Of a DNA stretch of 64,000 nucleotides, positions 1-64,000 are shown one piece after another. The translations under genes were made by a program, and so were the position numbers. The notes below the pieces were generated by a model. It was given only the letters and a program-made list of their open reading frames with translations, ran no database searches and had not been told where the DNA came from. This DNA comes from Ligula intestinalis (Eukaryota; Platyhelminthes; Cestoda; Diphyllobothriidea; Diphyllobothriidae), in contig JAYGXS010000004.1 in NCBI GenBank assembly GCA_036362985.1, forward strand, positions 40,381,923 through 40,445,922. Reading direction: 5' to 3'. Every line of letters begins with the position of its first letter. Within the stretch, counting starts at the first letter, position 1.

Positions 1-870
1 GGTAGACTTCCTAAATTACAACGGAGCAAGTGGAGAAATAGTCCAGGTAATGGATGATTGCATGTTTGGCAAAGGCCTACGTGTGCAGGTGTACCGAGCA
101 CTCACCTTGTTTGACAATGGGCCCTAGGATTAGCAAACAGAGGTAGGTGCTTGCAATTATGCATGGTGTGCTTTGGTCGGAATGGACGGGTTGGATTATT
201 CTCATCTTAGTAATGATCAGTCTAATTTTGCCCATCCGTGACAATGTTGAATGTTGGAAAGGTTTTTAATTTTAAAGCAGAGGATGCATTTAATGAAATA
301 TGGAATCTACAGTTCTTACACAAAAAGCGCACATCATTTAACGACAAACACTCAGTTGGCTATTCCACCTGCACAACGATGATCCCACCTTTCACTACAT
401 TGCTATGTGTTATTGTATGACCTGGCACGGGTTGCGCTTCACCCAGTGAGTTGGGTTGGCAGTTCTTCCGAGGTATTTTCTAATGTAGTTAAGTGTCAAC
501 TACTCCAAGTTTTCGCCGCCTATAACACTTAAACATCGACCATGTTGTGGTGTGAGGCCGCTCTGTTCCAATCGGCGTGAACAATCTTCTGCCAAAATTT
601 GATAAAATGAAGACTAAGTGCAGTAGAAGACCGGTCAAATGCCGTTTCTTATTTTCAGGTTTCCAACCTTATGCAGAAGTTCATCGTCATGGATGAACCG
701 AGAAGCCTACGATGTAAAAATGGCAGCCAGAGCCAAGGAACACCTGCCTAGTTGGTTATTCAGGTAGGTAAACCGTTTCCTTGGTCCTCTATTACGCAAC
801 ACTTATCTCAGTACAGTTCAGTATATTTAGGGTAGTAGCAATGCCTTTGAAGACCCTATTGAAAACAGTA
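1..870. other. Unassigned AT-rich sequence
   Basis: I see no gene, RNA or recognisable transposon here. A 60-codon open frame at 238-420 (+) has no splice context or recognisable motif and is treated as chance. Confidence 0.5.
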
Positions 871-871
871 T

Positions 872-1081
872 GCATGAAATATCCAACATAAAATGCATTA
901 CTATAAAAGAGTGAGTAACATATGCACATGTACCAATTTTAGCGGCGGTATGGTCAACGTGTCCGTGAGAGCATTCAGATGGTCTTGTTTGTGCATAATA
1001 TATCCAACATAAAATATGTTACGATAAAATAGTGATTAGCATATGCAAATGTAAAGTTTTATCTATAGGTTTGTCAAAGTC
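872..1081. repeat. 121-bp tandem repeat, about 1.7 copies
   Basis: The block starting near 872 recurs near 993. Both copies contain ATCCAACATAAAAT, then TATAAAA/GATAAAA, then CATATGCA, with about 80% identity by eye. The repeat lies just beyond the 3' end of the minus-strand LINE remnant that follows, so it could be part of that element's 3' UTR or an independent minisatellite. Confidence 0.55.
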
Positions 1082-1094
1082 GTAGATTACTCCT

Positions 1095-1480
1095 ACTTCC
1101 TTTTGCATATGAACGGTAACTGTTAAGTAAATGTCCATCCAGTTTCTTTTTGAATGCATCTATGGAGTTCGCCATTACGAACTCCTCGGGCAGTCCGTTC
1201 CAGGCACCGATGACTCATTGTGAGAACGACTGCTTGTGGACTTCTTGATGGGATAAGGTTCCCCGCAATTTGAGGTAATTTCCACCAAAGTTGGTTGAAG
1301 TGGCAAATGCGAAGAAGTCATCAAACTTCAGGGCACACTCCCGATTCCTCACGAGCCGGTACGTCTGTATGAGGTCACCTCGGATTTGTCTATACTCAAG
1401 AGGAAAAACGTTAAGTGCTTCATGTCTACATTCGTAAGATGAAGACTTAAGGCCCTTCACAATTGTTGGACACGGGTCAT
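1095..1480 (-). pseudogene. CR1-like non-LTR retrotransposon, C-terminal RT tail
   Basis: On the minus strand the frame reads [20 protein letters not shown], then [14 protein letters not shown], and after an in-frame TGA near 1215 continues VIGAWNGLPEEFVMANSIDAF and a lysine-rich end. The order 'sYeeRl..l.l.pLe.RR.rgDLi..y+iv', 'fFs.Rvi..WN.Lp..vv.a.sv..FK..Ld' is the typical C-terminus of CR1/jockey-type LINE polyproteins. Only the last ~120 codons remain, so this is a 5'-truncated dead copy. The TGA sits where the family usually has arginine, consistent with CGA-to-TGA decay. Clade assignment beyond 'CR1-like' is not secure. Confidence 0.7.
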
Positions 1481-2329
1481 TCTGTAGACCCTATTCATTC
1501 ATTCCGAGTTCTTGTTCGAGGACGAACATCTCGAATCTTGTGCTACCTGGAGGCAGCTTATATAAGATGCTCATAACCAGACCTAGTTGGGACATGTGGC
1601 CAACCTAGCCTTGCCTTGGTAACTACAGGCCCCTGATTTGCACATGCCCTGCCCCCACTTTTTTCCGCAACCTACTTTCCATGTTTCTCCTTCCACTTTG
1701 TTTTAACTATCCTTCTTTACCAACTAGCCTTGGTGAATATGACCTATGACGTTTCTGTACAAATTCAATTTCGTAATTTTTCTCATTCATGAATCTTTAA
1801 GGCACTGAGTGGATGTAACTGATGAACACTCATGAAATTTTATGGATCCATTAAATTTTGCATAAATTACTGTTTTCAAATTCTCTCCGGGAAAATTTTG
1901 CTTCATATTTTTCTGAACTCACATGCTAAATTATTATCAGATGGGCTGAGTTAACTCCTTAACGAATACCGGCGCACCATTGTGATGACGGACATTGTGT
2001 AGTGCCCTATGAATAACTGAGTTTGCTCTAGCAAGATTTTATATTCTACCCAAAACCTTTATTCAGTCTACGGACAATAGTTGTCCTCAAACGCATTGCT
2101 ACCTGTATCTTGACAACGTGACTTTACAAAAAACTGAAGTTTCTCTAACGCATCTGTCTCTTAATTCCTCCGAGACCTTCACGATTGACGTATCCAATCG
2201 GAAGAATGCATGATCGCCTTCGAGGTGATCGCGTTAGTTACACCTGTCTTGCCGAATGAAGCGCACACATTTTTGTGCTTCAGACCTGAAGAAGCATATG
2301 ACTAAGCTCGCAGTCTGCTCAAAATTGAA

Positions 2330-2400
2330 CGCATCATGATGCTCGTTCACGGATCGCTAAAGTCACGCTGCCTTGTCTTTGCCGACAATGGTTATTTGCC
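2330..2400 (+). repeat. SINE tail fragment
   Basis: The segment CCTTGTCTTTGCCGACAATG resembles the SINE body CCTTGCTTTTGCCGGCAATG near 58790 and the tail near 2655, so it looks like a 3' fragment of the same family. No tRNA-like head is visible. Confidence 0.3.
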
Positions 2401-2514
2401 TCGGCTACAAGCCATTATGCGGCTGCTGGTGGTTTTCGAGATTTATGCCTAGAAAATTTGGGTGGGTGGGTTCCGTTAAAGATCGGTAAACTTTCGTCAA
2501 CGAGTGTGAAAATT

Positions 2515-2690
2515 CCCGACCCAAACTGGAAAGCCAGTGAGTCTGTGGAGCACTTAATAGATAGTCAGACTTCTGATAAAAAGATCGTGAGTTCGAGCCT
2601 GGCGTAGTGTACGATAGTTTATGAGTTAGAAATGACCACACTGGTCTCCCTGGTTTTTGCCGGCAACAGACATCTACCTTATGAGACTGT
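2515..2690 (+). repeat. tRNA-derived SINE
   Basis: A tRNA-like head with an A-box-like stretch (GTGGAGCACTTAATAGATAG) is followed about 35 bases later by a B-box-like GAGTTCGAGCCTGG. The body ends in TTTTTGCCGGCAACAGAC, shared with the copy at 58625-58830. The element abuts or interrupts the decayed PLE that follows. Confidence 0.5.
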
Positions 2691-2697
2691 TTCAAGC

Positions 2698-3420
2698 TTG
2701 CCAAAACGTACTTTACCCTTCGTGGACCAACTTATGAACATGTCAATTTAATTCAATCGACCTAAATCATTGCCCTTCCTCAATGTGGACTTTTTTGGTG
2801 CCGTGCCATTAGCGACTCGTTTAATGTCATCAAGAAACCCACGTGGAAGAAAAATTTGATAATCTTATCAATGGAATCTTTTCTGACATAAACTTAATGA
2901 GGACGATCTAACAAGAACAGCAACTGCCTTTGTTAGATGTCCCCCTCAAGCGAAAACTCAACGGCGCTTTTGAGAAAACAATTTACAGAAGGGCAATGAA
3001 AAACAAATAACGTTTTGGCTTCCACCGCAGCCACCCGGGTAGTTCACAAATAGTCTTTAAACGGATTTACATTAACTGCAGCAGACCGGATAACAAAATT
3101 ACATGAGGACCGATATCTGCATGTTTGGTTAACGTGGATGGTTAACCGAAGGCGTTTAGAAGCCGACGCCTGCGCATTCGGCCTCAAAGAGCGCACAGAG
3201 AAACACAATTATCGATATGGCAGGTTCTGCCATGAATCAGAGACGTCAGGAACCTCTGAGCATGTCGATATAATAATTTGTTTGAAGAAAAAAACTGTCC
3301 CAAAGCTACCATGCTATCTAAGCCTCAAGAATTCCCGTGCTACTGACTTGCTTTCTTCAGACACGACGAATCCTAATAAAATCATACTACACTGAAATCA
3401 GGAGCAACGCTGTGCTCATA
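2698..3420 (+). pseudogene. Penelope-like element, decayed RT C-terminal half
   Basis: Shifting between frames, the plus strand gives KTYFTLRGPTYEHV (PLE 'KTYFTF.G..YEQ.KGTPMG' region), SDSFNVIKK (degenerate catalytic 'YVDD.FVVIKR'), LINGIFSDINL, QQLPLLDVPLKRKLNGAFEK and TIYRRAMKN, then NVDG*PKAF. This is the PLE RT palm-to-thumb order ending just before the linker to GIY-YIG. Frame changes, stops and loss of the second catalytic Asp show an old, dead insertion. No GIY-YIG domain was found downstream. Confidence 0.7.
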
Positions 3421-3684
3421 TTCCCCTTCGCACGTGTCAGCTGAGGTCACTTCTGGAACTCACTGTTTTATGTGCAATAAGCCCGTTTCAAAGTGGTGAT
3501 TTTGACTTACGTTAATGTATTTCCTCAAGCATGGAAGTTCACGAGTAGTATGCGACCTTATTTTAGGGTATAATTCATCACTTACTATCGGTCCACGAAC
3601 CGAGTTAAGTACATAATGTATACACAGTTATTGGTGGATCGGCGCTCTTCGAATGATTACGTACCACACTCCTTCCGAATTGCT

Positions 3685-4290
3685 TTAAGTCAGCCTCAAG
3701 AACTCCGTCAACAGCTGCACACCGGTAAGCAGTGAAGACAAAATAAAGTTACTGACGAAGTCAGGGAAGAGCGGAATGGTCCTTTCTACTTTATTTGTGT
3801 TTAACAGCCAGTCATATCCTGTTATAACGATGGGTTCAGCGTCGCTGGTATTATAACGATGACATATAGTGTGTTTCACCGTTGAATTACGCCCTGTTGA
3901 AATCCCCAAAGGAAGAACACAATAAGAAGGGCATGATTCTGGAATCCACCCGGAGGAGAGTTTATTGTGTACAAAACCCGGAGGAGCTGTCTCGGGTGGC
4001 TGTTGTCGCTGGTTCGATCTCCAGCGCACTCTTTGCCCCACCTCAGGGCAAGCCCAGCATTGGGAACGGACTGGCGTCCGCTCTTCGGTGTGGCTGCAAT
4101 TCTCTTAGTGTCAGGGGGACATTGTCTTCTAAGACAGTGTCTAGTGCGCGTTCACCTGTAGCCTGATTGGCGCATTGGGACAAATGCGACCAGTGGCGGC
4201 AGAAGTTAAGGTCATCTCGCATGGACACAGGCCTGTATGCGGTCAGAGCTAACCAACAAAGGTTTTTGGCTAGGCTCAACGCCCTAGGAA
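3685..4290. repeat. GC-rich repeat-like block, unclassified
   Basis: This stretch is far richer in GC than its surroundings, with overlapping open frames on both strands (for example 3685-4041 minus and 3882-4166 plus). I find no catalytic motif in any frame. High GC in an AT-rich window plus two-strand openness suggests an old mobile-element fragment rather than a host gene. Confidence 0.3.
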
Positions 4291-4309
4291 AGCCTCTTAA
4301 CGTTGCTAG

Positions 4310-4450
4310 CGTTTGGTCCAGCTAATATCCTAACATAGCCTACTCAAGGAGCTGCACCACCAGAATCTAGAACGAGCGACCGGGCGCTTGAAAGTCCAAG
4401 GCTCTAAACACTTAAACCATTTGCTCGATATCCTGCCACCTTCCATAGGC
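4310..4450 (-). repeat. tRNA-like SINE fragment
   Basis: On the minus strand, GAGCAAATGGTTTAAGTG is followed by TTGGACTTTCAAGCGCCCGG, a degenerate TCGCTCGTTCTAGATTCTGG and TGGTGCAGC. This has the spacing of a tRNA A-box/B-box pair with the 'TCTGGTG' junction seen in the SINEs at 2.5 and 58.6 kb. It is degenerate. Confidence 0.35.
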
Positions 4451-4882
4451 ATAATTGTCAGCGAAATCCTGTTTGAGTCCATACTCCAACGAAAGACTAT
4501 TTTGTTACAGCCACTCTTGGCGTAACTATTAGTTTTAAAGGATTTGTAAGGAAGAACATGATCTCTAGGTCTATCTTCAAAGGTAATGATACCAGTGTCA
4601 AGTTCCTTACCATTTTTTTGTATAAACAGGCTTTCGGTTGATTGATAATGTAAGTTAAGTCAGTTACATGGATGGTTCATGTTTTCCTTGTTTGTTATTT
4701 GAAAAAGTTAGGCATTTCAAAGCAGTTGCATTTAATATGTATAATATTGTTCTAATTTGCTGGCGGACCTCACTCAGTGCAGTCTGCTTCTATTTAAATA
4801 TATGTTTGCCTTGATATTTTTAAGGACATATCTTTAAAACACCGCATTTATTTAACAGCCAAATAGACCATGGAGGCCTTAC

Positions 4883-5047
4883 TCCTGTAGATAACTCCCC
4901 ATAAGTACGACTGAAATCCACCGTCAGTTTAAGCACGTTGGTAGGCGCAATGATAATCTGTTGAAACACTAGGCCATGCCGCTCAAAAGAAATTCGCAAA
5001 GGCTTGTGTGGAAATTTTATGCAGAATAAAATACAAAGAAGAAAGGT
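4883..5047 (-). CDS. Candidate exon, possible ML-like middle exon
   Basis: On the minus strand a strong acceptor (TTTTGTTTTTCCGACAG) precedes a 165-base fully open segment ending at GGA|GTAAGG, a good donor. It encodes exactly 55 codons, phase 0 at both ends. The second half reads APTNVLKLTVDFSRTYGELS, resembling the beta-strand pattern of the exon at 30736-30851 (DPTNITAYIPFKPN). The start differs from that exon, which begins with two leftover bases. Family assignment is inference; the splice borders and open frame are seen directly. No first or last exon was found next to it. Confidence 0.35.
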
Positions 5048-5503
5048 CTGTCGGAAAAACAAAAGTGTACTCGTCAATTTCCACTTTAGTGGCCTCAAAC
5101 CCTCGTCAAACGAAATAACCAGATTTGCATGAATTGGCACGACAGGCAGACGCCGACAGAAAATCAGTGTGGGAAGGAGGGGCGTGTTGGGGTTTGAAGG
5201 AGAGAAGGAGAAATGCTACGCCTCTCTGTTTAGAAAGGAGAGGGGAGAGTGACTTTATCCTCGAAATAAATATTATATTGGTTCCGAATAATTTCACTTT
5301 TTTCGAAATTTATTTACCTGAAATGCTGATATTTCAAAATATACGTATGTGATTAGTACTTAAACTGCATTACCTAATGATTTGAACTGATCGATGAACT
5401 GTTACCATAATATCACAGAATGCCTATTGACTTTCAAACATAAGGACATAGACCTAAAACGAATAGAAGCAAAGGTTCGCAGCCCAGGTAGTTGTCCAGA
5501 AGC

Positions 5504-5585
5504 AGTCATTACGTTCACCGGAATCGTAATTTTATTCATCTGAGCTCGGATGAACAAAATTATGATTCCGGTGAACGTAATGACT
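5504..5585. repeat. 37-bp-arm hairpin (inverted repeat)
   Basis: The left arm at 5504-5540 (AGTCATTACGTTCACCGGAA...) and the right arm at 5549-5585 (...CCGGTGAACGTAATGACT) are reverse complements with two mismatches, around an 8-base spacer TGAGCTCG. The near-perfect pairing in otherwise unremarkable DNA suggests a recent foldback insertion or a structured element. No terminal duplication is evident. Confidence 0.8.
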
Positions 5586-5589
5586 TCTT

Positions 5590-6180
5590 ATAGGTCTAAC
5601 ATATTAAAATAGCTAAAAAGAGAGGCTTGTTTATATCCTTAGACACACTGAGTGCCACTCGGGACTTCAAGAAAAATATCCGAAGGAAAGTGTAGGCACA
5701 AAGTCATTAGAAGTTTAAGCAAAGCAGGATGTGATTAGTACGCGTATGTCGGTAAAAGGCAAGTAAGTTGCATTGGAAGTCCCGATATGTAGAGAGGGAG
5801 TATTTTCTGCAGTGTTCGCTGTAGGCGAATTTATGCAGGTACTCAAGAGACGTTCTGGGAAGTGTATTTCATGCATGCATATATTTATGTACTGTGTCCA
5901 ACATCAACACTGTACATATACTTTTTAGTAGTTGGTACAGTGACGTTTGCGTCAACCTTACTCAAATGATATTTCTCATTCTCTGTCTTTTTAATGTTTC
6001 TTTGTTTGTTTGATTTGCCCAATGTTATCTGTTCTGTCTGCTTAATCAACGCCAGCTCTTTTATCTAGTCTCGGTAATTTCCTCATGTGTAGCTTCACTG
6101 GCAAACCTTGACGCTTCTGGCCACTATTCAAGCACTGATAAGAGCAATGAGCTAACACTGATTTAAGGTGGTACACTGTT
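5590..6180. other. Unassigned AT-rich sequence
   Basis: No open frame, RNA gene or repeat is recognised in this interval. Confidence 0.4.
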
Positions 6181-6319
6181 AAAACTCGCTGAGGATCTTG
6201 TATTTGATTCAAAGGCTTCTCAAACTGTATGTTCTAACTATAGGTAGCTGGGCTTCTGACAGGGGCAGCAAAATAAGGGACAAATGCAAGACAATGCAAG
6301 GTCAGGTAGCACCGTCGAG

Positions 6320-6435
6320 CCTTAGCGATATCTTTCAATTCGTGGGCAGCGTGAAGATCAGGGTCCTGGTTTTAATAGACGCCTTGTCTCGTTCCACGAA
6401 AATGCCGTTCACAGATGCAGTCAATTATAATGAAC
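6320..6435 (+). pseudogene. PLE RT scrap (motif A region)
   Basis: The frame reads SDIFQFVGSVKIRVLVLIDA followed by LSRSTKMPFTDAVNYN. This aligns by eye with the PLE stretch 'DtFeFV...i.......SfDVvSLFTnVP..e.i.Yi', including the aspartate after VLI, while the usual 'SLFT' is degenerate (LSRSTK). About 35 codons survive without the rest of the RT, so this is an isolated remnant. Confidence 0.5.
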
Positions 6436-6559
6436 CGATCGGTGGAACGTCAACCTACTCTAAATGTGAAAGTTTTTTGTTTTCTGTAAGTCAAAGATAA
6501 AAGTGGCCTCACAAAAAACCATATCCTAACGCAACGTATTGATCCGAGTCTTAGCAGCC

Positions 6560-7990
6560 TGTAGTTGCTAGCACATGTCCGAAACACATTTTTATGTATA
6601 TTTGAGATCCATATAGGCTTCGTATTGTGTGGCAAGAAGCTTGCACTGAAAGAGCTCAGCAAAGTACACAGAGGTGCTTTGTCAATTCTACGCCGTACCG
6701 TTCCAAAAGCCCTGCAGGTTTTATATCCGGAACAGGCGATTTCATTTAGTTCAATCTCAGACGTCCTTGTAGCTCAAAAGCTTGTATGAAGACAACTGAG
6801 TAAATTGTGGGGATCTAATCCACCAGATATCAGTGGTTACATTTGCCTCTCCTTTAAACACCGACTGAAAAAACCGGCATTGATATTCAATTTGCAAACT
6901 TCGACAGCGTCATCATTTTGTACAAAGAGATGGCGTTCCTATTTCGAGTGTATTGCTAAATATTTTTGTAGAAGAAAATGTCCAAGAACGTAAGTCCACC
7001 CTCCACTTCTTCGTTATCTATTCTGAACCGTAAAACGAGCAAAATCTAGCTTAATTACCCTTTTTTAATGGTTGGTTGTGTCCTAGCCGATAAAAGAAAA
7101 AGCATTGCACCTATAACGTGCCAAAACATAGGTTCTTATTCGTCGAGAAAAGAATCTCTTAAATTTATATACGGCGATGAACCCAGAGCTTAGGGAGCGT
7201 ATTATAGTACCCTTGATTTTCCTATATATGACCACCTTAAGTTTACAGAACTTCTTGAGGCACAACTCCATGAGTTCTATAGAATCCGGAGGTATGTGCT
7301 AATTTTCTTTTCCATCACATATCTGACATTTATGGGCACCTATTTTTTGGACAACATAGGCATGCGTTATGGACATAAAAAGTGAGATAACACTAACTGG
7401 CACAATCAACTCGTTTGGCTCGACTCTGACCATCTTATTTATTATTTACTATTCAGGGATCTGGCTGCATTTCAAATAAATCGCGTTTTCATTAATAAGA
7501 GTTATTGAAAATATCATGATGAGGATATATTTAAATGCAATTGAACTGCTTTGGCAGATATCAATTACTGAATTTGAAGAACTAAAATATACAGTAAACG
7601 TAATGGTAGGTTGCTTGAAAATACTTAAATATTAAAACAATGGAGAAAATATGAGAACCTTTAAATCTTTGTAAACGAGTAAACTCAAATGATTAATTTA
7701 ACGAAAGCTTGCTCCTTAATAAGCTTGGGAAATATTTTGGCACTTGTATTCTTGCCTTGAAAAGTGGGTCTTACGCACACTTTAGCTTCAGAATCCATCA
7801 GAAAAAATAGCCTTTCAAATGTGGCGCTTATCAAGGAGCCTTGTGTTCCGGTATAGTTTAAAAAATGGTTTGAGCATCATCCACCAGTATTCCCAATCGA
7901 AAGCTGCACAGCATCAATTCCGTGGCTCAGTTGCTCAGAGCCCCGGAATTCTAAACACGTAGTCACGGTCTCCAGACTGGGCTTGTTTAT
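6560..7990. other. Unassigned AT-rich sequence
   Basis: Open frames of 60-75 codons occur at 6565-6789 and 6805-6993 (+) and 7083-7271 (-). None shows a family motif, signal peptide or convincing splice borders, so they are not called as genes. Confidence 0.4.
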
Positions 7991-8020
7991 CAATTTACCG
8001 ACCTGCTAATGAACGATTTG

Positions 8021-8150
8021 TATCTCGTATGCAACTGCCACCTTTTCTAAATGATATGATAGGTGAGGATGTTGAACCTGTTTATGTATTGCTTCTGCAA
8101 CTAACACCTTCTGATAGTGAAGTAATAAGTGAGGATTTCCTAGCAGCCTT
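8021..8150 (-). repeat. Two diverged 66-bp tandem copies, in frame on the minus strand
   Basis: Two copies offset by 66 bases share GCAACT...CACCTTTTCT and AGTGAGGAT-type blocks. In the minus-strand open frame 8006-8308 they encode the paired segments GNPHLLLHYQKVLVAEAIH and QHPHLSYHLEKVAVAYEIQ, about 11 of 19 residues identical. A 22-codon period keeps the frame intact. The frame has no recognisable family and may be chance, but the repeat itself is visible. Confidence 0.45.
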
Positions 8151-8499
8151 TCCAAGCCATTCAAGTTTCGAATCCATACGACTATTGCACTAAGTGAAGT
8201 CGAAAACGTGAGCAAATAAAAACGACGCCTACCTGAATGCACTTGGCAGGCATGTAAGTATTTTGTAAACATGTTTGTGCCCGTTTGTTTGCGAAAACGA
8301 ATTTTCAATTGTTAAATGAGAATTCAGGCCGAAATATGCAAATGTGTTTACACAGTGCGGCAAAGGTACACACTACAAGTTGGCTGCGTAGCACTTAGTA
8401 CAGGAAAGTTAACCTTTTGCCTTATTCAATCAATAAAAGTTAACTTGGCTCATTATTACGCGTCTAATACGTTTCCTCAGCGTTAAAGTATGCAGTTTA

Positions 8500-9490
8500 A
8501 CATGTGCAGCCTTTACATTTCTCCGTGACTATGGTAGGTATCGGAACTGTAATTTCAGTCTGTTAAGAAACCATAGCCAATATAGTATCAAAGTGGTCCT
8601 GTAATATGCCAGACAGCTTATGTGGTGATGAAGTTGCAAAGTTTCCAGTTTGCCCATGAAAACATCCGCTAGAAGCCGGCCATTGAACGAGCCTATTATT
8701 ATTACGCCGTCAAAATGCCCGTGTAGGTTGTTGTCAAACAGGAACGGTACATTCAACGAATGTCTTAATAGTGCGTTCATTGGCATTCGTAAGTCCCGCA
8801 GATCTGCAGAAATGAATTTGCAGATATAACCGACGATATTTTTTACCGGCGCGTTCGCGAAAGGAGACCGAATGTCTAGTTAAAACAGCACTAGGCCGTT
8901 CAGGTCATATTCTTTCATGCCATTAGCGAATTTCAAAGTATTTTAGAGGCTATTTCGCACTAAGTAATCCTGCACAGGCTTGAGTTAACCTGCTATTCCT
9001 CTTTCTATCGCATGGTTGGGTGTCCATGTAAAAGTGGGAGAATATTGTTTTCATTTGTATCAACGTGCGGTCATACTCGACCACCTGAATGAAGACGAAA
9101 GACTAAAATTCGTGAAATGTGTGCAATCTCTCGCAAAATAACACAGAGTAGTAACCTCAACACCCTTGCTTTGGAATATACACAAATGTAGGCCACGATG
9201 GAAGATTTATGATGACCAGAGTCGGTAGGTACACGACTGTTTGTCTGTAGCTTTCGATAAAAGTCCGATTTAAGCCCCATCATTTGATCCTAGGTGTTGA
9301 TACCCCATAAAAACCAGACAACTAGAACTAGAAAGGGAAAGATCGTAGATTTGAAGGTAAAACACCAATGACTGGATTTATCAAAAGGCTTCAAAAGGAC
9401 GATCAATAGGCGAACAGGAGTTGAGGAGCATCCATCCTGCAAACAGGCATATGCCTGGAGTACGCAGCTTATCGAAGACACAAAAGGTGG
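8500..9490 (-). pseudogene. Penelope-like element, RT remnant
   Basis: Reading the minus strand from high to low coordinates: GLKSDFYRKLQTNS near 9270 (PLE N-terminal 'Y..KL' region), then near 8890 EYDLNGLVLF*LDIRSPFANAPV (motif A 'SfDV.SLFTNVPV' with a stop), then at 8786-8600 VPFLFDNNLHGHFDG and [13 protein letters not shown] (PLE 'FLFDN.[27 protein letters not shown]'). '[10 protein letters not shown]' has decayed to GVIIIGSFNG. A frame shift precedes the 'YVDD' position, which reads YRTTLI. No GIY-YIG domain is seen below 8500. The copy is dead and faces another PLE on the plus strand at 9.6 kb. Confidence 0.7.
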
Positions 9491-9584
9491 CACACATCTT
9501 CTTAAAAGTTAAGATAACAACAACTCATCATAACATCGAAATAAAAATTTATAGTGGCCAAACTGCAGTCCATACAGATTCAGG

Positions 9585-10100
9585 TCGCGTCACACAGCCC
9601 CCGAGATACCTTTGAATTCGTGTACGATGAGTAAAACGTGGCCCTGATTAGCATGGTGATGTTTTCACTAATGGCCTTGTCTCTGTTTTCAAACATGCCA
9701 GTCGCAGGAATTGTCAATTACATCTAAGAATTCAGTACCTTGAATAAGCGGGACATGGGAATGTTACTCAAGGAATTAATATTAAAAAATATTTTGAGTG
9801 TTCAGTTCTTATTTGACAACAAAATGTACAGCCGATCGGACTGAGTAGCAATAGGCTCGGGTCCTGGCCGGCTTCTGACGAATATGTTATTGGGCAGGCT
9901 GAAAGCTTCGCAACTTCGTCACAAAATTAACATTCCAATGTATTACGGGCCCTACGCAGATTATATATTCGTGGTTGCATCTGAACAAACTAATAGTTCA
10001 GCTATACTCCATCCGGTAAATCTGGCACACTCTCAAACGAAATTATATTAAGTAAGTCCAGGTCGCTTCCGTTTCTCAACGTACTTCTAAATAGCTGGGT
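9585..10100 (+). pseudogene. Penelope-like element, RT remnant
   Basis: The plus strand gives a DTFEFV-like start near 9600, then LVSVFKHA/NMPVAGIVNYI, a stop, NKRDMGMLLKELILKN, VQFLFDNKMYSRSD*VAIGSG, GRLLTNMLLGRLKASQL and YYGPYADYIFVV. The catalytic motif YVDD reads YADY, so one catalytic Asp is lost. Beyond about 10050 the frame decays. It lies head-to-head with the minus-strand remnant at 8.5-9.5 kb, but sequence divergence suggests different copies rather than one inverted element. Confidence 0.7.
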
Positions 10101-10321
10101 TTGGGAAAGTATTAAGTGCAGTCTCTATCTTAGGTGGATGTGGTCGTCTACGTTAAGATTGTACGAATTTGTTTTTGAAAAAAATGTGCATCCTAGTCAA
10201 TTGATTGCTAATCTGATGTGTAAAAGGCCGCCAACGCCCCTGAATCAAAGGCAGTGATGCAATAAATTTTCGTCAGGTTTACATTTTAGGTGCCAAAGTC
10301 AAACTGTTTCAAACACGCTTC

Positions 10322-10357
10322 CAGCAGCCGAGGCAGCAGCCGAGGCAGCAGCCGAGG
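10322..10357 (+). repeat. Three perfect 12-bp repeats CAGCAGCCGAGG
   Basis: Three identical tandem 12-base units lie downstream of the PLE remnant. They would encode QQPR repeats in the trailing PLE frame, but the frame is already broken. Confidence 0.9.
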
Positions 10358-10399
10358 AAGAAAGGAAAATCTATCAGCTCTTGGGTGGCAGATTACATT

Positions 10400-11120
10400 G
10401 GGCGCGCGAGCCGGCGTTTGCCCGAAAGTGTTAGAAAACATATTTTGGCGTAATTAGGAACGAGCTTAATAAAGATCATTAACAGCTTCCTTCTAGCGCA
10501 CATGTTAGACTAAGGTGATCGCGTAGATGCCAGACAGTACTTCTGAGTGATCTAGGTGGCCCCAAGCTAGTTAAAAATCAGCAAGCGCCGTCTATTTTCC
10601 ACCAGAAAGCAACTACAAGCAAAACAGAATAACAGGTCATGTGTGGCCAAAAGACCTTTGTGATCGCAAAATAGTACCCACGCCCGGAAGTTGCAGCTTC
10701 AACCATTTATAGCTAATCACAATTTTCGACGAATAATACCTTCAATGCTGATTAGATTGCTCACTCAAATATTGCTTTTCATTACCAACACTGACAAATG
10801 CCCAATTCTGTGATATTTCGGATTCCTTTTATGATGCTCGTAATTGTTAGGGAAGAGATTTGTGTAAAGCACCATTGACTTAGATTTCACTAGATCATCT
10901 GATCCTGCTAAGCATGGTCTCTTTCGACTTAAATCTTCAAATTACGACTATGAATATCTAGCTATTTTTTGACTTTACTCTATTGCTGCACAGAGAAAGT
11001 TCAAATGACCAAGTTTATTTCCCGCCTGTCACACACGAGGAGGGAAGCGTGCTTAACACGCTCTGCTTCTTTTTTGTTTACGATGATATATTTGTTTAAA
11101 TCAACATACTGCAACCTGCC
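10400..11120. other. Unassigned AT-rich sequence
   Basis: Nothing is firmly recognised. A minus-strand stretch near 10870-10930 (RPCLAGSDDLVKSKSM before a GT) faintly resembles the middle ML-like exon at 30.6 kb, but a stop lies in the required upstream frame, so it is not called. Confidence 0.35.
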
Positions 11121-11129
11121 AACCGATAC

Positions 11130-11236
11130 AAGCCGATAGAACGTGACATCATGAAAGGAAATTTGAATAACATCATTCTCGCTTATGCTGGTTAGCCTGT
11201 ACACGGAATATGTCCAGTCAACGGCAAAAAAGTATG
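11130..11236 (-). CDS. Candidate ML-like middle exon
   Basis: An acceptor-like CAACCATAG precedes two leftover bases and 35 open codons, ending at CTT|GTATCG in phase 0. These are the same start and end phases as the exons at 30736-30851 and 22231-22325. The encoded end, SENDVIQISFHDVTFYRL, has the alternating hydrophobic pattern and aromatic of the ML strand 'V.V.F....'. The paired cysteines of the 30.8-kb exon are absent. The acceptor tract is mediocre and the surrounding minus-strand frame is open for 91 codons (11001-11276), so borders are uncertain. Confidence 0.25.
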
Positions 11237-11279
11237 CTATGGTTGCTAAGGGCTTAATAACGGCGTAGGTAATCAACTT

Positions 11280-11790
11280 AATGCATTTGAATACAGCCTC
11301 GATATGTGCTAGTCAGAGTAACACATGTGAACCGCACAAGGAAACGCTGTGCCGCAAAGTGAACGATTTGGTGCTATCACATTTAAGGTGAATGAAAAAT
11401 ATTACACATTTTTCATGGCACCTATAACTTATGCTTGAGTTTCAGTCCCAACCGTAATAGCACGTTGACAATGTTACCGAAGATACTGTTGTACGGTGCT
11501 GAATTAGATTTAGATTGAATGGTCAATTGAGTCTTTGCAAGCTTATTTTTTACCCTCAGCCATACTTAAGGAAATTTATATTGCCCCGATAGGAATACTT
11601 CATTGTTAATATGTTCCTCACTGCATAAATCTTCTGATAATACACTTAACCTATTATTAGATTCTTTTTATTCATATGATTATGACGTGTGCCGCATTGA
11701 CATGAAAAGAGAACGAGATAAGATGATCGTTCGGTTATAAATTATGAGTTCCAACTGAGATTAAGAGGCATTTTTTGCAAGCCATACGTT
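11280..11790. other. Unassigned AT-rich sequence
   Basis: No gene, RNA or repeat recognised. Confidence 0.4.
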
Positions 11791-11928
11791 AACTTCAGCG
11801 GTTCGTTTGAAAGAAGGCTTCAGAAACTCTAGGAGCACAATTCACATCTTCCGTTAGTAGCACGCGATGACCTACAAAAAACAGTATTCCGAGCAGCTCC
11901 TGAGCATTAACATTACTAAAACTACTGT

Positions 11929-12202
11929 TCAATCTCCACCCGAGTGCATGCTCACATATTGCCAAATCACAAAGAACATTCGGCGTGAACTGAAATAATG
12001 TTTGGTTGATTGATTCACTAAAAGCCACTTTTTTCGGCCCAAAGTTTTACTGTGAGCAAATGAGTAAATGTTATTGAATGCAATTGAGAAAATAGAGTAA
12101 GTTCCACTTTTATTTAGTTCAAAGAGAGACATGATACCATCACCAACTAAGTAGCATTCACCAACCGTAGCATAATTTTCCCTCCATCGTGAAACCAGAT
12201 AA
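11929..12202 (-). CDS. Candidate exon(s), possible ML-like C-terminal half
   Basis: A minus-strand acceptor TATTATATTTTAG leads into 90 open codons to a TGA near 11929. The frame contains TVGECYLVGDGIMSLFELNK followed by SGTYSIF, reminiscent of the ML segment 'C......C.l.kg.tYsy', and later RRMFFVIWQYV, which could be the final 'i.l.v.w.l' strand. A second acceptor TTATTTCAG at about 12005 opens an alternative frame with VLCDLAICEHALGW. Which frame is used cannot be decided by eye. It ends about 110 bases from the PLE at 12316, and could be chance. Confidence 0.25.
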
Positions 12203-12315
12203 CTAAAATATAATACATAATTTGTGTCAGAGGCCATGGGCAAAACGTGCCAACCAACCTAAACATGATGTCTAAGTTCCTCACATATTTCCATGGTTAA
12301 TATTAAAAGTCAGTA

Positions 12316-14155
12316 TATGGCAAACATTGTTTTCAGCAACTCTTTATCAGACCAAACATTTGCAAGAAAAATTAACGCGGTACAACACTTACCTCCGACA
12401 AATTCAAATGTGTCTTTCAGGCTTCGAGGATACATGTAACTTCCAAGAGGTTTCAGCTTTTCTACCAGCCATTTAGCAATGGTGTGGTAAGGGGAGCTTT
12501 TCATATCCAGGGGCTACCCTTACGTCCTATCCTGGATATGAGAAGCTCCCCTTACCATACCATTGCTAAATGGCTGGTAGAAAAGCTGAAACCTCTTGGA
12601 AAATACATGTATCCTCGAAGCCTGAAAGACACATTCGAATTTGTCAAAGCTATAAAGAATATGAAAGTTGCAAGAAGTAAGATGCTCTCATTGGATGTAT
12701 CATCACTATTCACCAACGTACGCGTGGCAGAAACCATAAACTACCTCTGCGACGTTATTCGGGACACGAACTACCAGATAGGTATGCCCGTGAAAACACT
12801 CAAAGATCTCCTAACGCAATGCACACAAAATGTCTAATTTCTCTGCAATGGTCAGTTTAACAGACAAATTGATGGTGTGGCGATGGGCTCACCACTTGGA
12901 CCGTTTCTTGCAAATGCCCTTATAGGCAAGATCGAGAAAACGAGTCTAGGGGAGACCATCAATGACCTTGCATTCTACAGTCGATATGTAGATGATATCT
13001 TCTGTTTGACAGAATATAACGCTGACATTGACGCCTTGGTCGTGAAGTTTAACAGCGCTCACCCATCGCTCAAGTTTTCTGCTGAGACTGAAGTGGACGA
13101 TGAAATTGCGTTCCTTGATATCCTTCTGCGAAGGCAAGAGGATGGATCTACCCTACGCAGGGTTTTCCGAAAGAAAACCTGGACAGGACAATACACTAAC
13201 TTCTATAGTTTTGTCCCCCTCAATATAAAACGAAATCTGCTCCAGGAATTAGCAGCTAGAATACGACAGATCTGTTCTCCTGAAACTGTCGAAGCAGAAC
13301 TCCAACAGCTGCAGCATACACTAATTGAAAATGGATACCCGGAAAGGTTCATCCTCAGAAATATTGGTGAACGTGCCATAAGCCTGTCACTTTAACTGCA
13401 AAAAAGAAAGACGTGTTCATAAGACTGCCTTTCTTAGGAGATACAACCAGAGAGCTGGTCAGACGACGCTTGAGGACTGCAATCACAAACGCTTTCCCAG
13501 CGGCGAACTTACGGGTGCTCTTCACAAACTCTCCCCTTCTACGATTGGGAGGTAAATACAGACTCCCTTTGAAGGCCACATCAATGTGCATATACTCTTT
13601 CACTTGCTCCTGTGGAGCGGGATACATCGGCCGTACAACGAGGCGTCTCGAAAAGAGGGTACGTGAGCACGTACCAACCTGGATAAGTAAAGGTGAAACT
13701 AGATCGATCTCGAGTGCTATTCTCGCACATTTAGTCGATACGAACCATTGAGTTGATACTAACAAAGCCTTTCAGGTGGTCTAGAGGACACCATCTAAAT
13801 TTTCCAAAGGCCTACGCCAGCGGATGCTTGCAACAGTCGAAGCAGTAGCTATAAGGCTAGAAAATCCAGTGATGTGTTGCCAGCAGACTCTGACAAAAGC
13901 TCTGTCACTTCCGTGGCCTAAACCGACACCAGGTGGCGATAGGATTTTGCCCCTACCAACAAGCGACAATCCCTCAACCAACACGCTGAGATAGCCTACA
14001 TGCGAAAACTGACATTCCACGTTGGCCAATCAGCGCTCGTGTTGGATAGTTATTCATTTTTCTACCAACTCAAACTTTTATTGTTATCTACAGCGTTAAT
14101 TTTTCTTGCAAATGTTTGGTCTGATAAAGAGTTGCTGAAAACAATTTTTGCCATA
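12316..14155 (+). mobile_element. Penelope-like element with inverted head copy
   Basis: The main copy runs on the plus strand from 12531. Before it lies an inverted piece: 12397-12511 is the reverse complement of 12531-12645 (115-base arms, 19-base spacer), and 12316-12378 is the reverse complement of 14093-14155, the element's far 3' end (63 bases, one mismatch). So on the minus strand a short coding segment is fused directly to the 3' terminus, and this unit sits head-to-head with a 5'-truncated sense copy. Such inverted, partly duplicated termini are known for Penelope elements. Low divergence between arms implies one recent insertion event. Confidence 0.8.
12531..13751 (+). pseudogene. 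PLE reverse transcriptase / GIY-YIG endonuclease, 5'-truncated
   Basis: The frame starts inside the RT at RPILDMRSSPYHTIAKWL, followed by SLDVSSLFTNV (motif A), GVAMGSPLGPFLANALIGKI (motif B region), YSRYVDDIFCL (catalytic motif C, both Asp present), FLDILLRRQEDG and NGYPERF. After a linker, CIYSFTCSCGAGYIGRTTRR and LEKRVREH form a GIY-YIG domain with the PLE-type CxC insert. Disruptions are one in-frame TAA at about 12835 where Q is expected, and one frame shift near 13370-13410 between RT and endonuclease. The N-terminal part, including the 'DKG' region, is missing. RT would copy element RNA at nicks made by the GIY-YIG domain; this copy cannot. Confidence 0.85.
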
Positions 14156-14169
14156 AACTTACTTCTTAG

Positions 14170-14340
14170 CGTGATGTTTTAATAGGCTGATTCATTAAAA
14201 TGACTGCTTTATGAAACAAAACACCAAAACACTTTCACTATAGCAAATGTGTCAAACACATAAAAGCAAATGCAGGTTGCTGAAGATGAAGCTATTGCAG
14301 CATTAATAAAGAAGGTTTGTAGCGTTTATTGTAATCGGTT
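14170..14340. other. Spacer after PLE
   Basis: Short AT-rich spacer between the PLE end and the candidate exon on the minus strand. Confidence 0.4.
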
Positions 14341-14353
14341 TCCAAATGATTAC

Positions 14354-14517
14354 TTATGCGGTAGGCGTTTCAACCCCGAAGTCGACCACATGATGAAGAT
14401 CCTCAATGTTTTCGGATTGGCAAGTAAAAATACCGTACCGTTCTCCGTTGATATCTCCCCTGTAAACATCAACCGTCACTGTGACTGTGCCAGCGTTGTT
14501 GTCGAAAATGACGTGTT
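14354..14517 (-). CDS. Candidate terminal exon, ML-like C-terminus
   Basis: On the minus strand an excellent acceptor (TTTTTTTGTTCTTCTTCAG) opens two leftover bases plus 53 codons and a TAA. The encoded core AGTVTVTVDVYRGDI then GERYGIFTCQSENI fits the last two strands of an ML domain ('i.l.v.w.l.d.....lfCw.i'), as in NPC2. The two-base start phase matches the last exons at 29685-29851, 42713-42816 and 52194-52396, and the length (164 bases) is close to that of the 29.7-kb exon (167 bases). An Ig-like F-strand reading (YGIFTC) was considered. The upstream exon may be 14953-15044. Confidence 0.45.
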
Positions 14518-14952
14518 CTGAAGAAGAACAAAAAAATATAAGGAATTCGTTAATACCTTTATTTGGGGGAAAACTTTTCTGTAGTTAGCGCAAAAAAACT
14601 TACTACAAGGCGCCAAGTCCTGATGGCCGATCCCACAGATAGTTCGATATTTTGTATAAACCTTGAACTATAACGAAACAGACGCATTAGATTAGACAGT
14701 TGCTCCTCAGAGAGCATCAGTATAAGTCGCATCTACTAATAATGACTTTGGTGACGGTCTTGAATCTTAGATGCAGTGCGTTTCATCCATGATTCTTCGT
14801 TTTCGAAAGTTCCTGCCTTTCTAGAAAGACAGCATGTCCGAACAACCTAATATTACTTTTAATATTTGCAGAATATTGTAATTTTTCTTACGTTTTCCTA
14901 TATTTGTTTAACGGTTTGGACTATTAACTTTTGCCGTTTTGCAAGTGTTGAG

Positions 14953-15044
14953 CTATTTTTCGTAAATGTCGGCACTTTTCATTTCCAATGCATCATACAT
15001 TGTACCCCATATATTCAAATCAACCTCACTACTTTCACTACAAC
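14953..15044 (-). CDS. Candidate exon upstream of the 14.35-kb exon
   Basis: The minus strand has CTACGTGCTCCAG then two leftover bases and an open frame CSESSEVDLNIWGTMYDALE to a stop at 14953. Start phase equals that of the other ML-like middle exons, and EVDLNIW resembles LRVNIW of the 50.9-kb gene. No clean phase-0 donor is visible; GTACAA after NIW would leave phase 1. An ML-like middle exon of a gene ending at 14354 is plausible but the linking exon was not found. Confidence 0.3.
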
Positions 15045-15179
15045 CTGGAGCACGTAGGAGAAATATTCAGAATAGACTATCCAAAACAAAGCGTTTAGCA
15101 TATTATATTGGCAGGCTAACTTTGCGTTTGTCTCAAGCAGAGAAACCTGACCATGGCCGGGGATATATCCCTATGTAGT

Positions 15180-16120
15180 TAATGAGAAGTGAAGGAAGAT
15201 TAATAAAATTGGAAGATTTTATCGGATGATCGTCTTTAGAGATTGTGAACAATCGTGATTGCTACAAGAGCTTTCACACCTGACAAGACCGTTGAAAGAG
15301 CCTTTTTTGTATTTTGCTGTTCGGAAAGCTAGACACCTCCTGTTTACGCGCATCGAAGTCTCAAGCACGAAGTGAAAGTGTCAAATTCCCTGTAGCTTGT
15401 TTATGTACACTTATATTGATGCCAATGGTACTAACAATTAACAAATGATCGGATTCAATTTTGCAGCAACGTTCAGGCAGTTAATCGATATTAATTGATA
15501 ACCGACGTAAATATTTGAGTTTTATCGTATAAATGCCTAAAATAAACAAGGAAATATGCGAACACTGGGCCTTTGTAGCTAAGCAGTGGAGCCGTAACTG
15601 TGCTCTTTGTTTCGAAAGCGCCCATAAAAGCATCATTTACATATTTTACGAAAATATACCTTAACGTGTTCACCCTCCTTTGTGTGTAGAAAAGCGCATC
15701 TGATTGAAAAGGTTGAGCAATTTTTTGCATCATGAACAAACGGCTGAGAGAGCTTGAGTAGGAAAAGACCTGAAGAAAAAGTATGGAAAAGATAAGCCTA
15801 TAAGTAGAAAGTGTAATTTACCATAAGCAATAAGCGTCCATATATATTGAATAAAAAATTCACCCAACATAGCAATTTCTGGCAGCGGTGCGCACTTAAT
15901 ACTTGATTTTAATTAAAAGATACCTGCAAGTTTCCTAGCGCGTAAATTAACAACCATTTATATAAGGAAAAATAGAAAGAATAACGTAATGGTTTTAATA
16001 AGATCACTGTCTGTACCAAAATATGATTGAAAGCAGTAAATGAAACGATAGAATATTTACGCACGTTTTGAGCCGAGACGTTTATAACCGTCCAGAAAAA
16101 AATATGCGACCGTTGGACCA
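15180..16120. other. Mostly unassigned; weak open frame 15491-15739 (-)
   Basis: The minus frame at 15491-15739 encodes YVNDAFMGAFETKSTVTAPL among other residues, without a recognised family or firm splice sites. The rest is AT-rich and unremarkable. Confidence 0.3.
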
Positions 16121-16123
16121 ATA

Positions 16124-16742
16124 TTTTTATTTTTCTGACGTTTTGGATTCTGTTGGGAATCTCTGATCATAAGTGACGGTATGATAGTCGGAGCCATGCG
16201 CATATAGGTATGAAACATGCGCAGATTGCGTGGAATTAATAGTTCGCATTGGTCATACGCGTGCGTACTCCATCTCCTGTAGCCACCACTTGGGGTCTTA
16301 CTTGGTGCGGTGATGGCTTGCCACTTCGCGTTCGACTCCCTAATTGCCGCGATTGTCTTGTCCGTGTGTGATACGGGCCTGGTAATTGCGCGACAATTAT
16401 GCTCGCTGTCGTCCGAGTCGCTGCTGTACCCGGCCCCTCCCACGACAGCGGGCATAATTGTCGCGCAATTACCAGGCCCGTATCACACACGGACAAGACA
16501 ATCGCGGCAATTAGGGAGTCGGACGTGAAGTGGCAAGCCATCACCGCACCAAGTAAGACCCCAAGTGGTGGCTACAGGAGACGGACGGACAATTATAGTA
16601 CGCACGTGGAGGACCGCTACGAACTTTAAATACTGTACAATCTGTGTATGTTCCATACCTATATGCGCATGGCTCGGACTGTCATACCATCACCTTTGAT
16701 TAGGGATTCCCAACCGAATCCGAAACTTCAGAAAAATAAAAC
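16124..16742. repeat. Long palindrome (foldback element), arms about 290-300 bp
   Basis: Arms 16124-16412 and 16442-16742 are reverse complements with roughly 85-90% identity by eye, separated by 29 bases. Landmarks include GCGCGACAATTATGCTCGCTG against its complement at the centre, GGTGCGGTGATGGCTTGCCA in the middle and TTTTATTTTTCTGA at the outer ends. Both arms are GC-rich against AT-rich flanks. Reading outward from the centre, both arms encode HNCRAITRPVSHTDKTIAAI and KWQAITAPSKTPSGGYRR in open frames, so the arm may derive from a coding element. It could be a foldback DNA transposon or a head-to-head retroelement end. Confidence 0.8.
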
Positions 16743-16763
16743 TTTCCTTCCAGTGTTTGCATT

Positions 16764-16793
16764 TTCTTCTTCTTCTTCTTCTTCTTCTTCTTT
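16764..16793 (+). repeat. (TTC)n microsatellite
   Basis: About nine uninterrupted TTC units just outside the right arm of the palindrome. Confidence 0.9.
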
Positions 16794-16859
16794 TTCTGGA
16801 CTGCTTCCTGGAACTCGCATATTCACTTCTTTTTTAATTACCGTATTGACGTAGTAGTT

Positions 16860-17370
16860 TTTTAAAATGGGTACCTAGGCTTGTTACATTTATTGTGCAG
16901 TAATTTTACTTTTCAATAATGAACGGACATTTGAAGTCATCTGTAGATGACCCTGAAGTACTATACGTAGTTCATCGAACTATTTTGCTGGAATGTGAGC
17001 TGAGTTTGCGCCACCCAAGTTCATACGACCTCATCAAACGAACCTACTTCCCTATATTTCCTTCCCGAAAGAAGAACGACGAACCGTTTTGGTAACGTTC
17101 TAATTTATCGTCGTTCCGTGAGATAGAAATCGCATCTTATAAGACTTTTTGGCCATTATTGCATATGACACTCTTAGTATAAGATATTTCTTTTCAATTG
17201 ATTGAAGACATTTGCCATTGGCTCAGTGAAGTTCATAATGCTGGCTGAAATGACTTACTGGATGCCTCCCACGTTGTTGAAGTCAGGTGCTAATTCCATG
17301 GTTATGCGCCGCTAATGAGTAGCGGAAGAAGAAAAAGTTCGCAAAGTTTTTTAGAGTTCCATACACACAC
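16860..17370. other. Unassigned sequence
   Basis: No feature recognised. Confidence 0.4.
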
Positions 17371-17378
17371 ACTATAGA

Positions 17379-17609
17379 GTGCACATTTATCCTAGTCAGA
17401 TAATTGTAGGCACGAAATTTACTATTGGCAGCAAACTAGTCAAGCCAAGTGCAAGGAAAATTAAAAACGTCATTGCAGACATAGCCACCCTAGCCGCCAA
17501 CCCCACAGGCTCGAATGCTCAGCCAGGGCGATGTTTAATGCTCCAGCAGTGGTCATTCCACTCCTTCCTTACACTTATCGGGAATACTGTACGTCTTGTA
17601 CTTTATTAA
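17379..17609 (+). CDS. Candidate exon, possible ML-like alpha/beta segment
   Basis: The plus frame reads IIVGTKFTIGSKLVKPSARK followed by IKNVIADIATLAANPTG and PGRCLML. The order 'GT..ti...l.kPsa..i..Via.ia.........C' fits the ML stretch between the first strand and the mid-domain cysteine. A CACTATAG acceptor precedes it and GTACGT follows at about 17587. There is no signal peptide in this exon and no partner exon was identified on this strand. Family match is by eye only. Confidence 0.3.
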   Translation: MHIYPSQIIVGTKFTIGSKLVKPSARKIKNVIADIATLAANPTGSNAQPGRCLMLQQWSFHSFLTLIGNTVRLVLY

Positions 17610-17811
17610 CCACAAAATGGCAGCTGTCGGTTCCTAAGAGAGAACCCTAAGGCAAAATAAGCCGAGTGAATTTCGTAACACAGTCGTTGACCACTCGTAT
17701 ACAACCGTGACGAACATTATAAGATAACATAATATATATTTTCACATTACCCTTGTTTCAAATGCTTAAATATTACGAAATATATAAACCGTTTACCTTC
17801 TACCTCATCAG

Positions 17812-17985
17812 ACCAAGGAGTGCTGTGCATAGTGTATCTCCTTGCTGAAGTAGACTTAGTTTCGTCAAAAAAACAGTTTGCTTTCTCTCAGTGAATCTAC
17901 TGAGTTGACTTCCACGCGCCAAAACGAAGATCCAATAACTAATTGGGAATAGGAAAAATAGAAGCGTGCTCTTAAGATAAGACAT
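17812..17985 (-). CDS. Candidate first exon encoding a signal peptide
   Basis: Minus-strand ATG at 17985 opens MSYLKSTLLFFLFPISYWIF, a basic start and long hydrophobic core typical of a signal peptide, then VLARGSQLSRFTERKQ. An AT-rich TTTAAATAAAAT lies about 45 bases upstream of the ATG, TATA-like. Donor candidates are CTTG|GTCTGA (phase 1) or GAG|GTAGAAG; a TAG follows closely otherwise. It may be the first exon of the minus-strand gene whose later exons are at 15.04 and 14.35 kb, with the palindrome in the intron; this link is inference. Confidence 0.35.
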
Positions 17986-17999
17986 TTTTACAAGTCCAA

Positions 18000-20900
18000 T
18001 CGTATTTTGCCGATTTTATTTAAACTAAGTAAGTTGATTAAACGGTCGTAAACACGTTGTACGCGTTCCGCATTTTGATTCTTTTCGAAGTTTTAACTGA
18101 GCATACTAGCTTTGAAATTAGAAGGAATTAGTTATTTCAAATGTTATTTTTTTCTAGATATTTTTGGTCCGAGTCGACTTAACGTAGTCACTATTATTTT
18201 GAATGGGAGATATTTTAAGATAGCATGGTAAGTAACCTGATGAAGTTAGTTTAACCTCTTAAGCTGGTCTAGGGATGCGCCTTCCATTACTGTTTACCGA
18301 ACTGGTCATTTTTGACATCCTATTGACCCAGATATCCACAGTTATATTTTGCCAAACATACATTACCAGTTTATTCTAGTGTGCTATAATGCAATGTGTT
18401 TTTTGGCTCATAAAAATAACCTAACTAATAATGTAATTATGGTTGCCATATGGCGTAATTGCAAGGCACTTAAGTTACTCCAGAACGTTGGCTTTTTAGC
18501 GGTCATATTTCCAGCTTAAAATGGATTATTAAGAATTAGGCTGCTTTATTGATTTTCACTGCCCTCATTTATTCAAATTAATTTTTCAGAAAGCATGCAA
18601 AAATATACTTCCTGATACACTTCTGGTTGAGCATTATGCATTTTCCAATTTTTATCACCAAGCGAAGGCTAGTTTGTTGAATAAAATTGAACCCTAGCAG
18701 ACGTTAGAATTGAACTCAAGGTTTTCAAACACCCTGTCGTTTACCTCCTATATAAGGAAAAGTGCGAATTCTTCTATGACATATTGAAGGGCTCCCATAA
18801 TGGCGAATAGGTTTTGCAGTTGATTTAAAGCATGTCGTACATTTTCTAGGCAAAATTAGTAAGTAGACGAATACGATGTACTATGAATAACCTTTTCACG
18901 GACGTTAACAAGTTCATACTTAAAAAAAATGTTTCATACCGAGAGATAACCTACTTTGAAGTATATACTTGGAGTAAAACGGATTTTTCTATCAAAAACT
19001 ACGAAAAATATTTCTGTGAGTATTTTCTTTAGTATCTACTGAAATGCATAAGAGAAATAAACATTTACGAAAAAATGCATGAAACCTTAAAAGTCTGCTG
19101 ATGTTTATGTTAACGATAATCAGTCCTACAACTCAGTTTTAGGAATATGTTCGAATCGAAATTACGATGCCATATTTCGGTTTATATTACATGATATAAT
19201 TAATCTGCCGTATGCATTCCTTTTATATTTACAATCAGAGTTCTTTATTTGGTTTGAAGTAAAAGTCCAAAAGTCTTCTCGTCTTAAAAATATTTTATGC
19301 ATTGCATGTTGTGCCTACCTTTACGAACTTTGCAGGGGAAACTGAGCGAACCAGCAAAATAGTTTTCACCATCCATGCGCCAGAACCACCTAAATGACTA
19401 AAAATAGACGCTAAAAGAGCATTAAGAATAAGCTTTACATTAAGTCTTATTGCAAATGAACTTCACACTCTGCTTCTTCAACTAATAAGTTTAAAGAAAG
19501 CGAACCCGACTTTTTTGTGGTCGTCTTAAACAGTAGATAGGTTATCTCACGAAATCTAAGGATTTATCACAAAAAACCCTGATTCGCTAACACAGCTCCC
19601 CTTAACAACGAACAGTAGAAAAATGATAGCTGTTCTTCACAGTTAGTCATATTTCAGTTTATCGCGTGATATTACATTCTGTAGAAATACCAGCCTTTTT
19701 AGAAAAGCGAAAAATTCCAAAAAAGTGGAAATCGAGCGTAATAAGTAAACTTAAGTTTAAAATTTAGAGAAAGTCTGCACATGCAGCAAAAGTAGAATTT
19801 CATTGTAAAATAACCTTTTCGTGAAAATTTATAAGACATATGCCCACATATTACGTGCAATGTAATGTATGGCAGTTACCAAACAACCCACAGGGTTTCA
19901 CTGGAATTGCTAGTTGTTTCTTCTGGATATACATTGCTCGAGTTACGTTGGACTAAGACAACCAGATCTTTGTTTGATTGTGCGGATTGGAGGTCACATT
20001 GGTAAAATATTTTGGTAGCTCATTTGCGGACATGCCGGTCACTGACTAATACATTTAAGTTAAAGTGTCAGGTGCATTCGTGAGCGTACAATTTTGTGTA
20101 CACTAAAGAAAATGTCCCTCCGTCACATGTCTTTGTAATTATTTCAGGATTTCGATTAAATATATATATCGTTTTTTAAAAAGTGATCAACATTTAATGA
20201 TTGTCAGTGGTTTTAATCGATGGTCCATAAGTCACGATTGTGTTTAACGTGCTCACCAAAATCTTTAAAAGTATATATCTTTTTAAATGCATTCACATAT
20301 ATACTAAGTTTCTGGACATTTTATATAGTGCATTTCATGGTTTATGAATCAATCAAACATGTCAACTCCAGCCAAAAATAACGAACGTCCGCAACTTAAA
20401 TCATAAAATGATATGCTTTTTATAGCAAGTTTTCTCTAGCAGTAGTGCTTTAATTTGATTTTTCGGCATCAACTGTCTGCATTATTCACCTTTTTCGAAG
20501 ATTGGGTCAAGATTGTGTTAAACCACGCATTCAAATTTCGATCTCTATATATCATAAGATAGCCAATCTACTATAGGAGTACTCTCACACCCAAAAAACC
20601 TAGTAGAAATGCACTCATTCCATTTCTCATAATATTAATTTTATTGCAAAAAAGCGTGACAAAGCAGCATAAAAAAATTTCAAAGGCACCACTTCACTCC
20701 CCTCTCAAGTAGAAAAAAAGTGGCCATTGGTACTTAGAACAACGGTCAATGAATAATTATGTTGGCAAACACAACTGAAGGCGGGCCTATTACAGTAGTC
20801 AAGCAGAATGAATTCAAGTCCATTGTGCTGTGCCGGTGATTTTAATTAATCAGAGCAGCCACAGGTAAAATAACCGAAGCACTGATTTCTCTCTCTCACT

Positions 20901-22220
20901 TACGCAAATGAATGTGTGGTGTGATTGTAACTGACCATCATTCCAAAGGAAATACGGACAACTTCGTCATCAGCATCCTTTTAAACCGCAATAAGCAGCG
21001 CCTGATATTGCTTCAGAAAAGGGTGATCACGGAGTCGGTGAATTATGAGTGAATCAATCTATCATATTTTCTCCTTCCTACTCACGTGGACCCGGTGTCA
21101 TGTCAGAGTCGAGAAGACTTGTGTCGAGATCGGGCGTTGGTCGTAGAGAGGACACCATCAAGTGCCTCTGTCCCATTTCAGGTTGATAGGCGCATATCGG
21201 ATCATACCTGCGGCTGCAGCACGTTATTTATTACAGGCATTGCTTACATAATGCACAAATAAGTTAATATGCAGTAAGCTGTGCACGAGTGCCATCCACT
21301 AAGCAACAATGTGTGAGACAGCGTTAACTGGTAGTCAACCTGTCAAATTTACCGGGTATAATGAAGCAGCTGCTAAGTATATCAGCAGCATTAATGCATT
21401 TCTCGTATGTATGTTTAGCGAGAGCCAGTCAGAGACTACGTATGAAGTAATATTCAACAAAAAATAGCACATGTGTGCATTACAACCTTTAGTTTCTGTG
21501 TGAATTTCCATCGTACAGCCAGACGACAGATCATGCTGTGTGATGCATTACCAATTGAAGTTCCTATGCAAGGGAGATTCTGTCAGAAAACAATATGTAG
21601 ATCTAAGAAGAAGAAGAAAAGACACAACTGAAGGGGCAATAGGTTTATTCGCCTCAGTACACATAGGTTTCAAAGTTTAAAATGTCAATGGCACCGCATC
21701 TTATGTTAAAATGCTTAGAACACAGCAGCACTGGCAAAATAGAATAGAGCAAGCAATGTTAACGTTTAACTATCGTAAAACCTCAGAAATTGTTATCAGG
21801 GCAGTTTATATAGTGAACAACTAGCATTCAAAGACCTGTTCAAGACTATCCATTTGTGTGTATATCAACCAGGTTCAGTGTGCTCAGAATATATTACTGA
21901 ATTTTTGCAGTCCAATATGACATATGGCACCATATTAGCAAAACTCTTGACACAGACGGCATTTACTTCAAAAGACCATGCAAGTGATCACAATCAGTAC
22001 CTGCCATAGGATATAGTAGTAAGTAGTATAAGGGTAGATAATTGTACGTATTTTTATATGAACATACTAGTGAATTTTCTAGATGTCTAAAGAGAGGTTG
22101 GCAAGTGCGCTCGGAATTCACATAGTGCGTTTCTGTTAACCAAATTACTAGAAAGAGAGACAGTTTTATTTATAGGACACCTAGTTTATCCTAAAATGTA
22201 GGGAACTACATTCTAGAAAT
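18000..22220. other. 4.2 kb of AT-rich sequence without recognised features
   Basis: No RT, transposase, RNA gene or exon could be supported. A slightly GC-richer part at about 20780-21250 may be an old repeat but shows no motif. Short (TA)n and AAG-rich runs occur at about 20160 and 21607. Confidence 0.5.
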
Positions 22221-22230
22221 TGAAATCTAC

Positions 22231-22325
22231 CTTTGGCTTGAAATCCATAAAGGCGTTGAAGTGGCCGGCGGTAGAGTTGCGCTGGTAGGTTCCGTTGTAA
22301 ACAAGACCAAGATGAGACCAAGATT
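22231..22325 (-). CDS. Candidate ML-like middle exon
   Basis: On the minus strand TTTGGTATTGTAG precedes two leftover bases and 31 codons ending at CCAAAG|GTAGAT in phase 0, the same phases as the exon at 30736-30851. It encodes SWSHLGLVYNGTYQRNST then AGHFNAFMDFKPK; the FKPK end parallels FKPN at 30.8 kb, and two N-glycosylation sequons (NGT, NST) suit a secreted protein. The cysteine pair is absent. The segment is markedly GC-richer than its flanks. A possible next exon near 22160 (pyrimidine-rich acceptor, ERTCQPLFRHLENSL) has an incompatible phase, so the copy may be a pseudogene. Confidence 0.4.
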
Positions 22326-22339
22326 CTACAATACCAAAA

Positions 22340-23050
22340 TTTACACAGGTGGCTACCACCTTCAGCTATTCCAGTGCTCGTTCAAACCAAAATGTCGAGC
22401 AAGCGAGAAGAAACAATTAATTAACGTAATGAAACGCGCGCAAACCAACAAGAAAAAGTTTTAATGAGTAAAATTGTGAATGGAAAGTAAAAACTGCAAG
22501 CAGCACATTTACTTGGTGTACCTTTGTTTGACGGTTCTATTTAAATTACATAAGTCCTTCCAAATATAATCCGAAATATACTTACCATCGATGTCGTCTT
22601 TGCCTAAATTCAGGAATATTTAAGGTATTCAAAAGTATTCATGTCAGTTAAGAGCAAACCCAAAATAAAGCATTATCGACTACATAAAAATGTTGTTTCA
22701 CCTTAAAATAAAATTGAGTATACACTCATAATTTAAAAACTATTGCTCATACACATCTAGTAGTACAAAAAATCGTTAGTTAAAGATTGAGATAAGAAGA
22801 CACGGTTTTTATGCAGTTTTATTATGTTATGAAGAAACACTTTGTATGATGAAGCTGAACATCAAGTCACACTAAACCATTATTGATTTCAACAAAATAG
22901 ATGAAAGGAAGGATAGCATGTGTCATACTGCGAGTAGAAGTGTTGCGTTTAATTACAAGTGAGCCTCGAATGAATAACAGCTCCATCAACGAACATTTCG
23001 GGTAAGCAGCCATCCACTCGCAGTGAGTTGCCTTCAAATGACAGGCTTCC
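22340..23050. other. Unassigned AT-rich sequence
   Basis: No feature recognised. Confidence 0.4.
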
Positions 23051-23056
23051 TCTCAA

Positions 23057-23306
23057 TTAACGAGTTTTTAGTGCGTATGTGTTTGTGTATGTGTGTTTGC
23101 CCGTGAGTCTTGTTCTCAGGGCCTCGTTCCTCGGCTGCTTACAGTCAATAAGTAGACTAGTGCAGTTTAACTGGGTACGTTTCCCAAGACGAGCGTTCCA
23201 CAATCCGAGCTTGGTGCTGAAACGAATTAAACCCACCACCGCAGTTTCCGCTGCCCGGCGATCAGCTTTCACTCTCTTTTATAGCTTCGTTCATTTTAGT
23301 TATTGA
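23057..23306. repeat. GC-rich repeat-like block, unclassified
   Basis: A compositional island with open frames on both strands and a GT-rich stretch (GTATGTGTTTGTGTATGTGTG). No domain is recognised on either strand. I read it as an old mobile-element fragment. Confidence 0.3.
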
Positions 23307-23930
23307 CAAATAAAATTATTGGAGGAGAACAACTGTTTTCAAAATGCTTGCATGCAAATGATGCCGAACTGACAGTAACGGATTTTCTTAGTTATTTGAA
23401 ATAGTAATTAGTTTCCGGAGGAATTACTCCTCGCAGTACTCCATTGAAAATCGACCTTATCGATGAACACTGTTAATACCAAAAAATCAATCTCCACCAA
23501 TGAAGCAGTGATCCAACTTATCATTTCAACGAATTCAACTCAATTTAAGGATGTTAACTCGGTGAAGCAAGCAAAATTAAATAAGCTTAAAATCTAATTA
23601 AATGTCCGCAGATCGAAGAGAGTTCAGAAATTCAATCAAAAATGCTGGTTGTTAAACAATTTACTTCGTCCTAAAGCTTAACCGAATGAACTCAAAGACG
23701 TACCGATTTCGTAGGCATCTGTAATAAAAGAGTACAGCTTGAGAAACAAATCAAAAACTAAGTGGAGTATCACATTTTCACGCCAACCCCGAGATTTGGA
23801 TTCTAATTATACAGTTTTTACCAAAAGAAAAACGCTTCGCGATTCTGTTTTGTAATCGCAATATATATATATACATATGTATATGATTCACTCAGAAATG
23901 TGCGAACACCGATCGAATAGGCTTCCGAAC
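23300..23930. other. Unassigned AT-rich sequence with (AT)n run
   Basis: Contains an AT dinucleotide run near 23860-23885. Nothing else is recognised. Confidence 0.4.
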
Positions 23931-24029
23931 TAAACAAAGTTCATGTGGTGGTCAGAGGTCTCCAACGGGTGATCGCCTGCCAGGCCGATGCTGGCCAAGT
24001 CATAATAGCAGTAAGTGGTGTATGACAGC

Positions 24030-24105
24030 ATCTGAGGGTACCTTCATACAGAAATGTTTCGGACTTATTAGCCTTCATCAGCCAACAGTTACCCTGAAAA
24101 CCAGC
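24030..24105 (-). ncRNA. Hammerhead-ribozyme-like core
   Basis: On the minus strand CTGATGA (24081-24075) is followed by AGGCTAATAAGTCC and then GAAAC, the conserved core order of a hammerhead (CUGANGA, stem II, GAAA). Flanking GGGTA and TACCC could pair as part of stem I with GTA as a possible cleavage triplet. Stem II pairing is weak (GG/CC with a mismatch), so it may be degenerate. Hammerheads are known in PLEs and in flatworm SINE-like repeats; this one abuts SINE sequence. Confidence 0.35.
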
Positions 24106-24149
24106 TAATATATACATATATGCAGATATGCGTATAACAATCTGTTTGA

Positions 24150-24415
24150 GGACCCACTCATCCGTTCAGTGAGCCATTAGAACACTCACTCGAGCCTTCA
24201 CCGCAAGGTAGCTAGAATAAGGCAGAAAGACATTACCAGCAAAGTCATGGGACACATTGAAGGCATTTTGTGGCTCATTCACCTTCGTCAGCTAGTGATA
24301 CCCAACTCCAGAGTTGCCACTGAAATTGCTGCCACACTCGAGTTTTGAACTTGCCTCTCTTCACTCTGAGGCAAACGTCTTAACCATTAAGCCACGAGCT
24401 CACAGTATTGCCGGT
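24150..24415 (-). repeat. tRNA-derived SINE (copy 1)
   Basis: The minus strand begins GTGAGCTCGTGGCTTAATGG, an A-box-like start with TTAAGACGTTTGCCTC following, and has AAGTTCAAAACTCGAGTG as a degenerate B-box. It is inverted relative to the copy at 24490-24630. A block ACTCACTCGAGCCTTCACCG at 24185 is directly repeated at about 24500, indicating shared body sequence. Confidence 0.5.
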
Positions 24416-24489
24416 ATAAGAAAAGGGATATACCGTACCAGAAATTCGCACGCCAATCTGTCATAGAACCCGCTCGTCAGTTCATGTTG

Positions 24490-24630
24490 CCATCAGAGCT
24501 CTCACTCGAGACTCCACCGCGAGGCGGCTAGGACTGTGAGCTCTTGGCTCAATGGTTCAGACGTTTGCCTCTGACCGGACAGACGCGAGTTCATGCCTTT
24601 ACTGGTAATTTCCTTCTGCATATATATATT
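24490..24630 (+). repeat. tRNA-derived SINE (copy 2)
   Basis: The plus strand reads GTGAGCTCTTGGCTCAATGG (A-box), CAGACGTTTGCCTCTGACCG and ACGCGAGTTCATGCCTT (B-box). It matches copy 1 in the opposite orientation and lies directly outside the left inverted arm of the following PLE. Confidence 0.5.
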
Positions 24631-24660
24631 GCTAATAGAAGCGAAAATGCGTGATCCCGG

Positions 24661-26501
24661 GCATATTTGAGAAAGCAAGGCGATCACGGGAACCAAAGGC
24701 TTATCGCCCTGACGTTCCGGAATCAGACAAGGTTCCATTGTCAACGGTAATAGTTACACAAATTGTCACAGTACTTATGGGTTACATAAGCTAGACAGCC
24801 TAAGGACTTTTGTCGTCATGCGGCCATGTGCTTGTCTTGTCAAGGGGCGGTGGTTGCGTCGGAGTGATAACGACCATTGATCGCGTTCGCGTGGTCCGTT
24901 GGTTGGGTTCACCCGTCGTTCTGCTGTATACAACTTCCCAAAAACGTGCGAGCGGCGGCTACCATGTCCGTGTTCAGGTCTCGGTTGCTGCCGGTTTGGC
25001 GATCATTTTTGCCGTAATCTTGTCTCAGCGCGTGCTCGCATTCGTTTGCGTTCACATCCTGTTGCTGGTCCCGTAGGTCTGTGGTCGTCATGGCTTGCCC
25101 TGCATTGACGACTGCGTCTGGAGGTCGTGCACGTTCGTTTGTGATGTCGGTTGGCGCCTCTGGTCGGCGTTCCTGTCCGTGGTCCCGTTGCTTGTGCTTA
25201 ACCCATAAAACTTGGTAGGCTGTCGGCAACGTCATAAAACGTTTGATTGAATTGGTTGTGGTATGCCAGGACGCAGCTTCTTGAAAAGCGAACGTGTTTT
25301 ACTGTAGCTGTGCAACGTTTTGCTACTAGAGAGAATTGGTCCTGTCTGCGCACCGCTGTTTCGTGCGTGATCATACGGATCTGCAATCGCTTGCCCGTTT
25401 CCATGATATAGTTCACTTTGCCGGAACTGCACTTGATCCGGTACCCGAAGTCGGCTGTTTTACCTCGGGACAGGGGAGCCTTTGTTTTTATTAACAATCA
25501 TGGGAACGTTGTCTTGGTTCTCTGGGCGATGCCGATACTCAATGGTTGCAGGAGTCGAGCGTTTTCTTCATACGCGTTTGCAATATAAGGTAGCGCACGC
25601 CAGACTTTTGTTTGGTGTACCGTTGGCATTCCCATTGGGTTGACCTGTCTACTGCGCTCTATGAACCTCCGTGCGTACCCGTTGGTGGTGAACATCTGCT
25701 GTAGTTAGCAAAGTTCGGCCAATTTGTCTGCTCTTTTGCTGGAGTGAGTTTCAACCCTTTTGTACAGACTTCGTAAGAGCTGCGTTTGTAACACAACGGG
25801 TGGTTGCTTTGGTAGCTCAGGATCTGAAGCATGTTAGTGGCTTTCTCGTTTACTGTTGTCTTTAGATTCCCGTCAGTCTTGCGATGAACCAATACATCCA
25901 GGAACGCTATCTACCGTCGTTCTATGCCTCCATCGTTAATTGAATATCCGGAAAAATTGAGTTCAGGAGGGCATTGAAGTTCGTGACTGTTTCGCGCTTT
26001 ATAATGACGAAAGTGTCGTCCAGATAACACGCCCAAAAGTTTAGCTTGTGGGGGGAATGCAGGGCAAGCCATGACGACCACAGGCCCGCGGGACCAGCAA
26101 CAGGATGTGAACGCAAACGAATGCGAGCACGCGCTGAGACAAGATTACGGCAAAGATGATCGCCAGACCGGCAGCAACCGAGACCTGAGCAAGGGCATGG
26201 TAGCCACCGTTCGCACGTTTTTGGGAAGTTGTATACAGCAGAACGACGGGTAAACCCAACCAACGGACCACGCGAACGCGATCAATGGCCGTTATCATTC
26301 CTACGCCACCACCGCCCCCTGACAAGACGAACTCACGGCGGCATGACAACAACAGTCATTGACCTGTCTAGCTTATATCATCCATAAATGCTGTGGCAGT
26401 TCGTGTAGCTATTACCTTTGACAATGGAAGCTTGTCTGATTGCGAAACGTCAGGATGATGAGCCCTTGGTTCCCGTGATCGGCTTACCTTCTTAAATATG
26501 C
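24661..26501 (-). mobile_element. PLE fragment between 446-bp inverted arms
   Basis: Left arm 24661-25106 and right arm 26055-26501 are reverse complements over about 446 bases, with roughly 85% identity by eye. Between them lies a minus-strand PLE truncated just upstream of RT motif C. The left arm occupies the 3' UTR position, so the right arm is an inverted copy of the 3' end placed at the truncated 5' side. This is the same architecture as the element at 12.3-14.16 kb, with more divergence. Confidence 0.75.
25205..26050 (-). pseudogene. PLE RT C-terminus and GIY-YIG domain
   Basis: On the minus strand: FWACYLDDTFVIIKRETVTN at about 26040-25980 (catalytic motif C, YLDD), NALLNSIFPDIQLT, MVHRKTDGNLKTTV (after the 'FLDVLV' position), ILSYQSNHPL, then NGYARRFIERSR and TKVWRALPYIANAYEENARL, and in the endonuclease FGYRIKCSSGKVNYIMETGK and RLQIRM. 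The YIG of GIY-YIG reads YIM. Several frame changes break it. It is truncated at the 5' side exactly where the inverted arm begins. Confidence 0.75.
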
Positions 26502-26519
26502 ATACTTCTCTTCTCAGAA

Positions 26520-28600
26520 TATGTTCGGGCGTGAAGCGCCTGAATCAATACTTCTCCATAGATCGTCCTCACATCTTGCCCTTTCTGTTTTTGATTTCCT
26601 TAATGTAATCGTCTTCGCTGACAAAGTCTATGTCCAGATATTTGTTTAAAAATTTGTTATTTTAAGGAAAGCCATAGTCCGTGCACGTCTCCGAACTAAA
26701 AAAATGCAACTTCAATTTAAGCAGGACTCCCACTGTGCATCCAAGAAATGAATGAAAGTGGTCATTAGAAATCTGAGCATTCCGCAATATTTCAGGTGGT
26801 TTTATAAAGCCCCGGACACAGTACTTGCCTATGACCTATACCTAGGACTTTATTTGCGTTAGCAGTTTACTCTGTAAATTGAAATGAAATAAACCTATAT
26901 AGCTGACGGTCTGATGCCCAGTTTTACGGAAGTTATTACCCTAGGAGGAGAATTTCGGGAAAACAACTCTTATGTGTCTATTTTTCGCTAGCCAGGTTTT
27001 TGTAAGAAGCCGGCAATAGTCTGCATTAGAATACTTAACAGACGCATTAACCTGGAATGTGGATGTAAAAAATTAGAAACTTACCAAATAGCGTCACTGA
27101 AAGAGTGCGTTCGATGTGACATACCATCTTAAGTATTCCCGACATGTAAGTTATGTCTGCGATCTAATTATTATTTGCTATTCTGAACCAACGTCATGTA
27201 TAAATTGCATTACAGGCTTTTTAAACTATATTAAGACTCTACCTAACTGTGTTTTGAGGAGTTTTGTTGCTCGTTCACGTCGTAAGTTTTAAACGCTCAG
27301 TTTCCTTAAAGAATCTAATATTTGGACGACCGATCTTCCTAATTAAGGGCAATTCACGCTAACCTTTTCTGCCATAGTCAATCAGGTGGGTCATGTAGCC
27401 TTTCTCCTCCTTCACCATCAATTCACATGTTATAAATACAAAACGCTCCGTTTTTGATGTCTTGTACACGTGTTGTTTTACAGATGTCCTCAATTTTTGC
27501 TGTGTTAGGCCTAGAAAGCATACATTCGTTGGATTATTTTATATACACAGAATATATTGTTTTAAAGGAGCAAAAACACATATTAAGACGGGTTTTAAAT
27601 CGAACCGCCCCAGCTTTCTGTTCCTTATCATTTGAGGAAAAAACTAGAACCCGGTGTAGGTAGACATAAGTATCAGTTTATTCGTTATACTTGATAAAAG
27701 TTTCAAGCAGAAATTAGCCCAGCTTTGAGCGTATGCCTCCAAGAGGTTACCTTTTTACTAATCTTAGCATTACCGCATGCCCAAACCTTTTGATAACAGA
27801 TATAGTGTTTTCAAAATTTTACTCGTTCTTCCTATTTATTTTTACTTGTAGCCCCAAATTATTTACCTTTTAATTTATAAAAGGACCCCCACAAATGCAA
27901 AAACTTAGATATGAAAGAACTGTCTCAAGTTAAATGTTTCTATGTCAATGCTATAGTCCATTCTGAGGTACTCTTCTACTAAACTAGGGTTAGTACACAG
28001 CAAGTAAAAAAAGCGAAATAGGTTATTTTCTTGACACTTTCTTACGACAGTTGGGAGTATTGATATCTTGATTATTACAGAGAACGGTATTTCCCTTGAG
28101 AACGGTCACATTCTAAAAAAAAGCACAAAATTGTATTTATTAAATATATATCAACATTCGATCAAAAAACAGCTTCTGAAGTTCAAAGAGTGCATGCAAA
28201 AACGTAGTAAACAGTTCTATATGCAATTATCATAGGTTAAATTGCTTTAAAGCTCTAATTGTTTCAAGAGTATTAAATATTCATATAAGGTACAAAAGAG
28301 TCAACCCTTATGGCTCTTATATGAAATTTAAAAGCATACATATTTATTCGTGGTTCAGCAAAACATGCTAGGCATTAAATAACCTTAGCTGAACAGGATC
28401 ATCTTTTGGAAGCCATCGCTCTTTCTACAAAGGTACCGAGAATGTACGTATGCGCGTGTCTGCTTGCCCAACAGCTGATGTTGTCAAGCCGTTTACCCAA
28501 ATTTCCGTTACTTTATCTGAATGAAGATGGAGCACTTCAGGAGAATTCTATACACTTAGAATGCCCTAAGAAGATTTGAATACGTAATTTTTAGGTGTGT
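26520..28600. other. Unassigned AT-rich sequence
   Basis: Only one weak item: a plus-strand frame after TTGTTTTACAG at 27472-27663 with no recognised motif. Nothing else is supported. Confidence 0.4.
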
Positions 28601-28635
28601 TGAATTGAAGCAAGTGCACTTTGTCTTACAGAGGG

Positions 28636-28740
28636 GTAAGTTTAGAACGTCGCGCAACTGATATCCACATCGTAGCTGGAGGGTTTCGGGCAGTGCACGA
28701 ATGGCGCGGAGAATTCCGGTGAAAAGAGGACTAGAAATAT
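28636..28740 (-). CDS. Candidate exon of unknown frame
   Basis: A GC-richer minus-strand segment lies between CATATTTCTAG and CCCTCT|GTAAGA, a good acceptor-donor pair. Frame 2 gives PLFTGILRAIRALPETLQ and LRCGYQLRDVLNLPL, and remains open to the donor; another frame gives FSAPFVHCPKPSSYDVD before a stop. Downstream of the ML-like gene on the same strand, it could belong to a neighbouring gene. No family recognised. Confidence 0.3.
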
Positions 28741-28759
28741 GAAGTTTCATTGACTATTT

Positions 28760-29680
28760 CTACTTGATAGTTTACGACAAGAGTTTATGTGAGCAGAGTA
28801 ATTTAGGTTTAGTATAATAATGAGCAAATTCAGCGCAAGTTTTTATGTTTTGCATTGGGTCACTTGATAAGCCACACTGATTTAAACATAAAGAACAAGA
28901 TTTAGACTAATTTTTTTATCTACGGTAGTCGGATGCTTAATAGAACAAAAGATTGCAGATGAACAATTTCAGTTTAAACTACCTCCTCGAAAAAATGCAC
29001 TTTAACTTAAAAGTTTTTCTTACGCTTGTGGATGCATCGCTTTTGCCGTAGGTGTTCGGTGATGCAGGTAGCGTGGCTTGTGGTTATACACGTCATGTTC
29101 AAAACATTGTAAAACCAAACTAACATAGTTAAAAAGCGTCAGTGGTATATGACGTCTTAGGCCAGAATGAAAACCAAATGTCTGAATACGGTGAATTGTC
29201 TTTAGAATAAATAAATATTCACCGGAAAAAACGTTGCAGCTAATAATTCAATATTAACATGTTAGACTAGTTTGACAGGATCAAACTGAAGCTAAATATC
29301 TGGGTGTTCTTTTTTTAATATTTTGCAGTTATTTAGCATAAAGGTGCACTATGGAGGATTTTTCAGCAATTTTTCGACAAAGATTATTGACTTGTGGACA
29401 TTCTGCGAAAAAATGGCGACTAAATCAAAATTCGCCTGAATAAAATCGAAGCTGAAGTTTGCACATGAAGTATGTTTGATCACATTCGCACGACAAAACT
29501 GAACCTAGAATATTACTTGTTTCCGTTTGTTGGCAAAAAACAGCCTTTCAGCACAAACGCACTGTTGTTAATTCATATATATTTTGTTTAAGAAGCAATG
29601 GTTCTCTGGTTTCCTCGCAGTGTTTTAGACCAAGAGCATATCACAATTATTTAGTTTCCGAATAGTCAGTTGTATTTCAA
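28760..29680. other. Unassigned AT-rich sequence
   Basis: No feature recognised. Presumably intergenic or 3' flank of the minus-strand gene ending at 29685. Confidence 0.4.
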
Positions 29681-29684
29681 CAAC

Positions 29685-29851
29685 TTAGTTGAACAAATTT
29701 AGCAACGTACACTGCGGCAAAGATGTCAACATTTTTCTATAAATAATATAGATTTTTGGACTATCGGCATCCATGTTGGAGAAGCGAATTGCTTGAATGT
29801 CCCTTTTACTGACGTTGAAGATTTCGAATTTGAAGATGTTTGATCCCGGAA
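29685..29851 (-). CDS. ML-like secreted protein gene, last exon
   Basis: Acceptor CCTGTCGTTTTTTAG opens two bases plus 54 codons and a stop. Two bases complete the single base left by the exon at 30559-30643, restoring a valine. It encodes PGSNIFKFEIFNVSKRDIQ then AIRFSNMDADSPKIY, corresponding by pattern to the last strands of an ML domain ('psikl.vew.l.d......cw.i'). Joined exons give 38+28+1+54 = 121 residues, the size of an ML core. An N-glycosylation sequon (NVS) is present. First exon and signal peptide were not located and may lie beyond the PLE at 31.4-33.5 kb. Confidence 0.5.
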
Positions 29852-30558
29852 CTAAAAAACGACAGGCAATAAATTTTACGACAGAAATAGTAACGAGCAA
29901 AATTGCCTTATATAGATAAATTGCTTAATGAGAAAAACTGATAATTCAGAAATGGTCCCTCCATTCCACTTTATCTTTCTCCGTACTCTTATGTACTGTA
30001 AGCATATCACTTTGTCTAGCTTGCAATATCTTTTCTAATGGTCTTTCCAAATGCAAAACGCTGCGAATTTTTGCGGCCTGTGAATTTATTTTTCTTATTT
30101 GCTCTTTTTGTATGCTATTTTTCAATTTTGCCCCATTTAGTACCAGTGGCAAATACTTTGGAAACGTTTTTGATTTAGCAGAAATGAGGTAGTCTACTGT
30201 AGATGATATGAGATCATGTTTCATTCGACAGCTTTGTGTGCCAACTGACTCCGGTAAACTTACTTTCCGCCGGAGCTTTGTCCCTAACTAAGGTCAACTA
30301 TCGAAAGTTGCCTATTCTAGTTATTATTTCCTTTTGTCAGTTGTCCACAGCAGTGCCCACTGGATGTAAAACCAAGCTAACATCGACCGTCTAAGACAAC
30401 AATTTCCACGAGTTAACTAATTCCATTTTTGTTTTATTACATCTGTCGTTTACGGCGACTAATAAAATATTGAACTTTAATGCATATAGGACGGCTAATT
30501 ATTAAATAAATTGGTCCTCGGAACTGTTTCAAGGATGCTGCTGACATGAGGTACGTAC

Positions 30559-30643
30559 CATTAGTGAGTTTACATTCAAGCAGCTCATCGGCACATTTGC
30601 ATTTGCCTTCGTTGAAAGTGTAAATATCTCCAATTATGACTTC
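30559..30643 (-). CDS. ML-like secreted protein gene, third-quarter exon
   Basis: Acceptor CCTTATTTCAG and donor AATG|GTACGT flank 85 bases, phase 0 in, phase 1 out, matching both neighbours. It encodes EVIIGDIYTFNEGKCKCADE then LLECKLTN. In ML/NPC2 proteins the corresponding region is 'v.g.......p....C......C.l.kg.ty', so the cysteines fall where expected. The exon's strict splice signals in AT-rich DNA are the strongest evidence for a real gene here. Confidence 0.55.
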
Positions 30644-30735
30644 CTGAAATAAGGCATTAACAATATCAGCGTCAAATATTTGGCAACAGTGACCTATTAT
30701 TGATATAACTTGTGAATATGAAAGTTTAATTTTAC

Positions 30736-30851
30736 CTTGACTTGCACAAGACTAACATTGGGCTTAAATGGAATATATGCTGTTATGTTCGTTGGGTCTT
30801 GCAAAAAGGAGAAATTGCAGTCGTATGTCTTGCACAACGGATCCCAAAGAG
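30736..30851 (-). CDS. ML-like secreted protein gene, middle exon
   Basis: Acceptor TTTGCACCTCTGTCTACAG and donor GTCAAG|GTAAAA bound 116 bases: two leftover bases then 38 codons, ending in phase 0. It encodes LWDPLCKTYDCNFSFLQDPT then NITAYIPFKPNVSLVQVK. The order C-4x-C followed by alternating hydrophobics and F-x-P-N parallels the NPC2 segment 'pC....C.l..g....v.v.F.sn'. NFS, NIT and NVS are N-glycosylation sequons. ML proteins bind sterols or other lipids in the extracellular space or lysosome; ligand here is unknown. A search with the joined 121 residues would decide the family. Confidence 0.55.
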
Positions 30852-31407
30852 CTGTAGACAGAGGTGCAAACAATAGGTTACTCTAGAAAATGCGTTGCAT
30901 ATTATGTAAGAAAATTTTACAGAAGGTACGATGATTTGAACAGACGTCACAATCGCAGGAAGGTCATTTCATCTTACACCACAGTTGTGTGTAATGACTA
31001 AGTTTACCATGTTCAGTTAAATACAGTCATCTCACGCGGATAAAAGCCTTAGGTCATTTTGGTGAATAATATCGCATAGTTACAACCAGATCAGATTAGA
31101 CTTTTCCAACGCCCATATTCCAAATTTGCATGTGGGCATGACTGCATCGAGTTGGCAATATCTGCTGAATTAAACGTGTGAAGGGTTCATTTGCACGTCA
31201 CTGCAGGTCGCCTAGTCAAATTTATGTATTGATACTTGAATCGCAACAAGGCTACTTAGTGACCATTTTTTAAATTCATGCTCCATACTTAAGGCGATTT
31301 AAAATCTCCACAGTCAATTCCAAAAGGATTGATTATATCGTGAATAATTCAGTGCAGTTTTCTTTTGGTAAAGGAGACATATGGTCGATCACTGGAACAA
31401 TTTTTTT

Positions 31408-31450
31408 TTCCTGAGCTGTCGAGCTCTTACAAGAGCTCATCGTCAGAGAT
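31408..31450 (-). ncRNA. Hammerhead-like motif in PLE terminal region
   Basis: On the minus strand CTGACGA is followed by the hairpin GAGCTCTTGTAAGAGCTC (8-bp perfect stem) and GACA, then GCTCAGG. This is the hammerhead order CUGANGA, stem II, GAAA, with one core base changed (GACA for GAAA), which should inactivate it. It lies 3' of the PLE coding remnant, where PLEs are known to carry hammerheads. Stem I pairing was not resolved by eye. Confidence 0.5.
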
Positions 31451-31750
31451 GGAGAAACAGTAACAAATGTGGAAGCTACTTGGGGCCTGTGTACAATAAG
31501 TAAAATTTTGAATGTCCAGAAAATCAATAATTGTGTGTGCTGCCGACTTGCCACTGAGGGCTGTACTAGCCTGTGCCACCTGCAAGATCGACAAGTTGGG
31601 TGGAAATATTTACAGAAATAGAATCGTCAACAAACAAGTGGGAGTGATGGGCAATTAAAAAAGGCATAGGAGAAGGGAAGGAGGACGAGAAGAGAGGGAT
31701 TATGTAGCCTTGGGCGCCAAATGACCACGTCAGCATCGAAAGTGGGATGA

Positions 31751-33480
31751 TTATGGAGGATAATGGGCCAATTGATTACGGCTGGCGTCTAGATGTAATT
31801 GTTTGCAAAAGTGTAAGACCCTGTACGCTGGCGCCAATTCGACACATCTGTTGACTGAATTGTAATACGTGGACCAGGCTTCGATAAATTCTCTGCTCGT
31901 CTTGTTTCCCGCGTGTATGAGTACCTTGACGGTAGCGAAGTTGAATTCATGGCCTGTTTCGTAGGTGTGAGTTGTAACTTGTGAAGATTCGTCATCTATT
32001 TGCACGGCCTGCTTGTGTTCACGTATACGCGATCCGAGCATGCATTCCGTTTGACCTGTATAATTAGAGGGACCGTTTAGGCATGGTATGCGATAAACTA
32101 CACCAGATCGTTCATTCTGCGTAAGCCGGTATTTTATTTTCATCACTCTGCTGCGCATTTTAGCTTTGGGTCTGTGTGCAATTCCAACACCTAGTCCCGC
32201 AGCGATGCGCTCCGTCGCTTCTGAGATGTCTTTTATGTATGACAGAGCATGCCATATCTTCGGTGGTTCTTCTGTTTGGGTCCCCCGGGGCCGAACGCGT
32301 AGGCATTGGTTTATAAATGCTTATGGATAACCGTTCCGCATGAACTGGTCGCGGATATATCTGGCCTCACATGCCTTTTTCTCTGGTTTACTGCAGTGGG
32401 TCTGGATCTGTTTGAAGAGTGTTTTTACACAGCTCGGTTTGTGAACAACTGGATGGTTACTGTGAAAACTTAGGAGTTTTGTTGTGTTCATCGCCTTCCT
32501 GTAAACCGTCGTCTCAAATTCACCGTTGGGTGTTTTCTTGACGAGGACATCAAGGAAAGGCAGCTGCTGCTCTTTTTTTCCGTGTAAATTGTATGTCAGG
32601 AAATATTCCATTCAGCAAATCATGGAAGTTTTGCAGTCTATTTCTCTTGATAATGACAAACGCGTCGTCAACGTAGTGGTGCCAGAATACAGGTTTCTGT
32701 TGAGCAAAGGCGATGTTCTGACACTAAGCCGGAGTTCGGGGAGCCCATTGGAGTTCCTTTGATCTGTTCGTACGTTTCTCCAGCAAAGGTAAAGTAAGTT
32801 TTCTGGCAGAAATCGAATAACCTCATGAGGTGTTAAATTTTTAGTGGGCTTTGGGCCTCATCATATGCCTCTCCCGTCTTTTCTGTAAGATATTGTGTGC
32901 CAGTTTTGGCAATATGAATGTGAACAATGAAGTCACATCGAAAGAGACCATGATTTCGTCCGATTGAATCGTCCGACCTCGGAGGTCCTCGATGAATCGA
33001 GAGGCTGATAAAACTGAGGTAATCCAGTTGCCTTGGAGGAATTTGAGTTTTCTTTACATCTAATTTGCCAAGTTAGAGGCTGGGCTGCTTTTAAGGGCAA
33101 CGATTGGCCGAAGTGGGACATTCAGTTTGTAGATTTTTTGGAAGTCCATAAAATCGCGCCAGAGCTGTATTCGTTACTTTCATTTTGCACCACTCATTCA
33201 TAGTGATCACATTCTTTGCGGGTATCTCTGAGAAGTTGAGTCAATCGGTTGGATAATGATTTGGCTTGCGAATTTGGTGTAGGTTGGTAAAATGCTCTGG
33301 CATCAAGAAGAGTCTTAGCTATGTCGTTATAATCGTGCCGGTTTATCACGACAGTCGACCGTTTGCGGGTCTGCTGAGCGAAAGACCTCTATTTGGATAT
33401 TATTTCACTTGCAGTACTCCATTCTTCTACAGGCAGGGGAAAATTTACGGTACTTGCCAGCCAATGCGTTCTTTGATGGT
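31751..33480 (-). pseudogene. PLE RT and GIY-YIG, frame-shifted
   Basis: In order on the minus strand: FMDFQKIYKLNVPLRPIVAL ('GLPK.hK...PLRPIVs'), MVSFDVTSLFTFI near 32950 (motif A), KTYFTFAGETYEQIKGTPMG near 32790, HYVDDAFVIIKRNRL near 32680 (catalytic YVDD intact), QQLPFLDVLVKKTPNG, HSNHPVVHKPSCVKTLF, then RSGVVYRIPCLNGPSNYTGQ and TECMLGSRIREHK (GIY-YIG, here VVY...YTG). At least three frame shifts and several stops interrupt it. Coding identity to the other PLEs in the window is low, so it is a separate family. Confidence 0.8.
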
Positions 33481-33660
33481 CTAGCCTATTTTTCATTCAT
33501 TCTCCTACTGCACTGACAACCTACGATTGTAAATGAATGTTTTTATGCAATACATGTTTTTGATATGTTTGTTGCTCCCCCTCCTAAAAATCAAACATAT
33601 GTGTAAGCCGTCCAAAATGGCCGGGACAACGTATCAGCATGTTCGTTAGCCAATGGTTTT

Positions 33661-33795
33661 TTATTGAATAATCAGAGGCCAGTCCAGTACGATTTTCCAT
33701 TTCAACCCCCTCTTAGGTTTGAATTCATAGATACGACGCACAGCAAGGCAATTAGCTGACCAAATTCGTGATATAAATTTCCTTGGCCACCACTG
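33661..33795 (-). CDS. Candidate terminal exon with overlapping poly(A) signal
   Basis: Minus-strand acceptor TATTCATTCACAG opens WWPRKFISRIWSANCLAVRR and IYEFKPKRGLKWKIV, ending IIQ and a TAA embedded in CAATAAAAAA, so stop codon and AATAAA overlap. A competing frame upstream (EEIYVGIFEYSFTVVAKEIY) is also open. No family recognised. Confidence 0.25.
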   Translation of the reverse strand, partial: QWWPRKFISRIWSANCLAVRRIYEFKPKRGLKWKIVLDWPLIIQ

Positions 33796-33899
33796 TGAAT
33801 GAATATTCGAAGATTCCGACATATATTTCCTCGTAGACCGACAATTTGGCATTCAATACTGCCGTTCATAACATGCTTATTCGTGTGTTAAGAAACTGA

Positions 33900-34220
33900 A
33901 ATTCGAAAACTGAAAGTGAACCTGGTTCCGTAGAATATGGGTATTTTACGTAAACATCTAGATTTTGGCCTATTTTGTTGATATATCCCGTGGTCTAAAT
34001 GAAAAGGTGCATTTCATGGTAAAAATTATGGATTCTTTATTCAAACAAAGTATATTTCTACCTTGATATCTAATAGTTTACGAAAATACGAGAACAGAAA
34101 TGAAGAAAACACCACAATGATCATCATGATAATGTTTGTAGAGTGACATGGAACAAGGTTTGTAAAACTGGCCTCAGTTATTTTTTGCGCAATTTCACAT
34201 TCCAAACAGAAAAACCATCA
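33900..34220. other. Unassigned AT-rich sequence
   Basis: Flank of the RTE insertion. A minus-strand start MIIVVFSSFLFSYF near 34115 looks like a signal peptide but has no supported continuation. Confidence 0.35.
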
Positions 34221-34393
34221 GGACCAGGTAAAATCCAGGTAAAATCCAACCCCACCTCCAAGCTGGTGCGTGCCGGAAACTTGCTTTTGCTTGGCTAACG
34301 GGGCTCTGGTAGGGGAGCAAGACCGGGGACCTAGCGCCAATCCCCTTTTCTCCACGAAACACGGAATCGACTTTCTTGACTTTCTACACTTTC

Positions 34394-37300
34394 ATGAATC
34401 ACAACTATACGCAACATACGATCTCTGCTACGGCGTCTGCGGGAACCGACGCGCCCCATCCTCTTGGCATCGCGGGACGGGTGTTAAATCTGCGAGCTGA
34501 TGCCGGATTGCGAATTGCAGGCTGGAATGTTCAAACTTTGAGGGATGACGGCGCCCAGCTGTTAACAGCCAAATCCCTTTCTGAATAGCGTGTTGGTGTG
34601 GCGTGTCTCTCTGAGGTCCGCCTACCTGGCACTGGCCACAAACTGCTGCAAGTTCCAGAAACTGACTCTGCGTACCATCTCTACCACAGTGGTGTGTCCG
34701 ACAACTCTGGACTGTATGGTGTCGCTATAGCTTTGGCCGATGAATTTCACTCGAGTCTGCTAGAGTGGGAGGCTGTCTCACCGCGGATCGCTTGGGTCCG
34801 TTTGAAAAGTGCCCCAGTCAACGTTTCCATCATCTCGGTATATGCGCCTACTCTGGCTGCTGATGACAGCATAAAAGATGACTTCTACGGTGACCTCCAG
34901 CGAACAGTTGACCGCATCGCAAGAAGCGATCTACTCGTCATTGCCGGTGACTGGAACGCCCGACCAGGTGTGTGTGACGCTGGAACCCGTCATGTGGTAG
35001 GCAAATTTGCTGTCGGAGCGCAGTGTGCCAACGGTGAGCGCCTTGTCAACTTCGCATCGTCTAACCGCCTCGTTGTGTCAAGCACCCGTTTTGATCATCC
35101 ACACCACCACCTTGTCACTTGGTACTCAAATGACGGGCATACCCAGGCCCAAATAGATCACATCCTTGTCCGAGCACGCTGGGCCAGCTCGGTCTTGGAT
35201 TGTCGAGCCTACCGCGGTGCTGATACAGGAAACGCTCATGCATCGGACCATGTCCTACAGCGGGCAACCCTTCGCTTGCGTTTGAGAGCTATTCACAGAC
35301 CCTCCCGACCACAGCGGATCGATGTTGCAAAGCTGAAGTCCTCTGCTGGCAACGCCTTCCACTTAGCACTCCAGAACCGTTTCGACGGCCTGTACCCTGA
35401 CGCCCGAGCGGACCCAGAGCCCGCGGGGCAGTCCCTGAAGGCCGCGATGTCAGAGCTGGCATACACCCATCTGGGCAAAACCCGACGGCGACATCGCAAC
35501 TGGATCACTAGACCCACGCTTGAGTTAGCTGAGGAGGCCGGCCGAGCCAGACTCACTGGCTCCCCCACTTACAGAGAGCTGTGGCGCCAAACGACAAGGG
35601 CCATCCGAGCCGATAGGAACGCCTACTGGAGCGACTTTGCCACGGAAACGGAGCGAGCAGCTACCAGAGGTGACACCCACAAGCTCTACCGACTCTTAAA
35701 GCAGGCCAGCAGAGGTTCGGGGAACACCACCGAGACTTTACTGGATCGCAACGGTGCTGTAATCACTAAGATCGATGACCGGTTAGAGAGATGGCGCGAG
35801 CATTTCTGTGACCACCTTAACCATGATCCCCCTGTGATGTCTGACCTGTCGCCCAATGCGGACGATCCCCACCATCTGTATGAGTGCAACACAGAGCCAC
35901 CCAGTGTAGAGGAAGTTGTCTCCATTCTCTTGAGGCTACGCAACAACAAGGCACCTGGTGAGGATGACCTCCCGCCGGAGCTCTTTAAATGTGCACCCGA
36001 GGTTATTGGGCCCTGGCTACAACAAATATTTGCCAAGATATGGGACAGCGAAATTGTGCCCTCTGACTGGAGAAAAGCAGTGATCCTCCCCTTGTTTAAA
36101 AAAGGCGACAGACGAGCGTGCAGAAATTACAGAGGCATTAGCCTTATCGATGTAGCGGCGAAAACATTCACGTCTCTTCTTCTCAAACGTTTCCAAACTG
36201 CGAGAGACCAGCGCACCCGCCCAAACCAGAGTGGATTTCGACCAGGTCGTGGCTGCACCGACCAGATCTTCAATCTCCGCCGTGTACTGGAACTGAGATG
36301 GGGTCACCAACAACCCACTGTTCTATGCTTCATCGACTTTGCTGCCGCATTTGACTCTGTTGATCGCAGTTCGCTATGGAACATAATGAGGATGGACGGC
36401 CTACCACCTAAGCTTCTCAATCTCATGCAGGCATACTATCGTGGCACTTCCACACGGGTGAGGACGCAGCACGGTGACACGGAAGCCTTTAGCGTCAGGA
36501 CGGGCGTCCGCCAAGGTTGTGCCCTTTCACCAACCCTGTTCAACTATGCGGTGGACTGGATCATGACCAAAGCACTGGATGACTTCCCGGGAGTGCAGTT
36601 TGATCGCTCGAAATGGGTGACTGACTTGGCGTATGCTGATGACGTCGTCCTCTTTGGCGACAACAGTAATGCAGTTCAGCAGGCGTTGGACAAGGTTAAT
36701 GAGCGTGCCCGATCCATCGCATTACGCCTAAACGCGACTAAGACCCAAGTCATGCTCTCCTGTATGCCCCCTACATCTGTCACTCCTATTGTTCTCGACG
36801 GCGTTCCTCTCGAAAAGGTCGACTCGTTTAGATACTTAGGCGCTTTGGTCACGGAAACGGGTCAAGGTGTCGACGAGGTTGTATCACGCGTCAACCGTGC
36901 CCGATCTGCCTTCTACCGACTGTGCGCTCCTCTATGGAATAGAAGGGAAATATCACTACGCACAAAGTCCCGTGTTTACCAAGCAGTGGTTCGATCTATC
37001 CTGCTCTATGGCGGAGAGTCATGGCCTATGCGTGTTGAGGACATGAGGCGCCTTGAGGTGTTTGACAATGACTGCCTACGCCGCATCCTTCGTCACCGAC
37101 GCGTCGACCGAATTCGCTGCTCCGATCTCCGCCGATGCTGTCACCTGGACGCTCTCCCTCCACTCCTGCTTCAGAGATGACTTCGGTGGTTTGGGCATGC
37201 GTCCCGGCGTGATGATGGTGAGCTGATTCGTGACCTGCTTGTGGCGACGCCTCCCCCCACCTGGCGCAAACGTCGCGGCGGGCAGCTGAAAACTTGGACA

Positions 37301-37480
37301 GCAACGGTCAAGCAGGATCTGTCGTCAGTTTCCGGCCCATGCGTCTACGGCCTACGCCAGTGGAACCGTGAATGGATGGTGCTCTCGTGTGAACAGGCGC
37401 AAGATCGACGCGCCTGGACAGCTGTGATTTATGATGCAGTCAACGTCAAAACTGATGCCGGCTCAACCCGCCCGAGGTGA
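34394..37480 (+). pseudogene. RTE polyprotein: APE endonuclease and reverse transcriptase
   Basis: ATG at 34394 opens 1028 codons in one frame, interrupted by TAG at 34586 (codon 65) and TGA at 37178 (codon 929). The AP-endonuclease domain shows RIAGWNVQTL, ACLSEVRLPG (metal-binding Glu), AGDWNARPG, and ASDHVL near codon 285. The RT shows DWRKAVILPLFKKGDR, CRNYRGISLI, CFIDFAAAFDSVDR (motif A), GVRQGCALSPTLFN (motif B) and LAYADDVVLFGD (motif C near codon 745). The C-terminus has LRWFGHASRRDD and a WT/R-rich end. The TGA replaces an expected arginine (CGA-type decay). The element nicks target DNA and primes reverse transcription there; this copy would need both stops suppressed. Confidence 0.9.
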
Positions 37481-37487
37481 ATGCCGT

Positions 37488-37511
37488 TACAAGTACAAGT
37501 ACAAGTACAAG
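37488..37511 (+). repeat. (TACAAG)x4 RTE 3' tail
   Basis: Four perfect hexamers starting seven bases after the ORF stop codon. Confidence 0.95.
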
Positions 37512-37524
37512 TACCAGGTAAGTA

Positions 37525-38650
37525 ATATAATTTACTACCGGTTTGAATTTAGTGATTTTGATTTGGAAGCATATAAAGGACGATAACATGTATAAGTAGC
37601 ACCTCATCTCAGTGCTGTAGATAAGGGGAAGTCCCATTATGAAGCTGATTAATTTAAATATGAACACATTACTCGCAGGCTGATGCTACTGACATGAATC
37701 TTTACCGATAATAAATACGCGTGAAATAAGATTTTAGAGGAAATGAAGGGATAACATAACAAAGTCAATTGAAAACAGCCTGTCAATTGCACTAGGTCTT
37801 GGGCTTGTGATAGGCGAAAATAAATGGATATTGAATTTTTCGAAAGCATGACTTTAAAGCAGTTGATCTTATTTTCTTCTGATGGAAAACGAAGCAATCG
37901 ACTTCAACATTAACTTTTTGCTCACTGATTAGTCCCACTTCTCGTTGCACGGTTCTACATTTAAGTAACATATAACGGAGGTTACTAGCGCTGACATGTG
38001 GATGCGTTCAGGACTGCAAATGTTCTCCACTTACTAACCCACAGTTGACGCTTTTGTCACCAGGATCACGTACACATCCGTTGTCAATGCTTAGAGCCAA
38101 TTCATTTAACAAATAACAAACATTTCCAATGTTTAATTTTTCTGGTGCCGCATAATTTAAGTAATAAAAGAGAAATGTACCAACTATAGTAAATTCTGTA
38201 CATGATGAAGTAACAGCTTGGTTTTTAAAGCGTTTTTAACTCGAACAAATTTTTTAAACGGGGTTGCTGTTTTGATTATGTTATACAGTAATCTTAAGAT
38301 ACTTCAGTCAAGTCTGGGTTCTGTCATTTGAGTGAGCTTTTTTTTCAAGAGCCTGCATGAGGCATAACACGCTAGATAATGGTTACTTACGAAATATGCT
38401 TTTCGTCGAGTTCCAAGCCCTTTGACATATATTTATAGAATAACCATAGAGCAAACATCCATACACACAATATAGAAATATATTTTATAGAACAAATTTC
38501 CAAAAATGTAATTAATTCTATTCGATTGATAGCACCTGATGCTTCTATGAAAATATGTTGAAAAAGAGGATATTATTCGGCTCCAACAACTTTGAGATTG
38601 TTGAATAATTTCGACCTCTACCAGTTGTGATGCTTTTATTTAAGCTTTTA
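37525..38650. other. Unassigned AT-rich sequence
   Basis: No feature recognised. Confidence 0.4.
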
Positions 38651-38667
38651 AGACTTCATGCTCTGTA

Positions 38668-38860
38668 CAGATGAACGTTGCCGGCAGAGTCAAAGGAGCC
38701 TGGAATGGTCATTTCCATTTTTCATCAACCATCGTCGGCCAGTTATGTCTTAAAAAATGTGACTCACCACCCTATGCCCGAAAAAGTGACAAGTTGGTCA
38801 AACGTTCAATGCTATGGGCTCGTTGTCCTGTCCGGCTTAGCAAGGATATGTTGCCATACA
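38668..38860 (-). repeat. SINE-like fragment (inverted)
   Basis: TTGCCGGCAGAGTC followed by GGAATGGTCATTTCCA resembles the reverse complement of the SINE body at 58760-58800 (GGAAATGAACACTCCATTTCCC...TTTTGCCGGCAA). It faces the plus-strand copy that follows. Confidence 0.35.
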
Positions 38861-38864
38861 TTGA

Positions 38865-39075
38865 TGAGCTCTAATCTTCAACGATACGTTATTGCTTGGG
38901 GCTTTTGCTCAAAAGTGTGCTGATTTAAGCCTTAGGTGTCGCATCACCTTGGTTTCAGTCTGACTTTGCAGTGAAGTATTATGTGCCAAACATGGTCATT
39001 ATAGCCTTCTTTGTCTCTGCCAGCAATGTACACCTGCCTATGAGGTGGACCACTGTACGACTGCTTGCGCGGCTT
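38865..39075 (+). repeat. SINE-like fragment
   Basis: GCTTGGGGCTTTTGCTC, then GCTGATTTAAGCCTTAGGTG (B-box-like) and TTTGTCTCTGCCAGCAATGT parallel the SINE at 58.6 kb. The A-box is not clear. Confidence 0.4.
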
Positions 39076-39099
39076 GATAGTGAGCCCGAGGAAGAACGG

Positions 39100-41810
39100 A
39101 AGGTGGGTTCCGTATGTAATAGGTGACCATTCACAAACGAGTGCTACATACATTATATCTAAGGAAAGTCACAAATTTTTCTTTTAGGAAAAGTTGGAAT
39201 AGTTCGAAGAAACTGTTTAATGCTGCATTTCATGTTGTTTACACTATGGTCCAAATTACTTGATAAAAGCGTAAGCTGTATTATGTAAGACAATTTGGCG
39301 TTCTCCAAGAATATTCTCATTAAGAATTTTTTTCAATCAGATATACTGTTTTGCAAGTACATCATATAGCTTGAATCTAGTTTCTACAGCAAATGTATAC
39401 TTGGGATGATATTTTTGTACACACTTACTATCAAGTACATAAGAATTTCCAGGGAATTCTGAACTCCGTGAAATAATTGTTTGCTACTTATTTCGAAACA
39501 TCTGATGGAGTATGCTTCGTATTGCCGCTAAGAAGGTTGATTTAAAAACCGAAGTACTGATGTGACTGAAATATCTGGTATTAGGTTTTAAAATGATCTA
39601 TATTTCAATCCTAGTTATGTTGTCTTTTCTAATCGAAATTGAGTTAATGGCGCCAAACCGACAGTTTGCCAAAATTTTTCTCCTAACAATAGATCACTGA
39701 GCATGTTTGTTCGTATTTTTCACCGAAGTTAAAGTGACCAAAAGCTTGGCGTTTGGTTTTTACAATTCAGATGCAAAATTTTTGATTTCATAAATAAGAA
39801 CTTTTTTAACAAAATTGGATGACTCACTTTAACAAAAGTCAACCATCTTTGTTTATATCTTTTAGCTGTCTCCCTGCACAACAATTGTTGTCACCGTTCT
39901 GTAGCGCTTGCTTGGGGCTTGAAATCTTGTTGCAGCAAAGGATACCGTCAACACCGTACCCGTTATGTCATGCAAAACGTTTTCTATAGATATAAATGCA
40001 ATCAAGGTTGGGTATATAATAGCAAATCAATACACTTAATTAACAAAAAGCCCTTATTTTACATGCTACATTTTACTATTGATCCTTGACCTATTTCGTA
40101 TGCCTGACGCTCATTCAATGTAAATGAAACCTTAATCAAATTCGGACAAGAGAAAGACGTACACTTTCATGTAGTGATGCGATTTTATCGACCCATATTA
40201 ATGAAAACAAAAAGCTTACTTTGTAAAACTTTGTGTTATTTACAGCTCATTACCAATCTTTTAACGAACATGCAAAACCTTTCCAAGCAAATAGTTTGGG
40301 TAATTAAATAACAGTGACGAGTCCAAACCCCCAAAGCTGTTCCATGCAACAGCAAAAAAAAAGTTAAAGACGCGCCTGCTTTCTAACCTCGTACCCATGC
40401 TGCCTATATGGCGTTTCTCATAACCGCATTAAACACAACCAGCTGCCTGCTCAGAGTAAAACGAATGTAACACTGTCACCTTACTGTGGCAGATGTCATT
40501 TGGCCTGCATTTTCGGGCCAACTGTTGGTGAAAGCCTCAAATAATTGCCACAGGCAAATTCATTTCTTAGGATCTTAAAAAACTGCTATCAAGTCATTTT
40601 TAACTTTTCATCTTAAGCAGTATTCCAATAGACCTTGAACGCATTTTATAATCGCGAGCAAAATGTTTTAAGCTGGTCATAAACAGCATCACCACAAAAA
40701 GGCATCGACTAGAAAAAGAGGCTTTTCATGGGTATGGACAGTCAGCTCGTTAGCATGGATGTGGCAGTACTCTGCATAGACTCAGGCAACCTTTTTATTT
40801 TGATAAGTCAATTTGTAACATATAATCACACTAGAGGATTGTTGTGGCATAAGGGCTCACCTTTACTTTCTTATTCAAAAAAGTGGCTGGGAAACCAAAC
40901 TCTGAATTAACGCTTTTTCAATTTAGTTGCGGACAGATCACAAATGGTGCAGAGGCCTGGCAGAAAATGTGATCTACAACATAAGGAGGAACATGAATGT
41001 AGTTTCTTGGAAAAATGGCATGAGAAAACCTATTATGGAATAAGATTAAATCATTGGTTTCACGCAAAATAAACGGAGTAGTGGCCGACGATGAATATGC
41101 ATGCCATTTGGTCAATAACATATTTAGCTCACAAACTGAGCATAAAACAGGCAGTACGTCTGCACAGTCGTTTTATATTTTTTATGTTTTATCAGTAAAA
41201 CATTTTGATGTCCTTTGTTATACGATCTGGACAAAATCAAAATTGTCTAGTGTTGGATATCTATTGGTACGGTAAGCGGCATTACGGAAATGCAAGCGAG
41301 AAAAACAAGCCATCTGCGCAGTTTTCATCTAGTGGTGGATATTAAATAGCCACCGAGGCAATGCTTTTCGTTCACTTATCTCAAAAAGCATACTTCACAA
41401 GGCCTTTGTGCTTTTTACATTTTTATATATTTACTTATTTGACTGTAAGCATTTGCTTTTTGAATGCATTTGCCTGAATATATTAACTTTATATCTTTGA
41501 TATATAGAAATCTTCAAGCAGGTTATTCACAAATACTGTCCCCTCCTAATAAGTTAGTTTGCCTAGTCGTCAGTTGGTGAACTGTAGTTTGATTGTTACG
41601 AAATCCTGCCTAGACAGTCATATTACCTAATCAGAATTGGTGGATTCCATATGTGTGATTAACTTCATGGTTCCAGTAAGCTTCGTAGCTTGGCTAGCAG
41701 GCGTTGACTGTCCTCGGTTTCAACTTACGCCGAGGTCGCAAATTGTGTACAATTAAATCAGTTGAGTTATCCAAATGGGCTCTACCCTCGTCATAATTAC
41801 ACGTGCTTTA
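39100..41810. other. Unassigned AT-rich sequence
   Basis: No gene, RNA or mobile element is supported. Open frames at 40728-40910 and 41054-41275 (+) have no motifs or splice context. Confidence 0.45.
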
Positions 41811-41819
41811 CGGATTGTG

Positions 41820-42107
41820 CTACGTAAATGCTAGCTGTCTAAGAGTAAACATCCTCTCTGCTATTTCCAAGCTACACTTAGAGATTATTATTTGAAAACG
41901 GAATTCCTGCAATAAATAAAAGACATTTAATTCACCCGGGTTTGACTCGCCTGCACATCTGTCAGAAAGTGGCAGAGCTCGTAAAGCTAGGGGGTAAATA
42001 CCTTTCAAATCAGCCGATAAAATAACTTTGTCAAAATAAGACGTCACAATGCTGTCGAGTTCAAAACGCCAGGAGGCCCAGCTCGTGTACATTTCATGGA
42101 AACAAAA
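41820..42107 (-). CDS. Candidate ML-like single-exon frame
   Basis: A 96-codon minus-strand frame reads SWRFELDSIVTSYFDKVILS then ADLKGIYPLALRALPLSDRC, AGESNPGELN and EFRFQIIISKCSLEI. Its order resembles a whole ML core: strand with aromatic, 'V....G.......P....C', and a final strand pair with a cysteine. It could instead be spliced: GTGAATT...TTTATTGCAG inside it would be a 29-base intron, but the joined frame soon stops. A further GT (AAAG|GTATTT) lies after ADLK. No signal peptide is seen. Confidence 0.3.
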   Translation of the reverse strand, partial: FCFHEMYTSWASWRFELDSIVTSYFDKVILSADLKGIYPLALRALPLSDRCAGESNPGELNVFYLLQEFRFQIIISKCSLEIAERMFTLRQLAFT

Positions 42108-42712
42108 CAATTTTAGACCCCTTGAAGGGTACTTAAATTGCGTCCATAACTTCAGTGTAATTGAGTGATGTAATACATTTTTTGAGCTAATATATTAGTA
42201 GAAAGAATTCTTCTTTACCTTTGATCACCCGGTCTAAATAGTTTCCTTTTCCAGATTAGCTGTTGTCTTTCTTCACATAAATATATTCGTCTTCAATCAT
42301 TTCTTGCTTTAAAGAAATAAGATTAAATTATGATTACAAAGATAAAAATAATAATTCACTTCTTCTCCTTAGACTCTTGGCTTGAAATTCCTGTCAAAAT
42401 GCATTCTTTATATTGAAGTCCCGAATACATGAACTTTTGTGGTTATTTTATCATGAGTTAAAACTGAAGGTCAAAAATCAAATACAAGCGAGAAGTGGGA
42501 TTAAGAGGTGCTTAGCTCTTTCATTTGCCAATACATTTTTCACTCAACTGCACATTATCAAACAGATGATTGACGCATTAACATGTTGGTTTCAAAATTT
42601 GGCTTCCATCATAGATCCTTCTTTTTTGAACATATTTTTTTCAGTCATACAAAGAAACAACAAAAAGCCTTCGCAAAAAGATGTTTCATTATATCATTGC
42701 ATGGATTGAAAG

Positions 42713-42816
42713 TTATGAATGGTGCACGTGTTCAAGTGCAACTTCATGAGGTATTGACGAAGAAGACTTACATAATTGTCAAAATCTGCATACATGGTGA
42801 GCGTCTGCGACTGTAA
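42713..42816 (+). CDS. Candidate ML-like terminal exon
   Basis: After CATTGCATGGATTGAAAG, two leftover bases and 33 codons run to TAA at 42814. It encodes MNGARVQVQLHEVLTKKT then YIIVKICIHGERLRL. The alternating 'R.V.V.L......yiiv.iCi' pattern and the two-base start phase match the last exons at 29.7, 14.4 and 52.2 kb. The acceptor has a weak pyrimidine tract. An alternative donor CATG|GTGAGC would make it internal. No upstream exons were found on this strand. Confidence 0.35.
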
Positions 42817-42819
42817 TAT

Positions 42820-43700
42820 GCTCAAGCACATTGAAGTTTAGTCATAAAGCTACCAGTTGAAATGTGACTTATATAACTTAGATTTCCTAGGGAAAAGACT
42901 GTAAACATCGCCATCAAATAAATGATAAATGTATTTAGTCAAACGTTATGCTGATTTAATGTGTGCAGCCAAATGCATACCGATTGCAGCTGTAGCAGCA
43001 CCTATAAAGGTAAATATGGAAAAGTTTATGAATAAATTAATAAATTTCACTACCGGTGAAATCAGATATAAAAAGCAGATAGATATGTTTTACAATTATG
43101 CAGAAATGTTGGTTTAATTAATGCTAAGTAAACTATACTTGACGGATGGAGGAGAAACAGATTGACGAATAGAGGCAAAGGAGCGCGTATTCTGTTAATA
43201 GCTGTTAATCGCTTCAAAGCTGCAAGTTAAATTGTCGTACTTTCCTCCAAACACTCCAGATATTTATAAAAGTACGAGTTTCAGTTTTTTATTAGCAAAG
43301 CTTTGGCTAAAACAAGCATGACTAAAAAATATTTGTATTATTTCTCAAAGATGCATGATAATTTAAGGTAACGAAAACCTAATGGACTGTGTAAGTGGTA
43401 ATGAAAGCTGAAAACTTTACTACAAAGTGGCTTAATACAAATTGATTTTTACGGTAGTGAACATGCACTACAGACTTATGATTTTGGAACTGATGTCTGA
43501 AATCCCTATTCTCATGAAGCTTGGATTGCAAAACTAGGGGAAACTGACAACACAACATGATAAACTATGGTTAGGTGGTTTCTTCTCATACCATATAAAT
43601 AACAGCGTTACATAAAAAAATAATTTCTGCAGGTATAATTAGTTGTTTAAAAATCACGCTGTTCATTGTTCACTGAATAAAAGTTCAGTTTGAGATCCAG
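42820..43700. other. AT-rich; possible 41-base micro-exon at 42970-43010 (+)
   Basis: GATTTAATGTGTGCAG and AAAG|GTAAAT flank 41 bases encoding KCIPIAAVAAPIK after two leftover bases. This is a good splice pair, but too little sequence to identify. The rest is featureless. Confidence 0.25.
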
Positions 43701-43724
43701 ATAATTCTCCTGCTGTTTCCAACT

Positions 43725-43805
43725 CATGTTTCTGATGATAAATCCCCGACGGATGTCGAAACCTCAGGTGAATAAACGTAATGTCTTAGCGATTGAGTCT
43801 TCTTA
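43725..43805 (+). ncRNA. Hammerhead-core-like repeat (copy 1)
   Basis: CTGATGA at 43732-43738, a stem-forming AATCCCCGACGGATGTC and GAAACCTCAGG occur in hammerhead order. The same block, with AATAAA, CGATTGAGTC and TTCTT following, recurs at 45660-45745. Stem II pairs ATCC/GGAT. Stem III (CC/GG) is very short and stem I was not resolved, so activity is uncertain. Confidence 0.4.
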
Positions 43806-43809
43806 TATT

Positions 43810-45655
43810 TCTCCATACAAATAAATATTATATATAACGTCCAGAATATGTATAGTCAATTAATCATCTGTTCACAAATAAGTAAAGACTAACATTTATT
43901 CATTGCTCTAAATTAAACGTGTTTTTCGCGTCTGCGGAACTTTGGTATCGCTAAGAAATGCTATTTTTCTTATAGAACAAAAAGTCCTTTTTATGTTTTT
44001 TGTGCGACAAATTCACCTTAAGTTTTAATTATTATTTTCGAAGCTTTCGTGCATGCGTTTATCCCCATTTGTGAGTGAGTCAATCTTTCGCGAATTTGGC
44101 ATTTTGCGTGAAATGCTGACCGCCAACTCGGAAACGACCTATGCAGTGGATAGAACCGTAGGCAGCAAATGCGCGTAGTTATAACGAATGCACCAGTTGT
44201 CAACCAAAAACTTCCAGGATAGAAGTCAACCCTTAATATTAACTGACTGAAATGCCAATGTTGGTATTGATAGAGTCAACCTAGTACCTTTTGGTTAAAA
44301 AGGAGCTCTAAATTTTCGAATGCTTGTTATGCGCGAATTGTCATCTGAATTCTATCTGAGCCATCTGAGCAACGTGGATATCGCTTTGAAGATAAGCCAC
44401 ACCCTCGTTTATGCCAGTTGATAATTTTCTAGACAACTCATAAAAGTTTGCGACGGAAAAGGGCCATGGTGTACATTTTGTAAACAAAAATAATAATATA
44501 TGGCTCTATACGATGTTTAATGAAACAGCATATTGTATTCGTAGAAAACTCCCTAATTGTAAAAATATTAAAACATAATGTTCACTTTCTCCAATGACTA
44601 CATTTGAAAAAATATACGTTGCTAGAACATATGTCCAAAAAGGACAGGTTTGTCAACATTTTCCGGAAAATATGTAAGGATGCATAAAAGCTTCAAAAAT
44701 CAAGCTACCGGACATTGTTACGTTTGCTAATTAACATACCCTGCTACATAGATATCTGCACGTTGATCGAATTATGTTGGTAGCAGAATTATTACACAGA
44801 AACATTGGGGGAGCAGGTTAATATCTTTTAGTCAGCCTACTTGAGACAAATGCTAGAACCAGTGTGAAAATAAAAATTAATTTCCTCTGAATTAAAATGC
44901 TTCAGCTAAAATTAAGCTTTTGCTTTTCACGTAATGCGGAATCAAACTCAGCGTGACAGGTCCTCAACTAATTCTCCTTCCTTGAGGCATGCGCAGATGC
45001 TTATCGCCTGCTCTTAGTCGCTTGCTTCAAACAAATTATCTTCAACCACATTTTTTTAAAAGATTACAAGAAATGCAACTCTGAAAATTAAATTTAACCG
45101 GATTCTTCTTTCACAGTTTATAAAAAACTGGGTGTTTCTGAGGAAATACGGGTAGAAGTGACAAAATACAACTTTGTACATTGTGTCATATAAAACTATC
45201 CTATGAATGCTCTCAGGTTCTGATACTTTTTGGCCTACTACCAATACTGCGTATTAGAAAAGGCAACAGATGCATTACTTCCTTTTCTTTCGAGCTGTTA
45301 GGTCACATGATATGCTAACTTCAAAAGCGGTTCAACATTGAGAACTGTCAGATGTTTTAAATTGTAAAACAAAATGATTGATCAGCGGAAGGGAGGTTTT
45401 AACGGCACATTGTTTTTTCCAGCCAGTGCCAGGTCATATATTGTAAAAAGTAAACCATTTCGTTTGTTCTTGGAAAAATATAGTCGCAATTTGCCATTTA
45501 CTAAAAATATTTAATGGCACACGGCAGCTAAAGACAGTTTGTTCTTTCCGATAATGCAAAACAGAGTTGTCCAGTTTTTCCTTTATAAGATAAATTTAGC
45601 ATATCAAGGAATGGCATAGTCAAGCAAATTAGATACCGCATTGGTCAATGCTATC
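43810..45655. other. Unassigned AT-rich sequence
   Basis: No supported feature. Confidence 0.45.
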
Positions 45656-45659
45656 TAAC

Positions 45660-45745
45660 TGTGTCTATGATGACGAATCCACGACGGATATCGAGGCATC
45701 AGGCGAATAAAAGTGTTTTCCTAGTGATCGAGTCGTCTTCTTCTT
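45660..45745 (+). repeat. Hammerhead-core-like repeat (copy 2, degenerate)
   Basis: TATGATGACGAATCCACGAC then GGATATCGAGGCATCAGGCG and TAGTGATCGAGTCGTCTTCT match copy 1. The core has changes at both conserved blocks (ATGATGA for CTGATGA and GAGG for GAAA), so it should be inactive. It defines a dispersed repeat of at least 85 bases. Confidence 0.5.
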
Positions 45746-45759
45746 AAATCAGATACCCT

Positions 45760-47480
45760 TGCGTGCAAACGTCATGGTGTTTATTATAAAGCTATCTAGA
45801 TTAGTACAACCTCCAGTGTTCTCAACTAATTCTCGATATTTCTATACAACTGTACTCAGTACGTGTCTTTCTGTTTAACGCCCAAAGACATAAGATATTT
45901 TCCAGTCATTATGTTCAGTCAAACGCCATTGGAATTCAGTTGGTCATTTGTCCATGATTCCCATGATTTACTTAATTAATCTTTGAAGGCTTATCCCAAC
46001 GTCAGCCTTCTGATACAACTTTTTGGAAAACAAAATATGTACATTGGTTCAAAATCATGAGATCCAATTCATTTGTACCGTGGATTATAATTAAGCTGAA
46101 TAATTTACCCTTTTACACTTCAATTAATTATTTTAAGACAATTATCTGACTGCTCCAGCACAAAAGTTCTACGTCGACATATATTTCTGTCAATTCAGTT
46201 TATATTTCAGTTACTAAGGAGGGATTCTATGATACAATTTCTCTCATAATCATCATCAAAGGCGTACAATCTTTATCAAAGTGGGCGTGCGTTATTGGTC
46301 AGAAATCCGAGACAGCCATAGTAGTACTCGGCGAGTGATCAGCCGGAAACATCACACAGCCTAGGAAAGGGTTTATGCTATTGAAAGCAGACGTCTAACT
46401 AGCGTTTCAGAGGCACAATTGTACCCATAATAACGACTGAAAATTTAGTCTAAATTAAACCCTAGTCACCCTGGTCGCCCTAACAGATCTTGCAAAAGGG
46501 GCTGACTACTGTAAAGTGGGATAAAGGGAAAAGAGAACTTAAGCACGGGTCAACTTGCAAAATGCAAAAGACGTTTACAGAAGCAGTCTCTTACCTAATT
46601 AATCTACTCGCCAAATGTACAGCTAAGACGACATATGTCAGCGAAAACGTGGGAGGGATTATAAGTTTAACCAGAACGAAGCAGTATGGGTAAGAACATC
46701 AGAGTGGTTTGCGAGGAGATGTCGATAAAGTCACTGTAGGGTGCATAGGGCCCTCTGAGTACGCTCAGATCGTTCGGGACTTGGACTCCTAACAGACTCC
46801 GTAAAAGGTAGTTTCAGGTAACTTGGTTGTTGCATGTGATCTCTTGTTGGGATTATGAAGGACTTCCAAATCCTGATCAGAGGTATTGTCCAATTTGCTT
46901 GCTTACAACTACTAGAGCTTAGAAACAGAGCTTAGCTTTGTATCACTTTCGCAAAAGATTTTTACAAAATTCCAAGCCAAACGTGTTCTATGCTTTATAC
47001 CCACAATATTGGAAACTGATTCGACTGCAGGATCATGACATTTTTAGGCTCCAAAATTCCGCTTTAAGTGTAGATTGAATTTTAAACGCAGATCAGAGGT
47101 ACCCACCTTGACCCCAAACATACCAAAGCAAGCAATAGACGAGAACCTTGGCGCATTCTTGCGACCAGAAAATTTCAGCTTTTCATCTCTAAATTATGCT
47201 AACTATCAGATGTACGTTTATCCCACTGCGATACGGATTTGCTGGACTACTTACTATTATTAACTAGTTACTATTATACGAATTAAAAATGTTTAAGCCT
47301 GACTACGAAAATAAAATTCCTAGCAAAATTAGTAGAACTGACCCTTACGACAATGCATCTAAGTCATCATTACTAACTGATTATGGGTAAACTGTGTTCA
47401 CTTTTATGTACACCGAAGTGCGTAAAGTGAATGCGATTTTCTACACAAGTAAGGCAGCCTATAATGGCAATATTGTGCGT
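45760..47480. other. Unassigned; GC-richer patch at about 46250-46900
   Basis: No motif was found in any frame of the patch, including the plus frame 46490-46693. Probably old repeat sequence. Confidence 0.35.
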
Positions 47481-47482
47481 TT

Positions 47483-47672
47483 TTATTCAGAAGCAGTCAC
47501 ACCTACCCAACCATAAGTTTGTGGCACATGGAATTTATATAGTTTATCTTGAATGGTTGAATTAAAAGCTGTGAAACTGAGCGAGAACCCATTTGATCGA
47601 TCCGTTGTGATTAAGTAGTAAGAGGCAAACCCCAAAATAGATTGCGGGACTTGTTCTTTCCATTGGGTTTGT
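47483..47672 (-). CDS. Candidate exon, unknown or ML-like
   Basis: The minus strand has ATCAATCTTACAG then QTQWKEQVPQSILGFASYYL, ITTDRSNGFSLSFTAFNSTI and QDKLYKFHVPQTYGW. It could end at TGG|GTAGGT (phase 0), as in the 50.9-kb exon, or read to GAATAAAAA where stop and poly(A) signal overlap. NGFSLSFTAFNST has ML-strand character. Identity is uncertain. Confidence 0.3.
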
Positions 47673-47719
47673 CTGTAAGATTGATTTATGCAGTAGATCG
47701 AGGGCATCATTAAAATTAT

Positions 47720-50700
47720 TGTGGAAGATTGCTATTTACTCGCATACCGACATGAATGCAGCATAAAAACTTACCATAAGAATATTCGTTGACATCATGC
47801 CACTTCTGTTTCCAATAAAAGTACTATCCATTACCCTCAGTAAATGGAAATAAAAAGACAGTTCTGGTTACTAGAATCTTTTTTTGTGATTAAACGTCCA
47901 CAACTGATCCAAAATGTGCTACTAACTCTAGGCTTAACAGCCAAGTCCAATTTGGATTATGACTTTGCATGCGTTAGCGCACCTACTGTATGTGAGCCCT
48001 AAGTATAAATACTGCAATGATATAAGAATTCGTGATTATTGAACAAGAAATTGATAGTTTTTCTCACCCCTTTTTAACTTTAAACTACCAAAGTTGTCAG
48101 TCATGTTAATATACTGAATACTTCCTCCATTAAGCATAATGACCAACAGTTATTGGTCGAGTTTCAGCAAAACTCAAATATCTTTGCGGAGCAGGTCCAG
48201 GCTTCCTGTAGATAAATTAAATACCCGTCCTCAATAGCCTTATCTTTTGTCCTAGCATGCGTGTGTTTTAGACCATCGTATTTCGATGAAAATCACAAAG
48301 TGCACCAGCAGGTTGACACAGAAGTAGACGGTTTCAGGGGGTAGCTTTAAAGTGATAGCGCATGCAGTTAGCACCAACCGCACTCTCTACCTTCGCCCGG
48401 AGTCTCGAAGACTAAACGCGACTCGAAGTAGGCTTGTTTCTCAACTGCAAGCCGAAGCACCACCGACCTTTGCGACTGTACTACTGTACCATCTTCCCTC
48501 CCTGACCCATAGTAGGTGTTAAGACAGGTCAAAAGAGGTCGAGAAGGTCTTTATTACTACTGACTATCAATGCAGACGGGTCTTATTAGTACCGGTACTA
48601 TTTCTGACACTAGCATTAGTCAGAAGTGACGCTGGTTTGAAGTTAGCACTGTTGCTTACAACTCCTTTGTTCCCAACAAGGAGTGGAAAATGTGCGTTTA
48701 CGCTATTTAAAGTAACTACACGTTTCAGGCCCTGGGCACACCAGTGTTTGCCTTGTATTCCCCCTCTCAAATTTATCGTCCCAGGCTGTTTTTGAATTAG
48801 GAGCTGGACAACGAGGATTGGGCTACTCCTGCTATACGTGCTTGCCTATGATTCAGTGCTCATTGTAGGAACCATAGTTACCAGGGCCAGTAATTAATAC
48901 ATTATGATATGGCCTGTGTTAGGTAGCTGGCTCAAAGTATTCACTCCCAATCAGTATGGGTTACAATAGATCAATAATTTGTTGGTTAAGGAAAAGCGTT
49001 ATTGAATAGTAGCAAATATTCTACCACAATTTTATGCCTCATGTAGTGTCTTTTGCCTTATATGGGCTGTCTGCAGGCCTACTACAACGCCCAGTATGCG
49101 ATAGTCTGAGCATAATCGAAAAGTATCGTGTTGCTATGCTGATATTAACAGATAAGTAAGTGGAATGCTAGTAGTGACGTGACTGTATCTATCGATTCTA
49201 TTAGTCAAAGTTGATGCGGATTTGGGTCAGCGCTGAGGTTCATCTCAATCTGTATTGATGCTTTTCCGAGTAATATATGTTCGTGGCCGTAGCACTTCAT
49301 AGCTGGCCTTGTATTCCGCGTCCTCACCTCTATCCACCAAAAATGTGTCAATACTTTCCAAGTCTCTGACTACGAATACTAGGAACTGCTGTTAGATGTA
49401 GTATATGAATGCTGAGGTGGCTAATACTACAGCATTCGCTAAAGACCTTGCAATTTTCTTGATGAAAATTGACTTTGTACTTATGCATATATTTGCTAAA
49501 ATTATTTCGATTAATTTAGTTAACTCTGCGTAAGCCTTTTAGTTAGGAAAATCACGATTTTAGTTAGGCTTACTAAGAGAAATGGCCATTTATTTTGGGA
49601 AAATTGGGAGCAGTTTCATATCGAAGGAATTCCTTATGCTATTACGAAAGACTAAACCAAACTGCTTTCTTATGTTGATCATACTATGGAGGAACTTCAA
49701 AATAAATAAAATGGTATATAAGATATCCCTTCCAGAACGGGAAAATTTTATCCAAAATTGCTCACTTTCAAGTGAAGCCAAGTTGAAGGGATCACATTTA
49801 TTTGCATAAACATTTCGTATTCATATTTTAACAATTATGTTTAGCTATTCTGTGAATATTTTCACAAAATGCAGTAACAAAAAGTTTTCTTGGGAAATTT
49901 GTCTTTCCGCACCGCTGCCCTTGCGCATAAGCAAAGTGAATGACTTATTGAATTTAAGTCATGTAGACATATAGTTCTTTTATAAAGTATGCGTTCCGCT
50001 TTTGCGTTATTTACAAGCAAAACAGACAAAAAATAATAAGCATTTCAAAAAATAGCCAAATATATGGCCAAATTTTTGCATTCGCAAGCTTATAGTAGAG
50101 AAAGAAATTAATCCACTTTTGCGAAAAGGAATTAATTATAAATTTCTATCATCTCCAGTCAAACTGAATCGTATATATTCACGTAAATTAAATAAATTTT
50201 CAAAAGTCTCCAATTTCATTTTGATATTTTCTTGGAAAAGTAAATATACACAGAAATTCGTCAGCCGAATATCTAAACACAGAGCTTACCTTTTATGGGA
50301 AGTGTTTTATTACTCACAAATAACAATATCAGAATTCCATTGTAAACATACATTATTCTCGAAAATGGGGTTTGTTGTTTTGAGCCATTTCTTAATATCA
50401 GCAACTTGAACATATTAATAGAAAGTATATTAAAAAACACTTCTTCCGGTAAATGATCTTCATATACATGTACATCTATATCTTATTTCAAAGGTTTTGA
50501 TTTAGAGATCTAAAAGATGCGCAGTTTATCAATTTATCAATTAAAACACTGAAAACAAAGAAAATGATGACACACTTTTTCGATTATATTCAATAAATAC
50601 TTATCAAGTAACGTTTAAATATGCAGAATAATTTGACTTAAGAAAAGTTATTTCCATATGAAGAAATTGGTTGCTTCAAGTTTTTAACCTAAACATTTTT

Positions 50701-50840
50701 TTAATTCATTGTTCGAATTAATAGCGATATTGTACGTCTTGGAAACTTGGAATTTATTGGAATTTCAATATTTTTTTTTAGAAACTCCTAGTACTTCATA
50801 TAGTTCTTTTAAGTACTAAATATGCCCAGTGATGTTCAAT
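47720..50840. other. Unassigned; GC-richer patch at about 48300-49400
   Basis: No family recognised in any frame, including minus 48567-48770 and plus 49582-49809. The GC-richer patch is probably old repeat DNA. Confidence 0.4.
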
Positions 50841-50850
50841 ATTATAAGTT

Positions 50851-50858
50851 TTTATAAA
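50851..50858 (+). promoter_or_regulatory. Candidate TATA box
   Basis: TTATAAAA lies about 50 bases before the ATG at 50905, leaving room for a start site near 50880 and a short leader. Confidence 0.35.
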
Positions 50859-50904
50859 AAAATTCACACTGGTCTTCGAGTAAGGATCAAACTTTTACAC
50901 AGTT

Positions 50905-51063
50905 ATGAAAGTTGCGTGGTTTTTAGCAACTTCTGTAATTGTCCTATTTACTAATGGCAGTAAATTATATTGTAATGCAAGTTCACTAGATGGACGGTCC
51001 AATAGAGGGGAGCCGTGTTATTACTCATATTGGGTTGAGCATGATTTGCGTGTGAATATTTGG
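50905..51063 (+). CDS. Secreted protein gene, first exon (ML-like)
   Basis: ATG at 50905 opens MKVAWFLATSVIVLFTNGSK, a clear signal peptide with cleavage likely after the NGS region, then LYCNASSLDGRSNRGEPCYY and SYWVEHDLRVNIW to TGG|GTAAAG, a good phase-0 donor. The ML/NPC2 N-terminus has the same order: signal peptide, C, variable 'dG', 'pC', then 'l.V.I...'. Phase-0 exit equals the exit of the 30.8-kb middle exon. A TATA-like box sits upstream. The matching last exon may be 52194-52396; the linking exon between was not found with confidence. Confidence 0.5.
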
Positions 51064-51069
51064 GTAAAG

Positions 51070-52180
51070 TACACAGTGGGCTGTCTATAGTAGGCAATAA
51101 GGCTACATTAACCTTTTGCCTTTGGCCTCACTGCTTGGCGCTCACCACTTTCGGACTTCTGGAAAAATTTCCTTGTATATATCGGTCCAACCTTTGCAAT
51201 TGGAGCAGTCTAGTATTGTTTTTGTGCTTCATGGCAATGCTAATTTAACTACTGCTACTGATATTATCTTAAAATGCATTTTCCGTTGAGAAGCCAGATT
51301 ACCTGCCATGGCATGTGGTGTTTACGTCAACCACGGTAAGGAGGGGAATATATTTTAGTCGCTACGTTTAGCTTGTGATAGCTAGTCAAGACGGTTGTGC
51401 GACAATAAACTGTATTATTCCCTAGATATAACTCATCGCAGAAGGCATATGGGTCACATTGGGAAGGCGTGATTTAGCTTGGTCATCCTGTGATTGTTAT
51501 CCATGCCTTAAAGTCTTACCGTCGTCCTTTCGTATAAGTCTCCCAGACCTAACGCAAATATGGAAAGCGATTTCTGGGTTAGGTGCTGGTCTGAGCACGT
51601 CAGCTCTAAGCTTATATTAAATTATGTTGAAGACTGGTTCAAAATATATTGAGTTGAACAAACAAGCTTCATTTTATTCTTTTTATGCAACGGTTGCCCA
51701 GTGAACTGATTCAAAGTCATTTAACAACAATGAGTGCATTCTGTGAATCTCTAGTCCCTGTACCTATCTTAGGCCAGAAACTCAGAATACCTCCATTTTT
51801 GCAGAGTCTCTTCACATCTCTGCCCATTCTCCGCCTTTAGTAATAATGATTAATTAATGATCAAACAAACTAAAGTTAACGGTCCTTATTTTTCCTTTGC
51901 GCTCGGTTCTTAGACCGTTAGCACCATTCTGACTACATTGTCATTCGTTGTTATGTTTGTACAACTGGTCCACGCAATGCAGACCAAATTGAGGGAACGC
52001 ATTGCATTGAATAGTAAGCTCCCCGATATCATATACATTTTCATATTCAACGTAAACGAAATCTAAAACCTGTATCCAACTTTACAATAAAAAACTACTT
52101 TATTAGCTCAAATTTACGTTGAATTGGAGGGAATGTATGGCGCATAACGGCGGATATACATATGCATATGGTGAAATGTA
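51070..52180. other. Probable intron of the 50.9-kb gene
   Basis: Contains short candidate exons I cannot confirm: a segment ending CCACG|GTAAGG near 51340 with ITCHGMWCLRQP in one frame, and 36 bases after TAAGTCTCCCAG near 51550. Otherwise nothing. Confidence 0.25.
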
Positions 52181-52193
52181 GGTATTGTGCTAG

Positions 52194-52396
52194 GCTACTC
52201 AGAAATCCGTGTCCAATTAATTAATTATACAATAAAAGGGCAAAGTGTTTTGCATGATTATATTCCCAGTTACAACTTAAGGTTACCCTATGAGTTGAGA
52301 CCAATATACGTTTTGCTCTCCGGAAAGTTGTATCAGACGAATGTTTCCATACCACGCATTATATCAGAAGACGGGCGTTGGAATAAGCGTTCTTAA
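52194..52396 (+). CDS. Candidate terminal exon (ML-like C-terminus)
   Basis: TTGTGCTAG is followed by two leftover bases and 66 codons to TAA: YSEIRVQLINYTIKGQSVLH, DYIPSYNLRLPYELRP, then GKLYQTNVSIPRI. The start phase matches the other three ML-like last exons. IRVQLINYTIKGQS resembles FKFEIFNVSKRDIQ at 29.8 kb, including an N-glycosylation sequon at the same relative place (NYT, NVS). It is longer than those exons by about 12 codons. Confidence 0.4.
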
Positions 52397-52399
52397 ATG

Positions 52400-52640
52400 C
52401 ATTAATGACATGACAGGGATGACGTATAAAGAATCAAGCTAAGTTTAAATGTGTTTGTGGGACATTGGGAAGAGAAACACATAACGCGTAAAGTTCTTAA
52501 GATGAAAAACACATCAAGGATTGTTTCAGAGACACTTTAGGTTTTGAAGCATGATGTTCCCGGAGAGAACTTCAAGATGGTTATTGCTGTAAAATTTCAT
52601 GGCACCATAAATTTCGTTAGTACTCCTCAGTTAAGACCAC
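52400..52640. other. Unassigned spacer
   Basis: No feature recognised. Confidence 0.3.
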
Positions 52641-54640
52641 TCATTGCATTGGGGTCGACGAATGAGAAAAATAGGAAATTGAATTTGTAAAAAAATCACA
52701 TGTCCTAGTCAGATACAGAAGGAAAGTTAGAACAAAATGAAAGGGGGAAAACAGGGAATTGAGTTGTGAGGAAGATTGGGGCAGGAGAATGTGCAAATCG
52801 GGGCGCCTGCGGTATCCAAGGTAAGGCCAGGTTAACCACATGCTCCAACTCTTTGCAGAGCGTCTATTATAAGCAGCCTCCAGGTAACACAAGATTCGAG
52901 ATGCTCGTGCTCGATAAAAAAAGTGGGAAAGACGTTTTAGGGTCTACCGAATGATCCATGTCCAGCAGATGTTCAGTAATAGAGGAAAGTGGAGAACGGT
53001 TTTCTTGATTAAATAGCCAACTAAGCAGATGTTTCTTGGCTCTGGCTGCCAATTGCCTTTGCGTAGGCCCTATGTACTTGCATTCAAAAGTGCATGTTAA
53101 TTCATAAACGCAGTTAGATGTAGGGTGCAAAGAGAAGACATCCTTGACACAAGGACTCGGCAGGGGCTTTGTTGGAGAGCAAAATATGAGTTCAGCGGCA
53201 TAATATCTTCTTTCTATGGTCTTGAGCAAGCGCCTTTTGATAATGTTTAGGACGTTATTCCCCTAAAATGGCAAATATACAAATATTGGTTTTTTAGGAG
53301 CTAATTTTTGCTCATTTTCGGTCTTAAAGGTTTACTATATTTGTCTATAATTTGAAATGGATATCCACGCTTCAGTAAAGTGGCTTTGAGACTACCAAAT
53401 TCTGCGTCTAAAGTATCCACAGAACAGATTTTTTAGTCCTCTGGAATAGGTTAAATACGAGGTTACGTTTCCATTGAATGAAAACAAAACTAAGAAAATG
53501 TAATAACGGGCCTTTTCAGGTTTTCTGGTGGAAGACTATCCGTGAAATGGAGCAGTTTGTTTATCTGGACAAGTGGACGTCAAGGAAAGAAAGTTTTTTA
53601 TCTCGTTCTAGTTCCACAGTTAATTTCATCTTCGGATGCAGCTTGTTCATAGTGAACAACAATTCCTCAGCTTTATTCAGGTTCTCAACGATCGTGAAAA
53701 TTTCGTCTAAATATCATCTGCATATTGTTGTGTGGTTCAATTCTGCGACAACTCTTTCTTCCAGATGGCCCATAAATATGTCTGCAAAGGTTGGTCCAAG
53801 TAGAGTTCCCATTGCAACACCGTCAATTTGTCTATACAATTGGCCATTGAACAGAAATTGGACATTTTTAGTGCAACATTGTGGTATGTTTCGTAGTGAT
53901 TGTTGGAACAGGCGTGTGTCGGATGAATAAGCACAGATAATGTCTATGGTTTCATCCAAAAGCACGTTAGTAAACAAGGACTCAACGCCCAGGAATAACC
54001 GACATTTGTCTTGAACATTGAGCTGGCTGATCTCGTCGATAAAGTGGAAACTTTCTTTTGATGTGAATTTGGAAAATCTTTGGTGAATTGGCTCTTATTC
54101 CTTTACTAGCCAATGCGCTAGTTTATGAAACGATGAGTTCGACATTGAGAGAATGGGACGTAGAGGAAAACATTTGATATGGGTTTTTGGTAATCCATCC
54201 TAATGTTATCTGACATGTTTGGCTATACCATCTTTCGAAAATGTAAAGCTGGCGTACAAAGGAAAGGCTGCATAATTAACGTTTGCATTTTCTTGAAGAA
54301 AAACCCCTCTTAAACTGCCGTCTGCGTTTATGTGCTTTTTACTGGTAGCAAAGTTTTCGTTTATTTCTCCAGTAACAAGAGATACGAGAAAGCTTTTACA
54401 GTATCTTTCCTGGACCTGGCGTGATTGAAGCTGCGGATAAAGCCTCCTCCCTTTGGGCAATAAATCCTTTTGTTTTTGACACTGTTATGTTTGCTCGGGG
54501 ATAGCAGGTTTTGTGATAGAAAAGAAAGCAAGAAGTGCGTTTTTTTTTCTTCCACCACGCATGCTTGACAGTAATCCAAGAAAATAGCAATTTCTTGGGC
54601 CAACCATAGGCATTTACGAGATAGCAAAATGTACGAAAAT
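52640..54640 (-). mobile_element. Penelope-like element, minus strand
   Basis: Coding remnant from about 54630 to 52867 with a GC-richer 3' region to about 52640. The open frames on the plus strand across it are antisense shadows. No flanking duplication was seen. Confidence 0.75.
52867..54627 (-). pseudogene. PLE RT and GIY-YIG, frame-shifted
   Basis: In minus-strand order: an N-terminal part at 54627-54210 with INENFATSKKHINADGS; GLPKTHIKCFPLRPILSMSN and SFHKLAHWLVKE near 54190-54100; SLFTNVLLDETIDIICAYSS near 53970 (motif A region); FLFNGQLYRQIDGVAMGTLL and GPTFADIFMGHLEERV; then TATGCAGATGATATT encoding YADDI (catalytic motif C) split by a frame shift near 53710; KLSFLDVHLSR. The endonuclease reads CVYELTCTFECKYIGPTQRQ and LAARAKKHL (GIY-YIG with CxxxC). 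Several frame shifts and stops make it dead. The sequence is clearly different from the 12.5-kb PLE. Confidence 0.8.
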
Positions 54641-55560
54641 GTATACTATCGTTGCTACCTATATTTTTTAGGCATGCAGTTTTTTACAAACTATGAACGA
54701 ATAATCTTGTCAACTATAATTTCTGAAGCAGTTTTTTTGCAATGTTGAAGAGCCGTGTGGTTGATTTGGACAGACCTTATGAAGTTTTGTGTTCGAAGCA
54801 ATTGAATAAAAGTAGGCAATATATGTCTGCACATTCTTAGGGCAAGGCGAGTTAGTTGAGGACCTGTCCCGCTAACTTTGCAGCCGTATTGCGTACAAAC
54901 TAACAAATTGGTTCCATTTTAACCAGTTCAATTCAGGTGAATGGGTTCTTACTCTACATGTGGTTAGACCATATATATAACATAGGCACCATTGAAAACA
55001 ATTTCACCTGCCCAGTAAGTGTTTCTGTGAAAGCATTTGGCTCCTGAAATACCTTGTAAAGTTGTAGATACCTAAATACGAGCGAACCTTGACAAACAAA
55101 CCTAAATACTTCAACAAACGTTGATTTTCGATGCTTCAGTGCATTTAAAAATATTTATAACATCTACAAGCAGGTTTAACTTGAAATAAATAGACAGTAT
55201 TTTAAAAGTAAGTCGTCTCTGTTGGCAACAAAATCCTTATACCGTGCTCCATAATTTTCTTACGGTCTATTTATAGTTTTTTAAGTTCAGCAAAATAATC
55301 ATCTGAAAGCTTTTTAGCATGAAAACTCGAAGACCATGTAACATTACCTAAATTCAGTTAATTTTGTTTAAGGTTGTCGACTATCTGGACAACTCCAGGA
55401 CAATCCTACCTATTGCTTTTCGGAATTATTCCTCTCCTACATATTCTTCTCCAAATGGGTCACAACGGAATGGTTCATTGTCAAAGCCCGCTGCTATTGC
55501 GTATCACTTGTATATTTGAGTGAGGTCTAATTTGTTATATCTGTATTCACACCGATTGAC
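54640..55560. other. Unassigned AT-rich sequence
   Basis: No feature recognised. Confidence 0.4.
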
Positions 55561-55572
55561 TTGAAGTTTTAG

Positions 55573-55705
55573 GTATGACGTAATCTGGATTCATGTTGGT
55601 TACATGGATAACCCAAAATTTATGGACAATTTCCAAAAAGCACTTTCAAGTTCATCTTGGCAAAGTGACACATTCTTCACGCAAATGCAATATTTGCTGG
55701 ACTGA
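55573..55705 (+). CDS. Candidate terminal exon, unknown family
   Basis: ACTTGAAGTTTTAG is followed by one leftover base and YDVIWIHVGYMDNPKFMDNF, QKALSSSSWQSDTFFTQMQY and LLD before TGA. The residue mix looks protein-like, but no family or partner exon is recognised, and the phase differs from the ML-like exons. Confidence 0.3.
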
Positions 55706-55709
55706 CTTT

Positions 55710-56205
55710 TTAAAATGTTGCATCGAAGCCTCAGATAAGGAATTCGCTTATGGATACAAAATGTGTGACACTATGATGCAAGAAGAGAGCCTATGTATAT
55801 TCTCCTATATTCCTTGTTTTTACCATTCATTGACAAATCGATTTCAACAAATATGAGATCATCTTAACTCAGGCAATATGATGTGAGTCTTTGCTACTTG
55901 AACAATTTTCTAATAAAGCGACTTTTATTGAAAAACCGTCGCCTCAACATATATGTAGAGGTTCAAAAACTGCATGTTAAGCTTACATATTTTAATGTTA
56001 TTCTGTATGTCTTAGCTTGATCTTAAGCAACCAGGTACAAACCACCAGAAGATCTGACGAAGTCAAAAACGGAAAGAAAGTTTTAAGCTATTTTCAGGAA
56101 TAAGCAATAACGTGTTTCAGAGAGGTACGGCAAAAATACATGTTTTAATATACTTTTCCAAGCACTGAAAAAATAGGCATGCATAATGTGGGTGACTCCC
56201 ATGTA
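55710..56205. other. Unassigned AT-rich sequence
   Basis: No feature recognised before the Tigger insertion. Confidence 0.4.
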
Positions 56206-56340
56206 CCTAATACAGTGGAGTCCGGTTAATGTAGACAGTTGGCCAGGAACGGAATTTCTCCATAATAAAAAATCCTCTGGTTAATCTGGACAGCCACCGC
56301 TTAATGTGGGCAGCACCAAGCTCTCAACCGGTCGGTCAAC

Positions 56341-56581
56341 CCACAGATTTTGTCAAAAATCCAGTCCAAATCGCCCGCGGCGGGGAATTCCCCCGTCCTG
56401 TTCGCCACAGTTGGGAGGTGTAGTTGTCGAAAGAGGCCGCCAATACGTCATCTAGGCTATTCCCACTCCCCCTGCCCTGTCCCCGTATCCTCACCCTTGT
56501 CTCCCTTATCTGCTTTCCCACAGATTTTGTCAAAAATCCAGTCCAAATCGCCCGCGGCGGGGAACTCCCGCGTCCTGTTCT
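56341..56581 (+). repeat. 64-bp direct repeat inside the Tigger 5' region
   Basis: 56341-56404 and 56518-56581 (CCACAGATTTTGTCAAAAAT..., CCCGCGGCGGGGAA...) are near-identical with two or three differences, separated by 113 bases rich in pyrimidines. They lie upstream of the transposase ATG and may be a tandem duplication in the promoter or leader. Confidence 0.9.
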
Positions 56582-56729
56582 GAAAGTTTTGCTTCAGATG
56601 AACAGTACACAAAGCTTTTCTGTTGGTTTGCCTGTGGTTGTGTACGTGTGGAGGCTGATCACGAGAAAGTGAAGTGCTCTTGACTGTCGTTCTTCGACTT
56701 CTGCAATCTTTCTTTCCCTTCTTTCCCAG

Positions 56730-58293
56730 ATGGGGAAGCGAAAGGATCGAACACCAACAGAGAAACTGGATGTTTTGGACAAGTTCCATGACCTTAAGAA
56801 GTAGTCACCCCGAATTGGTCTTCGAGAGGCAGCCGACCAGCTTGGAGTTTCCAAGTCAATGTTGGGAAAATTGGTGGAAAAAGAGGAGGAAATTTGTCGT
56901 GAGGCTTCAGAAGATGAACAAGGTCCTGCACAGAAACGCAATAGATATGGAAAGGACAAGGATATCGAGGCAGCACTTTTGCAGTTTTATCATTGGGCCC
57001 ACGATCGTAACATCCCTCTCAATGGTCCGCTGCTTATGGAAAAGGCTGCGAAAATCGCAGAAGTAGCGGGAGTCAACTTCACTCCCACTGTAGGGTGGTT
57101 TGCGAGGTAGAAGAAGAGGAATGGTCTCGTCTTTGCGACATTGCATGGTGAGGCAGCAGAAGCCGACACCTCAAGAGCTGATGATTTCCTCAAGAAAGAT
57201 TGGCCTGACCTGTTGAAGCAGTTTCAACCCAAAGATGTCTTCAACAATGACGAGACAGCAATTTATTTTCGGGCACTACCAGACTCAACGTACCTGACCC
57301 AGAAGTCAAAGAAGTTGGCAAAGGGATTCAAAACTGCGAAAGAAAAAAACCACTCCGGTTGCGTGCAGTCTGGAAGGAGGAAAACTGCCGCTTCTTGTGA
57401 TCGGGAAATCAAAGCAGCTAAGGTGCTTAAAAGGAAAGAACATTCCATCGGGAGTGCATTACGCATTCGGAAAGAACGCATGGATGACATCTGGGCTGTG
57501 GGAAAATTTCTTACGAGAACTTGAGCTCGAAATGGGGCGCCAGAAGCGCAAGATCCTTCTCTTGGCAGATAACTGCAGTGCCCACACTCGAGTCGAAGGA
57601 CTGAGGAACATCACACTTCAATTTTTGCCACCCAACACAACTTCAGTTCTGCAACCCTGTGATCACGGCATCATTCGATCTCTTAAAGCCTTCTTTCAGA
57701 CCGCGATCCGGCGAGAGATTTTGCAGATCATCCAAGACCTAGTGGAAGATGATGAGACTGGCATGTGTTTGGCTCACAACGTTGTGAAGAAGATTGACGT
57801 TCTTCAGGCCATGGAGATGTTGAGCACTTCGTGGAAAAAGGTGAAGTCAGAGACAATCGTAAACTGCTGGAGGAAAGGGGGCTTCGTCACCACTGAAGAG
57901 GAAGTTGCAGAGAATAAAGTCGCGATTCCGATCCCAGAAGACGTGACAGAGTACAGCATCGAGAATTTTCTAGAGTGGGTTTCAATAGACGACGATGCCG
58001 AAGTCGCCGAGGAGGCAACACTGGAAGGGGTGACAAGCGAACTTGCCGAAGCAGTTGCAGATGCCAAGAAGGTACCAGACGAGCAGGAAGAAGAGTCTGA
58101 AGAGGAAGACGAAGAAGTCGAGCCCCCCGTCTCATCAAAAGTAATGAGGGCGGCATTGGCCGTACTCGAAACGGGGCATCGACAACAAGGTTTTGATGTG
58201 GAGAATTTTGACACTGTGATAAAGAACTTTAGGGGAGCTTTAATAGAAATGTTTCCACCAAAGCAATCAAAACTGAGCATGTTCTTTCAATAA
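56730..58293 (+). pseudogene. Tigger-like transposase
   Basis: ATG at 56730 opens MGKRKDRTPTEKLDVLDKFH, a CENP-B/pogo N-terminal helix-turn-helix (with REAADQLGVSKSMLGKL), then a CENPB-type second DNA-binding domain (NIPLNGPLLMEKAAKIAE ... VGWFAR*KKRNGL). The DDE domain has FNNDETAIYFRALPD (first Asp), ILLLADNCSAH (second) and SVLQPCDHGIIRSLKAFF (third), with 30 residues between the last two. The tail is acidic (EEESEEEDEEVE). Defects are TAG at 56802, TAG at 57108, and a one-base indel in an A-run near 57345-57352 that shifts the frame before TPVACSLEGGKLPLLVIGKS. About 520 codons in all. It would bind the TIRs and excise the element, but is inactive. Confidence 0.9.
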
Positions 58294-58439
58294 AACTTCA
58301 TTCAGATGCAAAATTCTGTTTTTTGTACGTAGAAACGACTGGTTTGGGGTCAGTTCGCTTAATGTTGACAACCGGTTAATATGGACAGTTGGCCTGGAAC
58401 GGAGGTGTCCACATTAACCGGACTCCACTGTAATAGCAA

Positions 58440-58620
58440 AATTCGCTTGATAAAAAACGGAATGTCTTAAAAACGCATGGATTCATCAAGTGACACTGGC
58501 TGATGAGCGTTCTCTGCTTTTCCAACAGGAACCTGAATACTGCGTCATCGTATATTAAAAATATTTTACAGTTACTATTGCTTGTTTAATGTTCCTCAAC
58601 GAATATCCGCAATTCTGATC
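58440..58620. other. Unassigned spacer
   Basis: No feature recognised. Confidence 0.3.
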
Positions 58621-58624
58621 CAAA

Positions 58625-58835
58625 GCGGAAGGTCAATGAACCTGTGGCACAATGGTTAGAACGCAAAACTTTTGATCAGCATCTCACGGATTCAAGCCTC
58701 GTCTGGTGCACCACTTGGTGTGGGATGTGAGTGGGCAAGGACTTCTAGCCAGTGGAAATGAACACTCCATTTCCCTTGCTTTTGCCGGCAATGCTGCCTG
58801 CTTAGACTACTAGCTACGTTGCGGCTGCTAAGGGG
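58625..58835 (+). repeat. tRNA-derived SINE (best copy)
   Basis: CTGTGGCACAATGGTTAGAA is a good A-box context; CACGGATTCAAGCCTCG is a good B-box about 30 bases later. The unrelated body includes TGGTGCACCACTTGGTGTGG, AAGGACTTCTAGCCAGTGGA and CCTTGCTTTTGCCGGCAATG. Polymerase III promoter spacing plus copies at 2.5 and 38.9 kb support a SINE rather than a tRNA gene; no acceptor-stem pairing is evident. Confidence 0.6.
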
Positions 58836-58929
58836 ACTCGGAAATAAGTCCCAATGAAAAGGTGGACTATTTCCATTAGCGATAATTGAAAGTTAACTAA
58901 AAAGTGTCAATATCTCCTGATCTAAACCT

Positions 58930-59050
58930 TTACCCGTTGCTCATTAATTGGAGGGTTCGACTTCTGATCAAAGGGCCTTGCATTCAAGGTTTGTCTGTTG
59001 CACCAACTGGAGTTGAGTATCACTGGAATAAGACGGCATATAAGCCAGAA
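58930..59050 (+). repeat. Partial SINE copy
   Basis: GGTTCGACTTCTGATCAAAG, GCATTCAAGGTTTGTCTG and TTGCACCAACTGGAGTTGAG resemble the B-box half of the preceding SINE. Confidence 0.35.
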
Positions 59051-59059
59051 ATAATCAAT

Positions 59060-61435
59060 ACATTCTCTGTTAGCATGTCTATCACTTTCAATAAGTTATA
59101 GGCCCCTAACCGAGATGAGACGTTTGATCGGGTATGAGTACTACTACACTCATAAATCGTCAATCCAAAGGAAACATTGCCATTTCTAAAAATAATTTCT
59201 GAAAGTATAACGCCTATTTAAATAGGGATTTTGCTGAGCGTTGTGAACCCTTAGACCGGTAAATTGATTTACAGATTTCAATGGTCATGTGCATGATGGC
59301 AATAAATTTTAATGTCTTTTTAGTTTGCCCTTAATGCTGAGTCTGGAATTGTTAAATATGGTTTACATTATTAAGGAGTTAATGTCACATAACCATCCCA
59401 GACCTCGCACACTTTATAAATAAACCTTTCTGCCGCGAGATTAGCCTAGGCATGTTAGTTTCAAATTTATTTTAAGGTATGTTATGAGAGAGATTCCTAA
59501 TTAACGTTTTCAACAAAAATATCTCCAGATACAAACAAAAACTGGCATAGGCAACAGGACGTATTGGGTCCAACAAATTTCGTGACGACTTTTCAACTGC
59601 AACGCATTGGGCATGGCATAGATCACGAACGGAAACAAAAAAAACAAAAAATGCCAACACCTAACAGCAAGCATCAAATTATACTGCAAATAATGATCAT
59701 AGGGAAGACAAAATGAAGGAAGTTAACACAAACCACAATCATGAGTATATCTACGCACCACTCCCCACAAAGGTTTTCCGAGTACCCGATCTGATACGAA
59801 AACCCCAAAACATGCACCGCCTACAAGAAGCCTCTAGACGGCGGTAGAAACCAGGCGTCTGCAAACAGTTACACCATGTGGTTAAGCGAAGGTCTGATGT
59901 CTATATTTATTCAATACTGTGCCATATCCACGTAGCTAACTTTAATGATAAAAGAACATCATGCACGCACGCACACTCTAAGGTCTTAGTAAAACATGAG
60001 GTTAACACTTGCACTGAAAAGGAGCGCAGCTCACTTATTCAGATCATTCTTGATTCTTAAATAAAGTTTTGGGGTGGTGTTGGCTCTAGAAAATTATTTT
60101 GGTATGCTGCAAGTCAGTGAACCTTACACACGGTCAGCTAGCAGGCTGGGATAGCTAACTTGGGCACAGTGCAGAGAAGAGGGTGAAAGTTTAATTTATG
60201 TCCACAAAATTGTTTATTCTAATATTTAGTTAAACAAGCTCCCCATAAATAAAAAGGGTAATTTTTAATTCATGCCTTATATTATATTTTTCTGTTAACG
60301 TCTACTTTTATGATTAAATGAATATTTTTGGTTTAAGATTTAAATAAAGTTTAACTTAGTTTTAAATTTTTACAAAGTCTTTATATTTTGGTTTACTTGT
60401 CGATTAATTCGCCACAAGCGGTTGCTTTTCGAGTTTAAATAATTGCTAGTTTACTTAACCTTTGTTTAAGGTATTCATTTTATTTAACCTGGATATAAAT
60501 TAGTTGCTGCAGTCTGGTTCTACAAGAGTTCTCGTGTTCTAAGTTGATTGTATTCATCTCGTTTAGATTGTAGTCAAGTTATAGATGCAGGAGTGACATG
60601 CAGTGTTCATTCAATTATTTCACCTTTACTTTGCTTTTATATCTGAAATTCGTAGTTGTTTGCGGTGTTCCTAAAATTTGAGCAGTTCCTGATATTTTCA
60701 TGCTCACAACTTTTATTTATGGTGTGCTTTAGTTGCTTAGAGTTTCGAATACTTAAATATTATTCCAACGCTTTAAATTTTTATCTGTTTTACTAAGAGT
60801 TGACATTTAATTAATTCAATAATACCAAAGCTGTACAATCTGTACTACCACTTTTCCCGTACAGCAGAAAAATGTTTTGCAAGTAGAATACACACCTAGA
60901 TCACTCGTATTTTTGTTAGTTTTCTCGTTTCTCATTGACTAGACATTGGCAAAATGTACACAGATTATAAAAGCAAAGATTCCAGAAATTTGCTTTCAGG
61001 TCGCCTGCAATATCAATATTATAAATGTTTGATGCCGTTGTGAATAGCACTGTATGTTTAGAGTAAAATCAATAAATTCGTAGTGGTCTGCAATAGAAGT
61101 AATATTTGAACACAAGCAACACTGACTACTGTCGTCCTTAACTTGTAGACTTGAAGAAAGCTTATATTTCACTTTCGTTTCCTTAAGACTGACAGTTTTC
61201 AAAACCAATATATGATGGTTTATAAAGCAGCAATCCTAGCAATTAATAAATATGACACCCAAAATGAGTACAATACAAATTAACCCTTACAATATGTATG
61301 GAACATGAAGGAACGTCCTTTTAATTGCATTAATGAAGAAAGTATTAAGCTTTGCAAGATTACATGTAAACGATTGCTGGCAACGGCAAGCGCTAAGGCA
61401 GGCCGATTTTAAAATTATTCAAGAATTAATATTGC
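59060..61435. other. Unassigned AT-rich sequence
   Basis: No supported feature; very AT-rich from 60180 to 61400. Confidence 0.45.
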
Positions 61436-61439
61436 ATGT

Positions 61440-61995
61440 TCAAAGAGACAGATGCGCCGTTAATTCAAAGGATTTTAATAAATAGCGCTTAGCCCAGCCA
61501 TAACAAAAATCCATCAAAAAATATTTTAGGGAAAAAACGTGTACAGGTATATTATCTTGTACCAAAGGCACGCACACATAACGGTTGCACCAAACATGTG
61601 GGTCGATATGAGACCTGAAGGTTTGGGCTAACCAGAACACGGCCAACGGTCCCACCAATTAACACATCAGACGTGGAGATTGTTGGCAGCTCGAAGGTAG
61701 CCAATAGGACGCCCAGTAAGGCGGGAAATCGTAAAATGCTCCCGTGGTAGTTTGTTGAGAATTAATATTTGATTATGATTTATGAACTACGAGTGTGCTC
61801 CTCACAATGAATCAAGAAACGGCTGAGATAAAACATGGGCAGGAGGATGCTGCTCAGGCGTGTGCCATTGACACATGGAACTTAAAGATTGTTGGCAGTT
61901 CAGGTGATAGATGAAGATTTGTGTAATAAGCGAAATCAAAGCAAGCAGTAAAAGTGCACATGGTTTTGAACTGAAATTAGCCTCCACAGCCAACT
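61440..61995. other. GC-richer stretch with weak minus-strand frames
   Basis: Minus frames at 61440-61658 and 61802-61993 are open. The second has KPCALLLLALISLITQIFIY, a membrane-spanning or signal-like segment preceded by GGCTAATTTCAG. Neither is identifiable, and they may be repeat-derived. Confidence 0.25.
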
Positions 61996-62400
61996 CGTGG
62001 CTGTTATTCCCATGAACCCATTACAGTTTTGTGAGGGACGAGAAATCTTTTGAAAACACAAATACTGGGATGATAATAATGTGAAAAGTTCATTGTAAGC
62101 TCACATTTAACGCAATGATATGCTGTTTTATATAAAAAGTAGTAAATCATGCAACACTGCCTTAACACCTATAGCTATCTTTGAATTTGTCAAAAAATGA
62201 AGGCAGCTCTATGAACTTCATGGTCACCGCTCTTCCGCTATTTATAATCCCTAGAATATTCTTGTTCACATTTGTCATAGAGAAACGGTTCTTTGTCAGA
62301 GCCATCTGCTATGGCAATCGCTCATCTGGAACAGTGTTAGCTGTGCTAAGAGGGATTAAAACTAAAATATTATGCTCACCATTATCTTTATTCTATTGTA

Positions 62401-62574
62401 TGAATGAGAACGTTCGCGATCCAGGTATTTGCATGGAAAAGGGAGAAGAAATGTCGAGCACCTGATCAAGTGATTTATCATTCTGATCTCAGAACAATAA
62501 ACCAATTGATCTGGTGCTCGACACGCCTTCCTCCTCGTCCATGCAAATACCTGAATCACGAACGTTCTCATTCA
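62401..62574. repeat. 72-bp-arm inverted repeat at the head of a PLE
   Basis: 62401-62470 (TGAATGAGAACGTTCGCGAT...) and 62503-62574 (...ATCACGAACGTTCTCATTCA) are reverse complements with about 85% identity by eye around a 32-base spacer. The right arm leads straight into the PLE region that follows, so this is probably that element's 5' terminal structure. Confidence 0.75.
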
Positions 62575-64000
62575 TTGGGGAACATTTCGGTGCGATGCGC
62601 TTCGGACAGCTCTTCGCTGAAAGATATTCCCCACCCGAGAAGCAGCCACATATGAACTACCCCGCTTCCCTAATATATGTCTCAAAGAAGAACTGGCATC
62701 ACGATGCCTGACATATAAGGCTCCTGTTCACACTGCTATGGGCAGGGTAGTCGCAAGGCAAAATGTCAAGCAGATGACGAGGGTATTTATCGACGACTGC
62801 CACCAACGCCTACTTAAGTACACGGCTAAGATTGCGGAAGACAGAAGTGAGTGCTTCCATATCTTTGGAGATTTTATTGCCGAGAATCTGGGTAAGACGA
62901 TCGCAGCTTTGGCACGTCAGAGGCAGGCCAAGAAACGAGAGGTTTATGAGCAAAAACTGAATAGGTTGAAACCAGCAGACAACAAAAGCTCCGGGTTGTT
63001 CCACAACCTTTCATCCAAGCCCTTCACCTCCACTCAACTTGCAGTCCTAGAACTTAAAGCAACTTTCAACACAGCAAATGCTTTACCTGCTGAGTTGATC
63101 GCCACCCTTGAGTCAGCCCTTCAATCGGCAAAAGCCTCAGAGGATACAAAAGAGTTAATCCGCCACAAAACATCATCGTTGCTTATGCATCACAAAAAGC
63201 GTGAAACTCTTAGCAGAGAGGAGCAGAAGGCATTAAAAAGTCTAAATGCCGATGAATAGGACATCATTTTGCCGGCTAACAAAGGTCGCTTCACAGTGGT
63301 GCTCAAGAAATCTGACAACCAGACGAAAGCCCAGAGCCTACTTGATGAGAAAAACTCATACAAGTTATGCCCAGCCAGTGAAATGAATCATTTGCTCACC
63401 CAAATAAACAGAAGTCTAGCAAAACCCAAAGCAAACGCGGCAATCACACCCAGCATTTGGTTTTCCATGAAACCAATAGACACAGCCCCAGCAAGATTCT
63501 ACGGTTTGCCTAAAGTACACAAGGAGAACACCCCGCGTAGGCCCATTGTCTCCCTTCCTGGCACCCCTACGTATGGGTTGGCAAAATGGATGTTCACTCA
63601 CCTCAAGTTCCTGGCGGTGGGCTCGACAACAACGTATCTTCTGCCAAACAGTTCCTTGAGCAACTAAAGCATCTGAAGGTAGAACCACATGAACCTATGG
63701 TATCCTTCGATGTTGTCTCCCTCTTTATTTCCATCCCACAACAACTAGTGAAAGACGCTGTGGGCCAACTTCTATTCAAATGCTACGATGACAGCGACAA
63801 ATCCCTAAAGTCTGAACATCTACTTAAACTTTTACGGCATTGCCTCAAAACGTACTTCACATTTGGTGGACACATGTATGAGCAGATTAAGGGCACTCCC
63901 ATGGGCTTCCCCTGTCAGGCCAGTATTTCTGTGAGATTCAACACTGCTGTATGTGTCATCGTTATCATTCTTATACATTGACAAGAAACAGCTGATGAGC
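62575..64000 (+). mobile_element. Penelope-like element, 5' half, cut by the window end
   Basis: Runs from the inverted repeat to at least 63990. This is the only PLE in the window that keeps its N-terminal region. The 3' half is either outside the window or lost after a frame change near 63905. Confidence 0.75.
62738..63982 (+). pseudogene. PLE N-terminal and RT domain
   Basis: ATG at 62738 opens MGRVVARQNVKQMTRVFIDD, a basic helical N-terminus with KKREVYEQKLNRLKPADNKS and SREEQKALKSLNADE, then an in-frame TAG at 63257. It continues DIILPANKGRFTVVLKKSDN (the PLE 'vvlpaDKG.a.Vvm' motif, here NKG), ARFYGLPKVHKENTPRRPIV, SLPGTPTYGLAKWM, a frame shift near 63640, EPMVSFDVVSLFISIPQQLV (motif A), KTYFTFGGHMYEQIKGTPMG, after which the frame decays. 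The catalytic YVDD is not reached before the window edge. One stop and one or two frame shifts inactivate it. Confidence 0.8.

Follow-up and report, generated by a model that had tools for sequence, protein, structure and literature searches.

Two probable decayed copies of a duplicated gene family in a 64-kb stretch of the Ligula intestinalis genome

The window, i.e., the whole stretch of 64,000 nucleotides analyzed here, lies on the Ligula intestinalis contig that we call C4. We estimate at roughly 85% the probability that its minus strand holds two copies, each of them decayed, of a single duplicated gene family: copy I between 43.0 and 28.6 kb and copy II between 22.3 and 14.4 kb (Table 1). 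A sequence-only reading had proposed a dispersed family of exons resembling those of ML (MD-2-related lipid-recognition) genes, at up to ten places on both strands. These scattered exons are partly real: they are what remains of a duplicated gene, present in two copies, for a probably secreted protein. No RNA family at gathering threshold and no tRNA was found in the window, and a viral-contig scan gave 2 pattern matches, 0 of them confirmed.

Table 1. Family exons and intronic mobile elements in the window (exon names as in the text)
Feature	Positions	Strand	Evidence
Copy I micro-exon, 21 bp, phase 1-1	42981..43001	-	surrounding block matches the C1 copy at 75% identity over 76 bp (E 2e-9)
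Copy I E2B remnant, phase-0 end at GTAAGT, 5' part decayed	42772..42810	-	tblastn to C1 E2B, E 0.027; position
Copy I E3B, one in-frame stop	42219..42299	-	tblastn E 4e-5; 9e-7 with flank
Copy I E4B (part)	41976..42071	-	tblastn E 6e-7; 26.6 bits against at most 2.7 in three nulls
Copy I E5B with a single in-frame stop, phase-0 donor retained	40861..40976	-	tblastn to C4 copy, E 3e-8; layout
Copy I linker E0, three in-frame stops, the third being the last codon	39828..39983	-	59% identity by tblastn (E 9e-14); 63.2 bits against at most 6.6 in 10 shuffles
RTE-type element, intron between E0 and E2A	34589..37180	+	RVT_1 2.7e-36, Exo_endo_phos 9.5e-6
Penelope-like element remains, same intron	31751..33388	-	GIY-YIG below Pfam cut-off, E 0.0074; frames match other Penelope-like frames of the window
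Copy I E2A, phase 1 in, 0 out	30757..30851	-	63% identity to C4 and C1 copies, E 1e-11 and 2e-11
Copy I E3A, phase 0 in, 1 out, missing from the earlier list	30559..30643	-	47% identity over 19 residues to C4 copy, E 5.6e-4; layout
Copy I E4A, internal, phase 1-1	29711..29851	-	59% identity, E 3e-15; phase-1 donor common to three copies
Copy I E5A, in-frame stop at 28642-28644 ahead of phase-0 donor	28630..28730	-	67% identity, E 1.3e-10
Copy II E2, phase 1 in, 0 out	22231..22325	-	tblastn E 0.001, attained by none of 30 shuffled windows
Copy II possible E4 remnant, stops, end uncertain, phase-1 acceptor	17840..17938	-	17.7 bits as single segment, within null range
Copy II E5, phase 1 in, 0 out, open	15660..15769	-	10.1 bits against at most 6.7 in 10 shuffles; 7.4 bits against at most 4.5 in three nulls; chain member
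Copy II linker E6, phase 0 in, 1 out, open	14604..14667	-	position, phases and few residues as in C1 copy; weak alone
Copy II linker E0, 2 leading bases	14354..14517	-	tblastn E 0.021; end of 34-41 bit chain

The family was recognized through the organism's own genome (644 Mb), which we searched by tblastn at E<=10 with a 121-residue query joined from window exons, scoring only the best candidates. The exons at 29.7-30.85 kb have paralogs at 40.48 Mb of C4 and 18.93 Mb of C1, with 43-64% identity (C4 40482280, 57%, E 4.5e-12; C4 40485537, 64%; C1 18932431, 43%; C1 18934141, 54%). In this one search, matches among the best candidates scored fell at three places only. The similarity between window and paralogs is concentrated mainly in exons, exon order is identical in the three copies, and donors and phases agree wherever copies were compared. 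The paralogs outline a fuller gene form of ∼12 exons: a signal-peptide-like exon, a 21-bp micro-exon (located in the C1 copy and in the window), module B (E2-E3-E4-E5), linkers E6 and E0, and module A (E2-E3-E4-E5). At C4 40.479-40.493 Mb and C1 18.931-18.938 Mb, those exons of this form that were read are open, and by alignment and phases its introns are compatible with a single reading frame. Across five comparisons of 118-169 codons, dN/dS was 0.24-0.37, two of the five involving one pair of copies compared once with E0 and once without it; when three comparisons were re-read in shifted frames, silent changes were no longer in excess over the others.

Copy I is degenerate: four of its exons contain in-frame stops, and one intron contains Penelope-like and RTE elements. 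Its micro-exon has the same 2+18+1 layout and GTATGC donor as that of the C1 copy. The E2B remnant scored 8.2 bits with its profile (best of 10 shuffles, 5.9) and, in a larger scan, 5.7 bits against nulls of up to 7.4; E3B was absent from the matches of the E3 profile in both profile scans, and linker E6 was not found in this copy. Position 30736, at which E2A had earlier been ended, is an alternative donor, also in phase 0; the paralog donors align at 30757.

Copy II was detected by a spliced family profile built from five sequences, copy I module A among them. It reached 34.4 and 41.0 bits under two settings, scores attained by 0/60 shuffles (maximum 24.5), and the opposite strand and the 43.1-64 kb region stayed at null level. 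Scores of 169-170 bits on both strands of C4-joined positions 64001-97000 were dropped, as many N inflate splice scores. E2 reached 26.6 bits with the spliced profile, above the maximum of the 60 shuffles, but only 1.3 bits with a short E2 profile. E0 by itself lies at the edge of chance: it scored 6.9 bits (best of 10 shuffles, 6.6), was under 5 bits or outside the top matches in the larger scan, and 6/30 shuffled windows also had a match at E<=0.025. It may end in a stop, as had been drawn earlier. Once E5 was excluded, the chain began inside E6. No convincing E3 was found in copy II, in which E4 and E6 are weak.

These results bear on the nine exon candidates listed in the sequence-only reading. 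AG/GT borders and frames are present as described at all nine; four (30736, 29685, 22231, and 14354) belong to one gene family, fewer than the "up to ten places" proposed. Segments 30736-30851 and 29685-29851 are family exons by tblastn to paralog exons, and 22231-22325 is one as well (Table 1). Segment 14354-14517 qualifies as the end of the copy II chain and is weak alone. The latter two were retrieved in compatible phases by the family-profile scan, a test of the type suggested in the earlier reading, after paralogs from the same genome had been added. Segment 29685-29851 had been taken for a last exon; however, it contains the phase-1 donor common to three copies, and a further exon follows at 28730-28630. 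Segment 42713-42816 overlaps the E2B remnant on the minus strand, whereas its open frame had been drawn on the plus strand, and every supported member of the family lies on the minus strand rather than on both. At 4883-5047, 11130-11236, 50905-51063, and 52194-52396, the family match never rose above chance; the last of these lies inside a repeat, another copy of which (about 46008-46133) carries stops and indels in that frame.

The view that all exon candidates are chance open stretches would account for how common such stretches are. Last-exon-like segments with 2 leading bases and a splice score >=0 numbered 123 in the window and 109-136 in five shuffles, and middle-exon-like segments with 2 leading bases and a phase-0 end numbered 20 against 8-19. 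Without a splice threshold, the latter rose to 1422 against 917-1033 in shuffled sequence, with all nine phase classes of the window similar (1214-1539). Phases alone thus have little weight. The tests confined to the window also gave chance-level results, namely, phmmer of the candidates against six frames, pairwise exon similarity, a spliced scan with the ML profile, and codon log-odds, the codon statistics being uninformative. These window-only tests were misleading, and it is homology that carries weight: the chance view has to face paralogs outside the window with E values down to 4.5e-12, a conserved exon order, and dN/dS below 0.4. It is refuted for 30736 and 29685 and unlikely for 22231 and 14354 together. 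For the candidates as a whole, we consider it extremely improbable; for 4883, 11130, 50905, and 52194, chance may well hold. What stands of the earlier proposal is that a gene family has been duplicated locally, is partly degenerate, and has intron phases in common. Nearby paralogs, conserved exon order, and decay in some copies were all found, as in a local gene family with pseudogenes.

Fragments of mobile elements rather than host genes might be suspected in a window rich in Penelope-like, RTE, and DDE elements, with copies on two chromosomes. Such an origin is very unlikely given the multi-exon structure, the mere three places matched genome-wide by the 121-residue query at E<=10 among the best candidates scored, and the introns of the window, which are mostly unlike those of the other copies. 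In addition, no mobile-element domain was matched in the family proteins.

The exons had been described as ML-like, and a diverged cluster of NPC2-like genes was weighed against a distinct gene family. The 121-residue window peptide scored 4.6 bits with the NPC2 profile, a value reached by 1/1000 random joined triples (817 reported), its cysteine spacing looked ML-like, and ML clusters with some barely recognizable members are described in a fluke (PMC6979364). However, the 4.6-bit alignment falls partly in residues that the paralogs assign to intron, and the second cysteine of the window C-x4-C is a glycine in the paralogs. Neither 8 peptides from the window nor 3 aligned members nor 2 long proteins of the paralogs matched Pfam PF02221 at E<=10, with filters that drop most matches above 0.1, and hhalign probabilities from shallow alignments were 0.2, 0.3, and 0.5%. 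Among five family sequences, three had no reported score with the NPC2 profile and two scored -0.4 and 0.5 bits, matched by 36/200 and 22/200 of their own shuffles. A spliced ML scan gave 18.9 bits at the candidate, compared to 17.1-24.3 in 40 shuffles and 137-185 for NPC2 genes that had been implanted with ideal splice sites. Of canonical ML exons in this genome, the one compared (C3 5.42 Mb; phase 1 in, 0 out) continues without a break across the C..C region, from before HGVIAG to TYPS, a part in which introns of the family would fall. The three NPC2 disulfides (8-121, 23-28, and 74-80; PMC6979364) have a spacing that the shared cysteines of the family do not reproduce. These comparisons do not support the ML assignment, and we regard membership in the ML family as improbable.

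We favor instead a duplicated family whose predicted product would be a probably secreted protein of ∼390 residues with two homologous cysteine-bearing modules of ∼135-150 residues each. Both modules have in common a single cysteine in E2, a pair in E3 (9 apart), and a single one in E5. The first exon is hydrophobic in the C1 and C4 copies, its putative signal peptide being judged by eye, and a signal peptide was not located in the window; an extracellular role is our most likely guess. That modules B and A belong to one gene is suggested by genomic evidence, namely, the phases and the conservation of a linker exon in two copies (70.6% over 85 bp), the alternative being two tandem genes. Duplications inside this part of C4 as well as between C4 and C1 would have given rise to the copies. 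Copy I, with the stops and intronic transposons that it has gained, is most likely a pseudogene, and copy II shows more divergence.

Whether relatives exist elsewhere was addressed with the 121-residue peptide in a search of 5.8 billion proteins, which gave 2 word candidates and none at E<=10 among proteins of about 67-212 residues; a 390-residue relative would be missed because only proteins in that size range were admitted. Module B of the C1 copy resembled CD47 chains in the PDB (E 0.003-0.047 and 0.001-0.013), a similarity that we treated as chance because it covers a partial Ig domain only and is absent with the C4 copy. Tentatively, and with somewhat less than even odds, we envisage a lineage-restricted, previously undescribed family of secreted two-module proteins, possibly with a new fold, that has no relative in Pfam, NCBIfam, or PDB and that purifying selection maintains at two genomic places, whereas it decays in the window. 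Should the family prove to be restricted to this lineage, its members are candidate host- or environment-facing secreted proteins. The copies also make up a small natural series, in which two are open in the exons that were read, one is a wreck carrying stops, and one is a more diverged wreck. Shared intron phases and exon order can thus expose a gene family missed by the sequence libraries searched, given a search of the own genome.

Schistosome micro-exon genes combine short exons, whose length is a multiple of three, with a signal-peptide-like exon. The window family likewise has a short exon divisible by three and a signal-peptide-like exon, but only a single micro-exon, its other exons being mostly about 60-165 bp; the likeness noted here is one of structure. 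The remark that such a cluster had not been described in flatworms fails for true ML genes, since 35 and 32 NPC2-like genes, often on shared scaffolds, are known from two isolates of Clonorchis sinensis (PMC6979364). Both systems have clustered, diverged genes on the same scaffolds, and three Korean C. sinensis proteins have two domains (PMC6979364); in contrast, the window family has no detectable ML signal and differs in cysteine spacing and intron layout. Aphid bicycle genes, which are reported to have been found by gene structure (PMC9168663), similarly represent a fast-evolving family recognized via exon structure rather than sequence. Few copies were found here, and the likeness to bicycle genes concerns gene structure, with no sequence relation claimed.

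Paralogs of the candidate exons were sought in the genome of Ligula intestinalis itself (644-Mb assembly, in which the window is C4:40381923-40445922) with a 121-residue peptide joined from the exons at 30.7, 30.6, and 29.7 kb. The search returned seven rows in total, three of them the window itself, and revealed paralogous exons at 40.482 and 40.485 Mb of sequence C4 and at 18.932 and 18.934 Mb of sequence C1 (E values of 4.5e-12 to 5.3e-6); family copy number is taken from this single search. The likeness between the window and the C1 and C4 copies lies chiefly within exons. Pairwise dN/dS among copies was 0.24 to 0.37 over 118 to 169 codons (simple Nei-Gojobori with Jukes-Cantor correction, without confidence limits), and the pattern vanished when three of the comparisons were re-read in a shifted frame.

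Exon-by-exon comparison of the C1 and C4 copies gave the order hydrophobic first exon, micro-exon (21 bp, seen in the C1 copy and in the window), module B, linker exons E6 and E0, and module A. Each module consists of E2, E3, E4, and E5, and module A aligns with module B. The intron phases, written in-out, are compatible along the whole gene (E2, 1-0; E3, 0-1; E4, 1-1; E5, 1-0; E6, 0-1; E0, 1-1). Since E6 connects E5 of module B to E0, the simplest, unproven reading of this genomic exon comparison would place both modules within one gene that runs at least to E5 of module A (E5A).

Family copies recognized in the window and exons placed in copy II
Feature	Position	Strand	Content or basis
Copy I	43001-28630	-	10 of 12 exons located; E2B and E4B partial
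Copy II	22325-14354	-	E2, E5, E6, and E0 in order; E4 candidate
E5, copy II	15769-15660	-	order and phase fit between exons 22231-22325 and 14354-14517
E6, copy II	14667-14604	-	order and phase fit between the same two exons

Neither the first exon nor E6 could be located in copy I. In-frame stops were present in E3B (one), E5B (one), E0 (three), and E5A (one); E2A, E3A, and E4A are open. E3B and E2B were assigned by tblastn and position, the short family profiles having missed E3B and scored E2B within the null of one of two scans. The stretch separating E0 from E2A contains one Penelope-like and one RTE element. Copy I is most likely a pseudogene. Its module A still showed dN/dS values of 0.24 to 0.28 with the other copies, which suggests that the copy was long under selection. 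The comparison also redrew two exons of the sequence-only reading: the supposed last exon at 29685-29851 ends at a phase-1 donor after 29711, and the family remnant at 42713-42816, proposed as a plus-strand exon, is E2B on the minus strand.

Two further proposed exons were retained in copy II. The exon at 22231-22325 matched E2 of the C4 copy (E value of 0.001, equalled in 0 of 30 shuffled windows), and that at 14354-14517 matched E0, weakly when taken alone (E value of 0.021; 6 of 30 shuffled windows held some match at E ≤ 0.025). A second E0 match of equal E value, at 52517-52606 on the plus strand, is probably due to chance. We scanned 1-28.6 kb with a spliced family profile that includes module A of copy I, under two penalty settings and with 60 shuffles as the null. 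The best chain, 17869-14375, scored 34.4 or 41.0 bits depending on the setting, versus a maximum of 24.5 among the shuffles; a second match, at 22320-22231, scored 26.6 bits, or 28.1 with an additional segment. Both exons become convincing through this chain. E3 was not found in copy II, and the E4 candidate contains stops. The spliced profile remained at null level on the plus strand of 1-28.6 kb and on both strands of 43.1-64 kb.

The remaining candidates drop out of the family. Those at 4883-5047, 11130-11236, and 50905-51063 gave no family match above chance by tblastn, short profiles, or the spliced profile. The one at 52194-52396 lies within a repeat (52088-52543, paired with 45808-46229) flanking an inserted Penelope-like element, and its frame carries stops and indels in the other repeat copy. 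All nine candidates do show the open frames ascribed to them, with AG or GT at the borders. Such borders and phases are weak evidence, because same-phase exon-like segments that pass a splice-score threshold are about equally frequent in five dinucleotide shuffles (last-exon type, 123 in the window versus 109 to 136; middle-exon type, 20 versus 8 to 19). Without the threshold, middle-type segments numbered 1,422 versus 917 to 1,033, an excess common to all phase classes. With a codon log-odds model trained on transposon frames, which discriminates poorly, none of 10 tested segments exceeded the top 9% of stop-free segments. Within the window, mutual resemblance of the candidates was no more than chance: the best pair (22231 and 30736) scored 32, and the three-exon sum was matched by 8% of random groups.

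Penelope-like elements in varied states occupy 12307-14164 (with inverted terminal arms), 31751-33388, 52543-54204, and 62400-63981; fragments of such elements occur around 0.7-1.9, 7.3-10.0, and 24.9-26.3 kb. The third is inserted in one copy of an inverted duplicated repeat (52088-55014 and 44810-46229) and is missing from the 45-kb copy. A DDE_1-type transposase frame (57111-58293; E value of 3e-33) and a long inverted repeat (16098-16768; arms 78 to 96% complementary) were also seen.

Pfam, NCBIfam, and PDB gave no convincing family match. A likeness of module B of the C1 copy to part of the CD47 Ig domain (66 residues, locus L010, 8150-7400; PDB E values of 0.001 to 0.05) was unseen with the C4 copy and lacks the domain's first strands; it is probably due to chance and was discounted. 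The large protein search was unable to detect a 390-residue relative, so the family may be present in public databases. It may also have been published, since it has no name to look up and the literature searches covered ML genes and clustered secreted flatworm genes.

The nine candidates, drawn on both strands, had been described as ML-like, after the MD-2-related lipid-recognition domain (PF02221), and their shared intron phases and beta-strand patterns had been taken to suggest a cluster amplified locally and in part degenerate. With an NPC2 profile, the window peptide scored 4.6 bits, equalled by 1 in 1,000 random joins; part of this faint signal stems from residues that are intronic by paralog comparison, and it was removed once the paralogs were compared. 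The spliced ML scan recovered implanted controls at 137 to 185 bits, and ant NPC2 carrying 40% random substitutions in 8 of 8 implants at 34 to 91 bits, the ideal splice sites of the implants being an advantage. In an exon-by-exon search, the sole PF02221 match reported in the genome at E ≤ 0.001 was a canonical ML exon of the NPC2 type, entered in phase 1 and left in phase 0, on the minus strand of a third sequence (L001, C3:5424353-5424544). The label "ML-like" should be dropped for the family described here unless structure revives it.
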